A stretch of 64,000 nucleotides of DNA from Deroplatys truncata (Eukaryota; Arthropoda; Insecta; Mantodea; Mantidae). The notes under the pieces were generated by a model, which was given only the letters and a program-made list of their open reading frames with translations, was not told the origin of the DNA and did not search any database. Location of the stretch: NCBI GenBank assembly GCA_030765065.1, contig CM060979.1, forward strand, positions 105,636,350 through 105,700,349, in the 5' to 3' direction. The position numbers and the translations under genes were made by a program. Position 1 is the first letter of the stretch; each line of letters opens with the position of its first letter. Shown here one piece after another: positions 1 through 64,000 of the stretch.

Positions 1-127
1 TTTACATTGACACATTACATTATGTTACACTCTTTTGTACATATTAATGGTGTGCATATAACTTATTAAATTCATGAAACTGGTGGCATTTCCTACAGCA
101 GTCAGGGACGCCACAATGTTGTTGTTC

Positions 128-658
128 CTAGTGCAATGGATAGTCTGTAATTAAATGTTGAACTGTTAACACAGAAAGACAAGGACTGCATAAAGGCAGG
201 GGATATTGAATTAATAGGCCACTGTAATCATAGCGGTATGTTCTATGCATAGGCGAGTAATTAAAACCTGGCAAGGGGTTTTGTAGGGTAGTTGATGTCG
301 GGAGTGGAAGAGATATCACGTAACTTAATGGTTGATGTTTCACGCCAGTGTTGCCTCCATCGGTGGGTTATTCTTCACTTGAGATGATTAAGCAGGTCTT
401 GATGTGGAGTCTTGAGATCCTATATACTAGGTGGATGTCTTATGGCTTCTTTGACGGATGTATCAGCTAGCTCATTTCCTGGTGTTCCAATGTTGGAAGG
501 GACCCAAGCGAGAATAACTTGAATTTCAGTTATAATCGTATGGCAAAGAATCATAATTTTTTGAACTAACATATTGGCAGATGCCTGTTGTTGAACAGCT
601 ATCAGGACGCTCGTAGAATCAATGGTTATAACTTATAATATATGAATGGTAATCATTA
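128..658 (-). pseudogene. LINE RNase H C-terminal half and tail
   Basis: Minus-strand translation gives the second half of an RNase H domain: an IDSTSVLIAVQQQAS stretch (the conserved 'D-S-x-x-x-L' region), then ILAWVPSNIGTPGNELAD, matching the family's W-x-P-(S/G)-H-x-G-x-x-G-N-E-x-A-D block with the histidine changed to asparagine. About 60 residues downstream comes a C-x-x-C...H segment (CSPCLSVLTVQHL) typical of the cysteine-rich tail of many arthropod LINEs. It continues the domain begun at 2865, with the CTR insertion between. Not functional. Confidence 0.75.
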
Positions 659-662
659 ATAT
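659..662. repeat. Target-site duplication of CTR copy 1, left side
   Basis: ATAT (or AATAT from 658) beside the 3' end of the CTR insertion recurs at 2700-2703 beside its 5' end. Removing 663-2698 plus one copy brings the LINE RNase H halves together. Confidence 0.6.
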
Positions 663-932
663 AAAAAATCTGATGTGTTACACTCACATGACTTTCTCTA
701 CTCTTGTACAAACTATTTTTACAAACGCTTATTCTCCATCTTATTTTGTTAATAGAGATAAACATTTGCAGACTCTATCTTATTGCTAATTTTCTTGTAG
801 ATGTAAGGGAAATATATATTTACAAGGGCAATATAGAAATACAGTAGCCTTTAAGCACATACATATCTCTTAATAGCTGATTACTAGGTGCAGCACCATT
901 CCCTTTGCAACAGATTAATACTCTTTGCATAT

Positions 933-2058
933 TGAAGTGATAAGATCCGCGAGTACAATAATAATCACAGCCAGAATAAAAGCTTAAGACTAATCCGCTA
1001 ATAAAACAGAATAAGGAAGGAAATAAGTATAATAAGGAGATAAAAGAAAATATTAAACATTAAGAAAAGGGGGGGGGGAATAAACATTATTACGGATGAA
1101 ATAAAATAAAGTAGAGACACGTATAAATAAATCAGAATGTGAAAGGAAACGCAGGAAAAGAAAAGACACAAGGAAATCTGCCAAAAAGGCAAAACACTTT
1201 AAGTAATACAGGAAAGGCGGGCAGGAGAAACAGTTAGGTTCTATTGAAATCGACGGAGACTCGCCGGAAAGCGGAACAATGAAACGGATGCGCTAGGTAC
1301 TCATGCGGACAGAAAATCAAATCAGCCGTTAATAATGTGAAACAGAAGAGACGCTCGCAGTGCATAAGGTTGTTGAAATTTAACCAATGGTAGGAAAAGC
1401 GCAAAGTAGCTAAATAGCCAATAAGGAATAATAAAAGTCACGTGAATAGTAACGCAAGGGAACGAAACTAGAAAAGAGGCGTGAAATAGATTTTTGTCTA
1501 GGAGCAGGAGCGAGTTTTCGACACGCGAAACATGGAACACTTTGTGTCGTGAATAGCTGGAGAGAGGATGTAAAAACTTTGTATCGTGTAGAGCAAGGGA
1601 GGGAAGATGAAATATTTCGTGTGGTAAAAGATAGGGAAAACAGGCTACGTGTAACAGTTTATATTATCACAAGAGAAAGAGATATACGATAGGAAATTAT
1701 CGTAGTAGAACAGTGAGAGATAGGGTAGCTAAGAATGACAAAAGTTATATTGTGTATAACTTAGAAAGAGAATAAAATCCAGGGAGAAGCACGGAAACTG
1801 TAACGGGGAAAAACAGATAGGAACGCGTCTTGTTTAAAGGGTCTTCAGTACGACAAGAAGTGTGGATCTTCAGAATAAATGGGCCACTGAGAGGAGCTGT
1901 GAGTATAATTCATCTCCCATCCACACAATCCCTGAGATAAGAATCCCACAATCACTTATCCTCTACCTGAGTAGCCGGCAATAATCTTTCCGTACCCGAA
2001 ACCCTAAGCCAAGTTCCTACACACCAGAAAACGTCATATTTACCAAAACCCCGCCACA
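933..2058. mobile_element. Probable solo LTR (fossil LTR element) inside CTR copy 1
   Basis: The block starts TG, ends CA, and is bounded by ATAT at 929-932 and 2059-2062. The related CTR copy at 59546-60495 lacks it and shows the uninterrupted sequence around 59858-59861, so the insertion is clean and 1126 bp long. TG...CA ends with a 4-bp target repeat are what a recombined LTR of a Gypsy-like element would leave. No gag-pol region is present, and orientation and exact family are unknown. It is younger than the CTR copy it sits in. An unrelated TG...CA insertion is the main alternative. Confidence 0.55.
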
Positions 2059-2535
2059 ATATCCAAGACAAAAAATGAATAACGAATTCCCATTTGAGAA
2101 AATAAGTATTGAACAATTTAAGGGAATAACAACCAATATCTCGAAAATGGTTCACTCAACAAAACAAATGTATATGACATGAATTGTGTATTTTAACGCG
2201 ATCTACATTTTTTGTGTAGTAAAATTTTGTCTATCTCTTATGGTTTATCAGTTATGCAAAAGTCGTTCACAATGAAGAATACTTTTGGAGACATTCCCAG
2301 AAAATTCAAGATATCCATTTTGTTTGTCATGAGAATATCTTAAATATATATTTTAATCAAAATCGTTAGAGCCATTTTTGAGAAAATTAAAATGTTCGAA
2401 AAATGTTCCATGTAAAGGATAATCTGGGGTGGGGGGATTTTCTTAAAAACCTTTGTGTCGCATCTCTGGAAGATACTGAACCTAAATACCAAGTTTGGTG
2501 TTTATCCGACTGTTCGTTTCTGAGTTATGCTGTTC

Positions 2536-2570
2536 ACAGACAGACACACACACAGACACACACACGGACA
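2536..2570. repeat. (CA)n tract inside CTR copy 1
   Basis: Interrupted CACA/CAGA tract between the 'gctgttcacag' block and the 'tttccaaaaatgc' block. It lies at the same place as the (CA)n tracts of the other CTR copies. Confidence 0.85.
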
Positions 2571-2703
2571 TGTTTCCAAAAATGCTTTTTTTGGATTCAG
2601 GGGGTTTCAAAACATATATTTCCGGTGAAATCACGGTATCGAATTTTTGGGTGGACTACAATACTTCCCCTACTTACTATACGTAGTAGAGAAAGTAAAA
2701 TAT

Positions 2704-2865
2704 GCTCTAAGGCAAACTTAATGGCGAAGAGTTCACAGGAGAAGATGATAAGATGCTTTGGAGAATAGATCATAGTACAGGCAGGAAATATTACTGCACA
2801 ACCACAGTCGATATCCGTTTTGGAGCCATCCGTACAAATAGTTTCGAAGCTCTTGTGCATTCTAC
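2704..2865 (-). pseudogene. LINE RNase H N-terminal half
   Basis: Minus-strand translation ICTDGSKTDIDCGCAVIFP carries the first conserved RNase H block (T-D-G-S-K), and CELFAIKFALEHI carries the second catalytic acid region (the glutamate of 'E-x-x-A-I/L'). The domain stops abruptly at the CTR start near 2698 and resumes at 658. Part of the 1-5790 LINE. Confidence 0.8.
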
Positions 2866-3479
2866 GGAAATTTGCGAATATGCTGCGATAGAGGGAGCTA
2901 TCCGGAAGGTTTGTAATATTTAGTGATAGAGGTGTCGATATTGCGAACTTGTAACCTTCAGAGGGAAGTAATAACGTTGAAGGAACGTATAATCAGAGTA
3001 GGGAGAGTCAAATTGAACTCTTCAAGGTAATCCAAGATCCTGTGAGATAAAGTAAGTAAACGGCTTCTTGATATCGGAAGATTAATTTGCGTTTTATGAA
3101 ATACGATGGGATAGATTACAGATTCGGTTCTAGTGGCGATTTTTGTACCATATGCAAGACTCGGAGCTTCTCTCCTAATTGCGAGAGGTGAGTCATTAGC
3201 TTCGATTTGCAGACTCTCTATTGGGCAAGTAGGAGAAGCACCTAGAACGATCCTTAGTGCTGTGGATTGAATATTATCCAGCTTTTTAAGTACTATGGAG
3301 CTTGGTGATTTGTATGTTATACATACTTAGTCCAGTTTAGGACGGATGATTGCCTTATAGGTGTGCAGCAAAACGTTGGAATCAACTCCCTAGGATTTTG
3401 TGGATAACGTTTTTAGAATATTAAGACGGCATATACAGATAGCTGGAAGAACTCTGAGGTGGTGGATCTAAGTTAAGCT

Positions 3480-4600
3480 GTTGTCGAATTTGTTTTAGTA
3501 ACAATTGGAATTCGCAGTTTGTTCATTGTGAGTTCGGGAACTGGAAACGTTTTTTGCACCTCGAGAATACGATATTTTGACTCTTAAGCGGTGAGAATTT
3601 AAAGCCTTATCTGCAACTCCATTAGCAAAGATGGTCGAGTTCCTTTGTAGTAGTTTTTGAGCATTGACTGCGTTCTTTTCCTGACAAAAAGGCGCTAAGT
3701 CATATCCCAAACCGGCATGCTTTGACGGGAGATTTCAGCATGACATTATACTATTAATGGCCACCAGAACGAAGTCAGAGGGCTGGTCCCTGTGGAATAT
3801 CATTTTCTATAAAGTGTGATAAAAACCCATTTGTCTTGACGCATATTCGGCGGTCCTGGAGAAAATTGTGACTAAACCCTAACATGTCGTATTTAACTCT
3901 ACATTCTAGGAGTATGCGGATGATGTGATCATGCTGAACAGTTTCATAAGCTTAGTCAATGTCGATACTAATGGCATTGAGGTGTTAGTAATTGGAGAAG
4001 GCATCTAGTATTTCTGTCTCAAGTATGGTCAGAACATCAATAGTAGGATAGTATTGGTGGAAACCGCATTGTACATTAGAAAAAAGGTTTCTGTTCTCCA
4101 AGAACCATCGTAATTGTATATTGATTATCTTCTCTAATATCTTACTCATTGTGCTGATGAAAAAATAGGGCGGTAGTTTTCCAGAAGGGTGCGGTTTGAA
4201 ATTGGTACAAGTATTGAAGTGCGCCGTTGGTTAGGGAAGTATTTATCTATCCACATATGATTGGACACCTTTAGAAGATATGAAAAGCTTCTACGTGGCA
4301 TCTTCTTGAAACATTCGTAAGGAATATTGTCGATTCCTGGCCTCTTATTATTGCAAGTGCGAATTACTGCCTGAATTCTTCTAGGTTGTATAATCATTGA
4401 AGTCCTGGTTAGAGGTAGGTCAGTTACAGGAGAGGCTTTCTTGTTAGGAGTGAATTCTTGGTCATATTTTAGGTTACTAGAGGTTTCAGTTAATGTGGTA
4501 GTAAGTATATCAGCAATCATTTCTATCACAGAAAATCTGCGATAGAAATACAGGAACTTCCGGATCTACGAGTAAGAAGGGAAATTTCATTTTTCCAATC
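3480..4600 (-). pseudogene. LINE reverse transcriptase domain, frameshifted
   Basis: On the minus strand, 4529-4146 encodes the opening RT motifs: NNKRPGIDNIPYECFKK (the 'K-x-P-G-x-D' finger motif) and a downstream LENYRPI block. Near 3960 a palm motif reads AISIDID.AYETVQHD ('D-I-x-K-A-Y-D-x-V'), near 3790 ENDIPQGPAL ('G-x-P-Q-G-S-x-L-S'), and near 3710 GYDLAPFCQ, a worn form of Y-A-D-D-L-A-x-F. Further down an Q-I-E-A-N-D-S-P-L stretch belongs to the thumb/connection region. Several stops and frame changes separate these pieces. The plus-strand reading of the same bases is a shadow. Confidence 0.75.
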
Positions 4601-4894
4601 AGTGCTACAGACTCACTGAATTTTGTACCATATATCTGACTGATGTATTTGGTTGTTTAGTTCCAACCGAGATTCTCTCTTGCTGTGTCTAATTTCCTTA
4701 CGGGCAACAGCTGGCAAACGATTACTTATATTCCTGCTTGTTAGCGATATTTGGATATCAGTTGTGTTTATACTAAATGGTTTATTCTTAAGTTTGATGT
4801 CTATGCTACATCTCTCATGTCACCATGGAACAGTTCGCTGGTTGGAGCCTCGTGAGCTAGGGGGATGCTTAGTTCGACACATTCGACGGTTTCT

Positions 4895-4925
<31 letters not shown>

Positions 4926-4926
4926 A
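4895..4926. repeat. (GAAA)n microsatellite
   Basis: About seven GAAA units, lying in the linker between the LINE's endonuclease and RT regions. It probably expanded after the LINE died. Confidence 0.9.
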
Positions 4927-4994
4927 GGAATAAAAAGCTACGACATTGCTTATATCTGAGTGTGTAAAATTGTCAGGCTTAGGTAATTTCTCAA

Positions 4995-5775
4995 GCAACG
5001 CGTCGAGAAGTGCTCTAAACTGAGGCCAATTACTCTGGGTACATTTTAAATGGAGTGTCTTCCGAACTGTCTGTGTGAAACATATTTAAGAAGATGGGAA
5101 GATGATCGCTCCCCATAATTGTAGAGGAAATCGTCCAGCGGAATTTAGAGGCAATATTAGAGGAGCATAACGTGAGGTCGACGCTACTGACGATGGACGT
5201 CATAGCGGGTTGGATATGGAGAATTAAGGAGGACCAAATCAAACTATTGAATTATGGATTCAATAACTTTTTCTTATTATCCCGTATACGATTACGACAT
5301 TAAAATCGCCAAGCATTAGAAATGCTTGGGGTAATTGATTAAGTAATTCGGTTAAAGATGTGATATGAATTTATAATTATCTCTTCTGCATTTATTGAAG
5401 CTATTGAATGAATTATATCTTTTGATGTAATTAAAATTCGTGTTAATGTATTTATTATGTTAGTACTGTTTGGGAAATAGACGCTGCAGATACAAATATT
5501 TGTCTGCAAAAATACAGAGACCGCCACAGCTTCAAGTTGTGTATGCAGAGGAACTTCTCTCTGAAGCACAGTCATTTTTAACATAAGTACTGATGCCACC
5601 TTTAGGATGGAGGCATTCTCTTCTATTGCGGTTTAAACTGTGTAGTTTCGCAAAGGAGTGATATAGGAATTGCTAAAATTAATTCCTTGTAAATGCATTA
5701 TCCAATTATTCCTTTCAGATTTAAGAACTTGGAAGTATTCAAACCGATATCTAAACTCACTTAAATTCCACTGGA
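4995..5775 (-). pseudogene. LINE apurinic-type endonuclease domain
   Basis: The minus-strand reading starts near 5775 with an I/L-Q-W-N-L-S-G-type opening (the usual 'L-Q-W-N-x-x-G-x' start). It continues to a NRRECLHPKGGISTYV stretch, then REVPLHTQLEAVAVSVFL with ICICSVYFPN (the 'I-x-x-x-Y-x-P' strand). It ends with SSVDLTLCSSNIAS and TIMGSDHLPI, where S-D-H is the conserved catalytic/structural triad end of the EEP fold. Frame changes occur at several points. It nicks target DNA in live relatives; here it is dead. Confidence 0.8.
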
Positions 5776-5944
5776 GTGTCTATCAGAAGATGTATAATGA
5801 TTAAAATGCTATTTCAATTCAGGTTTAACATTTTGTTTTCTGTTCGGCTATAGAAGCTAACAACTTTTTCTCAAGACGATTTTCTCTATTTGTTATATTG
5901 TTTCCATTCTGGAGCGGGTGCACTTTCCGTAGAGTATTGGATAT

Positions 5945-6375
5945 AGACTAGGTCTACTTTAGTGATATCAAACACGCCCGCCGATTAGGTACTTCTACGT
6001 GCGGTGTGTTTCAGGGAGAAAATACTTAAGGGTGAGATAAGTGTCGTTTCTAACGCCCCCCATATGGCCTATGACCTTCGGGATACCTCATTTCACCAAG
6101 CGATGAATGGACCCATTTCTGCTGGTGGGGGCATCCAAAGGGTGGAATCCGTTGCCTCCGATGGCTGAATGATGATGATGTTAGTGAAATGAGAGGACTT
6201 ACAGATGTTACTGCCCACGTTGGGCCTTGGGGATACTTCACATGAGCAAGTTAGAGGTGAAGGTATGGATAGGGCCGAATTAAAATCCTAGAGCCGGAAA
6301 TCGAATCCCAGACCCTCAGTACGAGAGCCGGAAACAAAATCGTTGCGCTACTCCGGCGCCCTGATGAGATAAGTG
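5945..6375 (-). repeat. tRNA-derived SINE, family 3
   Basis: On the minus strand a tRNA-like head lies at the right end: an A-box-like TAGCGCAACGA at about 6346-6356 and a B-box-like GGGATTCGATTTC at about 6305-6318. The body runs leftward through a GC-rich stretch with 'gatgatgatg' and an A+T border near 5950. Only one copy is present here, so the family limits are approximate. Pol III transcribes such elements in live form. Confidence 0.55.
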
Positions 6376-6429
6376 TTAGGCAACGAAATTGGGAATGGGA
6401 TTAGAAGAAATATGAATGGGGGTACATTT

Positions 6430-6850
6430 GGCTACGTGAGAGGGTCACGGTACGTAACGAATGGAAGATAATTCAAAGACGACTGTGAAATTTGGAGTCA
6501 CAATGTGCGGTTAAAATTTCACTCAACTTATACTGTCAAATAGCGCGAGGTTGGCGGAGGGATGTCTATTTGGATGGTTGTACGCAAGAACAAAGAAGCG
6601 GTTTAGCGTGGCTAAGATTGGGCGTCTGGAAGGGCAACAAGTTATTTGATGACACCGGAGTGAGAGTTCGTCCACTCTGTTGGAAAGGGAAAATATGGAG
6701 TTATATTTTGACTGAGTGCCGAGAAACAGAATTATTAAGAAATAAATATTTACCACCACGGTTTCTAGAGTCCAATAGGGGAATGAAGGCTTGCTTGGAT
6801 GTAATGTTGTACGCTGAGTGTCACAAAATGGGTTTTTTTTTCTAAGATCT
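6430..6850 (+). pseudogene. LINE 3'-end fragment with cysteine-rich tail
   Basis: Reading 6492-6845 gives QEQRSGLAWLRLGVWKGN, then VRPLCWKGKIWSYILTECRETE and a KYLPPRFLE stretch. This matches the C-terminal region found after the RT in many insect LINEs, where a C-P-L-C...H-x-L-x-E-C finger is followed by a charged helix. The first cysteine pair is partly lost (R-P-L-C). It ends near a T-run at 6833-6841. The RT part is absent, as expected for a 5'-truncated copy. Confidence 0.55.
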
Positions 6851-7079
6851 ATATTTTAAATTTTTTCCGTTATGTTAATATATATATATATAGTACTGTA
6901 CCCTTATTGTAAGATACAAGGGTCAGGAAAAGCATGTACGGCCACGAGGCACATACGAATGTTGTATTTTCCAAGGGTAGACTAAAACTGTTCTATAATA
7001 AACGCCTTCCAATTATTTAAATGTACAACTGTGAAAAATTATTGTAGAACAGAAATTTTGTGAAACATTTTTCAGATTC
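6851..7079. other. AT-rich spacer with a short (TA)n
   Basis: A TATATATATATA run at about 6881-6892. Nothing else recognised. Confidence 0.6.
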
Positions 7080-7532
7080 TTGACTTTAAATAAAAAAACT
7101 CCGTCGGTCTTTATTTATAAAACTTTTTTCTACACAGAAAAACTCACTTCCGTCTTAGTAGTATTGTCATCTAAACTGCCAGGAATGCTATCTAGTAATG
7201 TTATAATTATATCAACTAATCTGACACAAATCACAGGACCCACTAAGTATGAAGAAGACTTTATGAACATTTTAAATAATGCACAAAATATTGTAACAAA
7301 TAACGACTCCAATAGCTACGAAACAACTTTATTCGTCAGCTCAGCTGTATTCAACTTTTTAGATGCACTCAGTTGTCGACTGCACTCGGCTGTCTCTCTG
7401 ACCGAACTGAACACCACTTCAAGGTCCAAAGTTATTTTATTGAGTATTATGGCCTGGTGCCGGTACACCAATTTCAGGTTGCAATTCTCATTGTTACATA
7501 TTTTTCTGTTTTTAGGTTTTATAGTCTTTTAG
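7080..7532 (+). CDS. Unassigned ORF, 150 codons
   Basis: An open frame, with part of the same stretch open in a second frame (7373-7582). The middle is serine/threonine/asparagine-rich (about residues 45-85), with a few NxS/T sequons and no clear signal peptide. The end is hydrophobic (last 15 residues). I do not recognise the protein. The base composition is less AT-rich than the neighbours. It may be a piece of an unrecognised element, a host exon, or chance. A T-rich tract ending 'tttcag' lies just upstream (7069-7076) and could be a splice acceptor, but no partner exon was found. Confidence 0.15.
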   Translation: MTLNKKTPSVFIYKTFFYTEKLTSVLVVLSSKLPGMLSSNVIIISTNLTQITGPTKYEEDFMNILNNAQNIVTNNDSNSYETTLFVSSAVFNFLDALSCRLHSAVSLTELNTTSRSKVILLSIMAWCRYTNFRLQFSLLHIFLFLGFIVF

Positions 7533-8599
7533 GACTGTCCCGCCAAGGGTGTCCGGGTACAGTCCAGTGCGATGCAGTCTGACACATTGCTGTTTGGTCT
7601 GTTTACGGTATACACATATTCACAATTTTTTTTGCATATTTACACACATACACACAGTCACTCATAATCATCCATCCTCATTCACACACCACACACAGCT
7701 ACATTCTCCCGCACTATTTACTTTACAGTTTCCGCAGTTTGGTTGGGCGGATAACGTGGGCTTGTTACAAGATGACGAAGTTGGGCGGCTCCTGAAGTAG
7801 AGAGTGCGTGGTCGTGGGCCGGTGTTAGTGGGCGTGCGGGGTGGCGAGCGGGCTTGATTTAAAATATTTTTATTCATCGATGTTTTCTGTGTTTGGGTTT
7901 GCCACTACTGAAGTTGGAGATTAGGTTGTTGGGTCTTCGGATTGTGCCTCAATAATAATTAATAACAATTAAATTAATTGAAATTGAAATAAATTTTATA
8001 TATTTTATAATATTGATAATGTTGAAACACAGTAATTTTAATTGGTAAAATAATAATATTGTAATAGCAAATGGATAATTATGTATAACATTTGAGATTT
8101 TAGGTATAAGATAAGTTCTAAAGGTTTATATATACCCTTTTTCTTCATTTTTGGTGAAATTGTTGTATGAATATTTAGATAATTCATTTATTTATTTTAT
8201 ATTTTATTTTGCTTTATTTTTATTTGTAAACTTTTTGTGTTGTATTGTACAGAAGTGTGATATATGTATAAATACCTGGAATATAAACCCTGGTTTTAGA
8301 AATTAGGCACCAGATGAAGTATTACAGATTTTTATTTATTTACTTATTGTCTCCTGATTGCGCCCACGTCGTGGTGGCACAGTTTTGGATGACTGACAAA
8401 GCATGGCGTGGAGGTTTCCTTATGTAATACGTAAAATCCCTCCAACTAATCTAATAGATAATTAAAGTATATTAATTAATATTTCAATTCCTATTAAATA
8501 TTCAAAAACCCGTAACAAATCAAAACTGTATAAGCAGTTATACTCGTACTTATCAAGAAAAAAATCTAAAAAATCTAAAATATTATTGATATTAAACGT
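7533..8599. other. No gene seen; GC-rich strip then AT-rich sequence
   Basis: 7740-7860 is unusually GC-rich with several GGGCGG/GTGGGC motifs. 7880-8330 is strongly AT-rich. No TIRs, tRNA-like boxes or long ORF were recognised. Confidence 0.5.
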
Positions 8600-9000
8600 T
8601 TTAATAGCTTAAAATAATAGGATGGAAGCGCGGATTATTTTTCGTAGATGGGTTTTGTTATGAATTGTTTTTAGGGCTATTTTTGAGACATTTGCCCAGA
8701 TCACGCACGCGCACAGATGAATGAAAGATTTGTAAAGAATGAGTTGGACGGATCTGTGGTTCCTTCTGAAGATGTGGCGCATATCTTTAGGCGTTGCCGT
8801 CCTTTGTTGGCGGTATTTGAAGGAGAGATGGCGATCCAGTGTGACTCCGAAGTACTTCACTTACTGACGACAGTGCAATCTCGACCAACGACCGTTAGGA
8901 CCATTACCGGAGGGCGCAGCTTCTTAGAAAACTAAATGATCTGCATTTGTTGCATTCATTTCAATTTTCCAGTCATGAAGCCATGAAAAGACCCCTGTGC
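8600..9000 (-). pseudogene. LINE fragment: RT thumb region
   Basis: The minus strand reads FSWLHDWKIEMNATN near 8970 (the 'W-x-I-K-x-N-x-x-K' motif just after the palm). Then come PSGNGPNGR and VKYFGVTLDRHLSFK at about 8860-8815, the classic 'V-K-Y-L-G-V-x-L-D-x-x-L-x-W/F' motif of Jockey/I-type LINEs. ILYKSFIHLCACVIWANVSK matches the 'Y-x-x-x-I-x-P-x-x-x-Y-A-x-x-x-W' helix. At least two stops. It is not contiguous with the LINE at 1-5790. Confidence 0.7.
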
Positions 9001-9009
9001 CCGTGCGGA

Positions 9010-9930
9010 CAGTCCCTGATGTGTTTATGGAAGTTTAGACTTTAGCTTCACTACCAGCTAGGTGATCGAATTGCTTCATTCAATCCTTCGACCTCTGTAC
9101 CTAAAGGTGGGACAGTCTGTGGGATATGGAGCTTGGTAAAATGGCGTGGCTCTTGCCCGAGTTAACGGATGTTGATACATCAACACCGGCATCACTCTTG
9201 GATGAGGCGGAGGTGTCCCTGTATGGAGTTGAAGGCTCTCAGTATGCGTTTATCAGGAATCCAGGAATCGAGAGTAGGTCGCCCAGGTTTACCTGGGTGG
9301 AAATGTAAATCGCCACAGTACCTACCGCTGACACCGCTCTACCTGTGCGTTATAAAAGGTTTGGAAATTTTCGCAAGCTGTTATGTCCTTGGTCAATGGC
9401 AGGAGTTTTAGCTTCCTGTACTGCCATTGGCTGGGTTTCAGCGTTCTTGCGTCCAAGTGGCGATCAAGGTTAATGCTACTTAACCTGTTCAGACGTTTGC
9501 GTGGCTGTCATGTTAGGCAGGTCGGCTGGCAACAAAGCGGACTGGATTTGGGCATGGATGTGGCAATATTCAAGTTAGAAATGGGCGGGGCACCATTGAA
9601 TGATCACTCATCCAGCTGGAGACCGAGCCCAATACTGCTTAACTTGGGGATGTGTTAATGATGGAGTAGTAGTCCTTAAGTCAGAGGTCCTAAGGCATCC
9701 TTTGGTAGACGGTAGCTCTTCCTTCTTCTGAGTGCCCTGTGGTCGTAGTGCTCCAGGGTATTCACAGCTAATTGGGATGGGTGGCAAATTTCGCGTGCAT
9801 GGTACGGGAACTCTTACGGACCATGTCCACGATATATTGGAGTCCATGGGTATGTAGGATGTGAGACGGGAATCTACGCTCGGTATCATAGATCATCCTT
9901 AGTGCCGGATGTCCGTGTTCTGCAAGGTCT
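9010..9930. other. No gene seen
   Basis: Moderately GC-rich, with short open frames on both strands (for example minus 9889-9608) that carry no motif I recognise. Possibly the body of another degraded repeat. Confidence 0.5.
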
Positions 9931-9934
9931 ACAG

Positions 9935-10518
9935 GGATGTCTCAGGTGGATGCGTCAGTGGGCCGCATTCAGGAGGTCGTGGCTTAATTCCCATGGCCGA
10001 CTTTCCTAACCGATGGGATTTTTCGGGGGTTTCCCCGGGTGGCCAGGCGAATGCTGGGAAGGATAATTTCATCTCTGAATTTTCTGTCCTTCATTTCATT
10101 CTATTAATCATTTCATTCATCCTTCACCCCATTTGGCCTATTTTAGGGTTGGAAGTGTCGGCGATGGAGTTTCGGTGAAGCATGTCAGGGAAAGAGGATG
10201 CTCTCTGTGAACCATCTCCGTCCTCCGTCTTTGGCTGGTTGCCGGGGTATAAGGACCGCATCCGGCGGAGACGTTGGAACCCATGTGCGGCGGGTTTCCC
10301 GGTCTGCCTGCCCGTCTGCTGGAGCGTTTACATTTGGAAACTTTAGGGACCCTGTCATTGCTGTGCCATCGCTCCTGGTTCTGGCCGCCGGTGTCTCCTT
10401 CACTTCATCCCTTACTCACGGTGGCACCCCCTTAAGGGGGGCGTACGGTACAATGTCCCGACACCCTGCATCAGTGCCGCATCCCCTTCGCTTCTCATTC
10501 CATAGGTTTATTTTGTTT
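9935..10518 (+). repeat. tRNA-derived SINE, family 1a
   Basis: The head has an A-box-like 'tgcgtcagtggg' near 9950 and a worn B box near 9983. It is followed by the family's core 'ccatgggatttttcggg' / 'ggcgaatgctggg', a pyrimidine-rich stretch at 10080-10135, and a GC-rich 3' body. Copies of the same head and core occur at 26430, 29085, 32485, 36828 and 61612. Confidence 0.65.
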
Positions 10519-10904
10519 TAATACTAATGTTACTTTTGTGCTTCTCTATATTTCTACCAAGAGGTCAACTGGTCCTAACTCTGGCACAGAAAATAAGTAA
10601 ATACTGCATAAATCATAAATGGAATTGTCTCCATTAGCACAGATATATTTATCAATTTGCTATCGCACTGAATTCCAGATGTACTGCTGTGTCCGTAGAT
10701 AGCTTCTTATTACCTCTCGCCCTTCCACAACACGGCACGAAGGCTCTCTTCATATTGCATCGAGATGTATAGAACAGCTCTAAATGAAGACACAAAAGTT
10801 ATAATATCACATACCTGTACTCCAATTTGAGACTGACTTGGTGTGGGGTTGTACGTGATAGCCATGATGCCATTGCACATAAAGATAGAATAATTTTGGC
10901 ATTA
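10519..10904. other. No gene seen
   Basis: AT-rich spacer up to the TA duplication of the next transposon. Confidence 0.6.
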
Positions 10905-11969
10905 TACAGGATGTTTCAGGAATACTTTTACAAACTTCAGGTATGGGTTTCTCACACCAAAAGAAGGAAAAAAGTTCATATGAGCATATGTCCCATAATC
11001 CTTGATTTTCGCGTTATTCCTGCCACAATGAAAGTGTGAGTTCAACGGCCTTCGGGGTCCAACCTCAAAACTTCATTTCTCTATGCATTCATAGAAGGCA
11101 TTGACCCATTATACTACATACGGTAGATGGCGAAGTGTTGCCATGGAGACTTGTTTACGTTTGTCACTTGTCATTAGTCTGTCTTCAACGTTTCAATTGT
11201 GTACATTAGTGAGTTAACTGCACGTGTTTCGTTCCACAATGGCTGGATATTCATTTCGTGAACAGGCAGACATGATTTTTATGCATGAATGGTAATGGAC
11301 GCGAGGCTGCACGGTTCTATCAGATGGAGTTTCCAGACCGAAGACAACCGAGTCATTCAAGCTTTGTCGCTGTTTATCGGCGCCTTGCTGAGACAGGAAC
11401 CGTTGCACCACGGGCTATTGATCGAGGAAGACCAAGAGTTGTTCGTACGCCGGAACGCGAAGAACAGATGTTAAAGTGTGCCGAAGACGATCCAGGTATC
11501 AGTATAAGACAATTGGCTGTGGCAGCTGGTACATCACACGTGACAGCATGGAGGGATAGGCAGAGGAGGACCAGTTCCATGGCCTGCACGTTCACCCGAC
11601 CTCAATCCTGTGGAGTTTTACCTCTGGGGGCATCTTAAAAATCATTGGTTTATGGAACAGCCATCCCGGATGCAGAAACGCTTCATTGACGTGTAATGGA
11701 AGCCTGCGAAGTCATTCGACACCATCCCGGAGTTTTTGACAGGGTGCGACATTCCATGATTCGACGAGTACAGGCATGCATAGAAGCAAGAGGAGGACAT
11801 TTCGAGCATTTATTATGAGTTTTGTGTGTTATAAGTGTACCACTGTGTTGAATACCTCCTAACGAGAAAACAAAGGATTATGGGACATGTTCATATGAAC
11901 GTTTTTCCTTCTTGTGGTATAAGGAATCCATACCCGAAGTTTGTAAAAGTATTTCTGAAACATTCTGTA
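10905..11969 (+). mobile_element. Internally deleted DUF4817-like DNA transposon with TIRs and TA duplication
   Basis: Long imperfect inverted repeats bound the element. The left end TACAGGATGTTTCAGGAA pairs with the right end TTCTGAAACATTCTGTA, and pairing continues inward for about 100 bases, including the 'gtcccataatcctt' segment. TA flanks both ends (10903-10904 and 11970-11971). The plus strand encodes the start (MAGYSFREQADMIF at 11239) and, after a large internal loss, the end of a DDE transposase of the Tc1/mariner superfamily. Known full copies of such elements are longer, so this is a non-autonomous deletion derivative. Confidence 0.85.
11239..11818 (+). pseudogene. DUF4817-like transposase, catalytic core deleted
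   Basis: The N-terminal helix-turn-helix part reads GREAARFYQMEFPDRRQPS, followed by YRRLAETGTVAPRAIDRGRP and a second helix pair (DDPGISIRQLAVAAGTSHVTAWR), ending about 11550. The sequence then jumps, in another frame, to RGGPVPWPARSPDLNPVEFY and LWGHLK, which is the last catalytic acid region (SPDLNP), and to a C-terminal part ending near 11818. The first two catalytic acids are absent. The join lies inside 'gcatggagggataggcagagg'-like sequence around 11546-11565. From memory the N-terminus resembles Pfam DUF4817; a profile search would settle it. Confidence 0.75.
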
Positions 11970-12044
11970 TAATGCGAGTTGAGCAAGTTATAACAAGAGA
12001 ATGAAGTGTTTATTTTCATGCAACGCGCTTTTATTTTGTACATG

Positions 12045-12245
12045 CTCACCTCTCTGATAAAGGGTTGGGATAGAGACATACTTCTATCCCGGAGGGTCTA
12101 TTTCGAATGTTGATTGGGGTAATTACCTGTATGTGGTTTATTCCGGGTTTTCTCCTATCCTTCTATGACAAATATAAGACAACTATCAGCTCAGTGGACT
12201 CCGGGCTCATTTGAGCATCACCCTTTCCATTCCATTCAAAGTTCC
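12045..12245 (+). repeat. SINE family 2, worn copy
   Basis: Shares with 41950-42195 and 53045-53310 the core 'ttccgggttttctcct' and the block 'cagtggactccgggctc' ending in 'tttgagcatcaccctttcc'. The tRNA-like boxes are poorly kept in this copy. Confidence 0.55.
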
Positions 12246-13867
12246 TTCACACTTGAGTTGTTAAAATTTGACATATTTTCATTATATTATATAGTTTTGA
12301 TATAACAATGTAACTTAATCAATGTTACAGAAAGTAAACTATTAAAATATGATGTAAATTAAATAAAGCTCACGAGGTGCTTTTAAGAAATATGCTTATT
12401 TGCTAAACATTTTGAGAATAAGTTCGTTTCAAGCGAATGTTCCAGCGAATGGCTGGCGTTGTAAAGTTTGCATTCATAAGCTTCGTAGCAATAACTCACA
12501 TAAACTAAAAGTGGCAGACTAAATCAGGTATTTCAGAAAGTACTCCCTGTCTTGCAGCTGTTTAACGTTACATGAATTCTTCAACCAAAGGCTGCATCAA
12601 AGAGAGTCGTCTAATAAAATGAGAGAATTTTATAGAAGAGTGGCCCTATGCTAAGACAATTATTTGTGTCAATGCTGTTTTCGTGGAGCTCTGCTATTTC
12701 TGTGTTCCCAGTAATCTGAGCGGCGCTCATGACGTCACACAGCTATTTTCTCCTTCTCCTCTTGCCGGTCTAAACGCGGAGTCTCATCCAGAAGAGAAGT
12801 GGAGGTTACCAAGGGGTGCGGAGAGATTCCTTTCAACTTTACTCAATATTACACCTCCTTAGTACCAATACATCTGTTGCTGTACGTTGTCGAGGCAGTT
12901 CACCTGTGAGGCGCTCTAGAATACCTCTAATCAATAACAGCGATACCCGACTAGCAAAGCGAAAAGACCATGCAATATTTCACAAGTCTCCTAGCAGGTG
13001 AGAATGCTTATAATCATGGTTTAGGGCAAGCAAAGATTAAATCATTAGCGAAACAAGCACATCGCTCAAAATTTAAAGTGAGATTATCGGGGATCTAATT
13101 TATTATTAGTTCGCACTCGCAAACATTTGAAATAATGAATGGAGGCATTAAAGCCACGAGTTTCAACTAAAACTTAACGCAACCAACTCTGAAAGACTAT
13201 ATTACCAAACTTTTATGGTAAAAAATACCTGTTCTAAAAGCAACACATAGCTGCGAAGGATATTTTCCAAATAGCTTTGCACAAAAAAATAATAATATGA
13301 TTTGATAGTGCAGAATATTGGTGGTGACTATAAATCTTGAGGATTAAAATGCCTCGAATCTCACTGAAAATAATAAATAACGTTAATATTCACAATAGAG
13401 GAAGTAAATTCGGCACTAAAAATGCATGTTATTACCAGGTATGGAGTTTGTAAGCATTAAAGCGAGGACGAAAAGAAGTAAAGCTGAACTGTTATTGGAC
13501 TTTACACAGGGACGTCGCAGGTAATAGACCATCTTCATCCCTCGTATAGTCTGTTAGGTTTGCAGACAGCATTCACCAGACCGTGTTTACCTGTCCTTCA
13601 TAACCCTTAGCTGCTGTTGTTTACATTCTTTGTATTGACATATGGTTTGAATATAGATAACTTGAAGCAAACTGCTTAAGAATTCCTATGCCTTCTCATA
13701 CGAATTCTTGTAGTCCTTGAACACGATGACTCGACGACATAAAGGTTATAAGATGCCATAAGGTGGCCAAGTAATAATTAAATAATAATAATATCAGACA
13801 TTCAATAAATCCTGCTTTTCTTTGCACATATTATGCATGCGTGTATATCGACACTTATTTTATTGTT
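12246..13867. other. No gene seen (1.6 kb)
   Basis: Mostly AT-rich. A slightly GC-richer stretch at 12710-13000 carries a 61-codon ORF without recognisable motifs. No TIR pair or tRNA-like box noticed. Confidence 0.5.
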
Positions 13868-14690
13868 TTTATTTTCTCTACCATATACTTAGTAGGTAGA
13901 GAAGGTATTGCATTCAATCCAGAAATTCAATACCAAGATTTCACTGGAAATACGTGTTTCCATAGCTCCTGAATCCCCCCCCCCCAAAAGCATTTTTAGA
14001 AAAAAAAATCCGTGTGTATGTGTGTCTGTGAACAGCATAACTCGAAAACGAAAAGTCAGATCAACACCAAACTTATTTAAGTTGAATTCCAAAGATGCGA
14101 CACGAAGACTTTAAAGAAAATACCCCCCACTGCAAATTACTGTTTACACGGAACATTTTTAGAAATGTTTGATTTTCTAAAAAATGGCTCTAGCGATTTT
14201 GATTTAAATATAATATATTAAAGATATTTACATGGCAAATAAAATGTATATCTTGGATTTTCTGAGAATAGCCTTTAAAGTCCTCTTCCTTCGGAAAGAA
14301 TTTTGTATAATCTTATAGAAGTGGTAAACATTAAGCGATAGACGAAAATGTACTACACAAGAAATGTAGATCTTAAAACGCACAATTTATTTCAAATATT
14401 TTTTTTGTGGCTTCGGCCATATCCGTTATTAATGGTTTGAATTGTTTAGTACTTAGCCATTCTTTTAATGTCCTTTCAACATTAAATTGTTTCTTGCGAT
14501 TGCATGGAAACAGTATGGAGATTTAAGGCCAGCGTATATTTAACTATCGCTGCTCTCTTTGTATCTATAACGACATCGGTGATGTAGCTGTTTCTGCAAA
14601 GGTTTATTTGGATTAAAATGAAGTAGATATAATAATAAGATTTAGTAAGACTAGTTTGTATACCCACTAATAAACCCTCTCTAGACAACG
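13868..14690 (+). repeat. CTR copy 2 (A-type), near full length
   Basis: Starts 'ttttctctaccatatac' and runs in order through all internal landmarks. The terminal GTAGAGAAAGT is worn (near 14690). The (GT) tract at 14011-14030 is short, and a C-run sits at 13977-13985. Confidence 0.85.
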
Positions 14691-14739
14691 GAGGACAAAC
14701 AAAAGGATTGCGACTTCACACTTCAAGAATATACGATAA

Positions 14740-14965
14740 ATATTGGGAAATCCTAACCAATAACAAGGCAAATCTTGGTTAATACTACACGAGTTTATAA
14801 ACATAAATTGTGTAAATCTACATTTTTCCTGTACTAAGATTTTGTCTATTTCTTGTGGCTTACTAATGATATAAAAGTATGCACATTGTTTTAGAATGCC
14901 TATTCACAGAAATTTTAAGCTATATATTTTATTAGTTATGCACCTATTTTAAATATAGTTAAAAA
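14740..14965 (-). repeat. CTR copy 3, partial
   Basis: Carries the middle landmarks ('ataaattgtgtaaatctac', 'gtactaagattttgtctatt') in reverse sense. Both ends are missing. Confidence 0.7.
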
Positions 14966-15137
14966 CCTTTTGTTGCAAACTTTCACAGGGTTCAACGATT
15001 TCCAGAGGTGCGAAAAGTGAGAAGAGGTATTTTTGATGATGATTAATAGTAGAAAGGTGTGTAAGAAAAAGATTGTGGCAACCCCTTAAGGCATCTCGAT
15101 CATATTCAATATCGAACTCACATGTGGTGAAGAATTT

Positions 15138-15980
15138 TTGCTTTCTCTACCACGTGAAAAGGTAGAGAAGGATTGCACTCCACCAAAAAATTCGATATCG
15201 AAATTTCAGTGTAAGTGGGCTCTGGAATTAAAAACGAAAGCATTTTTAGAAAAAGGTGATGTTTGTGTCTGTGAACAGCATAACTCAAAAACATGTCGGG
15301 TAAATACCAAACTTGATACTTAAGATCATTACCTTCCAAAGATGCGATATGAAGATTTTCAAGAAAGTCCCCTCACCCCAAGCTACCCTTTCCATTTCCC
15401 TTTCTTGATTTCCTCAATAATAGCTCTAACGATTTTGATTAACATACCATATATTAAATATATTTACATGACAAATCAAATGTATATCTTGAATTTTCTG
15501 AGCATAGCCTGTGAAGTCCTCTTCATTTGAAGGGAATTTTATATCATCTTGTATAACTGATAAACGTTAAGTGATAGACGAAACTGCACTGCACAAATAA
15601 TGCAGATCTCTTTAAAGCACACAATTTCTTTTAAATATTTTTGTGGCATACGCCATTTACGAAATATCCGTTATTAATGGTTCGAATTGTTTATTACTTT
15701 TGCATTCTTTTAAAGTCCTGTCGATTTTCGGTTGTTTCTCGTGATTGCATGGGAAAGGTATAGAATTTTAAATCCAGTGTATATTGTCCAGTTCTTAAAC
15801 AATCGCTATTCCCTTTATATCTATAACGAAGTGTGTAATGCAGCTATTTCTGCTAGGGTTTATCCAATTAAGAGAAGTAGATAAAACAATAAGCTTTCGT
15901 AAGAACATCTTATATGCCCACTAATAAGCAATAGAGGATAGAGAAAGTCATGTGAATGTAACATATCATTGTTACATTGT
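15138..15980 (+). repeat. CTR copy 4 (A-type), near full length
   Basis: Starts 'tgctttctctaccacg' with the paired 'ggtagagaagg', and ends 'gatagagaaagtcatgtg' near 15961. Its microsatellite has shrunk to 'gtgatgtttgtgtctgtg'. Confidence 0.85.
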
Positions 15981-16282
15981 ATCTTGCCATGGCAAATTAT
16001 GGTATACCATGCTGCTTGTTCTTGAAAATTCCAGTGAAGTGTTCTTAGCTATTACTAAATTTTATATAGCTGGATAGTATAAGCAGACCAACAAATTACT
16101 ATAGGAACATTTTTGCTCTCCTTGCAGTTTATGTCGAGAACTGTTTCAGTATTAACAATTTCTAAAGTACGCACTTGTACGTTTAAGTTTCCCAGGTTTC
16201 AAGCATTTTTAAACGTTAAATGCAATTTCTTTCTTTTTATGATCACGCGATTGTCATCTATCGACTTTTTATTTCTCTACTA

Positions 16283-17562
16283 AAGGGTCTTTCAACAAGA
16301 GTGTCCTATCTTTAACATGTGATAGCTGCCGTTGTTAATGAGTTGCAACAGTCATTTTTTTCCTGTGGTTACAGTTGTTATTGACAAATAGCCATGGAAT
16401 TACAGCATTCAGAAAACGCGTAGAAATTGTGAAAATTATTATCAAAATGGATCATCTGTTCGCCAAACCTTCCGTGTATTGCGTGAAGTTTACGGTGTGC
16501 ATAATCGTCCCTGCGAGAGAACGATTCGGGGTTTGATCGATAAATTTGAAAGAAGTGGTTCTGTCAGCGATCAAAGAACGCCTGTACGTAATCGACGTAA
16601 GCGCTCCAACGAAAACATAGGCGCCGTTCGTGAGAGTGTACGCGAGAACGGAAACAAATCAATTGCTCGTCGAGCGCAAGAATTGGGGCTTTCGCCGACC
16701 ACAACTTGGCGAATTCTGCATCTGGTCTTGAAGTTTCACGCTTACAAAATGGTGTTAACTCAAGAACTAAAGCCCAACGACCATAGTTTGCGCCGTGTAT
16801 TCGCTGACTGGGCTATGGGGCAATTGGAAGCTGTCGAAAAATCATCTTCAGCGGCGAAGCTCACTTTTGGATGGATGGTTATGTTAACAAACAAAATTGC
16901 CGCTATTGGAGCAATAAAAATCCAATGCAGATTCAAGAATGACCACTTTATCCCCAAAAGGTTACTGTGTGGTGTGGATTTTGGTACAGTGGAATCATTG
17001 GTCCATATTTTTTCCAAGATGAAGATGGAGAAGCTCCGTCAATGGAGAAAGATACCAGGCCCTTATAAGGGACTATTTTTGGCCTCAATTCGATGGTATG
17101 GATCTCAGAAATATTTGGTTCTAGCAAGATGGTGCCACATGTCTTACTGCTCTCGAAACAATCGATCTTTTGAAGAAGTTCAGAAGGTTTCATCATTTCC
17201 CGTGGTGGTGATGTTAATTGGTCCCCGAGGTCATGTGATTTAACGCCGCTGGATTACTTCTTGTGGGGTTATGTTAAATCTCGAGTTTATGTCAACAAGC
17301 CAGACACAGTAAATGATCTTATGAATAACATCACGCGTGTTATTCCTGAAGTTGGACCTAATTTACGTTCTTCTGTCATTGAAAATTGGGTCAACCGTAT
17401 ACGCGCAACCCAACGAAGTCGCGGCATTCACTTAACTGATGTTCTATTCTACACTTAATGACATTAATTATGCTCCAAAATAAAAAAGAAATAAACGTCT
17501 ATCATTTATAGAACGTGTTTTATTTAAGTTCAAAGATAGGACACATTTGTTGAAAGACCCTA
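16283..17562 (+). mobile_element. Near full-length Tc1/mariner-superfamily transposon with TIRs and TA duplication
   Basis: The ends are inverted: left AAGGGTCTTTCAACAA and right TTGTTGAAAGACCCTA, followed inward by 'gtgtcctatcttt' and its complement. TA lies at 16281-16282 and 17563-17564. The 1280 bp hold a transposase covering nearly the whole family length, with an N-terminal helix-turn-helix and all three catalytic regions, but several frame changes and stops. The insertion site is the 5' tip of a CTR copy, so the element is younger than that copy. Confidence 0.9.
16394..17458 (+). pseudogene. DDE transposase with HTH, frameshifted, first catalytic Asp lost
   Basis: The frame starts near 16394 (M-E-L-Q-H-S) and enters KRVEIVKIYYQNGSSVRQ. 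The DNA-binding part (16479-16790) reads HNRPCERTIRGLIDKFERSG, then RRAQELGLSPTTTWRILH and VLTQELKPNDHSLRR. In another frame, 16850 reads IFSGEAHFWMDGYVN, where relatives have S-D-E-A-H-F, so the first catalytic aspartate is glycine here. QDGATC near 17130 holds the second aspartate, just after a stop. CDLTPLDYFLWGYVKSRVY (about 17235-17292) holds the third, in the DD34D-like arrangement. The C-terminus ends at 17458. The insect family with R-G-x-H-L-x-D-x-x-F-x-T ends is the best match from memory. Confidence 0.85.
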
Positions 17563-18183
17563 TACATACCTGTATTAAATAGAGGAAGTATTGCATTCCA
17601 CCCAATAATTCTATACCAAGATTGCACTGGAAACACATGTTTTGAGACTCCTTGAATCCAAAAAGGCAGCTTTAGAAAATGGTCCATGTGAGTGCGTTCG
17701 TGTGTTTGTGAACAGCATAACTAAAGTACGAAAAGTCGTTTAAGTACCAAACTTGGTATTTAAGTTAAGAGTCTTCAGGGATGGAACGCGAAGATTTTAA
17801 AATAAATCACCCGATCCCAAATTACCTTTTAGGTACAGGGAAGTAAAATTGTTAGTTTTAATTTTCTCAAAAACGGCCTTAAAGATTTTGATTAGAATAC
17901 CATACCTATATTTAAGAAATGTTTATAGCAAGTACCTATGCTGAATGTTCTGGGAACAGTCTGTGAAGTTCGCTTCATTCTGAATTACTTTTGTATAACA
18001 GATAAAGCGTAAGAGATAGGCAATATCTTACTGCACAAAATATGTAGTTCTCGTTAAAGCGCACATGTCATGTTGAATAAAATCTTTTGTGGCGTTGACT
18101 ATTTGCGGGACGTTCCTTGCTATTGGTTTGAATTTTCAAATACTTACACTTTTTTCAAGTGGAAAATCGCTAGATATTCCTTT

Positions 18184-18422
18184 TTACTTTCTCTGCTACT
18201 TACCTATAGTAAGTAAGAAGAAGCATTGTATTCCACCCAAAAATTCAACACGAGATTTCACCGGAAATGCACGATTTTTAAAGTAAAAGGGTCCGCGCGC
18301 TTGTGTATGTGTCTGTGAACAGCATAAATCAGAAATGCCAGATAAATACCAAACCTGGTATTTAAGTTCAGTATCTTCTAAAGGCGCGATGCAAACATTT
18401 CGAAAAGTTTTTCATATAAATA
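18184..18422 (+). repeat. CTR copy 6, 5' part only
   Basis: Starts 'ttactttctctgctac' and stops after the 'gcgatgcaaacatttcg' landmark. It forms an inverted pair with copy 7. Confidence 0.8.
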
Positions 18423-18424
18423 TT

Positions 18425-18705
18425 AGTTTGGAATGGGGCAAATATTAGTATGAGATGGAGGCTTTCCTTGAAAATGTTTGTGTCGCATTCTTGGAAGATG
18501 CTGACTTTAAACACCAAGTTTGGTATTTAACCGAGTTTTTTTTTTGAATTATGCTGTTCACAGACACAGACACACGCATGTATACAGACACACACACATA
18601 CACACGCATACACAAAACCCACACATAAACACAGACACACACACGCACACACAAAAACATACTCACAAACACGCACATACACACTGACACACACACAGAC
18701 TAAAG
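18425..18705 (-). repeat. CTR copy 7, partial, with expanded (CA)n
   Basis: Reverse-sense landmarks 'ttgaaaatgtttgtgtcgc' and 'ctgttcacagacacag' lead into about 150 bp of CA-rich tract (18556-18705). The part 5' of the tract (in CTR sense) is gone. Confidence 0.8.
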
Positions 18706-18714
18706 TGTAAACAG

Positions 18715-19695
18715 TTCCACGGTGGACACAAGACCTGACGATTCAAAGGAACAAAATTAATGCCCAAAGACGCAGATATCAGAGAACTGTCCTCAATGAG
18801 GACCTAAGAATGGAAATAAAACAATTGTATTTCCAAGGAAAACCAGCTTATGAATTAGTGAGGGAAAAAGAGAAGCTACCGTCATGGAAAAACTTCTGAA
18901 CCGTAATGATAACAGTAATGTATGGGACACAGTTTACAAAATTGTTTCTCGGAAACAGCAAAGATAAATACAAATTACTACACTGCAGAAACCCGATAAC
19001 GACTACACATAATGGGTTATTTTACACCTGAAGAAAGAGAATGTGAGCGCACTGAGGATTACAAAAATAAAAGAATTGAGACTAAAGCACCAATTTACGC
19101 TGAAGATGATAACCTATTTACACAAGAGGGATTTTAGAATGAAAATGAACAAATTTAATCCGAAAAAGGTTTCTGGAAATGATGTATTAATTAGTGAGTT
19201 AATGAAAAGCACAATTAAAAGCCTTCCAATAACATTCACAGCTTGCACAATGCTAAAGCAGAGCAATTTTTCCTAAGCAGTGGAAACACTCAGTGATAAT
19301 ACGCATTATAAAACCAGCAGTAAGGATGTTTCTAAGTTCATACCGATTAGCTTACTAAACGCTTTTACCTTAGGAAGTAAAAGCTTATAAAAACTCACAA
19401 TAGACATAATCTTACACCACATGCATAAAAATAACCTCTTAAAAAGCTACAATATGGCTTTATACCAGAAAACGTACTACTGATGCAGCATTTACAGTTA
19501 ACAATCTCATTAAGAAAAGCATAATAGAATAGAACTGCATTAATGATAAGCTTAGATGTAAAAGAAGCTTTTGACACTGCATGGTATGGTCTACAACTTA
19601 AAATATCTTAAATATCCTAAAAATTTGTGCAATTTGACAAAACATCATTTTAATAATAGAGTAGCAACACTGAGAAACTACCCCATCGCAATTCA

Positions 19696-19734
<39 letters not shown>

Positions 19735-20830
19735 AGGCTGTGCTCAAGGCTCATGCAGTGCACCAGGATTATAGAATATTCCGTAAATTCTTTGTTATCT
19801 TTAGAATTTTCAAAGCATTACAGTTTGCAAATGATTTGGCAATGTCAAATAGAGGTGCTAGTGCTGCTGAAGCTGAAAACTATGTCAATCAAGACTTGAA
19901 GAAAGTGGAGCAATGGGCTAAAGAGAACAAAACAGAATAAAAACAAAGTAAATTAAAAGTAATGATAATGTCTAAGAAACACAAAGATATAAACGTATAT
20001 GTTAATTATAAACTACTCCCAAAAAAGAAGAAATAAAATATCTAGGAATAACCTTTGATAATATATTCACATTTGACAAGCATGTATCATACAAGCAGAG
20101 AATTGCATAACCTTAATGCACATGCTATTAGAACTGCAAAATTAAATTGGGGATTAGGAAATCAAGCATTAAAGACAATTGTTAAGAAAACATATTATTA
20201 AATATAAAATTTATGTTTTCATATTAAATACAAATTAAAATATCCAAAGCTTACATAATTTATCATACGAAGCTTCGTGCATCATAGCAGGACTTCAACC
20301 TATAGAAATAATGCATGACCAGTTACTAAAAGTACACATATGCCGAATGAAGAGGACCCACGTTTTGAAGCACCTGTGTCGGTAAAATTCTGGCCTCAGC
20401 CGGCTAAAAGAGTTTATATAGAGGAAGCAGACAGTAATTATGAGTACCCTACTTATATCTTTACTGATAACAGTAAAATTAACACGAGGTAGGAGCAGCA
20501 GCAGTGGTTGTACTTATATGCATACATGATAATAAAATGTTTAAATACAAATTTAGGCTTGACAGTGAATGCTCTAATAATCAAGCAGAACAATTAACAA
20601 TACTTAAAACTTTAGAACATCTAAGTAATTTCACTTATATTCAGCATTGGTATACACTGATAGCCAAATATAATTAAAATTACTAAACAACCAGCTAGAA
20701 CATACTCCAATAGTAGAAGAAATACGACAGCAATTGAGAAATCATAATACAATAGAGTGGATAATACACTTTAACAGGGTTAATTAGCTAAGGAGGCAGC
20801 TTAAGATGAAAGTATGATAGCCGTGTGCAA
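18715..20830 (+). mobile_element. Decayed LINE with RT and RNase H, R1/I-like
   Basis: Plus-strand pieces in several frames follow LINE order. A pre-RT region (RNKINAQRRRYQRTVL near 18750) leads to LYFQGKPAYELVREKEKL. The RT entry is FNPKKVSGNDVLISELMKS near 19156 (worn 'K-x-x-G-x-D'). A palm-like QFANDLAM lies near 19828 (worn Y-A-D-D). EIKYLGITFDNIFTFDKHV lies near 20030 ('K-Y-L-G-I-x-x-D'). RNase H pieces follow: IFTDNSKIN near 20458, then RLDSECSNNQAEQLTILKTLE near 20555 (the 'x-S-x-x-x-A-E-x-x-A-I' block typical of R1-like elements), and LAKEAA near 20788. Very many stops. An (AAAT)n lies inside. The 5' end abuts the CTR microsatellite. Confidence 0.75.
19697..19736. repeat. (AAAT)n microsatellite
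   Basis: About ten AAAT units within the RT region of the LINE. It postdates the LINE. Confidence 0.95.
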
Positions 20831-20994
20831 CAAAGAACCAAAGAGCTCCATCATCAGGCAACGTGAGAAGAAGGGATCGAAAAATGACAACAAATATGGC
20901 CGGATTTAAGGAAAGGAAACGCATGCAAATAATTTCTAACATCAATAAAAATATTATTAAAGCTAAAGCTACCCGTCCTGCATTTCTAACCGAC

Positions 20995-21035
<41 letters not shown>

Positions 21036-21285
21036 AATATTTACATAGGTTTAAAATAATTGACAACCCAAAGTGTACACCTGTAGACAAAAAAATGGAG
21101 TCATACCCAGATTCCATGTGGCAATCAGAGGGCTTCGTATGCCTTCGTAACAGCTGCGCTCACAACGCACATGCAGGAACTGTAGAACGGTCTGTGCGTG
21201 TGAGCGCAATGGCCACCTTCTAACAGTGTTTCTCGGTGGTGACGCATATAAGCTACTGAAAAGAGACCACGGAGCAACGTTTCGT
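20831..21285. other. Spacer with (GA)n
   Basis: The (GA)n lies at about 20997-21032. The part to 20990 may still be LINE 3' sequence. 21120-21285 is the upstream flank of a tRNA-like stretch. No gene seen. Confidence 0.5.
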
Positions 21286-21341
21286 TGGCTGAGAGGTTAA
21301 GTAGGCACTACTTGTGCTCCAAGCTACTCGGCTCAAATCTC
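21286..21341 (+). repeat. tRNA-like A and B boxes (SINE head or tRNA relic)
   Basis: TGGCTGAGAGG at 21286-21296 fits the A-box pattern, and GGCTCAAATCTC at 21330-21341 fits the B box with two mismatches. The spacing is tRNA-like. The 'ggctgagaggttaag' form recalls serine/leucine tRNAs. An intact cloverleaf is not evident, so a SINE head is more likely than a tRNA gene. Confidence 0.4.
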
Positions 21342-21770
21342 ATATTAGTTATTTTTTATGTTGTTAATTTTATGGCTAGATGTGCAGAACATTATGTTGC
21401 ATTAATATAACTTAAGTGTTTTAAGTTTTAAGCATATCTATCCACACAAAAACACAATTCTACGAAAACATTTCTTTTAAATAACTAAAGAAATAAATTG
21501 AAATAAATTATCATTTTCTAAAACTAAAACACATAAAAATAAACAAAATTAATATCAGCTGTATGAACCCTCAGCACATATAACAGCCCTCAGTTCAGGT
21601 ATAGATGTCTCCTCCTTCACCTCCACCGTGGTACGAGCGGTCCACAACCTCACCGTCAACACCCCAGCTCCCTTGCACCCAGACGTCCTTCCATTGAACT
21701 TCACCTGATAATCCGTCGCTCCTGGGCGGCACGCAGACTCTACCAGCGTCACCGCACGCCGCATAACCGA

Positions 21771-22616
21771 GTGCTTCATAGGCGCCTGCGCCGTGAGGTT
21801 CGTCGCCGACTACGCGAGCACAGTGTGCGAGCGTGGAAGGATACGATGACCCGTATGAACCTTGAGGATGGCGACGTGTGGAGGTTTGCCAAAAGACTTC
21901 GTAACCGTCGAGATCAATATTCCTCCCCTCTTCAAGGCACCCAAGGCCTGGCCTACCACCCCCAAGCCAAAGCAAATGTGTTTGCCGACTACCTTGAGAG
22001 GACAATGAGGCCTCGAGATGACCCTCAGGATGATGCCTTTTCCGAATGTACTCGGAGGGAGGTACGCCGATTCCTTCGACGAACCCCCGACGATGCGGAT
22101 CGATATCCAGTCGTAAGACCTTCAGAGATCCAAGGCGCATTCCGGCGTCTCAACCCTAAAAGGGCAGCGGGGCCTGACGGGCTTACACCCGCCATGCTAC
22201 GACGCCTTCCCTTTCGGGCCTTGCTCTTTCTTACCAGGGTCTTCAATATGTGCTTCGCCCTACGCCACTTTCCACGCGAGTGGAGGGAGGCTCGGGTGAT
22301 CTGCGTGTTGAAGCCGGGGAAAGATCCGGTTCATCCTGTCAACTACAGATCCATTAGCCTCCTCTCTGTCCTCTCCAAAGTTTTCGAGAGGACCATACTT
22401 ACCCGCTTGTCTCCCACTTTGGGGGACATTCAAGCCATCCCACCACACCAGTTCGGCTTCCGTCCTGGGTACTCGACCTCCCAGCACTTGCTGCGAGTGG
22501 TGGAGGCAGCTGCCCTGAGTTTCCAGGACAGGGCTTACACCGCCGCGGTTTCCTCGGATGTCGAGAAGGCCTTCTCGACGACCTGGCAAGCGGGTCTCCT
22601 CATGAAACTTATCTAA
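21771..22616 (+). pseudogene. LINE reverse transcriptase, fingers and palm
   Basis: An open frame of 281 codons. HRRLRREVRRRLREHSVRAW is the basic pre-RT helix. LNPKRAAGPDGLTPAMLRRL is the 'K-A-x-G-P-D' finger. FPREWREARVICVLKPGKD and PVNYRSISLLSVLSKVFER are motif-1/2 blocks. PPHQFGFRPGYSTSQHLLRV is the 'F-G-F-R-x-x-x-S-T-x-x-Q-L' block, and SSDVEKAFSTTW is the palm motif holding the first catalytic aspartate (V-E-K-A-F). It ends at TAA 22614, after which the RT continues in frame downstream. This is the clearest protein-like stretch in the window. Confidence 0.85.
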
Positions 22617-22940
22617 CTGGAGCTACCTACACACCTCATACAATTACTACACACATACTTAAAACATCGCATTTTTATAGTTTCAGTTTTGGGAAACAAA
22701 TCTACACTAAGGCCAATACGAGGCGGAATCCCCGAAGGTTCTGTGCTATCTCCCACACTCTTTAGTGTCTATGTGGCCGACCTACCCACAGAGCAGCACG
22801 TCAATATGGCGCAGTACGCTGATGACGTGCTCCTGTACTGCACAAATAAAAGCCACGCAGAGCCTTCTACCCCATTCAGAGACACCTTTGCCTCCTCCAA
22901 GAGTGGTGCAGGCGTTGACGATTATCCATCAATCCGGTAA
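22617..22940 (+). pseudogene. LINE reverse transcriptase, YADD part
   Basis: After the 22614 stop the same frame gives LELPTHLIQLLHTYLKHR and LRPIRGGIPEGSVLSPTLFS (the 'G-x-P-Q-G-S-V-L-S-P' motif, with Q changed to E). It then gives MAQYADDVLLYC, the YADD catalytic box, encoded at 22815-22826. The frame is lost near 22900, downstream of the box. Confidence 0.85.
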
Positions 22941-23652
22941 AAAGCCACGCCATTCTCATCACCAAGCGCCGCTTTCCCGCAAACCTCCCTTCATTCAACT
23001 ACCTCAGAAGAAGGATAGAATGGACGAATGTCATCACCTACTTGGGAGGTAAGTTAGATAAGGGCCTAACTTTTGAGGGGCACGTCAGGGACCTCGCACG
23101 TCGGGGGCATGGGGCTGCGGCTTCATTGTACTCGATGCTGAGGTCGGAGAAGCCTGTCCCTCTTAAGTTACACCTTTTTCGAGCGCTCATAATCCCCTTC
23201 CTGCTTTACGCCTGCGAGATCTGGGGCATGGCCGCAGACTCCAGTCTGCTGCTTCTGCAACGGGTGCAGAATAGGGGCCTTCGGGCTACCTATTCTGTAG
23301 ACAGCTCTTTTCCCGTGAGACTGCTTCACGAAGCCTCTCTCTTCCCTACGTGGAGGATGAAATTAGGCGCCGGGCCGCAAAATTGTACGACCAGTTGCCA
23401 TACCACCAGAGCGCCCTCGTTCGGTCTCTTGGGGATTACATCCCAGAACACGCCACTTTAGTCGACACCGGCTTCCCCGCATGGCATGTGGGCATATCAG
23501 GTAACAACGGAGTACCTCCAACAGCAGCTAAGGCTGAACTCCTATACAATCCCTTCAAGAGTAGCTTGGGCATCAAAATTACTACCTCTGCATTTGTTTT
23601 TAAATTAACAAATTACAAACACCAGCGGTGCACAAGGGCCGTTGCACCATGA
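22941..23652 (+). pseudogene. LINE thumb and C-terminal region
   Basis: A near 'x-Y-L-G-G' stretch lies at about 23036. The next frame (23042-23461) reads LDKGLTFEGHVRDLARRGHG, LFRALIIPFLLYACEIWGMA (the 'Y-x-x-x-I-x-P-x-x-x-Y-A-x-x-x-W' helix) and LLQRVQNRGLRATYS ('L-Q-x-x-Q-N-x-x-L-R'). The last frame (23350-23652) gives DEIRRRAAKLYDQLPYHQSA and ends at 23652. It is a Jockey-type arrangement without RNase H. Confidence 0.8.
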
Positions 23653-23814
23653 CCGGCGACCGTTGAGGAACAAAATTTGTTACCTCCTTTCTCTCCCCTA
23701 TCTAAACAACAACCGACATCCTGTAACCCCCATATCCCGTCACTACGTGGTTAAGCCCTAATTAGAGGAGGTACACGCCTAACACACCATCGGGTTGCCC
23801 TCAACCTGCCAATA

Positions 23815-24330
23815 CGACGCACGCACAGGTATAGATGAAATGAAATCCCTGTAGTAATGTGGACGAGAAGCTACAGCATCCCAGGTTTCTTGAATTTGTG
23901 CTCAGAAACCATTTTTGTCCTTCGTGCATCTGCAGGAAATTCGAGCGCAGTTCCCTTTTCACCTCAGTCCACACATTTTCAATGGGTTGAAATATGGTGA
24001 AGAAGGAGGCCAGTCTATCACTCTGATATCCAGCCTCCCTCAGAACCAACTTGACACCTTTCGACATATGTAGAGAGGATGATTATCCTGTACGAATTAT
24101 ATAATTCCATCAGGATATCTCATCCTCACCGAGGGAATCAAAATATTTTCAAATATTACCGTGTATTGCGCACTGTTCAGTGTAACGTCAAGTTGCCACA
24201 ACACACCTAGACCGTCCCTTGATATCCAACAAGATACAGATATACGACCATTTTGAAATTGTGAAGCCACGTATTTTGCATCATAACTAGTCTCGTATAA
24301 CTTTAACCAAATGCAGTGTATGAAATTCAG
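23815..24330 (-). pseudogene. Tc1-like transposase C-terminal fragment
   Basis: The minus strand reads, from about 24300 downwards, YDAKYVASQFQNGRISVSCW and a region holding VQDNHPLYMSKGVK, the second catalytic aspartate (relatives: Q-D-N-A-P-x-H-x-S). Next comes FFTIFQPIENVWTEVKRELR, the third catalytic acid (P-I-E-N-x-W), and then the C-terminus (QETWDAVASRPHYYRDFISS). The DD34E-type spacing puts it with Tc1. The N-terminal and first catalytic parts are missing or unrecognised, and no TIR was found. A few frame changes and stops. Confidence 0.75.
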
Positions 24331-24939
24331 TATATTGAAAATAAGTAGTCATATGTGTTGATAAAACATTATTAATACAAGAATAAAAAAGCGAACCTGC
24401 GGTCTTAACGACGGAAGTACCTTATTTGGCACAGCGCTACAGAGAAGACACGTGGAATGTAGCATGTTTAATAATGCCGTACAACAACTTGCTGCGGCGG
24501 ATACACAATTGTATTACGTATGGTGTAAACAAGGCGCTGTGCCGTTTAGGACTTAGAAAAATTTGGCATTCAAGCCATGACTCATTGTTTATGTCCACGG
24601 TGTACATGTGATGAAGAACACCGATGTATTTATAACTGTAAAGTACTGAAAGAACAGAGAGACACAAGATAAAGCTTACTAATTTAGGGGGAAAATGACT
24701 AGTACTGAATGAAAATTTAGTAGATAAATATTTAAAAATACTCCAAAAATGAATTAGTTCAACAGACTTCGATGAAATGTAAACTTAAAATAAGACAAAC
24801 AGGAAAGAAACTTATGTATTATACTTAAGAATTTCATCAAAACATACAAGTGTTATATAATATATGCAATTTAATGTTAAAGTTGTGGAGTTTAAAGCCT
24901 GTGGTGTTGTATATTACAATGGGGCATGCTGAATAAAGT
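24331..24939. other. No gene seen
   Basis: Short open frames on both strands (24426-24611 plus, 24667-24437 minus) show no motif. AT-rich after 24700. Confidence 0.55.
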
Positions 24940-25850
24940 TTGTATACAAAAACATACACACAGACACAAACATATACACTGACACACACTCGTGTACACG
25001 TACACACAAAAACACATATATACACACAGACGCACACATACGCACATACACACAGACACACATATACACACAGTCACACATATACACACATACACAGACA
25101 CACACACACATACACACAGACACACACATATACACACAGAAACATACATATACACACAGACACAAATACGCACACACATATACACACATACACACATGTA
25201 CACACAGGCTCACACATATACACAGACACACACATATACACACATACACACGTATACACACAGAAACACACATACACACAACGCATACACACAGACACAC
25301 ACACATTCACACATACACACATAAACACACACAAACACAGACACACACGCATTCACACATACACATACATACAGGCACGCACATAAACACAAACAGACAC
25401 ACATACACCCAGGCACACTCATGTACACACAACGCACAGATACACACAGACCCACACACAAACACAGAAACACACACAGTCACATACATACACAGAAACA
25501 CACACAAACACAGACACACACGCATTCACACATACACACATACACACAGACACACACAAACACAGACACAGACACACAGACACACACAGACACAGAGATA
25601 CACACATAAACACACATATACACACAACGCACACATACACACAGACACACACAGACACACACACACAAACACAGACACACACATTCACACATACATACAT
25701 AAACACACAAACACAGACACACAATCATTCACACATACACACAGACACACACATACACACAAACAGACACACATACACCCAGGCACACTCATATACACAC
25801 AGACACACACATACACACAGGGCACACACACATACACACTCACACATAGA
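24940..25850. repeat. 0.9-kb (CACACAGA)-type array
   Basis: Almost pure CA/CAGA/CATA sequence for about 900 bp. Its right flank ('gttttctaaaactgtgc') is the CTR sequence that normally follows the CTR microsatellite, so this is probably a CTR tract expanded far beyond the 30-60 bp seen in other copies. The left flank is not recognisable CTR. Long open frames of both strands across it are artefacts of the repeat. Confidence 0.95.
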
Positions 25851-25970
25851 TCGTTTTCTAAAACTGTGCTTTTTGAATTACAAAACGTGAAATCTCGGTA
25901 TGGAGTTTTTGGGTGGAACACAACACCTTTTCTACCTACTAGGTACGTGTCAGAAAAAGTAAAATTGAAC
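25845..25970 (-). repeat. CTR copy 8, 5' end only
   Basis: Runs from 'gttttctaaaactgtgc' through 'tgaaatctcggtatgg' to 'cagaaaaagtaaaat', the CTR 5' terminus in reverse sense. Confidence 0.8.
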
Positions 25971-26429
25971 AAATAACCCAATAATAACGTACTTCTCGAT
26001 ATTCTGAAGCCAAAGGACAGTTTTTGTAAATAAATGGTGCATTTTGAAGAGATTTACATTTTGTTGCATAGTAAGTTTTTACTACTCGTACATATCCTAG
26101 TGAGAAATCTGTATAACACTTTCATTATGATGTGGCTAAGTTCAGCAGCTTAGTCGGCATTCTCCCGAATAAACTTTATCCATATTCTCTTAAGTTTTCA
26201 TGTTGGGTGGACGGCCCAATTTTAGATCGTCCCCGACTGCTTAACCACTCGCAAACTTACGTACGAGATAGACAATGATCACCGTAAACTTATGTCAACA
26301 ACTTGAAAGTTTCTGAGGAAGATTTCCGAGATTTGTGAGAGGAATTTGATGAAACATGTTGCTCTACTTTAGCAGTCAGCATTATTTCCACGGAGTTCAG
26401 ACCCATGATCTGCTTCCAACACTGGTCGT
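25971..26429. other. No gene seen
   Basis: Contains 'gcgagtggttaagcagtcg' on the minus strand (about 26239-26257), which resembles an A box, but no B box was found at a proper distance. Confidence 0.5.
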
Positions 26430-26918
26430 TACCAGGTAAAGGTACCGACGAACGGAAGGGGTCCCCGAAACTGGGGTAGAGCACCGTACGCAGGCCATCC
26501 GCCCCCTTATGCTTCCATCGTGACCCCTTGGAGGTAGGGATGAGGAATGAGACCTAAAGGGCGACCAGATCTGGATGACTACGAGCGCAAACACGGACGG
26601 GGTCCCTAATATTTCCAGATTGAACGGCTCCAACCCCGTCTGAGCTCACCCATTACGCCCCGAGCCTCCGGGGTGTCCCCGAAGAAGTGCATGCCTGAAA
26701 GCACCCAGAGGCTGTTATCCAACCCTGAAACAAATGAAAAGAAAGATGACGAGGGGCAGGAAGGTCGTGGTAGAAGATAAACCACTCCAGCATTCGCCTG
26801 CCGACTAGGGGAAACCACGTAAAACCCATGGGTCAGAGTGGCGGTCGCCGGGGATTGAACCCGGGACTTCCTGAATGCGTGTCGCACATTTTACCGCGGT
26901 GCCACCTCACTCGGTGAT
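26430..26918 (-). repeat. tRNA-derived SINE, family 1a
   Basis: The head is at the right end on the minus strand. TGGCACCGCGG (A box) lies at about 26901-26911, and GGGTTCAATCCCC, a near-perfect B box, at about 26852-26864. The core 'ggcaggcgaatgctgg' follows, then 'gtttcagggttggat' near 26724 and a GC-rich 3' body to 26430. Confidence 0.8.
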
Positions 26919-27331
26919 CATGGGCAGACTAACCGCTTCGCATGAGTGAAGCTTCATGTGCTGGTAAGTCCACAGGTCAATGCACTCTAAATCCGATTTC
27001 TTTATTGCCAGACGTCATAATCTCTCTAACCAGATAGATACGCACATAGATCCGCATTCATAGAAAATGGGGTTAGTGGTTCGAGTCCCTGAATAACACG
27101 CTTACTTTTATTTAATGATTCGTCACGTAGGTATATTATGATGTAGTCATTTAGAATAGTTTACATAAGACACATCCTTTTCTCCATGAACAACGTCATA
27201 ATGCAAAGCTTTTTCATTTGTAACCATATATTTAATCGATTTGTTATTTCAGTGATGCCCAATCTTAAGCTAAACAGGATAAGACAGATTTACCCCCATA
27301 CATTGTTCACGGAGCTATGGCGCATTCATGT
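26919..27331. other. Spacer with an isolated B-box-like site
   Basis: GGTTCGAGTCC at 27078-27088 matches a B box exactly on the plus strand, but no A box was seen upstream, so this is at best a worn SINE head. Confidence 0.4.
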
Positions 27332-27590
27332 GGCTTGACTGCGTGCGCTCCAGGCAGATTGAGCTACCACACAGATCGGTTTGTGTGATCGGCTTGATTG
27401 GAAATAGAGCAGCTTGCTCAGAGCTTATTTGAGATTGGTTTGACTGCGTGCGCTCCAGGCAAATTGAGCTACCCATAGGCAGCCCAGATCGGATTGTACC
27501 TGGTTTGAACGGGAGTAAGGCAGCCTGCCCAAACTGATTTAACGTGAGATTGGCTTACCTGTATGTATTCCAGGCAGGCTAGGCATGTCA
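27332..27590. repeat. Tandem repeat, period about 105-115 bp, 2-3 units
   Basis: 'tgactgcgtgcgctccaggc' occurs at about 27336 and again at about 27441. A third, worn unit ('ggcttacctgtatgtattcc') starts near 27552. Each unit also holds 'agatcgg' and a 'gagattgg' end. The units differ at many sites. The array touches a transposase fragment on its right. Confidence 0.7.
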
Positions 27591-27800
27591 AAAATGCCAG
27601 TTGTACATCCCTACCAAGCATAATCTTTTGGTACATCCGCTCATTCAAATCTATCTGTTGAGTTTCTTGCATAGCAGGCCACAGGAAAAAGTCCAAAGGA
27701 AAAATCAAGTGGAGTTAAATTAAGCAGTCTTGGGGGCCATATACATGGACCACGTTGATTTATGGATAATTTCCCGAATCGTCGATTAAGATGACCTTTG
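27591..27800 (-). pseudogene. DDE transposase fragment (third catalytic region)
   Basis: The minus strand reads RFGKLSINQRGPCIWPPRLL and then LTPLDF near 27715, matching the 'W-I-G-R-x-G-P-x-x-W-P-P-R-S-P-D-L-T-P-L-D-F-F-L-W' block of DUF4817-like transposases, with the catalytic S-P-D reduced to L-N. A second frame gives PLDFFLWPAMQETQQIDL. Only about 70 residues remain. Confidence 0.5.
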
Positions 27801-29084
27801 GGTGAAAGCGAGGCAGTGCAAAGACACTTCTATTTTGTTGACAAATGATCTATCACATATATTTTATGAAGTTGTCTAGTTGAAACGGGAGATAAGCTCT
27901 TGATCTGAAGTGTTTCTGAACATGCGTTTCGTGCCGAAACTCTATGGAAAACAGAAGAGCCATGATTCGGGTTCCAACTGTGAAACTAAATTTTTCAAAT
28001 ATGATTCAATTTCTATAACCTCAATCGTGTTATGTTTGAAGGTTATACATTTCATGCACGCTACTACAGAATTAAAAGCTCACGTAAACAGTAATTGGGA
28101 ATTTGTTAACCTAGTTCGCATATATTCTACGTAAAATTAATTAAAATGTGGTTTTAGACAAGTTAATATATTGTAAGAAGAGTTTTCAAGAAGTACTACA
28201 AAATATATGTCCGCAATCTGTACAGACAGCTAACAGGATTCTTCTGATTAATGTACCTGTTCTACTTTTGTTGGTCTTGAAAACATTGCTGTACGAAAGG
28301 CTGTATTTGTCAGATCACGTGTTTATTTTGGCATCGCTTGGGGCCTTAAATTTATATTCATCATAAATATTAACTGTATGAATGCATACAATAACTGCAG
28401 TAGTTGAAGGAGATGTACGGTAAAAAGACACTCAGTACCTTTTTAGCATACTTATTAATGCTACAGTTAAAGCATTGTCTGTGTTAAAGTAACAATTTGT
28501 ATAAGTAGAAAAAAATGTGAATTATGCGTTTTGTAGAATAAAATGTTCATTTTTCTTTCCAGGACGAGGAGAATTCATAAAAAAGCTTCACTTCATGAGA
28601 GTCGAATGTAGGCTCACGGGTCCTATTCATCAACTATAAACTTTGTAGGTAGGTTGAAGCTTATGGGGTACATACACGTTTCTCTGCAGACACAACAGCG
28701 CAAGTTTCCTTTGGGGAAAAAAGTCATCTCTGGCGACGACATAGAGAAATGTCATGTGCCGCAACATAAAATGTAATGTGCAGAGGAGGTAGTAACATAG
28801 ATCACGTGCGTTTGCTGTATCCCGCATATAAAATGAAGGAGGAATGTAAGGATATATCACTCCAGGATGTGACTTAGAATCATCGCTTCTTGTATGTTGA
28901 TTAATTATAGCGGAAGTATTTATGTAGGAATGGTGAATCGTAAAAGGAAAGAAGAATTACGCACGCAGTGCTAAAGTAACCAAATGAAATACTTTGTATA
29001 CGAATATACTGACAAGTTATTGTTTAACCTTATTAGAGTGGACATTGCTATTCTCTCCCAAACATTCAATCTCTAAAAGTGTAT
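27801..29084. other. No gene seen (1.3 kb)
   Basis: AT-rich, with ORFs of 72-76 codons (27910-28134, 28148-28366 plus; 28860-28630 minus) lacking recognisable domains. The second has a leucine-rich hydrophobic stretch, probably by chance. Confidence 0.5.
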
Positions 29085-29588
29085 GGACATGTGGGAATAG
29101 ACTAGAATTGGGAGTAATACCTCGACCTACAAGATCTTTAATGTCTGAAGCCCCTGACGGGGTCCCCCCGGGAGGGAGGGGTGAAGTGAGAGGAGGCTGC
29201 CGGACCAGAGGGCACGGCAGGGCAGAGGGCAGGGTCTCTACCTCTTACAGATTGAAACCCCTCCCCCTGCGGGCTTGCACGTCCACTGGGGGAGCCGGAA
29301 CTGGAGATGAACGGTTACATAGAGCATCCTTTTCCCCTGTCATACAATGCCGACACTTTCCATCCTGAAACAGACCAAGCAGATGATAGGTGAAGTGAAA
29401 TGAGAATGTAGGTGAAATGGAGGGACAGGAAATTCGGCGGATGTAATAAACCTTTCCAATTTTCGCTTAGCAACCCGGGAAGCCCCTGAAAAAACCCATG
29501 AGTTAGGAAGGTCGGCCGCAGGAATCGAACCCCCGACATCCCGAATGCGAGTCACAGACGTTACCGCCTGAAACATCCCGCTAAGTGA
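29085..29588 (-). repeat. tRNA-derived SINE, family 1a
   Basis: The B box GGGGGTTCGATTCC sits at about 29524-29537 on the minus strand, with the A-box region near 29565-29580. The 3' body to the left carries 'ctccagttccggctcc' and 'ggcttcagacattaaag'. It closely parallels 36828-37368 over most of its length. Confidence 0.75.
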
Positions 29589-29777
29589 CATACGGGAATA
29601 AGTAACGCGCACATTTAATTCAAATTTATTAAGTATTTGTAACCAATAATCAAAATATTTCTAAATGCACCCCAAAGAATATCAGTCAGAACATTCACAT
29701 AGCCATTGTTTATCAATCACAGAGATCTTTGCTTTGTGTTACTAACGATGTTTGCTAGTGTATGCCTCCTATAATTA

Positions 29778-30007
29778 AATAAAATCTGATGTTTATGTTC
29801 ATATGACTTTCTCTAACCTCTGTCGCTTATTAGTGAGTATAGAAACTATTCTTACATAGCTTATTCTTCTATCTGCATCTTGTTAATAGAGATAAACTGT
29901 CATTACACATTTATACATTTCGTTATAGGGGTAGGGTGAATACAGTAGCAAATCGTTAGTGATGGCTTTGAAGCTCAATGCCCATTCCATAACCACATGA
30001 AGAAGCC
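29778..30007 (-). repeat. CTR copy 9, 3' end only
   Basis: Begins 'aaaatctgatgtttatg' and is cut in the A-type 3' half just before copy 10 begins. The two are in the same sense. Confidence 0.7.
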
Positions 30008-31150
30008 TGATGTCATACATCCATGTGCTTTCTCTAAACTCTATGTTTTATTTCTAATTTTTAGTAGAGTTTAACGACCGTTCTTACTTAATTCGACACC
30101 ATAGCGGTGGAAAATGATGGCATATGAAGAGAAATGATAATTGGGGAAAGGAAATTTGGGAAGGAAAAGTTCCAGGCCTAAGATTAGGGTGCCTCCCCGC
30201 ATTTACCAGTTAGGTGGACTGAGGAAAACCTGGAGAAAACCTCAGGATGACGGTCCTGGTAGGATTTGAACAACAGAATTACCATTAAAGAGTCGGTGTT
30301 TTAACAAAATCGACTAACCGTGCCAGTAATATCGTTTATTAGTGCATATACAAAACATTCTTACGAAAGCTTACTTTTCTATTTATATTTTATATTTTTA
30401 AACAAAATAAACCTTTCCGGAAATCGCTATATTACACATATTGTATGTATAAAGGTAATAGCTATAGCCAAATATTTAAGAACTGGACGCTTTACGCTGG
30501 CCTTAAAACCCTCCATGCAATCGCAAGAAACAACTAAATGTCGACAGGACTTTAAAAGAATGATAAGGTATTGAACAATTCGAACCATAAAACGAATATC
30601 TCGGAAATGTTTTATGCCACAAAAAGGTCATTTGAAATAAATTTTAATGATATCTACATTTTTTATGTAGTACATTTTCGTCTATCTCTTAACATTTACC
30701 AGTTACATAAAATTCCTCCCGATTGAAGAGGACTTTACAGCTACTCTCGGAAAATTCAAGATTTACGTTTTATTTGTTATGCAAATATCTTAAATATATT
30801 GTATTTTAATCAAAATCGTTAGTCATTTTTGAGAAAACCAACAATTTTGGAAAAGTAGTTTGGGGTGGAACAATTTTCTTGAAAATCTTTGTGTCGTATC
30901 TTTGGAGGATACTTAAATACCAAGTTTACTATTTATTGGACTTTTCGTTTTGGAGTTATGGTGTGTTCACAGACACACACACACACACACACATAGAAGA
31001 CAGACACATTCAGATGGACATTTTTCCAAAAATGCTTTTTTGGGTTCAGGGGGCCTCAAAACATGTACTTTCGGTGAAATTTCAATGTCAAATTTTTGGA
31101 TGGAATACAATAGTTCTACTTACTGTATGTACGTAGTAGAGAAAGTAAAC
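30008..31150 (-). repeat. CTR copy 10 (A-type), split by a SINE
   Basis: The 3' end is at 30012 ('agcctgatgtcatacatcc') and the 5' end at about 31147 ('gtagtagagaaagtaaac'). The SINE at 30088-30330 sits in the 3' part. The (CA)n is at 30972-30991. Confidence 0.85.
30088..30330 (-). repeat. Short SINE, family 4
   Basis: A 243-bp insertion in CTR copy 10. The right end carries 'gtaggatttgaacaacag', a worn B box in reverse sense, and 'gactaaccgtgcc', an A-box-like end. The body has 'ggaaaacctggagaaaacc' and 'gcctccccgcatttacc'. One copy here, so family and ends are approximate. Confidence 0.55.
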
Positions 31151-31837
31151 TAATCAGATATGCTACATCCACATGAATTTCGCTACCCTCCATCGTTTAT
31201 TAAGGGTATATAATCTTTTCTTACGAAAGTTTCTTTTTCTATCTATTTCATTTTAATGGAGATAAACCTTTGTAGAAATAGCTACATTACGTATTTCATT
31301 ACAGATATAAAGGAAACAGCCACAATTAAATGTTTAAGAACTGGACGCTAGACGCTGGCCGTAAAATTCCACATTCTTTCCATAGAATCGCGAGAAATAA
31401 CTGAAAATCGACTGGACTTAAAAAGAATGACAAAGTATTGACAATTCAAACCATTAATAACGGATATCTCGGAAATGGCTTATGCCATTAAAAGTTATTC
31501 AATATAAAGTGTGTTTTAAAGAGATCTGTATTTTTTGTGTAGTACGTTTTAGGATATCGCTTAATGTATATCAGTTACACAATATTATACAAAATTCCTT
31601 CCGAATGAAGTAGGACTTTACAGGCTATTCCCAGAAATCTAAAGATATACATTTAATTTTGGTGTACATATACTTTTTATATGACATTGCAAACAAAATC
31701 GTTAAAGCCATTTTTGAGAAAGTAAAAAAAGAAAAAAAAATAGAAAAATGCCTTCTTTAAAATCTTCTTTGGAAGTTATTGAGCTTAAACACCAATTTTT
31801 GTACTTGTACGATATTTCTATTTGGAATTATGTTGTT

Positions 31838-31881
<44 letters not shown>

Positions 31882-32030
31882 CACTCATGGACCTTTTTCT
31901 AATAATTTTCTTTTTGGATTCAGGGGGCCTTAAAACATGTATTTCCTATGAAATCTCGGTATAGAATTTTTGGGTGGTGTGCAATACATTCTCTGGCTAC
32001 TATGTACGTGGTAGGGGAAGTAGAAACGAA
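31151..32030 (-). repeat. CTR copy 11 (A-type), full length
   Basis: The 3' end is at about 31156 ('atcagatatgctacatcc') and the 5' end at 32022 ('ggtaggggaagtag'). It abuts copy 10 head to tail. The (CA)n at 31841-31876 is nearly pure. Confidence 0.85.
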
Positions 32031-32039
32031 TAGCGACCT

Positions 32040-33185
32040 ATCACTTGAAAAAAAATCTAATTATTTGAAAATTCAAACCAATAACAATGTTAACAATGGT
32101 TAACACCACAAACAGTTTTATTTGACATAAATTGCGTGCTTAAACGAGATCTGCATTTTTTAGGAGTAAGATTTTGTATAATTCTTTGGTTTACCAATTG
32201 GTATTACCAATTTACCATTCTGAATAATGGGGCCATCACAGGCTACTCCCAAAAAATTAAGATATACATTTTATTTGTGATGCAAATATCTTGAAGTTGT
32301 GGTATTTTAATCAAAATCGCTTGAGCCATTTTTTGAGAAATTAAAAAATAAGAACTAGATTCAGGTGGGAGGGATTTCTTAAAAATATTCATGTGGTATC
32401 CCTGGAAAATGCTGATCTTAAATACCAACTTGGTACTTAACCGACTTTTGATTTTGAGTTATGCCGATCAGAATCAAATACACACACAGAATTAGGATTA
32501 GTCAGACGGAGGGGATTGTCAGACGCTGGAGGTCAGCACGGCACGTTGGCTATGTTAGGGCCTTTGTGACTACGTGATCGCTGGGAGGAAGAGATAAGGG
32601 GAGACCCCAAGGACGACCAGACCAGCATTTGACGTTACGCGCTAGCAAGGGCGGTCGGTATGCTTAACGATCTCAGAATTACACCAGTCCGAACGCCCAG
32701 GAGTTCGGGAAGGAGACCCCAGGAAGGGGCATCAGCCGGTCATCCAAACACCAGGGAGAAATCTTTACACAGCGCAAAACTCACCACCCCTCCGCAACGC
32801 ACCAATCGCCGTCGCCTGATCCTACAATCCCGAATCAGATTAAGACAGGTGAAAGGAAATGATGGGTACAGGAAATTTTGAACAGACAATTGGTGGTAGA
32901 AGAGGAACCACCCCATCATTCGCCTACCGAACTGGGAAAACCATAAAAAACCCAAGGTCAGATTGGTCGTCCCGACGGGAGGCCTCCCAAATGGGAGCCT
33001 CTCCCTGGATGACACATACGCACAAGCGCGAGCCCGCGCGCGCGCGCGCACACACACACACACGGCCCCTTATTATGAATTCAGGGAGCCTTAAAACGTG
33101 CATTACTAGCGAAATCTTGGTACCAATTTTTTCGGTGGAATACAATTTACTTCCTCTTACCTGCTATAAGCAGATAGCAGAGAAA
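32040..33185 (-). repeat. CTR copy 12, split by a SINE in its (CA)n
   Basis: Middle landmarks 32060-32470, then the SINE at 32485-33015, then a GC/CA tract (33030-33062) and the 5' part ending at 33185 ('agcagagaaagac'). The 3' half is mostly missing. Confidence 0.8.
32485..33015 (-). repeat. tRNA-derived SINE, family 1a, inside a CTR microsatellite
   Basis: The core 'gcctaccgaactggg' near 32922 and the head near 32960-33010 (worn: 'cgacgggaggcctcccaaat') are in reverse sense. The 3' body to the left matches 61612-61980 in order. Both flanks are CA-rich ('tacacacacag' and 'acacatacgcac'). Confidence 0.65.
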
Positions 33186-34072
33186 GACAAATCTGATGTA
33201 TTACATTCGCATGACTTTCTCTACCCTCTATCGTTTATTAGTGGGTATACAAATTATTCTTATGAAAGTTTATTTTTCTATCTGTATCATTTTAATCGAG
33301 ATATGCATTTGTAGAAATAGATGCACTACATATTATAGATACAATGGGAACAACCATAATAAAATATTAAAGAACAGGATGCGATATGCTGGAGTATTCC
33401 ATACTCTTTCTATGCAATCCCAAAAAATAGCTGTATTTCTGCAGGACTTTATAAGAATGGCAAAGTATTGAAAAATTCTAACCATTAAAAACCGATATGT
33501 CGAAAATGGCTTTATGCCACAAAAAGTTATTTGAAATAAATTGTGTGTTATAAAGGGATTTACTTTTTTGTGTTGTGCGTTTTCGTTCTTCTCTCAACGT
33601 TTACCAGTTACACAAGATTATATAAAAATCCTTCCGAATGAAGAAAACCTCACAGGCTTTTCCCAGAAAATTAAAGATATATGCTTTATTTGTGATACAA
33701 ATGTCTTTAATGTATGGTATTTTAATCAAAATCGTTATAGCCATTTTTCAGAAAATAAAATTTTTCGAAAGTCTTCAATGTAAATCGTAGTTTGGGGTGT
33801 GAGATTGTCTTGAACACTTTCGTGTCGCATCTTTGGAAGATACTGAACCTAAATACCAAGTTTGGTATTGATCCGACTTTTCATTCTTTAGTTGTGTTGT
33901 TCACAGACACCTACACAGACAGACACACAGGATACACGCTGTCCTTTTTCTAAAAATGCTGTTTTTGTATTCAGGGGCCTCAAAACATGTATTTCCGGTG
34001 AAATATCGATATCGAATTTTTGGGTGGAATACTATACCTTCTCTAAATACTCTGTACGTGGCCGAAAAAGTA
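33186..34072 (-). repeat. CTR copy 13 (A-type), full length
   Basis: The 3' end 'atctgatgtattacattcg' at 33190 directly follows the 5' end of copy 12. The 5' end is at about 34070 ('gccgaaaaagtaaa'). The microsatellite at 33900-33940 is short and interrupted. Confidence 0.85.
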
Positions 34073-34910
34073 AAAATAAATGCATTCTACTTTTGTCAAC
34101 TGAACAGAATCGCAGACTAATGGAACACAGATGTTCAATAAGCATTTGGAAACGTCTCTGACAATCCACTGAAAGGTATGAGTTTACGCTCTACTTCTTT
34201 GCTTGGATTTGGCCACCCGTTGTCTATAACCTTTCATTACATAATAATTGTCAAGCTGGAGACGTAGGATCGATCGCCCTCCACAATAAAGGCTATGGTA
34301 GTGCTCCGTAACACTGGGATTAGCCAGCGCGAATCGAAACCTAAAAATTTAAGTGACATGTTCGTAAACGAAACTTCAACCATGTCCAAAAGAGTTACTT
34401 AAAAGCTGCTTTTGAGTCACAATTTGTTCTACCTCCTAAATTTGAAAGGAAACGAATACTTTGCTTATCGAAAGTTGCATGCCTGCTATTTTCACGATCT
34501 GTTGGTTGGTTGTAATAACAAAACAATTACGATTATTATAATTCTGATGAATTAGTTAAAGTTACTGAGTTAATAATGCGATTCCGATTTCATTTTATAG
34601 ATAATGACTATGCTTTACTCTATTTTGTCAATCATTGAAGTTATACACAGACTCTTGGCATTTTATACCGCATACAGGTCAATTTATTTATTTAGTTATT
34701 TATCATCATCACCATCAGTGCCTTCATGGATAGGTATCAGCCGTTTCCACATCAGAGAGACAATCTTACTATCTGGCCAATGGATGGCCGATGCTTCTCT
34801 TTCCTGTTGGTCTGTAATTCAGTAATATTTTGGGTAATTTGTCATCTGAGCACACACATTATCTTTAACATTAATTACACTATCAGTTAACTATATAGGT
34901 ATGTGGTAAT
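34073..34910. other. No gene seen (0.8 kb)
   Basis: AT-rich. 'ccagcgcgaatcgaaacc' near 34334 faintly recalls a tRNA T-arm, but no partner box was seen. Confidence 0.5.
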
Positions 34911-36192
34911 TACGGAGGGCTGTTCACGATCTATGGTAACAATATCAAACGAGCACAATAGCTCCGCGCTGAAACATGTGGAACTGAATGAAAGTAGCAG
35001 TATGAGTGTATCGCTGTGTTTGCTCAGTTGTGTGCTTTTGTTCTTGCTGCATCAAATGGCGTCAAAAATAGAACCATTCTGATAAGGGTACATTATTGCT
35101 ATTTCCAATGCAACATACTTGTATTCTAAGATTATTAAGCTGTGCAAGAGGCGTGGTTTTACCATATCCAAGAAAGTGATCTCATGTGCACTCAACAAAA
35201 AAGTTAAGGCCACACCAGGACTTATTCCAAAGGGTAAGAAACAGGGAAATTCACGACTGACCACCAGTCGCACCTCGGAGATAATTTGGAAGGTGAAGTC
35301 CCATGCTTCTGGAACAAATCCTCAACTCAGAGGTCCATTGCACTGTAATTAGGGATCTCTGTTACTACTGTGAACGCCATAATCAACCAGGATTTGAATC
35401 TAGAAAAGTACCATAAGAGCCGGGGATATAAGCTGTTGCCTAAGCACAATGCCAAACGTGCCACTAACAGCAGAAAGCTGAATGAACGATACCTAGCTGG
35501 CGAAAAGTAGATGTTTGTTGTCTTTTTAGATGAGACATATGTTTATCTAAGCGATTGCAACAACCCTTGAGTTATATTACCGATCAAGGGGAGAAAAAAT
35601 ATTTGAAAGTTGGTATAAGGAAACTAACGAAAGTTTCCCCAATGGTTTCATGGTAATAGTAAGGTACAGTTACAATGGACAATTGACCATTCGTCATGTA
35701 CATACAAATGTGAAAATCAACTCGGCGAGCTATCAGACTAACGTCCTGATACCAATTTCCATACAGAAATCCCTGCTCACTGTGGTGCAGACGTAAATAA
35801 AGTCCGGTTGCATCAAGCCATATGTCTGCTTCAACCCACAAATGTTTGGAGAACATGGAGAAATGGGAATACATTCCATAACTTTCAGCGACATCCGTGT
35901 TAGTTATCTGATGCATCACTGATGGAGTTTTGTGCATTTGGGTTACTGAAAAGAGCTCTTGGAAGCAGACGGCCGCGAACTTTGTATGCACTCTGGAAAG
36001 CTGTCAGCAGGAGTGGGATAAACTGGACATCCCTGTATTTCGTAGCAGTTTGCTGCAGTGGAAGCTGTGCTGCAGATTGATAGATCAAGCTAAATGCTGT
36101 CAGACAGAACATCACTGCTGAAGGAGGCGTGGTTTTTCATAAGGTAAGGGGGTGTTAAGTTTGTTACCATAGACGAACAACCCCAACTGATC
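34911..36192 (+). mobile_element. Tc3-like DNA transposon, decayed, TIRs visible
   Basis: The left end holds GGGCTGTTCACGATCTATGG from 34918, and the right end holds its inverted partner 'ccatagacgaacaacccc' to about 36184, with 'ttgttaccatag' pairing inward. A TA stands at 34911-34912, but the right-hand duplication is not clear. The plus strand holds a transposase with DNA-binding and catalytic parts across about 1.1 kb, with many stops and frame changes, so it is an old copy of nearly full length. Confidence 0.75.
35119..36120 (+). pseudogene. Tc3-like transposase
   Basis: The N-part reads SKIIKLCKRRGFTISKKVIS (worn helix-turn-helix). GISVTTVNAIINQDLNLEKY near 35352 follows, with KSRGYKLLPKHNAKRATNSR. 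MFVVFLDETYVYLSDCN (about 35511-35561) holds the first catalytic aspartate. Then come GFMVIVRYSYNGQLTIRHV and VKINSASYQTNVLIPI, a block I associate with this insect family. The second catalytic region survives only as V-R-L-H-Q-A (relatives: W-I-H-Q-D), so its aspartate is lost. ASLMEFCAFGLLKRALGSRR (about 35910-35970) is the third region, where the catalytic P-D has become A-S. The C-terminus reaches about 36120. Confidence 0.7.
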
Positions 36193-36249
36193 TACCATGG
36201 CAACATGCCGGTACGGCATTAAATTCCCCAGCTGCAACGCATGTCATCT

Positions 36250-36275
36250 CAAAAAAAGAAGAAGAAGAAGAATAA
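36250..36275. repeat. A-run and (GAA)n
   Basis: 'aaaaaaagaagaagaagaag', a short simple repeat just beyond the Tc3-like element. Confidence 0.8.
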
Positions 36276-36467
36276 AGCGATCTCCTTGTGGTTTAGCGAA
36301 AAAATACGACATTTGGGAAGTTAATATTATACCAGCATGTTAGCTCACGGACCTTTCACTTTCCGGACTTTGGTTATCTAAAATATCAATCACAATCCTG
36401 AACATAAAAACCTCATCTCCGCCGCTTCAGTTCTTTTATCGGACCATTTTAGTGAGTAATTTTCACT

Positions 36468-36700
36468 TCACGTGAGCACTGTAACAGCAATTATCTTGTA
36501 ACTTAGTTTAACTTTTGATTGTACGAATGTACCATAGACTATATTAATCTTGCCAATTTTAATATCAATGCCGTAATATTTATAATATGACATGTATCCT
36601 AAATAATTGAAATGATTAACCTGTTCTATAATCTGTCCGTTTATAACTTTGCACCTTAAGTGGGTTTTTCCCCAAAATACCATAGTCGTTTACTTATTTA
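36468..36700 (-). pseudogene. Short LINE RT fragment
   Basis: The minus strand reads MVFWGKTHLRCKVINGQIIE, then QVNHFNYLGYMSYYKYYGID, then KIGKINIVYGT. This is the post-palm region with the 'F-x-Y-L-G' motif and the 'N-x-x-x-G-T' helix typical of a LINE group common in insects. About 70 codons are open. Neither YADD nor RNase H is present. Confidence 0.6.
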
Positions 36701-36827
36701 CTTAAGTTCCCAGCAGAGATTTCTTGATAAATGTGGAATGCTCACAAAATAATAAAAACTCAGCCATCATTCAATCAGGTGAACAGGATGAGCATAGTTC
36801 TAACATATACCTTACTTAGGAGTAGGA

Positions 36828-37370
36828 GGAGTAGGCTTAGGTACGGAGGGGGACTTAGCACTTCGATCTACAAGATATTTTGTGCCTAAGCCTCTTCCGG
36901 GGCGTCCCCGGGAGGCAGGGGTGAGGTGAGAGGAGACAGGGCAGAGGACAGCGTCCCTACCTGTTACACATTTAAATTCTCCATAAGGCAGCTGGAGCAG
37001 CGACTCCCCTCTTCCCTGCAGGGTTGCACATCTCACTGGGGTCCCAGGACTCAGAGACCCTCCCATTCTGGAGGACGAAGGATTACATAGATCATCCTTT
37101 TCCCCTGCCATGTATTGTCGAGACTCTCGCCGACACTTAACACCCTGAAACAGACCAAGCAGATGAAAGGTGAAATGAAATGAGAATGGAGGTGAAATGG
37201 AGGGACAGGAAGTTCGAGGGATGTAATGAACCTTCCCAGCATTCACGGGGAAACCTCCGCAAAACCTCCGAAAAACCTATGAGTCAGGAAGGTCAGCCGC
37301 GGGAATGGAACCCACGACCTCCCGAATGTGGCCACAGACGTTAGCGTCTGAGCCATCCCGCTCGGTATGC
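36828..37370 (-). repeat. tRNA-derived SINE, family 1a
   Basis: The B box GGGTTCCATTCCC lies at about 37303-37315 in reverse sense, with A-box sequence near 37345-37360. The body is parallel to 29085-29588, including 'gaccaagcagatgaaagg' and the GC-rich 3' part. Confidence 0.75.
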
Positions 37371-37582
37371 CTTAATTAACTCATACACATAAAAGTGATA
37401 GTTGCTTGGGAGCGAGGTCATCTTACTTCTAATAACCTAACTCCAACAGCAAAGTGTTTACTTCGAATGGAGAGAGGCGCTTCCTCATGCCATGTTCAAA
37501 CAATTAATGGTTCCTTTAGTCTATTTTTCAATTATTACTTTCAGTTGTTATGTATATTATACCATATTTTTACCGAAATCCG

Positions 37583-37624
37583 TCATTTCGCGAAGATCCT
37601 AGGCAGATCATGAGAAAATGGCGT
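37583..37624 (+). repeat. Left arm of a 42-bp inverted repeat around a SINE
   Basis: Pairs with 37988-38029: 37 of 42 positions match by eye. The arm begins TCATTTCGCGAAGATCC. Weaker similarity (ATGTATA...ATA) extends outward on both sides. Confidence 0.75.
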
Positions 37625-37987
37625 GTAGCGTAACTTCATTCTATACAGGAGCCGGCAGACCCGTTCCACTACTGGAGATGCCCAGAGAGGACGATGAGCA
37701 ACTCGTTTAATCAAGCAGGCTTTTAATGTTAACGGGGAATATACTCTTGTCTTTGGAGCAAGCCTCCACGCTAAATGTTCGGCACCGCAATACGCCAGAA
37801 ACCTAGAAACCCACATGAAGTATAAGAACGAAACTGAATGAAAGGGAAATCATGGAACCGACCAGAGAAAACCACGAAAAACTCAAGTGGGCGGTCGACG
37901 GCAATCGAACCTGGGACTTCCCTAATGCGAGTCTCACGTCATCCCTCTCGTTACGGCAGAACGCGTACTTTGTCATGTTTTCAGCAT
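37625..37987 (-). repeat. tRNA-derived SINE, family 1b
   Basis: Head on the right: the B box 'GGTTCGATTGCC' lies at about 37901-37912. The 3' body to the left matches 57735-58172 and 63170-63640, including 'ggaggcttgctccaaag' and 'ttgctcatcgtcctctc' in reverse sense. Confidence 0.75.
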
Positions 37988-38029
37988 ACGCCATATTTTC
38001 ATTATCCGCTTAGGATCTTCGCGAAATGA
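37988..38029 (-). repeat. Right arm of the inverted repeat
   Basis: Complement of 37583-37624. Together the arms enclose the SINE almost exactly. Confidence 0.75.
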
Positions 38030-39130
38030 GGGTTTTTAACAAAAGTCTGCGACATATTATACATATGCACTGTTTGCCCCTTTTTCCACTGTGGATGGTG
38101 TGTGCCAATTTGCTCCATTGGCCGCCAAATTGCTATTCAAATTTGTGGTCATAGTGACAGCATCCGTTACGCTTCCTTCCTCTGTTATCGTATGGATCCA
38201 ATCTTAAAACGTATCCTGCTAATATCGTTTATGTTCCTGGTATAATATTACGTTGTTTTCACATCGTACAAACAAATTTTTCATTACGTCTCCATATTTT
38301 TTGTCCTTTTATCAAATTCTAATGAATTCCTTTACACTGTGTGTTGCTGTTCGCTCTGTATATTTTATAAGTGTATATTACTAGCAAATTCAAATTTTTT
38401 TCTTTTGCTAGTATTGTAGAGCAGCGTACATTAATATAAACGCCCCCGGGACTGGACGTGTTTTCTCGAAACTTGCAATTTGGTAGCAAGAGGTGGCGAA
38501 ACTTTTGCTGTTTATTCCGTAAATGTCACTATTTATGCCTTTAATGTGTTGAAAATCTTCAAGATATGTACATATATAAACATTCTGGATACTGCACAAC
38601 CCTTTATCTTGGAAATAATTGCATTTTAGAAGTAGTATAGATTAATATGTTTAAAGAGGATAGATATAAAGAATTTCATTCCATAATTATCTGTAACTGT
38701 ATAATCTGTAACGCCAATTTACTCTACTTTTTGCTTGTAAACTATAGAAAGATTTGAATTCTTTATGCTTACAAGTCATTAAAACCTTGTATCTCGTATA
38801 GTGCAAGTTCATCGAGTGGCTCTTAATGAAATTATGATCAAAGCATGCACATTGCATTTCTACGTTGCTAAATGCAGATATATCTACTCACTAAGTAGCT
38901 TTGCCCATATCAGCAAGCTATATTTTCCACTATCATTTTATAGCCTATTTCCTATTATCCGACTACCAATAACTACATTCAAGTAGTAATCCTTTTAATT
39001 TTTTGTTTACTATTGATTTAAGTACATTTGCATTAAAATTATGCTTATTTATGCTAATGCGAGTCAGCTATAATAAGCAGGGAGGGGTTTTAGCAAGTAA
39101 ACAGAACATTGGTGTTACCGCACGGAGTAT
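38030..39130. other. No gene seen (1.1 kb)
   Basis: AT-rich. A 61-codon ORF at 38801-38986 shows no motif. Confidence 0.55.
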
Positions 39131-39248
39131 AGGTGACGTCAGGTACTGTGACGGACTTTCTTCTCTCCTTCCCTTCATAACAGCGGTTTCGTTGCGACTG
39201 CTGCATTTATTTGCTACATATACACCATAGTAGAACTGTGGCAATATG

Positions 39249-39560
39249 CCTGAAGTGAAAAAGAGTTTATACATCAAAATTGGCATCATTTGTGACGGAA
39301 TGTGGAAGGGAATATTTCAGGACAATGGCGAAACCATGATGTGTAACAAAGCGCTCAAAATACGTTTAAAACATCATACAATTCATTGAGACACAAGGAA
39401 CATTGACGCTATTAGAAAGGAAAAATGAGGAAAGTGACCTTCAACTTCGTCAGCCACAAACTACAGATCAAAATTTTTCGAGAATCTGTATCATTACGCT
39501 AATAAGAACAGATATTGCTTTAAAATGTACAGCTTTCAAAATTATTGTTTCGTAGCTTTC
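39249..39560 (+). pseudogene. Relic of a BED-finger / CGGBP1-like gene from a DNA transposon
   Basis: A MPEVKKS start at 39249 is followed in a second frame by SFVTECGREYFRTM, a cysteine-bearing CVTKRSKYV, and FIETQGTLTLLERKNEESDL with QLRQPQTTDQNFS. Order and spacing recall the N-terminal BED-type zinc finger of CGGBP1-like proteins encoded by hAT-type elements in insects, where K-F-V-x-E-F-G is followed by C-x-x-C and H-x-x-x-x-x-H. A stop interrupts the finger. Downstream pieces (FENLYHYANKNRYCFKMYSF) fit the region after the finger. Identification is from memory. Confidence 0.4.
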
Positions 39561-40361
39561 ATAAACAATTGCGCGCTATTAATAGCTAAACATTCATTGC
39601 TTTTTCTCCTTCTAATACTCTTTAATGCTGGTCTAACTGGTTTCGAAGTGAGTTCCACCTGCCTTCAACTGAAAATCGCCACCAACTCTCGGTGCGATCC
39701 TAACTTCATGCATACTTACTAAAACCCCTCTGCCTGATAATCTTTCCCATCCTTTTTAGTTATGTATTCATCGATCAATAGAGCTTACTGCGGATAGTGC
39801 AATCACCTAACGATTCTTCTCCAAATTTATAATTCTGTCAATATAAATAGCAGTAATTAAACATAAATGTATATAAATTTTCTCATTTATATTCTGATTG
39901 TTCAGCTGAAGGCACATTTATAGACGGCTAAGTTATTGCTATCTTGTGAGAATTTCCGCTTAACCAGAGGTTTCAGCTGGCGCTTTAATATGTAAGTAAA
40001 TAAATACATTCTTTTGTATGCTGTATAAAATCTAAGTCTTCAGTGCATCGACTACAGTGGTTGGTAAACGTGAGCAAATCAAACTGTTATTGTCGATAAC
40101 ATGGGGCTGGAATCCCTTATTAGTCCTTTAATCCCGTTTTATTATAATTTCATACAATGTGTGTGTATGTGTATGTGTGTACGATATCTCAGTTTATTTT
40201 GCATTGTATCTCTCCACTTGAGATAAAGCGATTCTGCAAGGTATTCCTCTCCACTTTAAAGAAATTCTAGCAGAGAGAAAATTCTTCTTTTAAATGTACA
40301 GAAAGAACAAAAGACATTACATCTTACGTGCTCTGGCGTTTTTAAAGGTTGTTCGTTTTAT
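39561..40361. other. No gene seen
   Basis: AT-rich, with a short (TG)n at 40157-40180. Nothing recognised up to the mariner. Confidence 0.55.
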
Positions 40362-40363
40362 TA

Positions 40364-41651
40364 CGAGGGCAGTCCCAGAAGTACCCGACCTGACGTATAT
40401 AGCTGTTGTTGTTTCAAACAAATAACTAATGGTAGAAAGTACCAACCTTATAAAGCTTAAGTTTGAAGTTTGACGATGCTACGTTGTTTAGTAATTGTTT
40501 GGCAGTCGTTAATAGTGAACTCTGGCGAATTTATAAACATGTATAAAACTAGCCATCGTTATGTGATACAATACTTTCATTTGAAAAGTCTTAGTCCAAC
40601 TAATATTAAAGCTGAGCTAGATTCTCTTCTGGGGGAGTCTGCTCCTTCGTTTAGAACAGTAAAATATTTGGTGGCAGAGTTTAAGCGAGGCCGTACGAGC
40701 TGCCAAGACGAACATCGCAGTGGTAGACCAAATGATATGACCACGTCAGAAATTGTGCAGAAAATCCACCAAATGGTATTGGATGACCGTCGACTGAAAG
40801 TGCGCGAGCTAGCAGACATCGTAGGCATTTCAAAAAGTGGTGTACCTCGCACACTAACTGAAAATTTAGACACGAGAAAGCTGTGCGCAAGATGGGTGCC
40901 GCGTTTATTCACAATGGAACAAAAGCAGTGTCGTGAAGATGTTTCAGTCGAGTGTTTGGCGATGTTTCGCTGCAATAAAGTCGAGTTTTTGCGCCGATTC
41001 ATAACCATGGATGAAACATGGGTCCATCACTTCACACCTGAGACGAAGGAACGTCAAAACAGTGGATTGAAAGAGGAGAGTCGGCTCCAAAGAAGGCGAA
41101 GACAGTTCCATCTGTAGGCAAGATCATGGCGTCAGTTTTTTTTGGGATGCGGGGGGGATAATTTTCATTGATTATCTTCAAAAATGAAAAGCAATCAATG
41201 GCGAGTATTATGCAAACTTATTGCAGCATTTGAATGATGAAATCAAGCAAAAACGGCCGCATTTGCTAAAAAGAAAGTTCTGTTTCAAGACAATGCACCA
41301 GTTCACATCCATCATTGCCATGGCAAAAATCAATGAGTTAAAGTTCGAATTGCTTCCTCATGCAACCTATTCGCCAGACGTAGCCCCCTCTGATTATTTT
41401 CTGTTACCTAAGTTGAAAAAATGGCTTGGTGGCAAAAGATTTGCCAACAATGAAGAGATGGATTTTGCAGTTGATGGCTATTTTGCAGAACTCGACGGTT
41501 CTCACTATAAACAAGGTATCGAAACTATTGAACATCGCTGGGAAAAGTGTATGGAGCTGAAAGGAGACTATATACATAAAATAAAGAAATTTTTTTTCTC
41601 AAAATTTTTGTGTTTTCTTTGTTAGGTCGCGTACTTCTGGGACAGCCCTAG
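40364..41651 (+). mobile_element. mariner (DD34D) transposon, near full length
   Basis: The ends CGAGGGCAGTCCCAGAAGTA (left) and TACTTCTGGGACAGCCCTAG (right) are inverted copies with few mismatches. TA flanks both (40362-40363, 41652-41653). The length of 1288 bp is that of a normal mariner. The transposase spans most of it with a small number of frame changes, so the copy is fairly young but dead. Confidence 0.92.
40539..41625 (+). pseudogene. mariner transposase, a few frame changes, catalytic residues still encoded
   Basis: The start MYKTSHRYVIQYFHLKS lies at 40539 (an upstream in-frame ATG at 40470 only lengthens the frame). The first helix-turn-helix is followed by EFKRGRTSCQDEHRSGRP and the second helix pair LKVRELADIVGISKSGV. 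FITMDETWVHHFTPETK (near 41010) holds the first aspartate. The frame is lost near 41060. FQDNAPVH (near 41285, another frame) holds the second aspartate, and a codon before it seems to be missing. ELLPHATYSPDVAPSDYFLL (near 41350) holds the third, in S-P-D-x-A-P-S-D-Y-x-x. The C-terminus HRWEKCMELKGDYI ends near 41580. Confidence 0.9.
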
Positions 41652-41653
41652 TA

Positions 41654-41949
41654 GCTTTGTGTCTTTTAAAAATATGATGGACCTTTTAACCTTTTCGTAC
41701 GTGGTGTTTATAAATTATGTAATGCTTGAAAATGCGGCGAAAATATTCTTAATCTAACAAATTGTTAAAGTAAAAAATTATTGTTTATACTGAACATCCT
41801 CTTAAATCCAAGATTTTTACAACTACACAAATTTATTTCCCAATCAGTTTAAATCTCATTTCGGTGATATTTTAAGGGGACTGAACAAAAATTCTTACAC
41901 AGCTTACAGCTAACTAATAGCCAAAGAAAGAGGAACCTGTTAGGAGTTA
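41654..41949. other. No gene seen
   Basis: AT-rich spacer between the mariner and a SINE. Confidence 0.55.
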
Positions 41950-42195
41950 ATTCATAAAGTGCCACCTTTGTGGTGTGGGGGTCGTGTATCTGCCTCACTT
42001 CAAGAAGTCCATGGTTCGTATCTTGGTAAGGGCGAGGGTAAACTTTTTTTCCGGGGGTTTCCCTTCTCTTGAAAAGATGAATGTGGAGTAATTTTAAGCT
42101 TTGTGGACCCCGGTCTCATTTGAGCACCATTTCATCCATTTCATTCATCATCCAATTACCTACTCGGTTAAAGGACGTTAAGCTACAGGGGAAAA
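41950..42195 (+). repeat. tRNA-derived SINE, family 2
   Basis: An A-box-like 'cgtgtatctgcc' lies near 41988 and a B-box-like 'ggttcgtatcttgg' at about 42013. The core 'ttccgggggtttccc' and 'gtggaccccggtctc' follow, with a 'ttcatccatttcattc' end. The same layout occurs at 53045-53310. Confidence 0.75.
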
Positions 42196-42514
42196 AAAAC
42201 TCGTAAAGGAAACCTATGTCATTTCACCGAAGCATAATTGTTTTTATTAATCCACATTATTATTTTTATTCCCATTATTATTACGTTCACATATTATAGC
42301 TTTTCAATACCATCCTAAACAAACAGCTGTAAACTGCCTGAATTAACACTATGTTGCAAAAATCGCCCATTCCCTATGCCAAGGACCCTCCGCAGAATTC
42401 ATTTTACGTTGCAGGGCATGCTTTGTAGTTGTATGCAGTGAAACATCGACTACCTAGTCGTCTATGGCTTAGAATATTACAAGTCGGAAATACACGTTTG
42501 GAGACTCTCTGACC
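42196..42514. other. No gene seen
   Basis: AT-rich spacer between the SINE and CTR copy 14. Confidence 0.55.
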
Positions 42515-43395
42515 TGTTTACTTTCTCTACTACGTACAGTAAGTAGGGGAAGTATTGCATTCCACAGAAAAATTCGATACCGAGATTTCACAGAAAATAC
42601 ATGTTTTGAGGTGCATTGAATGCACATAAAGCATTTTTGGAAACATGTCCGTGTGTGTCTGTGTGTCTGTCTGTGTGTGTGTGTGTCTGTGAACAGCATA
42701 CTCAGAAACGAACAGTCGGATAAACACCAAACTTAGTATTTAGGTTCAGTACCTTCCAGAGATGCGACACGAAGGTTTTCAAGAAAATCCGCCCACCCCT
42801 GATTACCCTTTACATGAAACATTTTTCGAACATTTTAATTTTCTCAAAAATGGCTCTAACGATTTTGATTAAATATCATATGTTTAAGATATTTTCATGA
42901 CAAATGAAATGTATATCTCGAATTTTCTGGGAATGTCTCCAAAACTATTCTTCATTATGAACGACTTTTGCATAACTGGTAAACCATAAGAGATAGACAA
43001 AATTTTACTACACAAAAAATGTAGATCGCGTTAAAATACACAATTTATGTAATATACATTTTTGTTGTTGAGTGAACCATTTTCGAGAGATATTGCTTGT
43101 TATTCCCTTAAATTTTCGCATACTTATACTTTTTCTCAAATGGGAATTCGTTATTCATTTTTTTTTGTCCTGGTAATGCAAAGAGAATGGAATACTGACA
43201 ACATAGCAACCAGCTCTTAAAATATTTGACTATCGCTTAAAGCCTACCAATTCCCCTTGCATCTACAAGAAAATTAGCAATAAGATTAACATCTCGATAT
43301 CTCGATTATCATGAAGCATATGGAGAATAAGCGTTTGTAAAAATAGTTTGTACAAGAGTAGAGAAAGTCATGTGAGTGTAACACATCAGATTTTT
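42515..43395 (+). repeat. CTR copy 14 (B-type), full length
   Basis: The 5' tip 'ttactttctctactacg' is at 42519. It has a (TG)n at 42650-42690 and ends 'gagtagagaaagtcatgtg' then 'aacacatcagatttttt' near 43396. Same subtype as copies 1 and 25, without the solo LTR. Confidence 0.88.
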
Positions 43396-44090
43396 TTTAG
43401 ATAAAGGTCCGTGTGTGTGAGTGTGTATGTCTGTTAGCAACGTAACTCAAAAAGAAAAGTCGGTTAAATAACGAAATTCGTATTTAAGTTCAGCATCTTC
43501 CAAAGATGCGACCCGAAGATTTTCAAGAAAATCTCCGCATACAAAACTACCCTTTACATGGATAATTTTTCGAAAATTTTGATTTTCTCAAAAATGGCTC
43601 TAACGATTTTGATTAAAATACCACTTATTTAAGATATGTTCGTGATAAATGAAATGTATATTTTGAACTTTCTTAGAATATAATTCTAAGCATTCTTTAT
43701 TCCCAATGACTTTTGCGTAACTGGTAAACGTAAAATATAGACAAAATCTTATCTACTGCAAAAGAAATGCAGGTCTCGTCATTTTTTTGGAGGAGTTAAC
43801 CTTTGCAAGATATTCCTTATTATTGATTTCAATTTTAAAATATTTACACTTTTCTCAAAATGGAAGTCTCTATTCGTTTTTTTCTCGTGGTAATGCAAAG
43901 AGCATAGAATTTCAAAAATATCACATAACGGCACGTTCTTAAAAATCTGACTATCGCTTCACCTGTTGTATCGTACAACGAAGTGTGTAAATGTGTGTTG
44001 AAAGTTTATCTGGATTAACAAGAAGTGGCTAGAATAATAAGGTTTTGTAAGAGTAATTTGTAGAAGAGTGAGTATAGAAATCCATGTGAA
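43396..44090 (+). repeat. CTR copy 15 (B-type), 5'-truncated
   Basis: Starts inside the unit, at 'agataaaggtccgtgtg' just before the microsatellite, directly after the 3' end of copy 14. It reaches a worn 3' end near 44075. Confidence 0.85.
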
Positions 44091-44315
44091 TCAATGCATG
44101 ACATTCCATGCAAATATATGGAATTTCAAAGCCATCACATAAAAATCTGACTATCGCTTTAGCCTAGTGTATCCTTCTTATTCTAACAAAATATGTAAAT
44201 GTATAATGAAAGTTTATCTCGATTGATAAAAAAAATGGATAGAAGCAAAACTTTTACATGAAAAGTAGAACAGTGAGTAGAGCAAGTTATCTAAATGCAA
44301 CACATAGGATGATTT
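44091..44315 (+). repeat. CTR copy 16 (B-type), 3' part only
   Basis: Starts at 'catgcaaatatatgg' within the B-type 3' half and ends 'caacacataggatgatttt'. Confidence 0.75.
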
Positions 44316-46016
44316 TTTTTCTATGCGTTTCATGTTGATCGAGATAATTATATGTAGATATAATTCCATTACAGATTTCGTTGTAGGTAGAAACGTAATA
44401 GAGAAAACCGAATCGATACTCAGGTATTTAAATGGGCGTGCTATGGCTTTAAAACTCCATACTCTTTTCATGACATCGCGAGAAACAAGTGAATGGTGAC
44501 AAGATTTAAAACAAATCACAAAATATTGAACAGTTGAAACAATATTTTGAGGCAGTATTATTAACACTTAAATGATTTCAGTCAAATTATATAATATGTG
44601 AATTCAATAACAGCCCACCTTGAAGCAATATATGTATGTAATAATTTGTAAAATGTATGTAACAATCATTGCATATGCTTATATTATTGTATCCATGTGT
44701 AAATATGTTATGTGAATATATTACGTAATTTAATAATGTAGGAGCTGTGAGAATAGTAAGTTAAACGTTGCTAACAATCAGGTAACAATGAGGTAACCTT
44801 GCGGCAATAATGAATTTGAGAGTTTAAATGTTATTTGTGATTCTTGGAAACATTAATGTCATTTTAGTGACAGTTTATAAAAAATAGCCATTCAACAACC
44901 AGAAAAAGCTTTAGTTAAATGCAGGTATTCTATTGGAGTAAAAATAGCCAATCAGATACTTGAAATACAGGAATTTATAAGTTTAGACGGTTGAAATCTA
45001 GTCAGTTGCCTGCAGACTGTGATAGTAACCGGATGCAAGATGCGTCCTCGAGAGAAATATAAATTCTGTGAAACGAAAACAGTATACGTATTAAAAAGTG
45101 CAAGTATTAAATAAAAGAATCTCACAGCTCTCGATATCAGTGAAGTGCTATTTAATTTGTGTCAAGGATTAATAAAAAGGAGTGAATTAAAACTTAAAAT
45201 CTGTGTGAGCCTACATTCTTGTCGCATAACGCCCTGCCGACTTCCATGTCTCTAAAATAATACTGACGCAGCCGAGGCAAACATAAATATTAAATATTTA
45301 AAGAAACAGTCAAATTACAAAGCTATTATTTTTAAACTTGGGGCAAAGACCACCTGAAAGTACATTTTGGGGTAAAGGCTACCGGAAACTGTTTACTATA
45401 GTGCGGTTGCAACGAATTTTAAGTTCGGCTCCCCAACAGTTGAAATATAATACAACTCCTTCAATACAACCTACTTCAAACTGACTTTTCATACGTAAAG
45501 CTAAATAAATAAACAACTCCAACAAACTATCTATCTTCAATTTACGTATACCTCGGAAATGGCTGAAACCACAAAAACATTGTTTGAAATATATTGTGTG
45601 TTTTAAAGAGATCTACAGTTTTTGTGTAGTAATTTTTGTCTTTCTCTTAACGTTTACCAGTTGTACAAAATAATTATATAAAATTATATCCCAATGAAGT
45701 GGACTTCATAGGCTATTCCCAGAAAATTCAAGATATATTTTAAACATATGGCATTTTAATCAAAATTGCTGCAGCCATTTTTCAGAATATAACACAAAAT
45801 AAAGAATAATTTTCCATATAAAGATCAGTTTTGTGTATAGAGGGTTTTCTTGAAAATCGTCGTGTCGCATCTTTGGAAAATGCGGTACTTAAACACAATT
45901 TTGATATTTATCGAGTTATGCTATTCACACACACACAAACATACACACACACACACTCTCTCTCTCTCTCTCTCTTTTTCTGTCTCTCCCAGACACATAC
46001 AGATCTATTTCTAAAA
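44316..46016 (-). repeat. CTR copy 17 (A-type) with a 0.99-kb insertion
   Basis: The 3' half is at 44316-44548 and the middle and microsatellite at 45536-46016, with foreign sequence between. The break falls in the 'cgaaccattaataacgg' landmark. It ends beyond the (AC)n(CT)n tract at 45927-45990, where copy 18 starts. Confidence 0.75.
44549..45535. mobile_element. Unclassified insertion in CTR copy 17; possible LTR remnant or MITE inside
   Basis: Other CTR copies read straight across this point, so about 0.99 kb was added here. Within it, GAGCTGTGAGA at 44742-44752 and TCTCACAGCTC at 45120-45130 are exact inverted copies about 370 bp apart. Just before the second lie a TATA-like stretch and an AATAAA, which would fit a fossil LTR (about 44737-45126, TGT...ACA). 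They would also fit a small inverted-repeat element. No protein region was found. Class is undecided. Confidence 0.35.
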
Positions 46017-46052
46017 ATCTGATGTGTTATATGACGTTCTCTATCCTTACCA

Positions 46053-46092
<40 letters not shown>
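46053..46092. repeat. (ATT)n microsatellite
   Basis: About thirteen ATT units within the 3' part of CTR copy 18. Confidence 0.95.
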
Positions 46093-46093
<1 letters not shown>

Positions 46094-47047
46094 AACCTAT
46101 CTTGAAAAAGCTTATTTTTATGTCTACTTTATTTTAATCCAGATAAACCGTTGCAGAAATAACTCTACATTAAGTATTTCGTTGTAGATACGAAGGGGAT
46201 GGCAGTATCAAATGTTTTAGAACTGGAGGCTATACGTTGCCATGCAATCGCGAGAAACAACTGTATCTCAATGGGACTTTAAAAGAATGACAAAGTATTG
46301 AAAAATTCGAACCATTAATAACGGTTATCTCGGAAATGGCTTATGCCACAAAAAAGCTATTTTAAATAAATTGTGTGTCTTAAATAAACCTACAGTTTTT
46401 GTACAGTGCGTTTTCGTCTATCGCTTAACGTTTACCGGTTATAGCAGATTGTAGAAAATTCCTTCAGAATGAGGAGGACTTCACAGGCTATTCCCAGAAA
46501 ATTCAAGATATACATTTTATTCGTCATGTAAACGTCTTTAATATGAGTCATTCCACGCACAAATTTTCACAAAATCTAACCATCATGTCTTCGATTCACT
46601 TCAAATATTGTCCAAGGATTACAAAAACAAAGTGAATTATATTTTAAATTCTTAATTTTTTTAAATAATAATACTTTTTAAAGTTTTGCGCAATCCAACT
46701 TGTGAAAAGCGGCACACATCCCTACCTTTAAATTAGGATATCTTACAGGCGATAAGTGATAAAATTGTGTTATAAAATACAATGCAAAGCTTAATATGTA
46801 GTCTTTTACTTAATATTTATTGTAGTTGATATAATTAACTATTTACATCAATTTTTAAAATCCAAGTATTTAAAACTATATATCTCTTTTAGCTCCCAGG
46901 TTTAAATTTCTATAAAATATAAACAAATTCCTTGTAGTTTTTTGTATATATTTGCATTAAACAAAGATGGGATCCTATATAGTGAATTTTAAATAAAATA
47001 ACTTAGAAATCGGTGCGTAGCAGGATTCCAGTGCGGCACGGACGGAG

Positions 47048-47089
47048 AGCAGCAGCAGCAGCAGCAGCAGCAGGAACAGCAGCAGCAGT
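47048..47089. repeat. (CAG)n microsatellite
   Basis: About thirteen AGC/CAG units with one interruption ('aggaac'), within the 3.46-kb transposon. It lies in no supported reading frame. Confidence 0.9.
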
Positions 47090-47284
47090 TTGTCATTGGA
47101 TGCCTTGTCAATTGTTCACAGCACTTTAATTGCACTAGTTTGTTCACATGTAACTTAAATTTGACATACAGTTGAGTAACATTCGAACTTTCAATCTTAT
47201 TCTATGGGAGGCAACTTAACTACAATTTAAATGTGCACTTTTCGCCCTCCAGGTTCAAGTGAATACCATCTGGTTATTATTGCA

Positions 47285-47515
47285 TTATGGTTGCTGGAAA
47301 AAATTAATTACCAGGGATTCCTTTAGCATTGCTGTATCTTGCCTTAAAATGGGCACTATGTTCAAAATCACTTCTGGATTATTCACGGCATTGGCACTTT
47401 GTAGTACACAATCACTGTTATCAGTGGGTGGTACTTTGTTTTTTTTCCGATACGCATCGCATAGCTTTAAGTCGGGTGACAAAGTTAAGTTCTCCATTTT
47501 TAAGTTTGTAAGCAT
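47285..47515 (-). CDS. Unassigned 76-codon ORF in the 3.46-kb transposon
   Basis: The frame MLTNLKMENLTLSPDLKLCD continues through AYRKKNKVPPTDNSDCVLQS to a stop near 47285. It lies downstream of the transposase on the same strand. The opposite strand is also open over the same bases (47259-47528). I recognise no domain. It could be a small accessory frame of the element or chance. Confidence 0.15.
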   Translation of the reverse strand: MLTNLKMENLTLSPDLKLCDAYRKKNKVPPTDNSDCVLQSANAVNNPEVILNIVPILRQDTAMLKESLVINFFQQP

Positions 47516-48484
47516 ATTGCAGGTATAATCGGCGCAACAGTTCTAGACACGTGAAAATCTTAATGACAGCTATGAAACGAGTTACTTACCAGATCAGGTG
47601 GTGACCGGTCGTCTGCATGCTGCAGGAGTGCGTGGGACAGTCACTATCAAATATACGCACACCGGTTATGCACTGCATTACACTACACCGCGCTGCACTG
47701 ATATACAGTATATTTAAATCCACCGCTGTAAGTAGCGCTTAATATAAAAACCTGTCAATCATCTGCCTCCAATTCTTCCACACCTGACAGCCCTTCCTCT
47801 TGGAATCATTCACTCATTGCCGTCATCACTGCTGTCGCTACTTTCTGCACCATTATCCTAGATGAGAACTCTATTCCATTTTCTGCAATTCCATCTTTTA
47901 CGAAATAATGAGTCTCAATTTATTCAGCATGTCGACATAGATATTCCCATTCTGGTCTTCCAATATTTGCAAATCGCTGCAGGCCAGATTTTTTGACATC
48001 AGCGGATTAATTCTATTGATTTAGATCTGGGTGATACGGTGGCAGTCTTAAGTGCATTATGGCCATGTTGTATTAAAATCTGCCCAAGTATGTAGACTTC
48101 TGAAGCGGTTTGTTGGCTTTAATTAAGTTATATAGCTTTGTTTTACTCATACTTTCATCAAAAACTATATTGTGCCTAAGTAACCAAGCTCTAATTTTTT
48201 CTTTCAAGGATTTTGAGGTAGGTGGTTTGTCAATTTGAATGTTGACGCATTGTGAAGCACTGTCGATAACCAGAACAGAACCAGCAGGCATATAAGGTAT
48301 CAACATGGTATTGATTCACTTCATGTAATTTTCTGTATTCATTTCTTAATGAAGATCTCCTGTTTTTTTGTTGCGACTCGTCACTCCAACTTTTAGATGT
48401 TGTATGACTCCTGTGTATGTATGTCATCTTCATACACTATAGTTAGACTCTCTAATTTATACCTCTGAGTTAGGTACTCCTCCA

Positions 48485-48608
48485 GCTGAGATCGTATGTC
48501 GTGCTTTTCTATTGGAACTCTTCTATTTGATTTCGTTTTCTTCCACTTGAACCCTAAATCTTTTATAAATTTTCTGAAATTTGTAGCACCACCTTGAAAT
48601 TTATGCTG
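48485..48608 (-). repeat. Direct duplication A (transposase segment)
   Basis: About 124 bp, roughly 90% like 48747-48868 by eye. It starts 'gctgagatcgtatgtcg' on the plus strand. It encodes the GGATN...KKTKSNRR block. Confidence 0.85.
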
Positions 48609-48746
48609 ATATAGGTATATATAAAATTATAGTCATTTTGAAAGGTAGAATCAGACTGAAAAATTCAATGCCATACCCGGGATTTGAACCGGGATCTTAG
48701 GCTTTCCCTGTCGTTGCTCTCACCGACTAAGCTATCATGGCAACAT
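48609..48746 (-). repeat. Short tRNA-derived SINE with a 73-nt tRNA-like head
   Basis: 48741-48669 (minus) is exactly tRNA-length. The acceptor arms GCCATG / TATGGC pair. The D arm is GCTT...GAGC with GG in its loop. The A box TAGCTTAGTCGG and B box GGTTCAAATCC are perfect. The T stem has one C-C mismatch, and the anticodon stem does not pair. Only about 60 bp of AT-rich tail follows. It is therefore a SINE head rather than a working tRNA gene. It sits exactly between the two direct duplications. Confidence 0.7.
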
Positions 48747-48868
48747 GCTGATTGTATGTCGTACTTTTCTATTACAACTCTTCTATTTGATTTCGTTTTC
48801 TTCCAGTTGAACCCTAAATTTTTTATACTTTTTCTGAGATTTGTAGCACCACCTTGAAAATCTATGCT
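48747..48868 (-). repeat. Direct duplication B (transposase segment)
   Basis: Partner of 48485-48608. This copy is joined to the upstream part of the transposase frame. Confidence 0.85.
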
Positions 48869-50472
48869 GTATTTCAGCTTGATGAGCAATGTGCTCCTTG
48901 TTGACACAGTATTTTCTTCCACATAGAAATTGTGAATCGTGCATCATGAAGTCGAGGACTTTGCAATTATTTCCTTGCTTTGACTATGTAATACATTAAC
49001 ACTTAACTTTGAAAACGTAGGAACCAAATATAAAATGAGCACTATTTAGGTGCTGCTCTCGTTGAAATTACAACCAGATGCTGACACTTTCTATGCAGAC
49101 TGTATGTGTTACGCACTATGAGTAAGCAAAGCTATTATATCACTTTCGTTGATTAAGCTAAACATAAACCATTCTTAGGCTCGGCAGCTGGGGTGGCAAT
49201 CAAGGTCACGATTCCAGAAGTTTTGCGCCAGTTATAACTAAGCTTAATGATTTCTACCTTGTGTTATGCTTGGAAACATTAAATGGACTGAAGCAATAGT
49301 CATAGCTACGTTTCTTCAATTCGCTCATTACGCACTTTCAGAAATCACAGACCTGAGAATGAGCTAACGCAAAAAACTGAACACAAAGTAACATTTAAAG
49401 TGAAACAGTGGAGAGAGACAATATAAAATATCAGATTCCAGTTGCTAAGTTACACCGAACACCGGAAATGATAGCATATCACGTTCCTACTGCGTAACGC
49501 ATCGACCGGCGCGGCGTGCCGCTGCAGTGTAAAGCTCCTAGTCAGCAGTCTATGTTGTAAAACCCTACGCGCTAACACAAATAAACTGTTGAAAAGCGTA
49601 CTTCTATGGAAGATCCCATCCTGATAATAACATATTTAAAACAAAACATATCACAGATTCCTGCTGTATTTTTTACATATTTTATTATTAGAGGGTTAAG
49701 TATGATATTGCCGTTTTAAATATTCATACTTAAAAAGTGATTGTTCTTTATTCCGAAAAGATAGTAGTTTACACGGGGAAAACCACATTGTTTTTATCTG
49801 CGAAACGATATATTGTTCTTATTCTTGACCATTCTGTATTCCGAGAATAAGTTACTTTTATGTAACGTTGTGTGCGTGTAAGAAAAATGTTAAGTACGCC
49901 GTAAATCCGCAAAATATAAAATATGATTTATTTTATGTGTGGAACACGTAAAGTAAAATTCAGAGAAAGTAATGTTTTATGTGTTCGGTTTGATGTGGAA
50001 TGACTCATATATGGTATTTTAATCAAAATCGTTAGTCATTTTTGAGAGATTCGAAAATTTTGCAAAATGTTCCCTGTAAAGGGTAGAGGGATGGGGGGAT
50101 TTTCTTGAAAAATTTTCGTGTCGCATCTGTGGAAGACTGAACCTAAATACCAAGTTTGGTATTTATTCGACTTTTCGTTATTGAGTTATGCTGTTCACAG
50201 ACACACATACGCACATGGACATTTTTCTAAAAATACTTTTTTTTTGGTTTCAATGGACCTCAAAACAGTATTTCCGGTGAAATGTCGGTATCGAATTTTT
50301 GGGCGGAATGCAATACCTTCTTTACTAGGTTGAGAAACTGAGAATGCACTCTTTGGGTTCAGGGGCCCTCAAAACGTGTATTTCCGGTGAAATTTCGGTA
50401 TCGATTTTGTTATAGAACAAGATACTTCCTTTAGTTAGGTACTTTAAGCGGGTAGTAGAGAAAGTTAAAGTA

Positions 50473-51316
50473 AGGGGCGGATTCAAATAACCGATAGTGC
50501 AGAAAGCTACACAAAGAAGATCTAATTAACATCTCGTCTTGTAAGGAGGGCACATTCGGAACATACGGTTTCTTATGTTTGAGTATTTCACAGGCCTATT
50601 GTTTAAAAACAATTAGGAAAATAGCCATATAACCGAGGAAGCTGCAATGTTAGCGAGGCTGGTTGTCTCATTTGAAGAACTCTTGCGTGTTTGAATGCTG
50701 GGGAATTGAAAGCATCTGTCTACTTCTTCCTCTTGTTTTTGTTGGCATCGTATTGAGGCAGAATCATTGTGTTGCCAGTACTAACAAACTGCTTTTGTTT
50801 ATATGTATTCTTTCCAGCTTATTAAATGCGCTGACTATACAGATCCTCGAAATGCAAAGTAGAATTTGCACATCGCTCACTGGTTTTGCTGCTACATGTT
50901 TGTCTCTGTGTGTTCAGAAAGCAGGCTACAAGCAACTGTATTGGAAGCTGCTACAGTGGTTGACGTTATGTTGGCAACACCGTTGCCGGAAGCAGAAGGT
51001 TAAATATAATCGACTATAAATTCTTGTCGGCATGGGGCGTAACTCTCTCAGAAGATTGATCCATATAGCACAAGTGAGAGGTTTTATGTGTTTACATGTG
51101 CGTACCATGACCTCTGGAATATGTAGTCTCGATTTGCTCACTCTTGTGATTCGAAATTATAGGTTCCAAATATAGCATTGTCAGAGTTATAGACATGCTT
51201 AAAATAATCATCCGATCTTAAAACATTCATCTTAAGATCAGATGAGCAAGCAAATTATTCGTATATTCAGTATACTTCTTAGCAATATGATCTATAGGGC
51301 AATATACATTAAATTA
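50473..51316. other. No gene seen (0.8 kb)
   Basis: Frames 50663-51019 (plus) and 51141-50926 (minus) are open but carry no recognisable domain. The first has two leucine-rich hydrophobic stretches near its N-terminus. Confidence 0.45.
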
Positions 51317-52021
51317 CGAGGGTCATCCAGGAGGTAACGGCCGTTTTTCTTTAATATATTCAGAAAAATGTTTTATGAAAAAGAAACAAAAAACATGTCA
51401 CTTACAAAATTGAAGCTTACTTTATTTCTCCAATAATCAGCTCCTTTATTTAAGCATTTGCCATATTTGTCCACGAGCTTTAAAATTCCTGTGTTAAAAT
51501 CGACCGCCGCCAGTCCGTTAAACCAAGAAATTCGGAGACAATTTCACCAAGCAAAAAAGAAAAGAAAATTAAGAACGAAATATGTAACTCATCCAGGGGG
51601 TTGCATGTCTGTCTTGTATGGTTTTGTTCACTCGACTCTTCAAATCATCTGTGATGAGTGTCGTACATCCGGATTCAGTTTTGTCATGCACCTTTATTCA
51701 TCTTTTGTGAACACTTAAACAGCACTTTCTCACATTATTTTCGCTCATTACTATATCACCATAAATGCCTGTAGATTTCTGCAGGTTTCAGCATCCCAGC
51801 ATTCAAAATCCAATACCTCTCACCTCCCAAAGTCGGCGGGACTTTGCATCACACAGTTCATTTTAATAATCACATAAATCACATTAACAACTTGTTTGGT
51901 CTGAAACTCACTCAATACCGAGAAAAGATGTTGAGGAAATCATTCGACCTTGAATAGAGCCCCGACAACGATCTGCGCCGCGGGAAAACACAAGCGGTCC
52001 GTACTTCCTGGATTACCATCG
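51317..52021 (-). mobile_element. Internally deleted mariner with TIRs and TA duplication
   Basis: The left end CGAGGGTCATCCAGGAGGTA and the inverted right end (TACTTCCTGGATTACCATCG) pair with a few mismatches. TA stands at 51315-51316 and 52022-52023. The length of 705 bp is about half that of a mariner. The minus strand keeps the N-terminal part and the very end of the transposase but no catalytic core. Confidence 0.85.
51420..51760 (-). pseudogene. mariner transposase remnants, core deleted
   Basis: On the minus strand, 51705-51560 gives KVHDKT, a LITDDLKSRVNKTI stretch (the 'L-I-T-D-x-L-x-x-x-V-x-x-x-I' link after the first helix-turn-helix) and QDRHAT. It then runs into a short unrelated stretch and finally TGILKLVDKYGKCLNKG at about 51500-51450, the C-terminal 'L-V-x-R-Y-x-K-C-L-x-x-x-G-x-Y' helix. 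All three catalytic regions are absent. Confidence 0.65.
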
Positions 52022-52023
52022 TA

Positions 52024-53044
52024 TTTATTATTTTATTATAAATGCCAAGTAAAATATGGCTTAAACTATAACATTATAACTGAACTGCAAGTGTTTCGAA
52101 CTTTCCTTTTTTTTTCTTTCTTTTCTTTTTCAGTTTTAATAATCCCACGCAAATAATTATAATAATTAAGAAAGCAGAATCTTTTATTATCATGAGATAT
52201 ACACTTCAAGTATTTTCGCAAAAAAGTTATAATTAATTAATCAACATTTAATTGAGCAGCAATGATTTAATAATGTATGTTGCAAAATGCATAAATAATA
52301 TTCTAAGTCATGGGAAGTTATTTTGATATATTTGCATTTATAACGAAATTGTTTGTAATTCAACAAACGTAAATATAATGCGTAGAATTAAGTCATAGCC
52401 ATTAACCATACAAGTTAAATACAAACAAGAGTGACCGATGTTTATTATAAAGCTGTACTGTCATATATGTTTTTGCATGAAATATTTTTGCAATTCCCAT
52501 TAGAAGTGAACGTCTAAACTGAGACACTCAAATGCGCATACTAGTAGGAGCAAAAACATCTTGATGAGCATGAAGTCGTAAATGTACCTTTAGCGAATTA
52601 ATGGTAAATTTATAGTTAGGAATTGCTACACAAACAAAAATAAGGGAAAACAGTATTATAAATTGAAAATTTCTGTTCGGAAAACTAAAATATTGGTTAA
52701 CCAAGTGAAATAACACATACTTGAAGAATAATAATGGATAATAAACCTCTACAACAGGTGATTAATTTTAATTATCCGGAATGTAACGTAAACGTCGATA
52801 GAGACGGAAAATATGCAGATTTATGAACAATCTACCAGACATTGAAACACATAACAAGTAAATATACCTAACTAAAATTTTGTGAATCTATGGCCTTTCT
52901 AGTTTTTACAGATTGAATCTTGGACTTTTAAAGAAAACTGCTGACAGCAGAAATGAGGTTTCTCCGAAGGGTTTAGGGTTGTACAAGAGTAGATAAACTA
53001 AGAAACGAAGATACATGCGAAGAACTAAAATATAAAGTATAAGC
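52024..53044. other. No gene seen (1 kb)
   Basis: Strongly AT-rich. Only short frames (for example minus 53106-52906) without motifs. Confidence 0.55.
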
Positions 53045-53310
53045 AGAATTACAAAAAGAGAACCCTCACCTCTGTAATGTTGGGGTAGCGTGTCTGCCAC
53101 ATTCAAGAGGTTCCGAGTTCGAATCTTGGTTAAGGTGAGTTACCGGATAAGGTTTTTTCCGGGGTTTTTCCTTATTCTGGAAGGACGAATGTCAGGTAAG
53201 CTTAAACTCAATGGACCCCCAGTTCGTCTGAACATCATTTCACCTATTTCATTCATTCATCGTCCGATACGACCTACCAGGTGAAAGGACGTTTAAGTTC
53301 AAAGCAAAAA
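53045..53310 (+). repeat. tRNA-derived SINE, family 2, best copy
   Basis: An A-box-like TAGCGTGTCTGCC lies at about 53087-53099 and a B-box-like GAGTTCGAATCTTGG at about 53115-53129. The core 'ttccggggtttttcc', 'caatggacccccagttc' and the end 'tgaaaggacgtttaag' follow. The end matches 'ttaaaggacgttaagc' at 42170. Confidence 0.8.
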
Positions 53311-53387
53311 GAGAACTAGATAAGCTACATAACCCTTTATTGCATGGTGTTGTACATTGATAAAAAAGATGTTTAGTGAAGGTTATA

Positions 53388-54634
53388 CGCTGTTCAAAAA
53401 AGAGAGGAACACATGTTTAAACCAAAGCCCAAAATAAGACATTGATACAATGTAAATTTTGACATGCATCTGACTGAAGGATGGTTTAAAACTAGAATAA
53501 AGTTCTTCAAAAAATTTGCTAGTTTTTCTTTGAATAAATTAGTGGAGTTGAAAAATCTGCGGAAATCAAAGTGAGCAACCTCTGATTAATTGACTTATTG
53601 TGTTTTAAAACTATGTTTCAACAGCAATATGTGGCAGGGGATGTTACTTTCTGGTCTATGAGGCCTATGCACAGCAATATCGCATCTGAATGAAACATCA
53701 GTCACACAAGCAGTTACGTGGGTTGAAGATAACCGTTCCATTCGCTGCGTCTCCAGAATCCTGCATGTCAGTGTCATCCATAGGGCTGGGAGGCGATTTA
53801 TATAGACACAGGTGGATACAAGAGGCGGCCCGTACAGGGACGTAAGAAGAAGACAACATAGGTACAGGAGAGATATCTTGTCCTATCAGCTTTACGGGGA
53901 CGCAAATCTACAGCCAGAGATCTACAAAATGACGTACGAGCAACAACGAGTGGTGTTTTCGTATGAAACAGGCTGAGAAATGCAAGCCTCTCGTTAGTCG
54001 CGCCAGCACAAGGAAGCCCGGCTGAGATTTGCTCAGATATGATCTCAATTGGCAACTCCATGCAATGGAAAGCCGTTCTCTTCACAGACGAGTCAAGCTT
54101 TAGCTTGATGAGTTGTGATGGTTGTACACGTGTATGGAGATGTCCTGGTTAATGTCTTGCTCCAGTTACTATTATCGAACATGACAGATTTGGAGGCTGT
54201 TCGGTTGTGGTTTTGGCATAACTAGTTCGCGGGCGGCCTGCTGTGCCACAGAACCTGGGAGAACTCGCAGATGCATTCACTGAAGAGTGTGAGAAAATCC
54301 CACAAACTGTTATTGGGAGGCTGGTGCGGTGCATGCCACGTAGATGTTATGCAGTTATTTCAGCTCACGGAGGATACACCAAGTGCTGATTGTTGAAATA
54401 ACCATGGAAGCATTGATTAGTAAACAATGTAAATTTGTATTCCCACTTGGCTTTGTGTATCAATCAATAATTTGATCGTATTTCTAATCCTGTGAAATAA
54501 AAGTTTGCTAAAATGCCATTATAATTTAAAACATTTCTTCAATCCATAATTAGAAACTCAAAAGTTGAATTGTATCAATGCTTTATTTTGGATTTGGTTT
54601 AAACATATGTTCCTCTAATTTATTTTGAGCACTG
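53388..54634 (+). mobile_element. Internally deleted Tc1-like (DD34E-type) transposon with TIRs and TA duplication
   Basis: The left end CGCTGTTCAAAAAAGAG and its inverted right partner ('aaattattttgagcactg'-like) run on into a long shared stretch ('aggaacacatgtttaaacc' and complement), about 65 bp of TIR in all. TA stands at 53386-53387 and 54635-54636. The 1247 bp hold a plus-strand transposase that has lost the part between the first catalytic acid and the C-terminus. Confidence 0.88.
53615..54388 (+). pseudogene. Tc1-like transposase lacking its second and third catalytic acids
   Basis: The N-part QQQYVAGDVTFW and a worn helix-turn-helix region lead, in several frames, to LRNASLSLVAPAQGSPAEIC. 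MQWKAVLFTDESSFSL (near 54060) holds the first aspartate (F-T-D-E-S-x-F). CTRVWRCPG and RFGGCSVVVLA follow. The sequence then jumps to RGRPAVPQNLGELADAFTEE and IPQTVIGRLVRCMPRRCYAV with HGGYT, the conserved C-terminus. The D-N-A-x-x-H and P-D-L-N-P-I-E-H regions are missing, so this is a deletion and not wear. Confidence 0.8.
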
Positions 54635-54887
54635 TATTTTAGTAACGTTTTTGTTGTTATTATTTTCATACATATTAACATCGTTTAAAATACAAGAATT
54701 TTAGCTATTTATATAGTAAAATGTTGAATTATTTCATTATTATTATAATTTTTTGTGCTTAAAAGCATCGCAACGTTCGGTTTTGAATGGATCACCAGTC
54801 CATTTCGTTTTACCTTATGGATAACAGTTATTTGTGTCGCTTCTATTAAGGTGCCTAAGGCAGGAATATAAGCATAGAGTTTTGCTA

Positions 54888-55690
54888 TAACAGGTAGAGG
54901 AAGTATTGTATTTCCACCCAAAAGTTCGATAAGGAGATTACACCGACGATACAGTTTCAAAAATCCCTGAATCCAAGAAACTCATTTTTATAAAAAGGTC
55001 TGCGTGTGTGTTCGTAACTCAAAACAACTCAAAAAAACGAAAAGTCGTTTAAATGCCAAACTTTTGCATTTAAGTTGTGTCCTCCAATGATGCAATATGA
55101 AGATTTCCAAGAAAGTTATCCCACCTCAAATTACCCTCTTCATGGGAAAATAATCGTTATCTCTTATTTTCTCAAAAATTATGTAACGATTTTGATATTT
55201 AAGATATTTGCATGACAAATAGAATGTATATCTTGAATTTTCTGGGCATAGCCTATGAAGTTCTCTTTATTCTGAATTACTTTTTTATAATTGGTAAACT
55301 GTAAGCGATAGATAAACTCTAAACACACAAAAAATATGTAAATTTTGTTAAAGCACACTTTATGCCCAATAATTTTTTGTGGCGTTAGTTATTTCCGAGA
55401 TATTCTCTGTTATTGACTTGAATTTTAAAATACTCATACTTTTTTAAACTACAAATCGCTATTGTTTTTTTTTGTGTTCATGCAAAGAGACATAAATTTA
55501 AAAGCCATCACATTGTGACCCACTTTAAAGTATTTTGCTATCCCTTTAATTTACTGTATTCTTTTTATACCTACAACGAAATATGTAAATGTGCAATGAA
55601 AATTTAATTATATTAACAAGAAGTATGTAGAAAATAAGTTTCTATATGAATAGTTTGTAGAAGAGCGAGTAGAGAAAGTCATGTGAATGA
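54888..55690 (+). repeat. CTR copy 19 (B-type), near full length
   Basis: Starts 'gctataacaggtagagg' (worn tip) and ends 'gagtagagaaagtcatgtg' near 55684. The microsatellite is nearly lost ('gcgtgtgtgttcg'). Confidence 0.85.
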
Positions 55691-55931
55691 AAATGATCAA
55701 TTTTTTATGGGGATCATGCAAAGATCATGGAATTTGAAAGTAATAACATAGCGACACACTTTCTAAAAATCTGACTATCGCTTTAGTCTGGTGTATACAG
55801 TGAAAAGTGTATGTGTAATGAAAGCTTATCTGGATTAATAATAATTACTGAGATGCAATATTAAGCTTATGGAAGAGTAGGTTATAGATTGTGAGTGAAG
55901 TAGTCATGTGTATGCAACACATCAGAATTTT
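55691..55931 (+). repeat. CTR copy 20 (B-type), 3' part only
   Basis: Starts at 'ggggatcatgcaaagatc' in the B-type half, right after the 3' end of copy 19, and ends 'caacacatcagaatttt'. Confidence 0.8.
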
Positions 55932-56294
55932 ACTTTCTGTACCACGTACAACGTGGATAGAGAAGGTATTGCATTTCACCCAAAGATTCGATATGGAGAT
56001 TTCACCGGAAACACCTGTTGTGAGGCCCCTGAATTAAAAAAAAAGTATTTTTAGAAAAAGGTCCGTGTGTGAGTCTGGGTGTATGTGTCTGTGGTGTGTG
56101 TATGTGTGTGTATGTGTGTGTCTGTGAACAGCTCAAAAACGAAAAGTCGGATAAACACCAAGCTTGTTATTTAGGTTCAGTACCTTCTAAAGATGGGATA
56201 CGAAGATTTTCAATTGCTCACCCCAAACTACCCTTTACATGGAAGATTTTTGGAAATTTTTGAATTTTCTAAAAAAATGGCTCTAACGATTTTG

Positions 56295-57016
56295 GTTTCG
56301 TTTTATGCCAAGGCCACAATCGCCTTAGATGCGTATCGGCCGAGACGGCAATAACCTCGGTATTATATCACTGCGCAGCAACATCACAGGACAAGTTAAG
56401 TTACGTTTATCAGCTGTGAGCTGTCTCAGTCGTTGCTTTGTATTCGTGTTGTGAAGTATTTCGATAATACGTGTGTTGTGTGTGATTTCCTTAGAAATGC
56501 TATTCTCTTATAAGTCCACCTAAATGCCTGGCAACAAATTCACGCTTGAACCGGTATTTGTATGTACGATAACACTGAAAACTGAATTATGTAGACAGGT
56601 GTATAGACAATTTCAGCAACAATTTCCTTGTTATCCAGTTCCGGGTAGAGACACTGTGAAATGTTTGGTCAATAAATTTAGAACAACTGGATCACTAAAC
56701 GCTAAAAAATAAAGTTTATAGGAAGAATCCCTACATTATAGACGAACTTAACGACAATATAAAAGCAGAAGTTATGAACATTACGCAAGAACTTATTCCT
56801 GGTAATTTCGTTCGACGATGTCCGAATGTCTTCACGCAGATGGACACACTTTCAACAACACTTATAACAAGGTTAGTACTAATTACATATATGTTACTAA
56901 TACTCGTGAGTAAGCAACGTGGGAACTACGGAACGGAAAACCCTGCAGTGAGGTAAACTGTGTAACGGAGCACGCAATCGCGTGATCCGTGGCCTTAGCA
57001 TAAAACGCAGGCAGTG
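56295..57016 (+). mobile_element. Internally deleted DDE transposon, about 0.7 kb, inside CTR copy 21
   Basis: CGTTTTATGCCAAGGCCAC at 56299-56317 is inverted at 56989-57007 with one mismatch. The outermost bases on the left seem lost, so no target duplication can be read. The plus strand keeps the two ends of a transposase but not its middle. Confidence 0.75.
56524..56880 (+). pseudogene. Transposase N- and C-terminal remnants
   Basis: The frame from 56524 gives LCRQVYRQFQQQFPCYPVPG, then RDTVKCLVNKFRTTGSLNAK, the DUF4817-like helix-turn-helix with 'T-V-x-x-L-V-x-K-F-R-x-T-G-S'. After a stop, other frames read NDNIKAEVMNITQELIPGNF with VRRCPNVF and ADGHTFNNT, which is the C-terminus of the same family ('x-N-I-K-x-E-I-x-x-I-x... 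R-R-C-x-x-C-x-x-A-x-G-x-H-F-Q-H'). About 200 residues including all catalytic acids are gone. Confidence 0.7.
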
Positions 57017-57512
57017 TATTAAATATATTTGCATGACAAATAAAACGCATAACTTGAATTTTCTGGCGAAAGTATATTCTTGTATAGATAACTAGTAAAC
57101 TTGTATAGGGACAGACGGAAACGTACTACACAAGAAATGCAGATCTCTTTAAAACACACAATTTATTTCAAATAAACTTTTTTGTAGCATAAGCCATTTC
57201 CGAGATATTCGTTACTAATGGTTCGAATTATTCATTACTTGGACATTGTATAAAGTCCTTTCAACATTCAGTTGTTTCTCGCGATGCTGGAAACAATATG
57301 CAATTTTAAGACCAAGGTATAGCTTATAGTTCTTAAACATCTGACTACCGCAGTTCCCTATATATCTATAATGAATTATGTGATGTAGCTATTTCTACAA
57401 AGGTTTATTTGAAGTAGATACAAAAATAAACTTTAGTAAGAATAATTTGTACCTATACCCATTAATAAGCGATAGAGAGTAGAGAAAGTCATGTGAATGT
57501 AACACATCAGAA

Positions 57513-58205
57513 TTTTTCTCGTGGTCATGCAAAGAGAACGGAATTTCTAAGCCGTAACATAGCGATCCGCTTTTAAGACATGGCTATCTCATAAGCCTAC
57601 TTTATTCCGCTCGTGCTTACAACGAAACATCTAATAAAACAATTTCTGAAAATGTTTATCTCGTTTAATATGAAGCAGTTGGAGGAATAAGCTTTTTTAA
57701 AGAATAGTTTGTAGGATAGTAAGTAGAGAATGTATAGGGTATATTATAGGTTATAAACGCAGAGGGACATCTCGCGCACTGCAACCCTCGTGAGATCTAT
57801 TGCGGCTACCACCCCCAAGTGAAGGAATCACAGGAGGCTACAGGCCGCAGGTAGACAGGTCACAGAGACGAGCAGAAGTGTCTAACTTTCCTTACGCGAA
57901 GACCCGCCCTCTGGTATTCACTTGAAGCAAGCATCCGCGGCATCTTTTAGCACCGCCTCTCGCCGCAAAAACCTAGAAGCACACCTGAAAAATGTGAGGG
58001 AAACGGAATGAAAGGGAAATAGGGAAAAGTATTCGTGGTAGATGAGAAACCACCCAACATTCGCTAAGCGACCAGGGAAAATAACGACAAACGCTAGGTC
58101 AGAGTGGGCGGTCGACAGGAATTGAACCCGAGAGTTGCCAAATGCATTACCGCAGAACCAACTCGCTCGGTAGAGAGTGTAACACGTCATATTTTTTTCA
58201 AGTGG
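57513..58205 (+). repeat. CTR copy 22 (B-type), 3' part only, split by a SINE
   Basis: Starts 'ctcgtggtcatgcaaagag' after the 3' end of copy 21. The terminal 'agtagagaatgta' lies at 57722-57734. After the SINE, 'gagagtgtaacacgtcat' closes the unit. Confidence 0.8.
57735..58172 (-). repeat. tRNA-derived SINE, family 1b, near full length
   Basis: B box GGGTTCAATTCCTG at about 58118-58131 and A-box region ('ggttctgcggtaa') at about 58145-58157, reverse sense. The 3' body to the left carries 'gcggcatcttttagcacc' and ends at 'cgcactgcaaccctcgtg'. The latter corresponds to 'gatcgcagtgtgcaag' at 63599 in the plus-strand copy, which gives the family's 3' end. Confidence 0.8.
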
Positions 58206-58448
58206 TAAATCATAAATCATTATTCTTTTTTTTTCTCGTGGTTATGCAAAGAGGATAGAATTTAAAGCCATACCATAGCGATCCACTTTTTTAAAAACCT
58301 GACTGTCGCTTTAGTCTACTGTATGCTTCTTATACTTTCAAGAATGTATAAATGTGAAATTAACAAGGAGACAGAAGAATAAGCTTTTGCAAGAATAGTT
58401 TGCAGAAGATTGATTGGAGAAAGGCATGTGAATGCAACACATTAAAGT
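58206..58448 (+). repeat. CTR copy 23 (B-type), 3' part only
   Basis: Starts 'ggtaaatcataaatcatt' and ends 'aggcatgtgaatgcaacac' near 58440. Confidence 0.8.
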
Positions 58449-58735
58449 TTCTTAAATGCTGTCGTTATTCAGTTGTTTCTCGTAATATCACGGAAATAGT
58501 ACAGAATTTCAAGCCCAGCATACAGCCACTCGCGTTTAAGCATCTGACTATTGATTCGATTTTTTCTATCCCCCTTGTAATTGCAATGAAATTATAATAA
58601 AGCTATGTCTGCATAGATTTATATAGATTAAAATGAAGTACATAGGAAAAAGCTTCCGTAGGCATAGTTTGTAGAAACAATATAAAATAAGCAACAATGG
58701 TCATATGAATGTAACACATGCAATTTGTTAAGAGA
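58449..58735 (+). repeat. CTR copy 24 (A-type), 3' part only
   Basis: Starts 'tgctgtcgttattcagttg' and ends 'atgaatgtaacacatgc' near 58731. Confidence 0.78.
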
Positions 58736-59545
58736 AAATTAAAATGAAAGAAGTCATTCTTTTGAAAATAAATACATTTTTTAAAGTTCTATTTTTAAAA
58801 AGTGCTTTAAAGCCTAAGTAGTCCTCCAAGTAGTAGACTTTTACATTGATTGAAAAAGTATATTTAGGTAGAAATTTTTAAATGCTTGGGATCTCCAAAT
58901 ATCAATATGCCCTTTCCAAATTATCAAGAATTTGGCTGCAATGTGAACTTTATGAAACAGGCCAGGCATGAAACATATTAGATGCTTCATAGTATTTAAT
59001 TATAGTATTGTATTGTATCGTGAAGATATAATTATTGTAAACAGCCAAAACTTTTTATCCAGTTTCTCAGTTATTCAGATAAATAAATGAAAAATATTTG
59101 CACGTTTGCAATATTATGATCAATAAAATTTGAGTGTAAACCTCAAAATAGATTTATATAACAAAACAGGATGTGCTTTCTTGACTGTGTTTCCTTAAAT
59201 TATTAAACTCAGTTAAACATTTTATTTTAATTTTTACGTTTTAAAAATTAATACCAACTTTTATTTAGGACAATTAAGTGATAATATATACACTGTTTTA
59301 AATTTTCCAGGAGAAATGGTGTTTTATAAGAAAATCATGAAACTGAAAGTATTGCATATGTATGTGCGTGATGATAAATATTCATTAAAGCTGAGAATTG
59401 ATGAATAAAAGCTTTATGTCAATAGTAACAAGCATGGGAACTTGAATTCAGTAACTTAAAATGTTCGATCTTATGAATAAACACTAACATTTTTATTCGG
59501 TACCTAGCTTAATGCAAAGTAGTGCAGATGAGATAACGAGTTAGG
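58736..59545. other. No gene seen (0.8 kb)
   Basis: Strongly AT-rich. No ORF of note, boxes or TIRs. Confidence 0.6.
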
Positions 59546-60495
59546 AAATAAAAAAATCTGATGTGTTACACTCACATGACTTTCTCTACTCTTGTACAAA
59601 CTATTTTTACAAACTCTTATTCTCCATCTATTAAATATTAATCGAGATAAACATTTGCAGAAATGGTATTTTGACATGCAAAGAGAATTACATTTTACAC
59701 ATAACGACCAGTTCTAAAAATATTTGACTATCGCTTAAGGCCTACTATGTTCCCCTTGATTTTGTATTTGCAGTGGCCTTTAAGCATATACATATCTCTT
59801 AATAGCTGGTTGCTATGTGCAGCACCATTCTCTTTGCCTCAGATTAATACTTTTTGCATATACAAGACAAAAAAATGAATAACGAATTCCCATTTGAGAA
59901 AATAAGCATTGAAAAATTTAAGGGAATAACAAGCAATATCTCGAAAATGGTTCACCCAAAAAAAAAGTATATGACATAAATTGTGTATTTTAACGCGATC
60001 TACATTTTTTGTGTAGTAAACTTCTGTCTATCTCTTATGGTTTACCAGTTATGCAAAGGTCGTTCACAATGAAGAATACTTTTGGGGACATTCCCAGAAA
60101 ATTCGAGATATACATTTCATTTGTCATGAAAATATGTTAAACATATGATATTTTAATCAAAATCGTTAGAGCCATTTTTGAGAGAATTAAAATTTTCGAA
60201 AAATGTTCCATGTAAAGGGTAGTCCAGGGTGGGGGGATTTTCTTGAAAACCTTCGTGTCGCATCTCTGGAAGATACTGAACCTAAATACCAAGTTTGGTG
60301 TTTATCCGACTGTTCGTTTCTGAGTTATGCTGTTCACACACAGCCACACAGACACACACACGGACATGCTTCCAAAAATGCTTTTTTTGGATTCAGGGGG
60401 TCTAAAAACGTATATTTCCGGTGAAATCTTGGTATCGAATTTTTGGATGGAATACAATACTTCCCCTACTTATTATACATAGTAGAGAAAGTAAT
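59546..60495 (-). repeat. CTR copy 25 (B-type), full length, empty-site reference
   Basis: The 3' end 'aatctgatgtgttacactc' is at 59556 and the 5' end 'catagtagagaaagtaat' at 60493. It is very close to copy 1 and shows the unoccupied ATAT at 59858-59861 where copy 1 carries its 1126-bp insertion. A short (CA)n lies at 60337-60362. Confidence 0.9.
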
Positions 60496-61611
60496 TATAG
60501 TAGTAAATGCAGAAAAATATAAGTTTAATTTGACAACATTGACAACACAGAAATAGGTAGAATTTCATATTAAATATGACGATGAAGCATTTAACAGAAT
60601 AAAGTTTGTAGGCTATGTTTTTAGACTTTGCATTTCTCCGACAATGGTATCCCCTCACTGGATATATCTGGACGTACGTGATCTTGTTAAAGTCTCTCTC
60701 TGTTTTAACATCACAGAATAAATAGTGCACTAATTTGCATGCTACAAGGAGTTCATACATTTTTAATTAAATGACAGGCACTATATTAGAAGCGGTGTTC
60801 ACATTAAAACAACTTTATTGTGAAAGGAAGAAGAATGTGGGATAGAATAAGAAGACGAGGAGGAATAATTAATGTAGAAGACAAATAAGTTAATTAACCT
60901 TTTAGCAGCCTGCCTGCGTTATTCAGACTACATTTTATATGCATGTTTGTAGAGTTTGCACATGGGAAGCAATGCTAGAATTGTATTGCTTCTAAAATTT
61001 TCTTTCCTGGGAATGAACTTATATATGACACAGATTCTTAATGTTCTCATTTGAAAAGATAGAGGTGGTAAAGGTTATTCCCGGATTAGGGATATTAAGG
61101 TAATCATTTCCCTGTTTTAACGGGCAACGTTCCATGAGAGCGTTCCGCTTGGCAGTGGTGCCAACTGTTGCTGAACCTTGTACAGAAAATTAAACAAGAC
61201 AGCAGTAAAGGGCTGTACAAAGAACGCAATCATTTTCTGTGGAGTGAATGATAATGATAATAATAATAATTTTTATTTTTGTCTTAGGTCAAAATTACAT
61301 AATTTTCTGTAGACTGAATAATAATAATAATATTAATAATAAAAATAAGAGTAATAATTATAATTCTTTATTCATCCAAGATCAGAATTACATTTGAAAA
61401 GGACTTCCTCAACTGCAGCCAGAATTATTTACATTAACTTCAATAAGAAACTCGTCAACGGATTAATATGGTTTCAGTATGAACCAATTATACGATTTAG
61501 TTTTAAAAGTGTTGTAAGGAGAACTTCTGGCTGAAGCAGAAAGCTTTTTATAAGAATGTATACCCTTATAAAAGCTTTTACCTTTGGTCATCTGCAGTTT
61601 ACTTCTGGAGT
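60496..61611. other. No gene seen; (AAT)n region
   Basis: AT-rich. The stretch 61245-61365 contains two (AAT/GATAAT)n tracts, each preceded by 'attttctgt(a/g)ga(c/g)tgaat', so the tract and its lead-in seem to have been duplicated once. A 95-codon minus frame at 60760-60473 has no recognisable domain. Confidence 0.5.
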
Positions 61612-62142
61612 AAAAGGTAAAGGTACGTAAAGGGCGAACGGAGGGTGCGCTGCAACCGGGGCAGAGCACCGCAAGTAGGCCACAACGGCCCTTTCTTCTA
61701 CTGAGATCCTTGGGAGGAAGGGCGACCACATACGGATTACGACGGGTGCAAGCATGGACGGGTCTCTAACGTTTCCAGATCGAATGCATCCGAAGCCGCC
61801 CGAGCCCATCCACAATCCACCGAACCCCTGTCAGTCACCCTGGGCGGTGCCCACTCGGGGGCGAGACCTAATTGAGCAGTTCTGCAACGACGCTAGGGAA
61901 GAAAACTCTACAGAGCGCGCAGCCACCGCCCAGCCGCAACCCGCGGAACAGCGTCGCCTGGTGATATAACCCTGAAACAGATGACAAGGAAGATGATCGG
62001 TACGGGAAATAAGGGGCAGGAGAGTGGTGGTACAAGATGAACCACCTTAGCATTCGCCTGCCGACCCGGGGAAACAACGAAAAACCCATGGTTCAGAGTG
62101 GTCCGTCAGATCGAACCCCGACCTCTCGAATGCAAGTCACAT

Positions 62143-62152
62143 ACGTCACCGT
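62143..62152. repeat. Target-site duplication of the LINE, left copy
   Basis: ACGTCACCGT here and ACGTTACCGT at 62603-62612, 9 of 10 identical. Both match the same point of the SINE head. Confidence 0.75.
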
Positions 62153-62602
62153 GCACTGTTTGCTGACGATACAGTTATTTTTTCTTCTCATTGTTCCATT
62201 GATACTGCATCTTTAACTCTACAATCTTTGCTGGACAGTTTTCTTCATGGTTGTCTCGCTGGCGCATTGCTCTCAATCCCAGTTAAGTGTCAGATAAAGC
62301 TCTTCACATTACGTAGACCCTACTCCAGCAAATATTCTACTCTACGACATGGAGGTGTCATGATTGCCTTCTGATCGAGCAGTAAAATATTTGGGCGTTC
62401 ACCTTGATCGTCGGTTAACATGGCATACCCACATTAACACCAGGCATATTCTCGTCTCCACAAGCTTTATCCGATTCTAAACCGCAAAAAATCCTCTGTA
62501 CGAGTTTATATTCTTTAGGAGTGATATTTTATTTTATTGCTTAGTGTATCTGAAATTTGTATAGCACTTAGTCGTGCTAAGAAATTATAAATTAAAAAAA
62601 AC
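62153..62602 (+). mobile_element. 5'-truncated LINE (0.45 kb) inserted in the SINE
   Basis: Starts at FADDTVIFSSHCSID, just at the YADD box of the reverse transcriptase (62158 on). It continues SLTLQSLLDSFLHGCLAGAL to a stop near 62373, then in another frame RAVKYLGVHLDRRLTWHTHI ('K-Y-L-G-V-x-L-D-x-x-L-x-W'). The 3' end is AT-rich and closes in an A-run at 62594-62601, right before the duplicated target. It is Jockey-like by motif. The A-tail, truncation and target repeat are the marks of target-primed reverse transcription. Confidence 0.85.
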
Positions 62603-62635
62603 ACGTTACCGTCGCGCCAACTCGCTCGTTCTGCT

Positions 62636-63165
62636 TCTGGGGATATAACGTTTGAGATTATTTATTGTGTTTATGTTATGTATATCGGAACTCAGCTCAA
62701 AGTTTATAACATTATTATGTACCTATATTAACAAAACTAGTATAAATGAAAATATTATAAACAGTGATTATTTTCAGTTGAACAAATATGCTTGCAAGGT
62801 TCATTAAATTTATTTTTAAGAATAATTCTTATAGCGTTTTCTGCCATTTTAGTATATTAAAGCAAACAGAAGAGTGACCCCCCAAATGAATACCATACTG
62901 TGTATGAGTATGTAATAGCTCAAAATAAACAGTTCTGCATGCAGAGAGTGATCACAACTTCTTAGTAGTTAGAAGCGCGAGCTTTGTCTAAGGTTGGTGC
63001 TTCAAGCGCAACGGTAGACAGCCAATTTAGATTTGTAGGATTAGGGTACGAGTTTATAAATAAAAGCCACGACTACTACTTTAAAATAACGGAGGATAAA
63101 CTACAAATCCATGTCTTTCTTATTGAAGGATTACCTGACATTACAATATGTATATCGAGCAAGAG
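62636..63165. other. No gene seen
   Basis: AT-rich. A 66-codon plus frame (62984-63184) has no recognisable domain and runs into the next SINE. Confidence 0.5.
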
Positions 63166-63169
63166 AGAA

Positions 63170-63640
63170 GTGGCTTCGAGGTAACGTGTGAGGCTCGCAT
63201 TCGGGAGGTCCTGAATTCGATCCCGTCGCATGCCCACTCTAACCTTAGGGTTTTCGTTGTCTTCCCTGGTCGAAAGGCGAATGCCTTTCCTTTTTATTCC
63301 GTTTCCTTCTCATGTTTTAGGTGTGCTCTTCTAGGTTTCGTGGCGTATGACGGTGCGGACAGATGGCGCAGATGCTTGCTCAAAGGAGCAGTACTCCCCG
63401 TTGACATTGGAGGGCTGCTTGGTCTACGGGTGATTCATCGCCCTCTCTAAGCAGCTCTAGCAGTAGGATCTGTCTTTGAGCCTGGAACTGTTAGGGACTT
63501 CCGCGCGTCTCTGTGGCGTCTGCCTGTAGCCTCCTTGGTTCTTTCACTTCAACCCTTCCTCCCGTGAGGTGGTAGCCACAATAGATCTATGTATGTAGAT
63601 CGCAGTGTGCAAGATGTCTCCCTCCGTTGTGTAACCTATA
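63170..63640 (+). repeat. tRNA-derived SINE, family 1b, near full length
   Basis: 'tggcttcgaggtaacgtg' (A-box region) starts at 63169 and 'gaattcgatcccg' (B box) lies at about 63212-63224. The core 'aaggcgaatgcc', 'tttcgtggcgtatgacgg' and the 3' end 'gatcgcagtgtgcaagatg' (63599) follow. A 100-codon frame across it (63148-63450) is incidental. Confidence 0.8.
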
Positions 63641-64000
63641 TCTATACCTATAGGTACGAAAGTACACTATGTAACATTCTTATAGAACATAGAGTCATCA
63701 GTCGACCTCTTTAACACCATAGACCTTCACTTCGTATATCTTTACAATAAGTGCACATTTGAATCTTACTTAAGACAGCATAACCGAAATAGTTTCAAGC
63801 AAGGTAAGTTACTTTTAAGTGTTGCTTTTAATGTGTAGAAAAGTTTCAAATTATACCACTAAATAGTACACAATGTTATTTAAAACACCACAGTGGAAAC
63901 TACAACATGCATTATTATTGATGTCGTACAGCATAATTATGCAACATTGCTCTGCACAGAAATATATCTAGCATTTTTAAGATAAAATGTATATTTCGAA
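63641..64000. other. No gene seen
   Basis: AT-rich to the window end. No recognisable feature. Confidence 0.6.

Follow-up and report, generated by a model that had tools for sequence, protein, structure and literature searches.

Helitron2 elements are described, in the portion of the account used here, as carrying asymmetric inverted repeats, at 0-2 bp from the 5' end and about 20-30 bp from the 3' end, a hairpin at each end, one involving the 5' repeat and the other following the 3' repeat, and a 5' terminal T (PMC3627910). For the non-autonomous Helentrons called HINE, the passages drawn upon list a TT target, T strings at the boundaries, microsatellites and clusters of copies (PMC4067079). 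We analysed a repeat family, CTR, in a window of 64,000 nucleotides (the whole stretch of DNA under study). The initial annotation had concluded that CTR fits no class; its ends match the Helitron2/Helentron type in each structural point tested, and CTR very probably belongs with the non-autonomous Helentrons (Helitron2 type), sharing the build of HINE and the DINE-1 elements. Given this match to a known class, for which movement by rolling-circle copying is assumed, CTR is an abundant but ordinary non-coding Helentron-type member, and it brings no new mechanism. Its significance is that a repeat left unclassified is now placed, and that elements of this type are missed if only canonical Helitron ends are sought.

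Abundance and end structure of the CTR family

Using an HMM profile built from six near-complete copies, we obtained 32 CTR matches (E ≤ 1e-3) that account for 14,536 of the 64,000 bases; for the source genome, a family covering 22.7% of the window thereby receives a name. The same profile gave no match in five dinucleotide-shuffled windows. The 5' repeat ACTTTCTCTAC was found 21 times in the window with at most one mismatch, against 1.38 expected, a count reached by none of 100 shuffles. CTR is non-coding, measures about 0.83-0.94 kb and displays an internal GTCT/GTGT microsatellite and T-rich termini. The ordered landmarks across about 0.9 kb reported earlier are visible in the alignment of copies, and the picture of an abundant, non-coding family with subfamilies is backed by the profile matches, the alignment and the 3' tree. 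That tree, which comprises 16 three-prime segments, upholds the two 3'-half types previously distinguished (A and B) as real and extends them to three groups. The third, group C, includes the 3' end of the copy at 54869-55706 (+; HMM, ends, tree), whose 5' end is degenerate.

Type A is represented by full-length copies at 59551-60494 (-; HMM, ends, alignment) and 42518-43396 (+) and by the copy at 663-2698 (-; end alignment), where both ends are intact and a 1.1 kb insert (933-2058) splits the element. Type B 3' halves are present in the copy at 15138-15970 (+), which has both ends, and in the full-length copies at 31152-32023 (-) and 33189-34073 (-), all three identified by HMM, ends and tree. 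The copy at 13869-14675 (+; HMM and end alignment) retains an intact 5' end and has no 3' terminus. The region 45545-46560 (-; HMM) holds two fragments, consensus 117-571 and 334-883, and 50006-50467 (-; HMM, ends) holds 5' fragments.

The anatomy of the termini was assessed on 13 five-prime and 14 three-prime ends, and the aligned ends bear out both the subterminal inverted repeats and the inset position of the 3' one that had been proposed for the family. The 5' repeat starts 1-2 bases in from the 5' terminus and forms a stem with the sequence just after it; its inverted copy stops 22-28 bases short of the 3' terminus and is followed by a short hairpin and a T run. At 60459-60493 (-), for example, ACTTTCTCTACT pairs with AGTAGGGGAAGT, with two G-T pairs, and the 3' end at 59551-59589 (-) consists of the inverted repeat GTAGAGAAAGT, a hairpin ATGTG-7-CACAT, CAG and a T run. 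The CTR ends therefore display the asymmetric inverted repeats of the Helitron2/Helentron type, with a 5' hairpin that takes in the 5' repeat and, as in Helentrons, a second hairpin immediately after the 3' repeat.

In the 5' stem 86.1% of cells are paired across the 13 ends, compared with 45-55% after sliding by 1-3 columns, a pairing percentage that was also reached by 174 of 500 letter shuffles; two pairs are changed on both sides, one of them from T-A to C-G in 5 of the 13. The 3' stem, which is short and holds no compensated pair, shows 85.9% of cells paired across 14 ends (5-60% when slid), a level reached by all 500 letter shuffles. Since letter shuffles attain these levels, true covariation is minor or absent, and it is from the slid control only that the stems draw their backing. 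Folding of the 5' ends gave z ≤ -2.6 in seven of 13; in the other six it was not clearly better than in shuffles, and the three type A copies all lie outside these six.

Class assignment and proposed movement

In the distances between repeats and ends, Helitron2 as described is the closest to CTR, and end hairpins and a 5' terminal T are common to both (PMC3627910); CTR differs in that every copy observed is non-coding and no RepHel protein could be tied to it in the window. With HINE, as far as the consulted account goes, CTR shares subterminal inverted repeats that are near the 5' end and inset at the 3' end, a palindrome near the 3' end, a T-rich target, T strings at both boundaries, microsatellites, clustering and the absence of coding capacity (PMC4067079). 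The repeats of the mite HINEs covered in that account are 12-15 bp long, palindromic themselves and located 38-60 bp from the 3' end (PMC4067079). In CTR the repeats measure about 11 bp, the 3' copy lies 22-28 bases inside its end, and the 5' copy forms a stem with the sequence that follows it. A GTCY-type microsatellite in the 5' block is common to CTR and DINE-1 (PMC2374699), and the repeats given for DINE-1 / INE-1 of Drosophila in the part used of Table 1 of that paper differ in sequence from those of CTR. Canonical Helitron1 elements require 5' TC and 3' CTRR; CTR begins with TTAC and ends with CAGATTTT. The earlier statement that no Helitron ends were recognised is thus not borne out, the ends being of the published Helitron2/Helentron type, though not of the canonical Helitron1 type.

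A different origin, as a MITE derived by deletion from a cut-and-paste transposon whose inverted repeats are terminal and whose insertion duplicates 4-5 bp of target, is very unlikely. Inverted repeats do lie near both ends of CTR, and DINE-1 itself was initially called a MITE, according to the pertinent part of PMC2374699. The 3' repeat, however, is inset by 22-28 bases with a hairpin behind it, and neither inverted repeats at both termini nor a constant target duplication, as expected of such transposons, was found. The 4-5 bp flanking repeat that the initial annotation had noted at 663-2698 is present there as ATATT on both sides, which would suit a MITE, and did not prove general across seven copies. 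Tabulating their flanks revealed no constant 4-5 bp duplication: the longest matches are 5, 3, 1, 2, 3, 4 (GTTT) and 3 bases, with a single 5-base match among these seven copies. Random site pairs (20,000) show a 5-base match in 3.1% and a 4-base match in 10.2%. At the former rate, roughly one set of seven copies in five would contain at least one five-base match, and chance could account for the ATATT next to 663-2698. Also against a MITE, the one nested copy examined (42518-43396) interrupts a T run of an outer CTR element, where only T's recur on the two sides and no target is duplicated, and 3' ends directly meet 5' starts at three places. Within the window, insertion at T runs without target duplication is thus backed by one nested empty site and by the lack of a constant duplication in the seven copies.

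CTR is short, non-coding and abundant, and its T run at one end corresponds to an A run on the other strand, as could be expected of a SINE-like retroposon copied from RNA. We regard this origin as highly improbable, given that both ends are precise and bear matched inverted repeats and that the seven copies have no constant target duplication. Moreover, ARAGORN detected no tRNA in the window, and the single Rfam tRNA match (48669-48741) lies outside CTR; with no tRNA match within CTR in either search, a tRNA-derived SINE was rejected, a result that concerns tRNA heads only.

For the Helentron assignment, a coding partner was sought among the 146 stop-free stretches of at least 75 residues in the window, of which 11 low-complexity ones were dropped and 108 + 27 were scanned against Pfam. 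No Rep or helicase was found in these 135 stretches, although shorter or frame-broken remains may escape such a scan. Eight families were matched at E ≤ 0.01 (DUF4817, RVT_1, HTH_32, HTH_48, HTH_24, PAX, Transposase_1 and, weakly, AKAP28), with neither a Rep nor a helicase family among them, and the last 27 stretches (17 overlapping CTR, four in or across the LTR-like insert and six others) gave no match. Given this result, we infer a partner outside the stretches scanned. CTR would be moved in trans by the Rep/helicase, often with an endonuclease, that an autonomous Helentron at another genomic location encodes. This protein would nick the T-rich 5' terminus and then peel off one strand by rolling-circle replication. 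Copying would stop once the 3' hairpin and T run are reached; a possible trigger, put forward for Helitron2 in PMC3627910, is pairing between the two repeats that opens the 5' hairpin. The freed strand would be joined into a T run. Older CTR insertions, which hold T runs internally and at the 3' terminus, may provide such targets, and this would account for the arrays.

Searches for relatives with four CTR patterns in viral contigs gave no match. A 16-base stretch from the 3' end recurs in 66 viral contigs. In none of them does GAGAAAG or ATGTG occur within the preceding 30 bases, and two CTR copies used as blastn queries hit none of the 66, so they were taken as chance matches. In open papers, the 10 listed of 11 matches for the 5' repeat string concern unrelated subjects, judging from title and start of abstract, and two 3' strings occur in no paper. 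By these strings, the CTR family is not found in print.

Arrays of CTR units

CTR units stand head to tail in several parts of the window. The match of the 5' part at 17569-18176 (+) breaks off at consensus 631, next to the T run 633-640, and the following copy starts at that point; the 5' part at 18184-18404 (+; HMM, ends) begins in the T's behind it. The copy at 32024-32488 (-; consensus 141-634) also stops beside this T run, and the copy at 31152-32023 begins there. Behind the latter, head to tail, follows the copy at 30001-31148 (-), interrupted close to its 3' end by a few hundred inserted bases, and immediately behind that 3' end a 3' segment at 29781-30004 (-; consensus 634-882). A 5' part at 33045-33188 (-) lies immediately behind the 3' end of 33189-34073. 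The nested copy at 42518-43396 occupies the T run at consensus 117-121 of the outer copy, the rest of which extends over 43397-44103 (+; HMM), its short part upstream of 42518 giving a weak profile match (E 0.17); an additional 3' segment follows at 44104-44309 (+; consensus 645-879; HMM, tree). Behind the copy at 54869-55706 come, without a gap, a 3' segment at 55707-55931 (+; consensus 630-882) and, starting in the terminal T's of the 3' end before it, a copy at 55930-57517 (+; HMM, ends) with no HMM match from 56298 to 57016. Immediately behind this copy is a 3' segment at 57518-57732 (+; consensus 634-856), and two successive 3' segments (consensus 621-877 and 610-882) lie at 58205-58726 (+; HMM, tree).

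Eleven of 12 junctions between units lie at or near consensus T runs, a purely descriptive count read by eye from HMM coordinates, with junctions hand-picked from the HMM table and a tolerance of about 10 positions; for the remaining one, at 44103, a position at a T run is not clear. We tentatively propose, as a possibility below even chance, that the Helentron-derived CTR prefers T runs of its own copies (consensus around 117, 590-640 and the 3' terminus), making self-nested arrays over almost a quarter of the window, and that its internal microsatellite has expanded again and again, in one case to an array of 0.9 kb. The arrays could instead be tandem duplicates produced by unequal exchange or slippage at T runs, with no transposition into them, a reading that bears on the arrays only and not on the class of the element, and to which we give a substantial chance, though short of an even one. 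Six 3' segments that start at consensus 610-645 directly behind a 3' end favour duplication; for several of them the HMM found no matching outer 5' part upstream, and both neighbours belong to the same tree group at 55706 and at 44103. Insertion, on the other hand, is favoured by the outer 5' part stopping at the same T run at two loci (18176 and 32024) and by neighbours from different tree groups at 58444/58451 (support 95/94 and 97/96); groups also differ at 57517/57518, where the place of the second unit has a support of only 86/83.

Concerning the microsatellite, all six AC/GT-type array regions listed by TRF (score ≥ 50) lie in or against CTR, at consensus positions of about 130-200, which makes CTR their seat in the window. 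The 5' end at 25821-25962 (-) merges into the 0.9 kb AC-rich array (24944-25848) at the position of the internal microsatellite.

The insert at 933-2058 (-), which is not part of CTR and is the only reason for the 2 kb span of the copy at 663-2698, runs from TGTGGCGGGG to TATCACTTCA (TG...CA) and has no inverted ends. It is bordered by ATAT on both sides, where the copy at 60494-59551 has a single ATAT, and it looks like a solo LTR. The DNA around the copy at 663-2698 is retrotransposon-like.

Abundance and subfamilies of the CTR family

The non-coding repeat family called CTR in the initial annotation (663..60495) is real and abundant: the motif ACTTTCTCTAC is found 21 times on the two strands of the window, allowing at most one mismatch, against 1.38 expected, and 0 of 100 shuffles reach 21. 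Using a profile HMM built from six near-complete copies we detected 32 matches at E <= 1e-3, covering 14,536 bases (22.7%) of the window, while five dinucleotide-shuffled windows gave no match. Those near-complete copies that lack large inserts (60494-59551, 42518-43396, 34073-33189, 32023-31152, 15138-15970 and 54869-55706) are approximately 0.83-0.94 kb long. When the 5' part of ten copies was compared, three type A copies displayed identities of 91-93% and all other pairs 67-79%, so CTR is an old family, one subfamily of which is younger. In a tree, 16 three-prime segments fall into three groups: types A and B, the two 3' halves already distinguished, and one further.

Terminal stems and internal microsatellite

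In element orientation the 5' end of CTR reads T(T)ACTTTCTCTACTACGTATAGTAAGTAGGGGAAGTATTG, and its terminal repeat pairs with the directly adjoining downstream bases (ACTTTCTCTACT with AGTAGGGGAAGT). Thirteen of 17 candidate five-prime positions were used, the degenerate 17552 and 54869 being excluded together with 44277 and 57733, which are three-prime repeats read on the opposite strand. Standard pairs occupy 86.1% of the pair cells in these 13 ends, a share that falls to 45-55% once the two sides are offset by 1-3 columns. Both sides have changed at two pairs, one of them from T-A to C-G in 5/13; shuffling letters among sequences gives approximately the same level, with 174/500 shuffles reaching the observed pairing, and the stem is thus conserved with little true covariation. 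DNA folding gave a z of -2.6 or lower in 7/13 five-prime ends; the remaining six, none of type A, do not stand out.

The 3' end reads GTAGAGAAAGTCATGTGAGTGTAACACATCAGATTTT. Behind the inset 3' repeat lies a short stem, ATGTG-7-CACAT, paired in 85.9% of cells across 14 of the 17 listed ends (the degenerate 44103, 44308 and 58196 being excluded) and in 5-60% when slid; these 14 ends show neither compensated pairs nor an excess over letter shuffles. Counting intact ends, 22-28 bases separate the end of the repeat from the T-rich terminus.

All six AC/GT-type array regions scoring 50 or more in TRF (2535-2570, 18559-18697, 24944-25848, 31841-31884, 42646-42691 and 56065-56126) lie within or directly adjoin CTR at consensus positions ~130-200. 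The AC-rich 0.9 kb array at 24944-25848 begins where a CTR 5' end (25962-25821) has its internal microsatellite, and is probably an expansion of it.

Insertion sites and class assignment

The ATATT flanking the copy at 663-2698 does not represent a general target duplication, given that the longest near-junction matches of the seven copies with both ends placed vary (ATATT, TAT, T, TT, TTT, GTTT and GGA) and that matches of at least four bases arise in 10.2%, and of at least five in 3.1%, of 20,000 random site pairs. This sample includes two copies in arrays (34073 and 32023), one nested (42518) and one with a poor 5' end (54869). Another CTR copy surrounds the nested one, 42518-43396: the sequence on its 3' side corresponds to consensus 117-866 (HMM, E 6.6e-130), and the short 5' flank matches consensus 69-104 only weakly (E 0.17). 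Joining the flanks places the insertion point at the TTTTT of relatives (consensus 117-121), the repeated bases being T's only.

The other unit-to-unit junctions are of several kinds. Two mark places where a copy breaks off at consensus 631-634, beside the T run 633-640 (18176/18185 and 32024/32022). In five, a 3' end is succeeded by a unit whose start lies at consensus 610-634 (30001/30004, 55706, 57517, 58196 and 58452), and in three by a new 5' end (31152/31148, 33189/33188 and 55931/55930). At 44103, which is not clearly at a T run, the next unit runs from consensus 645. With the nested site, 11 of 12 junctions are at or near T runs, within a tolerance of ~10 positions; exact T runs of at least four hold 70 of the 883 consensus junctions. 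The simplest reading is that CTR uses T runs as insertion targets, also when they belong to copies of its own family. Where the outer 5' part was not found, the arrays might instead have arisen by tandem duplication between T runs, a somewhat less probable explanation.

Helitron2 rolling-circle elements are defined by a T at the 5' end, by inverted repeats that lie 0-2 bp inside the 5' end but ~20-30 bp inside the 3' end, and by two hairpins, a 5' one that contains the 5' repeat wholly or partly and a 3' one that comes after the 3' repeat (PMC3627910); Helentrons and their non-autonomous forms, HINEs, are described with a TT target, T strings at both boundaries, microsatellites and clusters (PMC4067079). 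CTR shares each structural point tested among these. The combination of features that at first seemed to match no known class is this one's signature. We found no Rep or helicase in the 135 of 146 stop-free window stretches searched against Pfam, which matched eight families, most of them reverse transcriptase, mariner-type or HTH. Together with DUF4817, the mariner and retrotransposon relics suggest an animal host, perhaps an arthropod. CTR is therefore very probably of Helentron/Helitron2 type on the basis of structure and insertion sites, not of enzyme; because the outer copy's 5' part at the nested site is recognised only weakly, our confidence is slightly lower, and that in two rival classes slightly higher. 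Its movement would follow the rolling-circle steps of that class.

Other elements in and around CTR copies

The copy at 663-2698 carries a 1,126 bp TG...CA insert (933-2058) without inverted ends, bordered on each side by ATAT, which is single in a CTR relative; it looks like a solo LTR, and no second copy was found within the window. Around the same CTR copy, 2699-5500 (minus strand) resembles by eye a decayed non-LTR retrotransposon that includes a segment similar to RNase H; of three stretches taken from this DNA, none matched reverse transcriptase or RNase H in Pfam. An insert of ~0.3 kb (30041-30335) in the 3' part of the copy 31148-30001 contains GTTCAAATCC, which we take to resemble a tRNA B box; it is perhaps a SINE, and again no second copy was found within the window. 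At 48669-48741 (minus strand) an Rfam tRNA match of 31.5 bits, slightly over the gathering score of 29, was not reported by ARAGORN; an adjacent 51-bp segment (48750-48800) has a 92% identical counterpart at 48490-48540, and the region is perhaps a tRNA-derived repeat. Mariner-type remains are present at 16392-17240 (DUF4817, E 3.8e-11) and at 40467-41622, the latter with weak HTH_48 (40467-41114) and Transposase_1 (41188-41622) matches, both below Pfam's cut-offs. Finally, RVT_1 matches in two frames (21567-22613, E 1.6e-9; 22617-22937, E 5.7e-11) identify 21567-22937 as a decayed retrotransposon.
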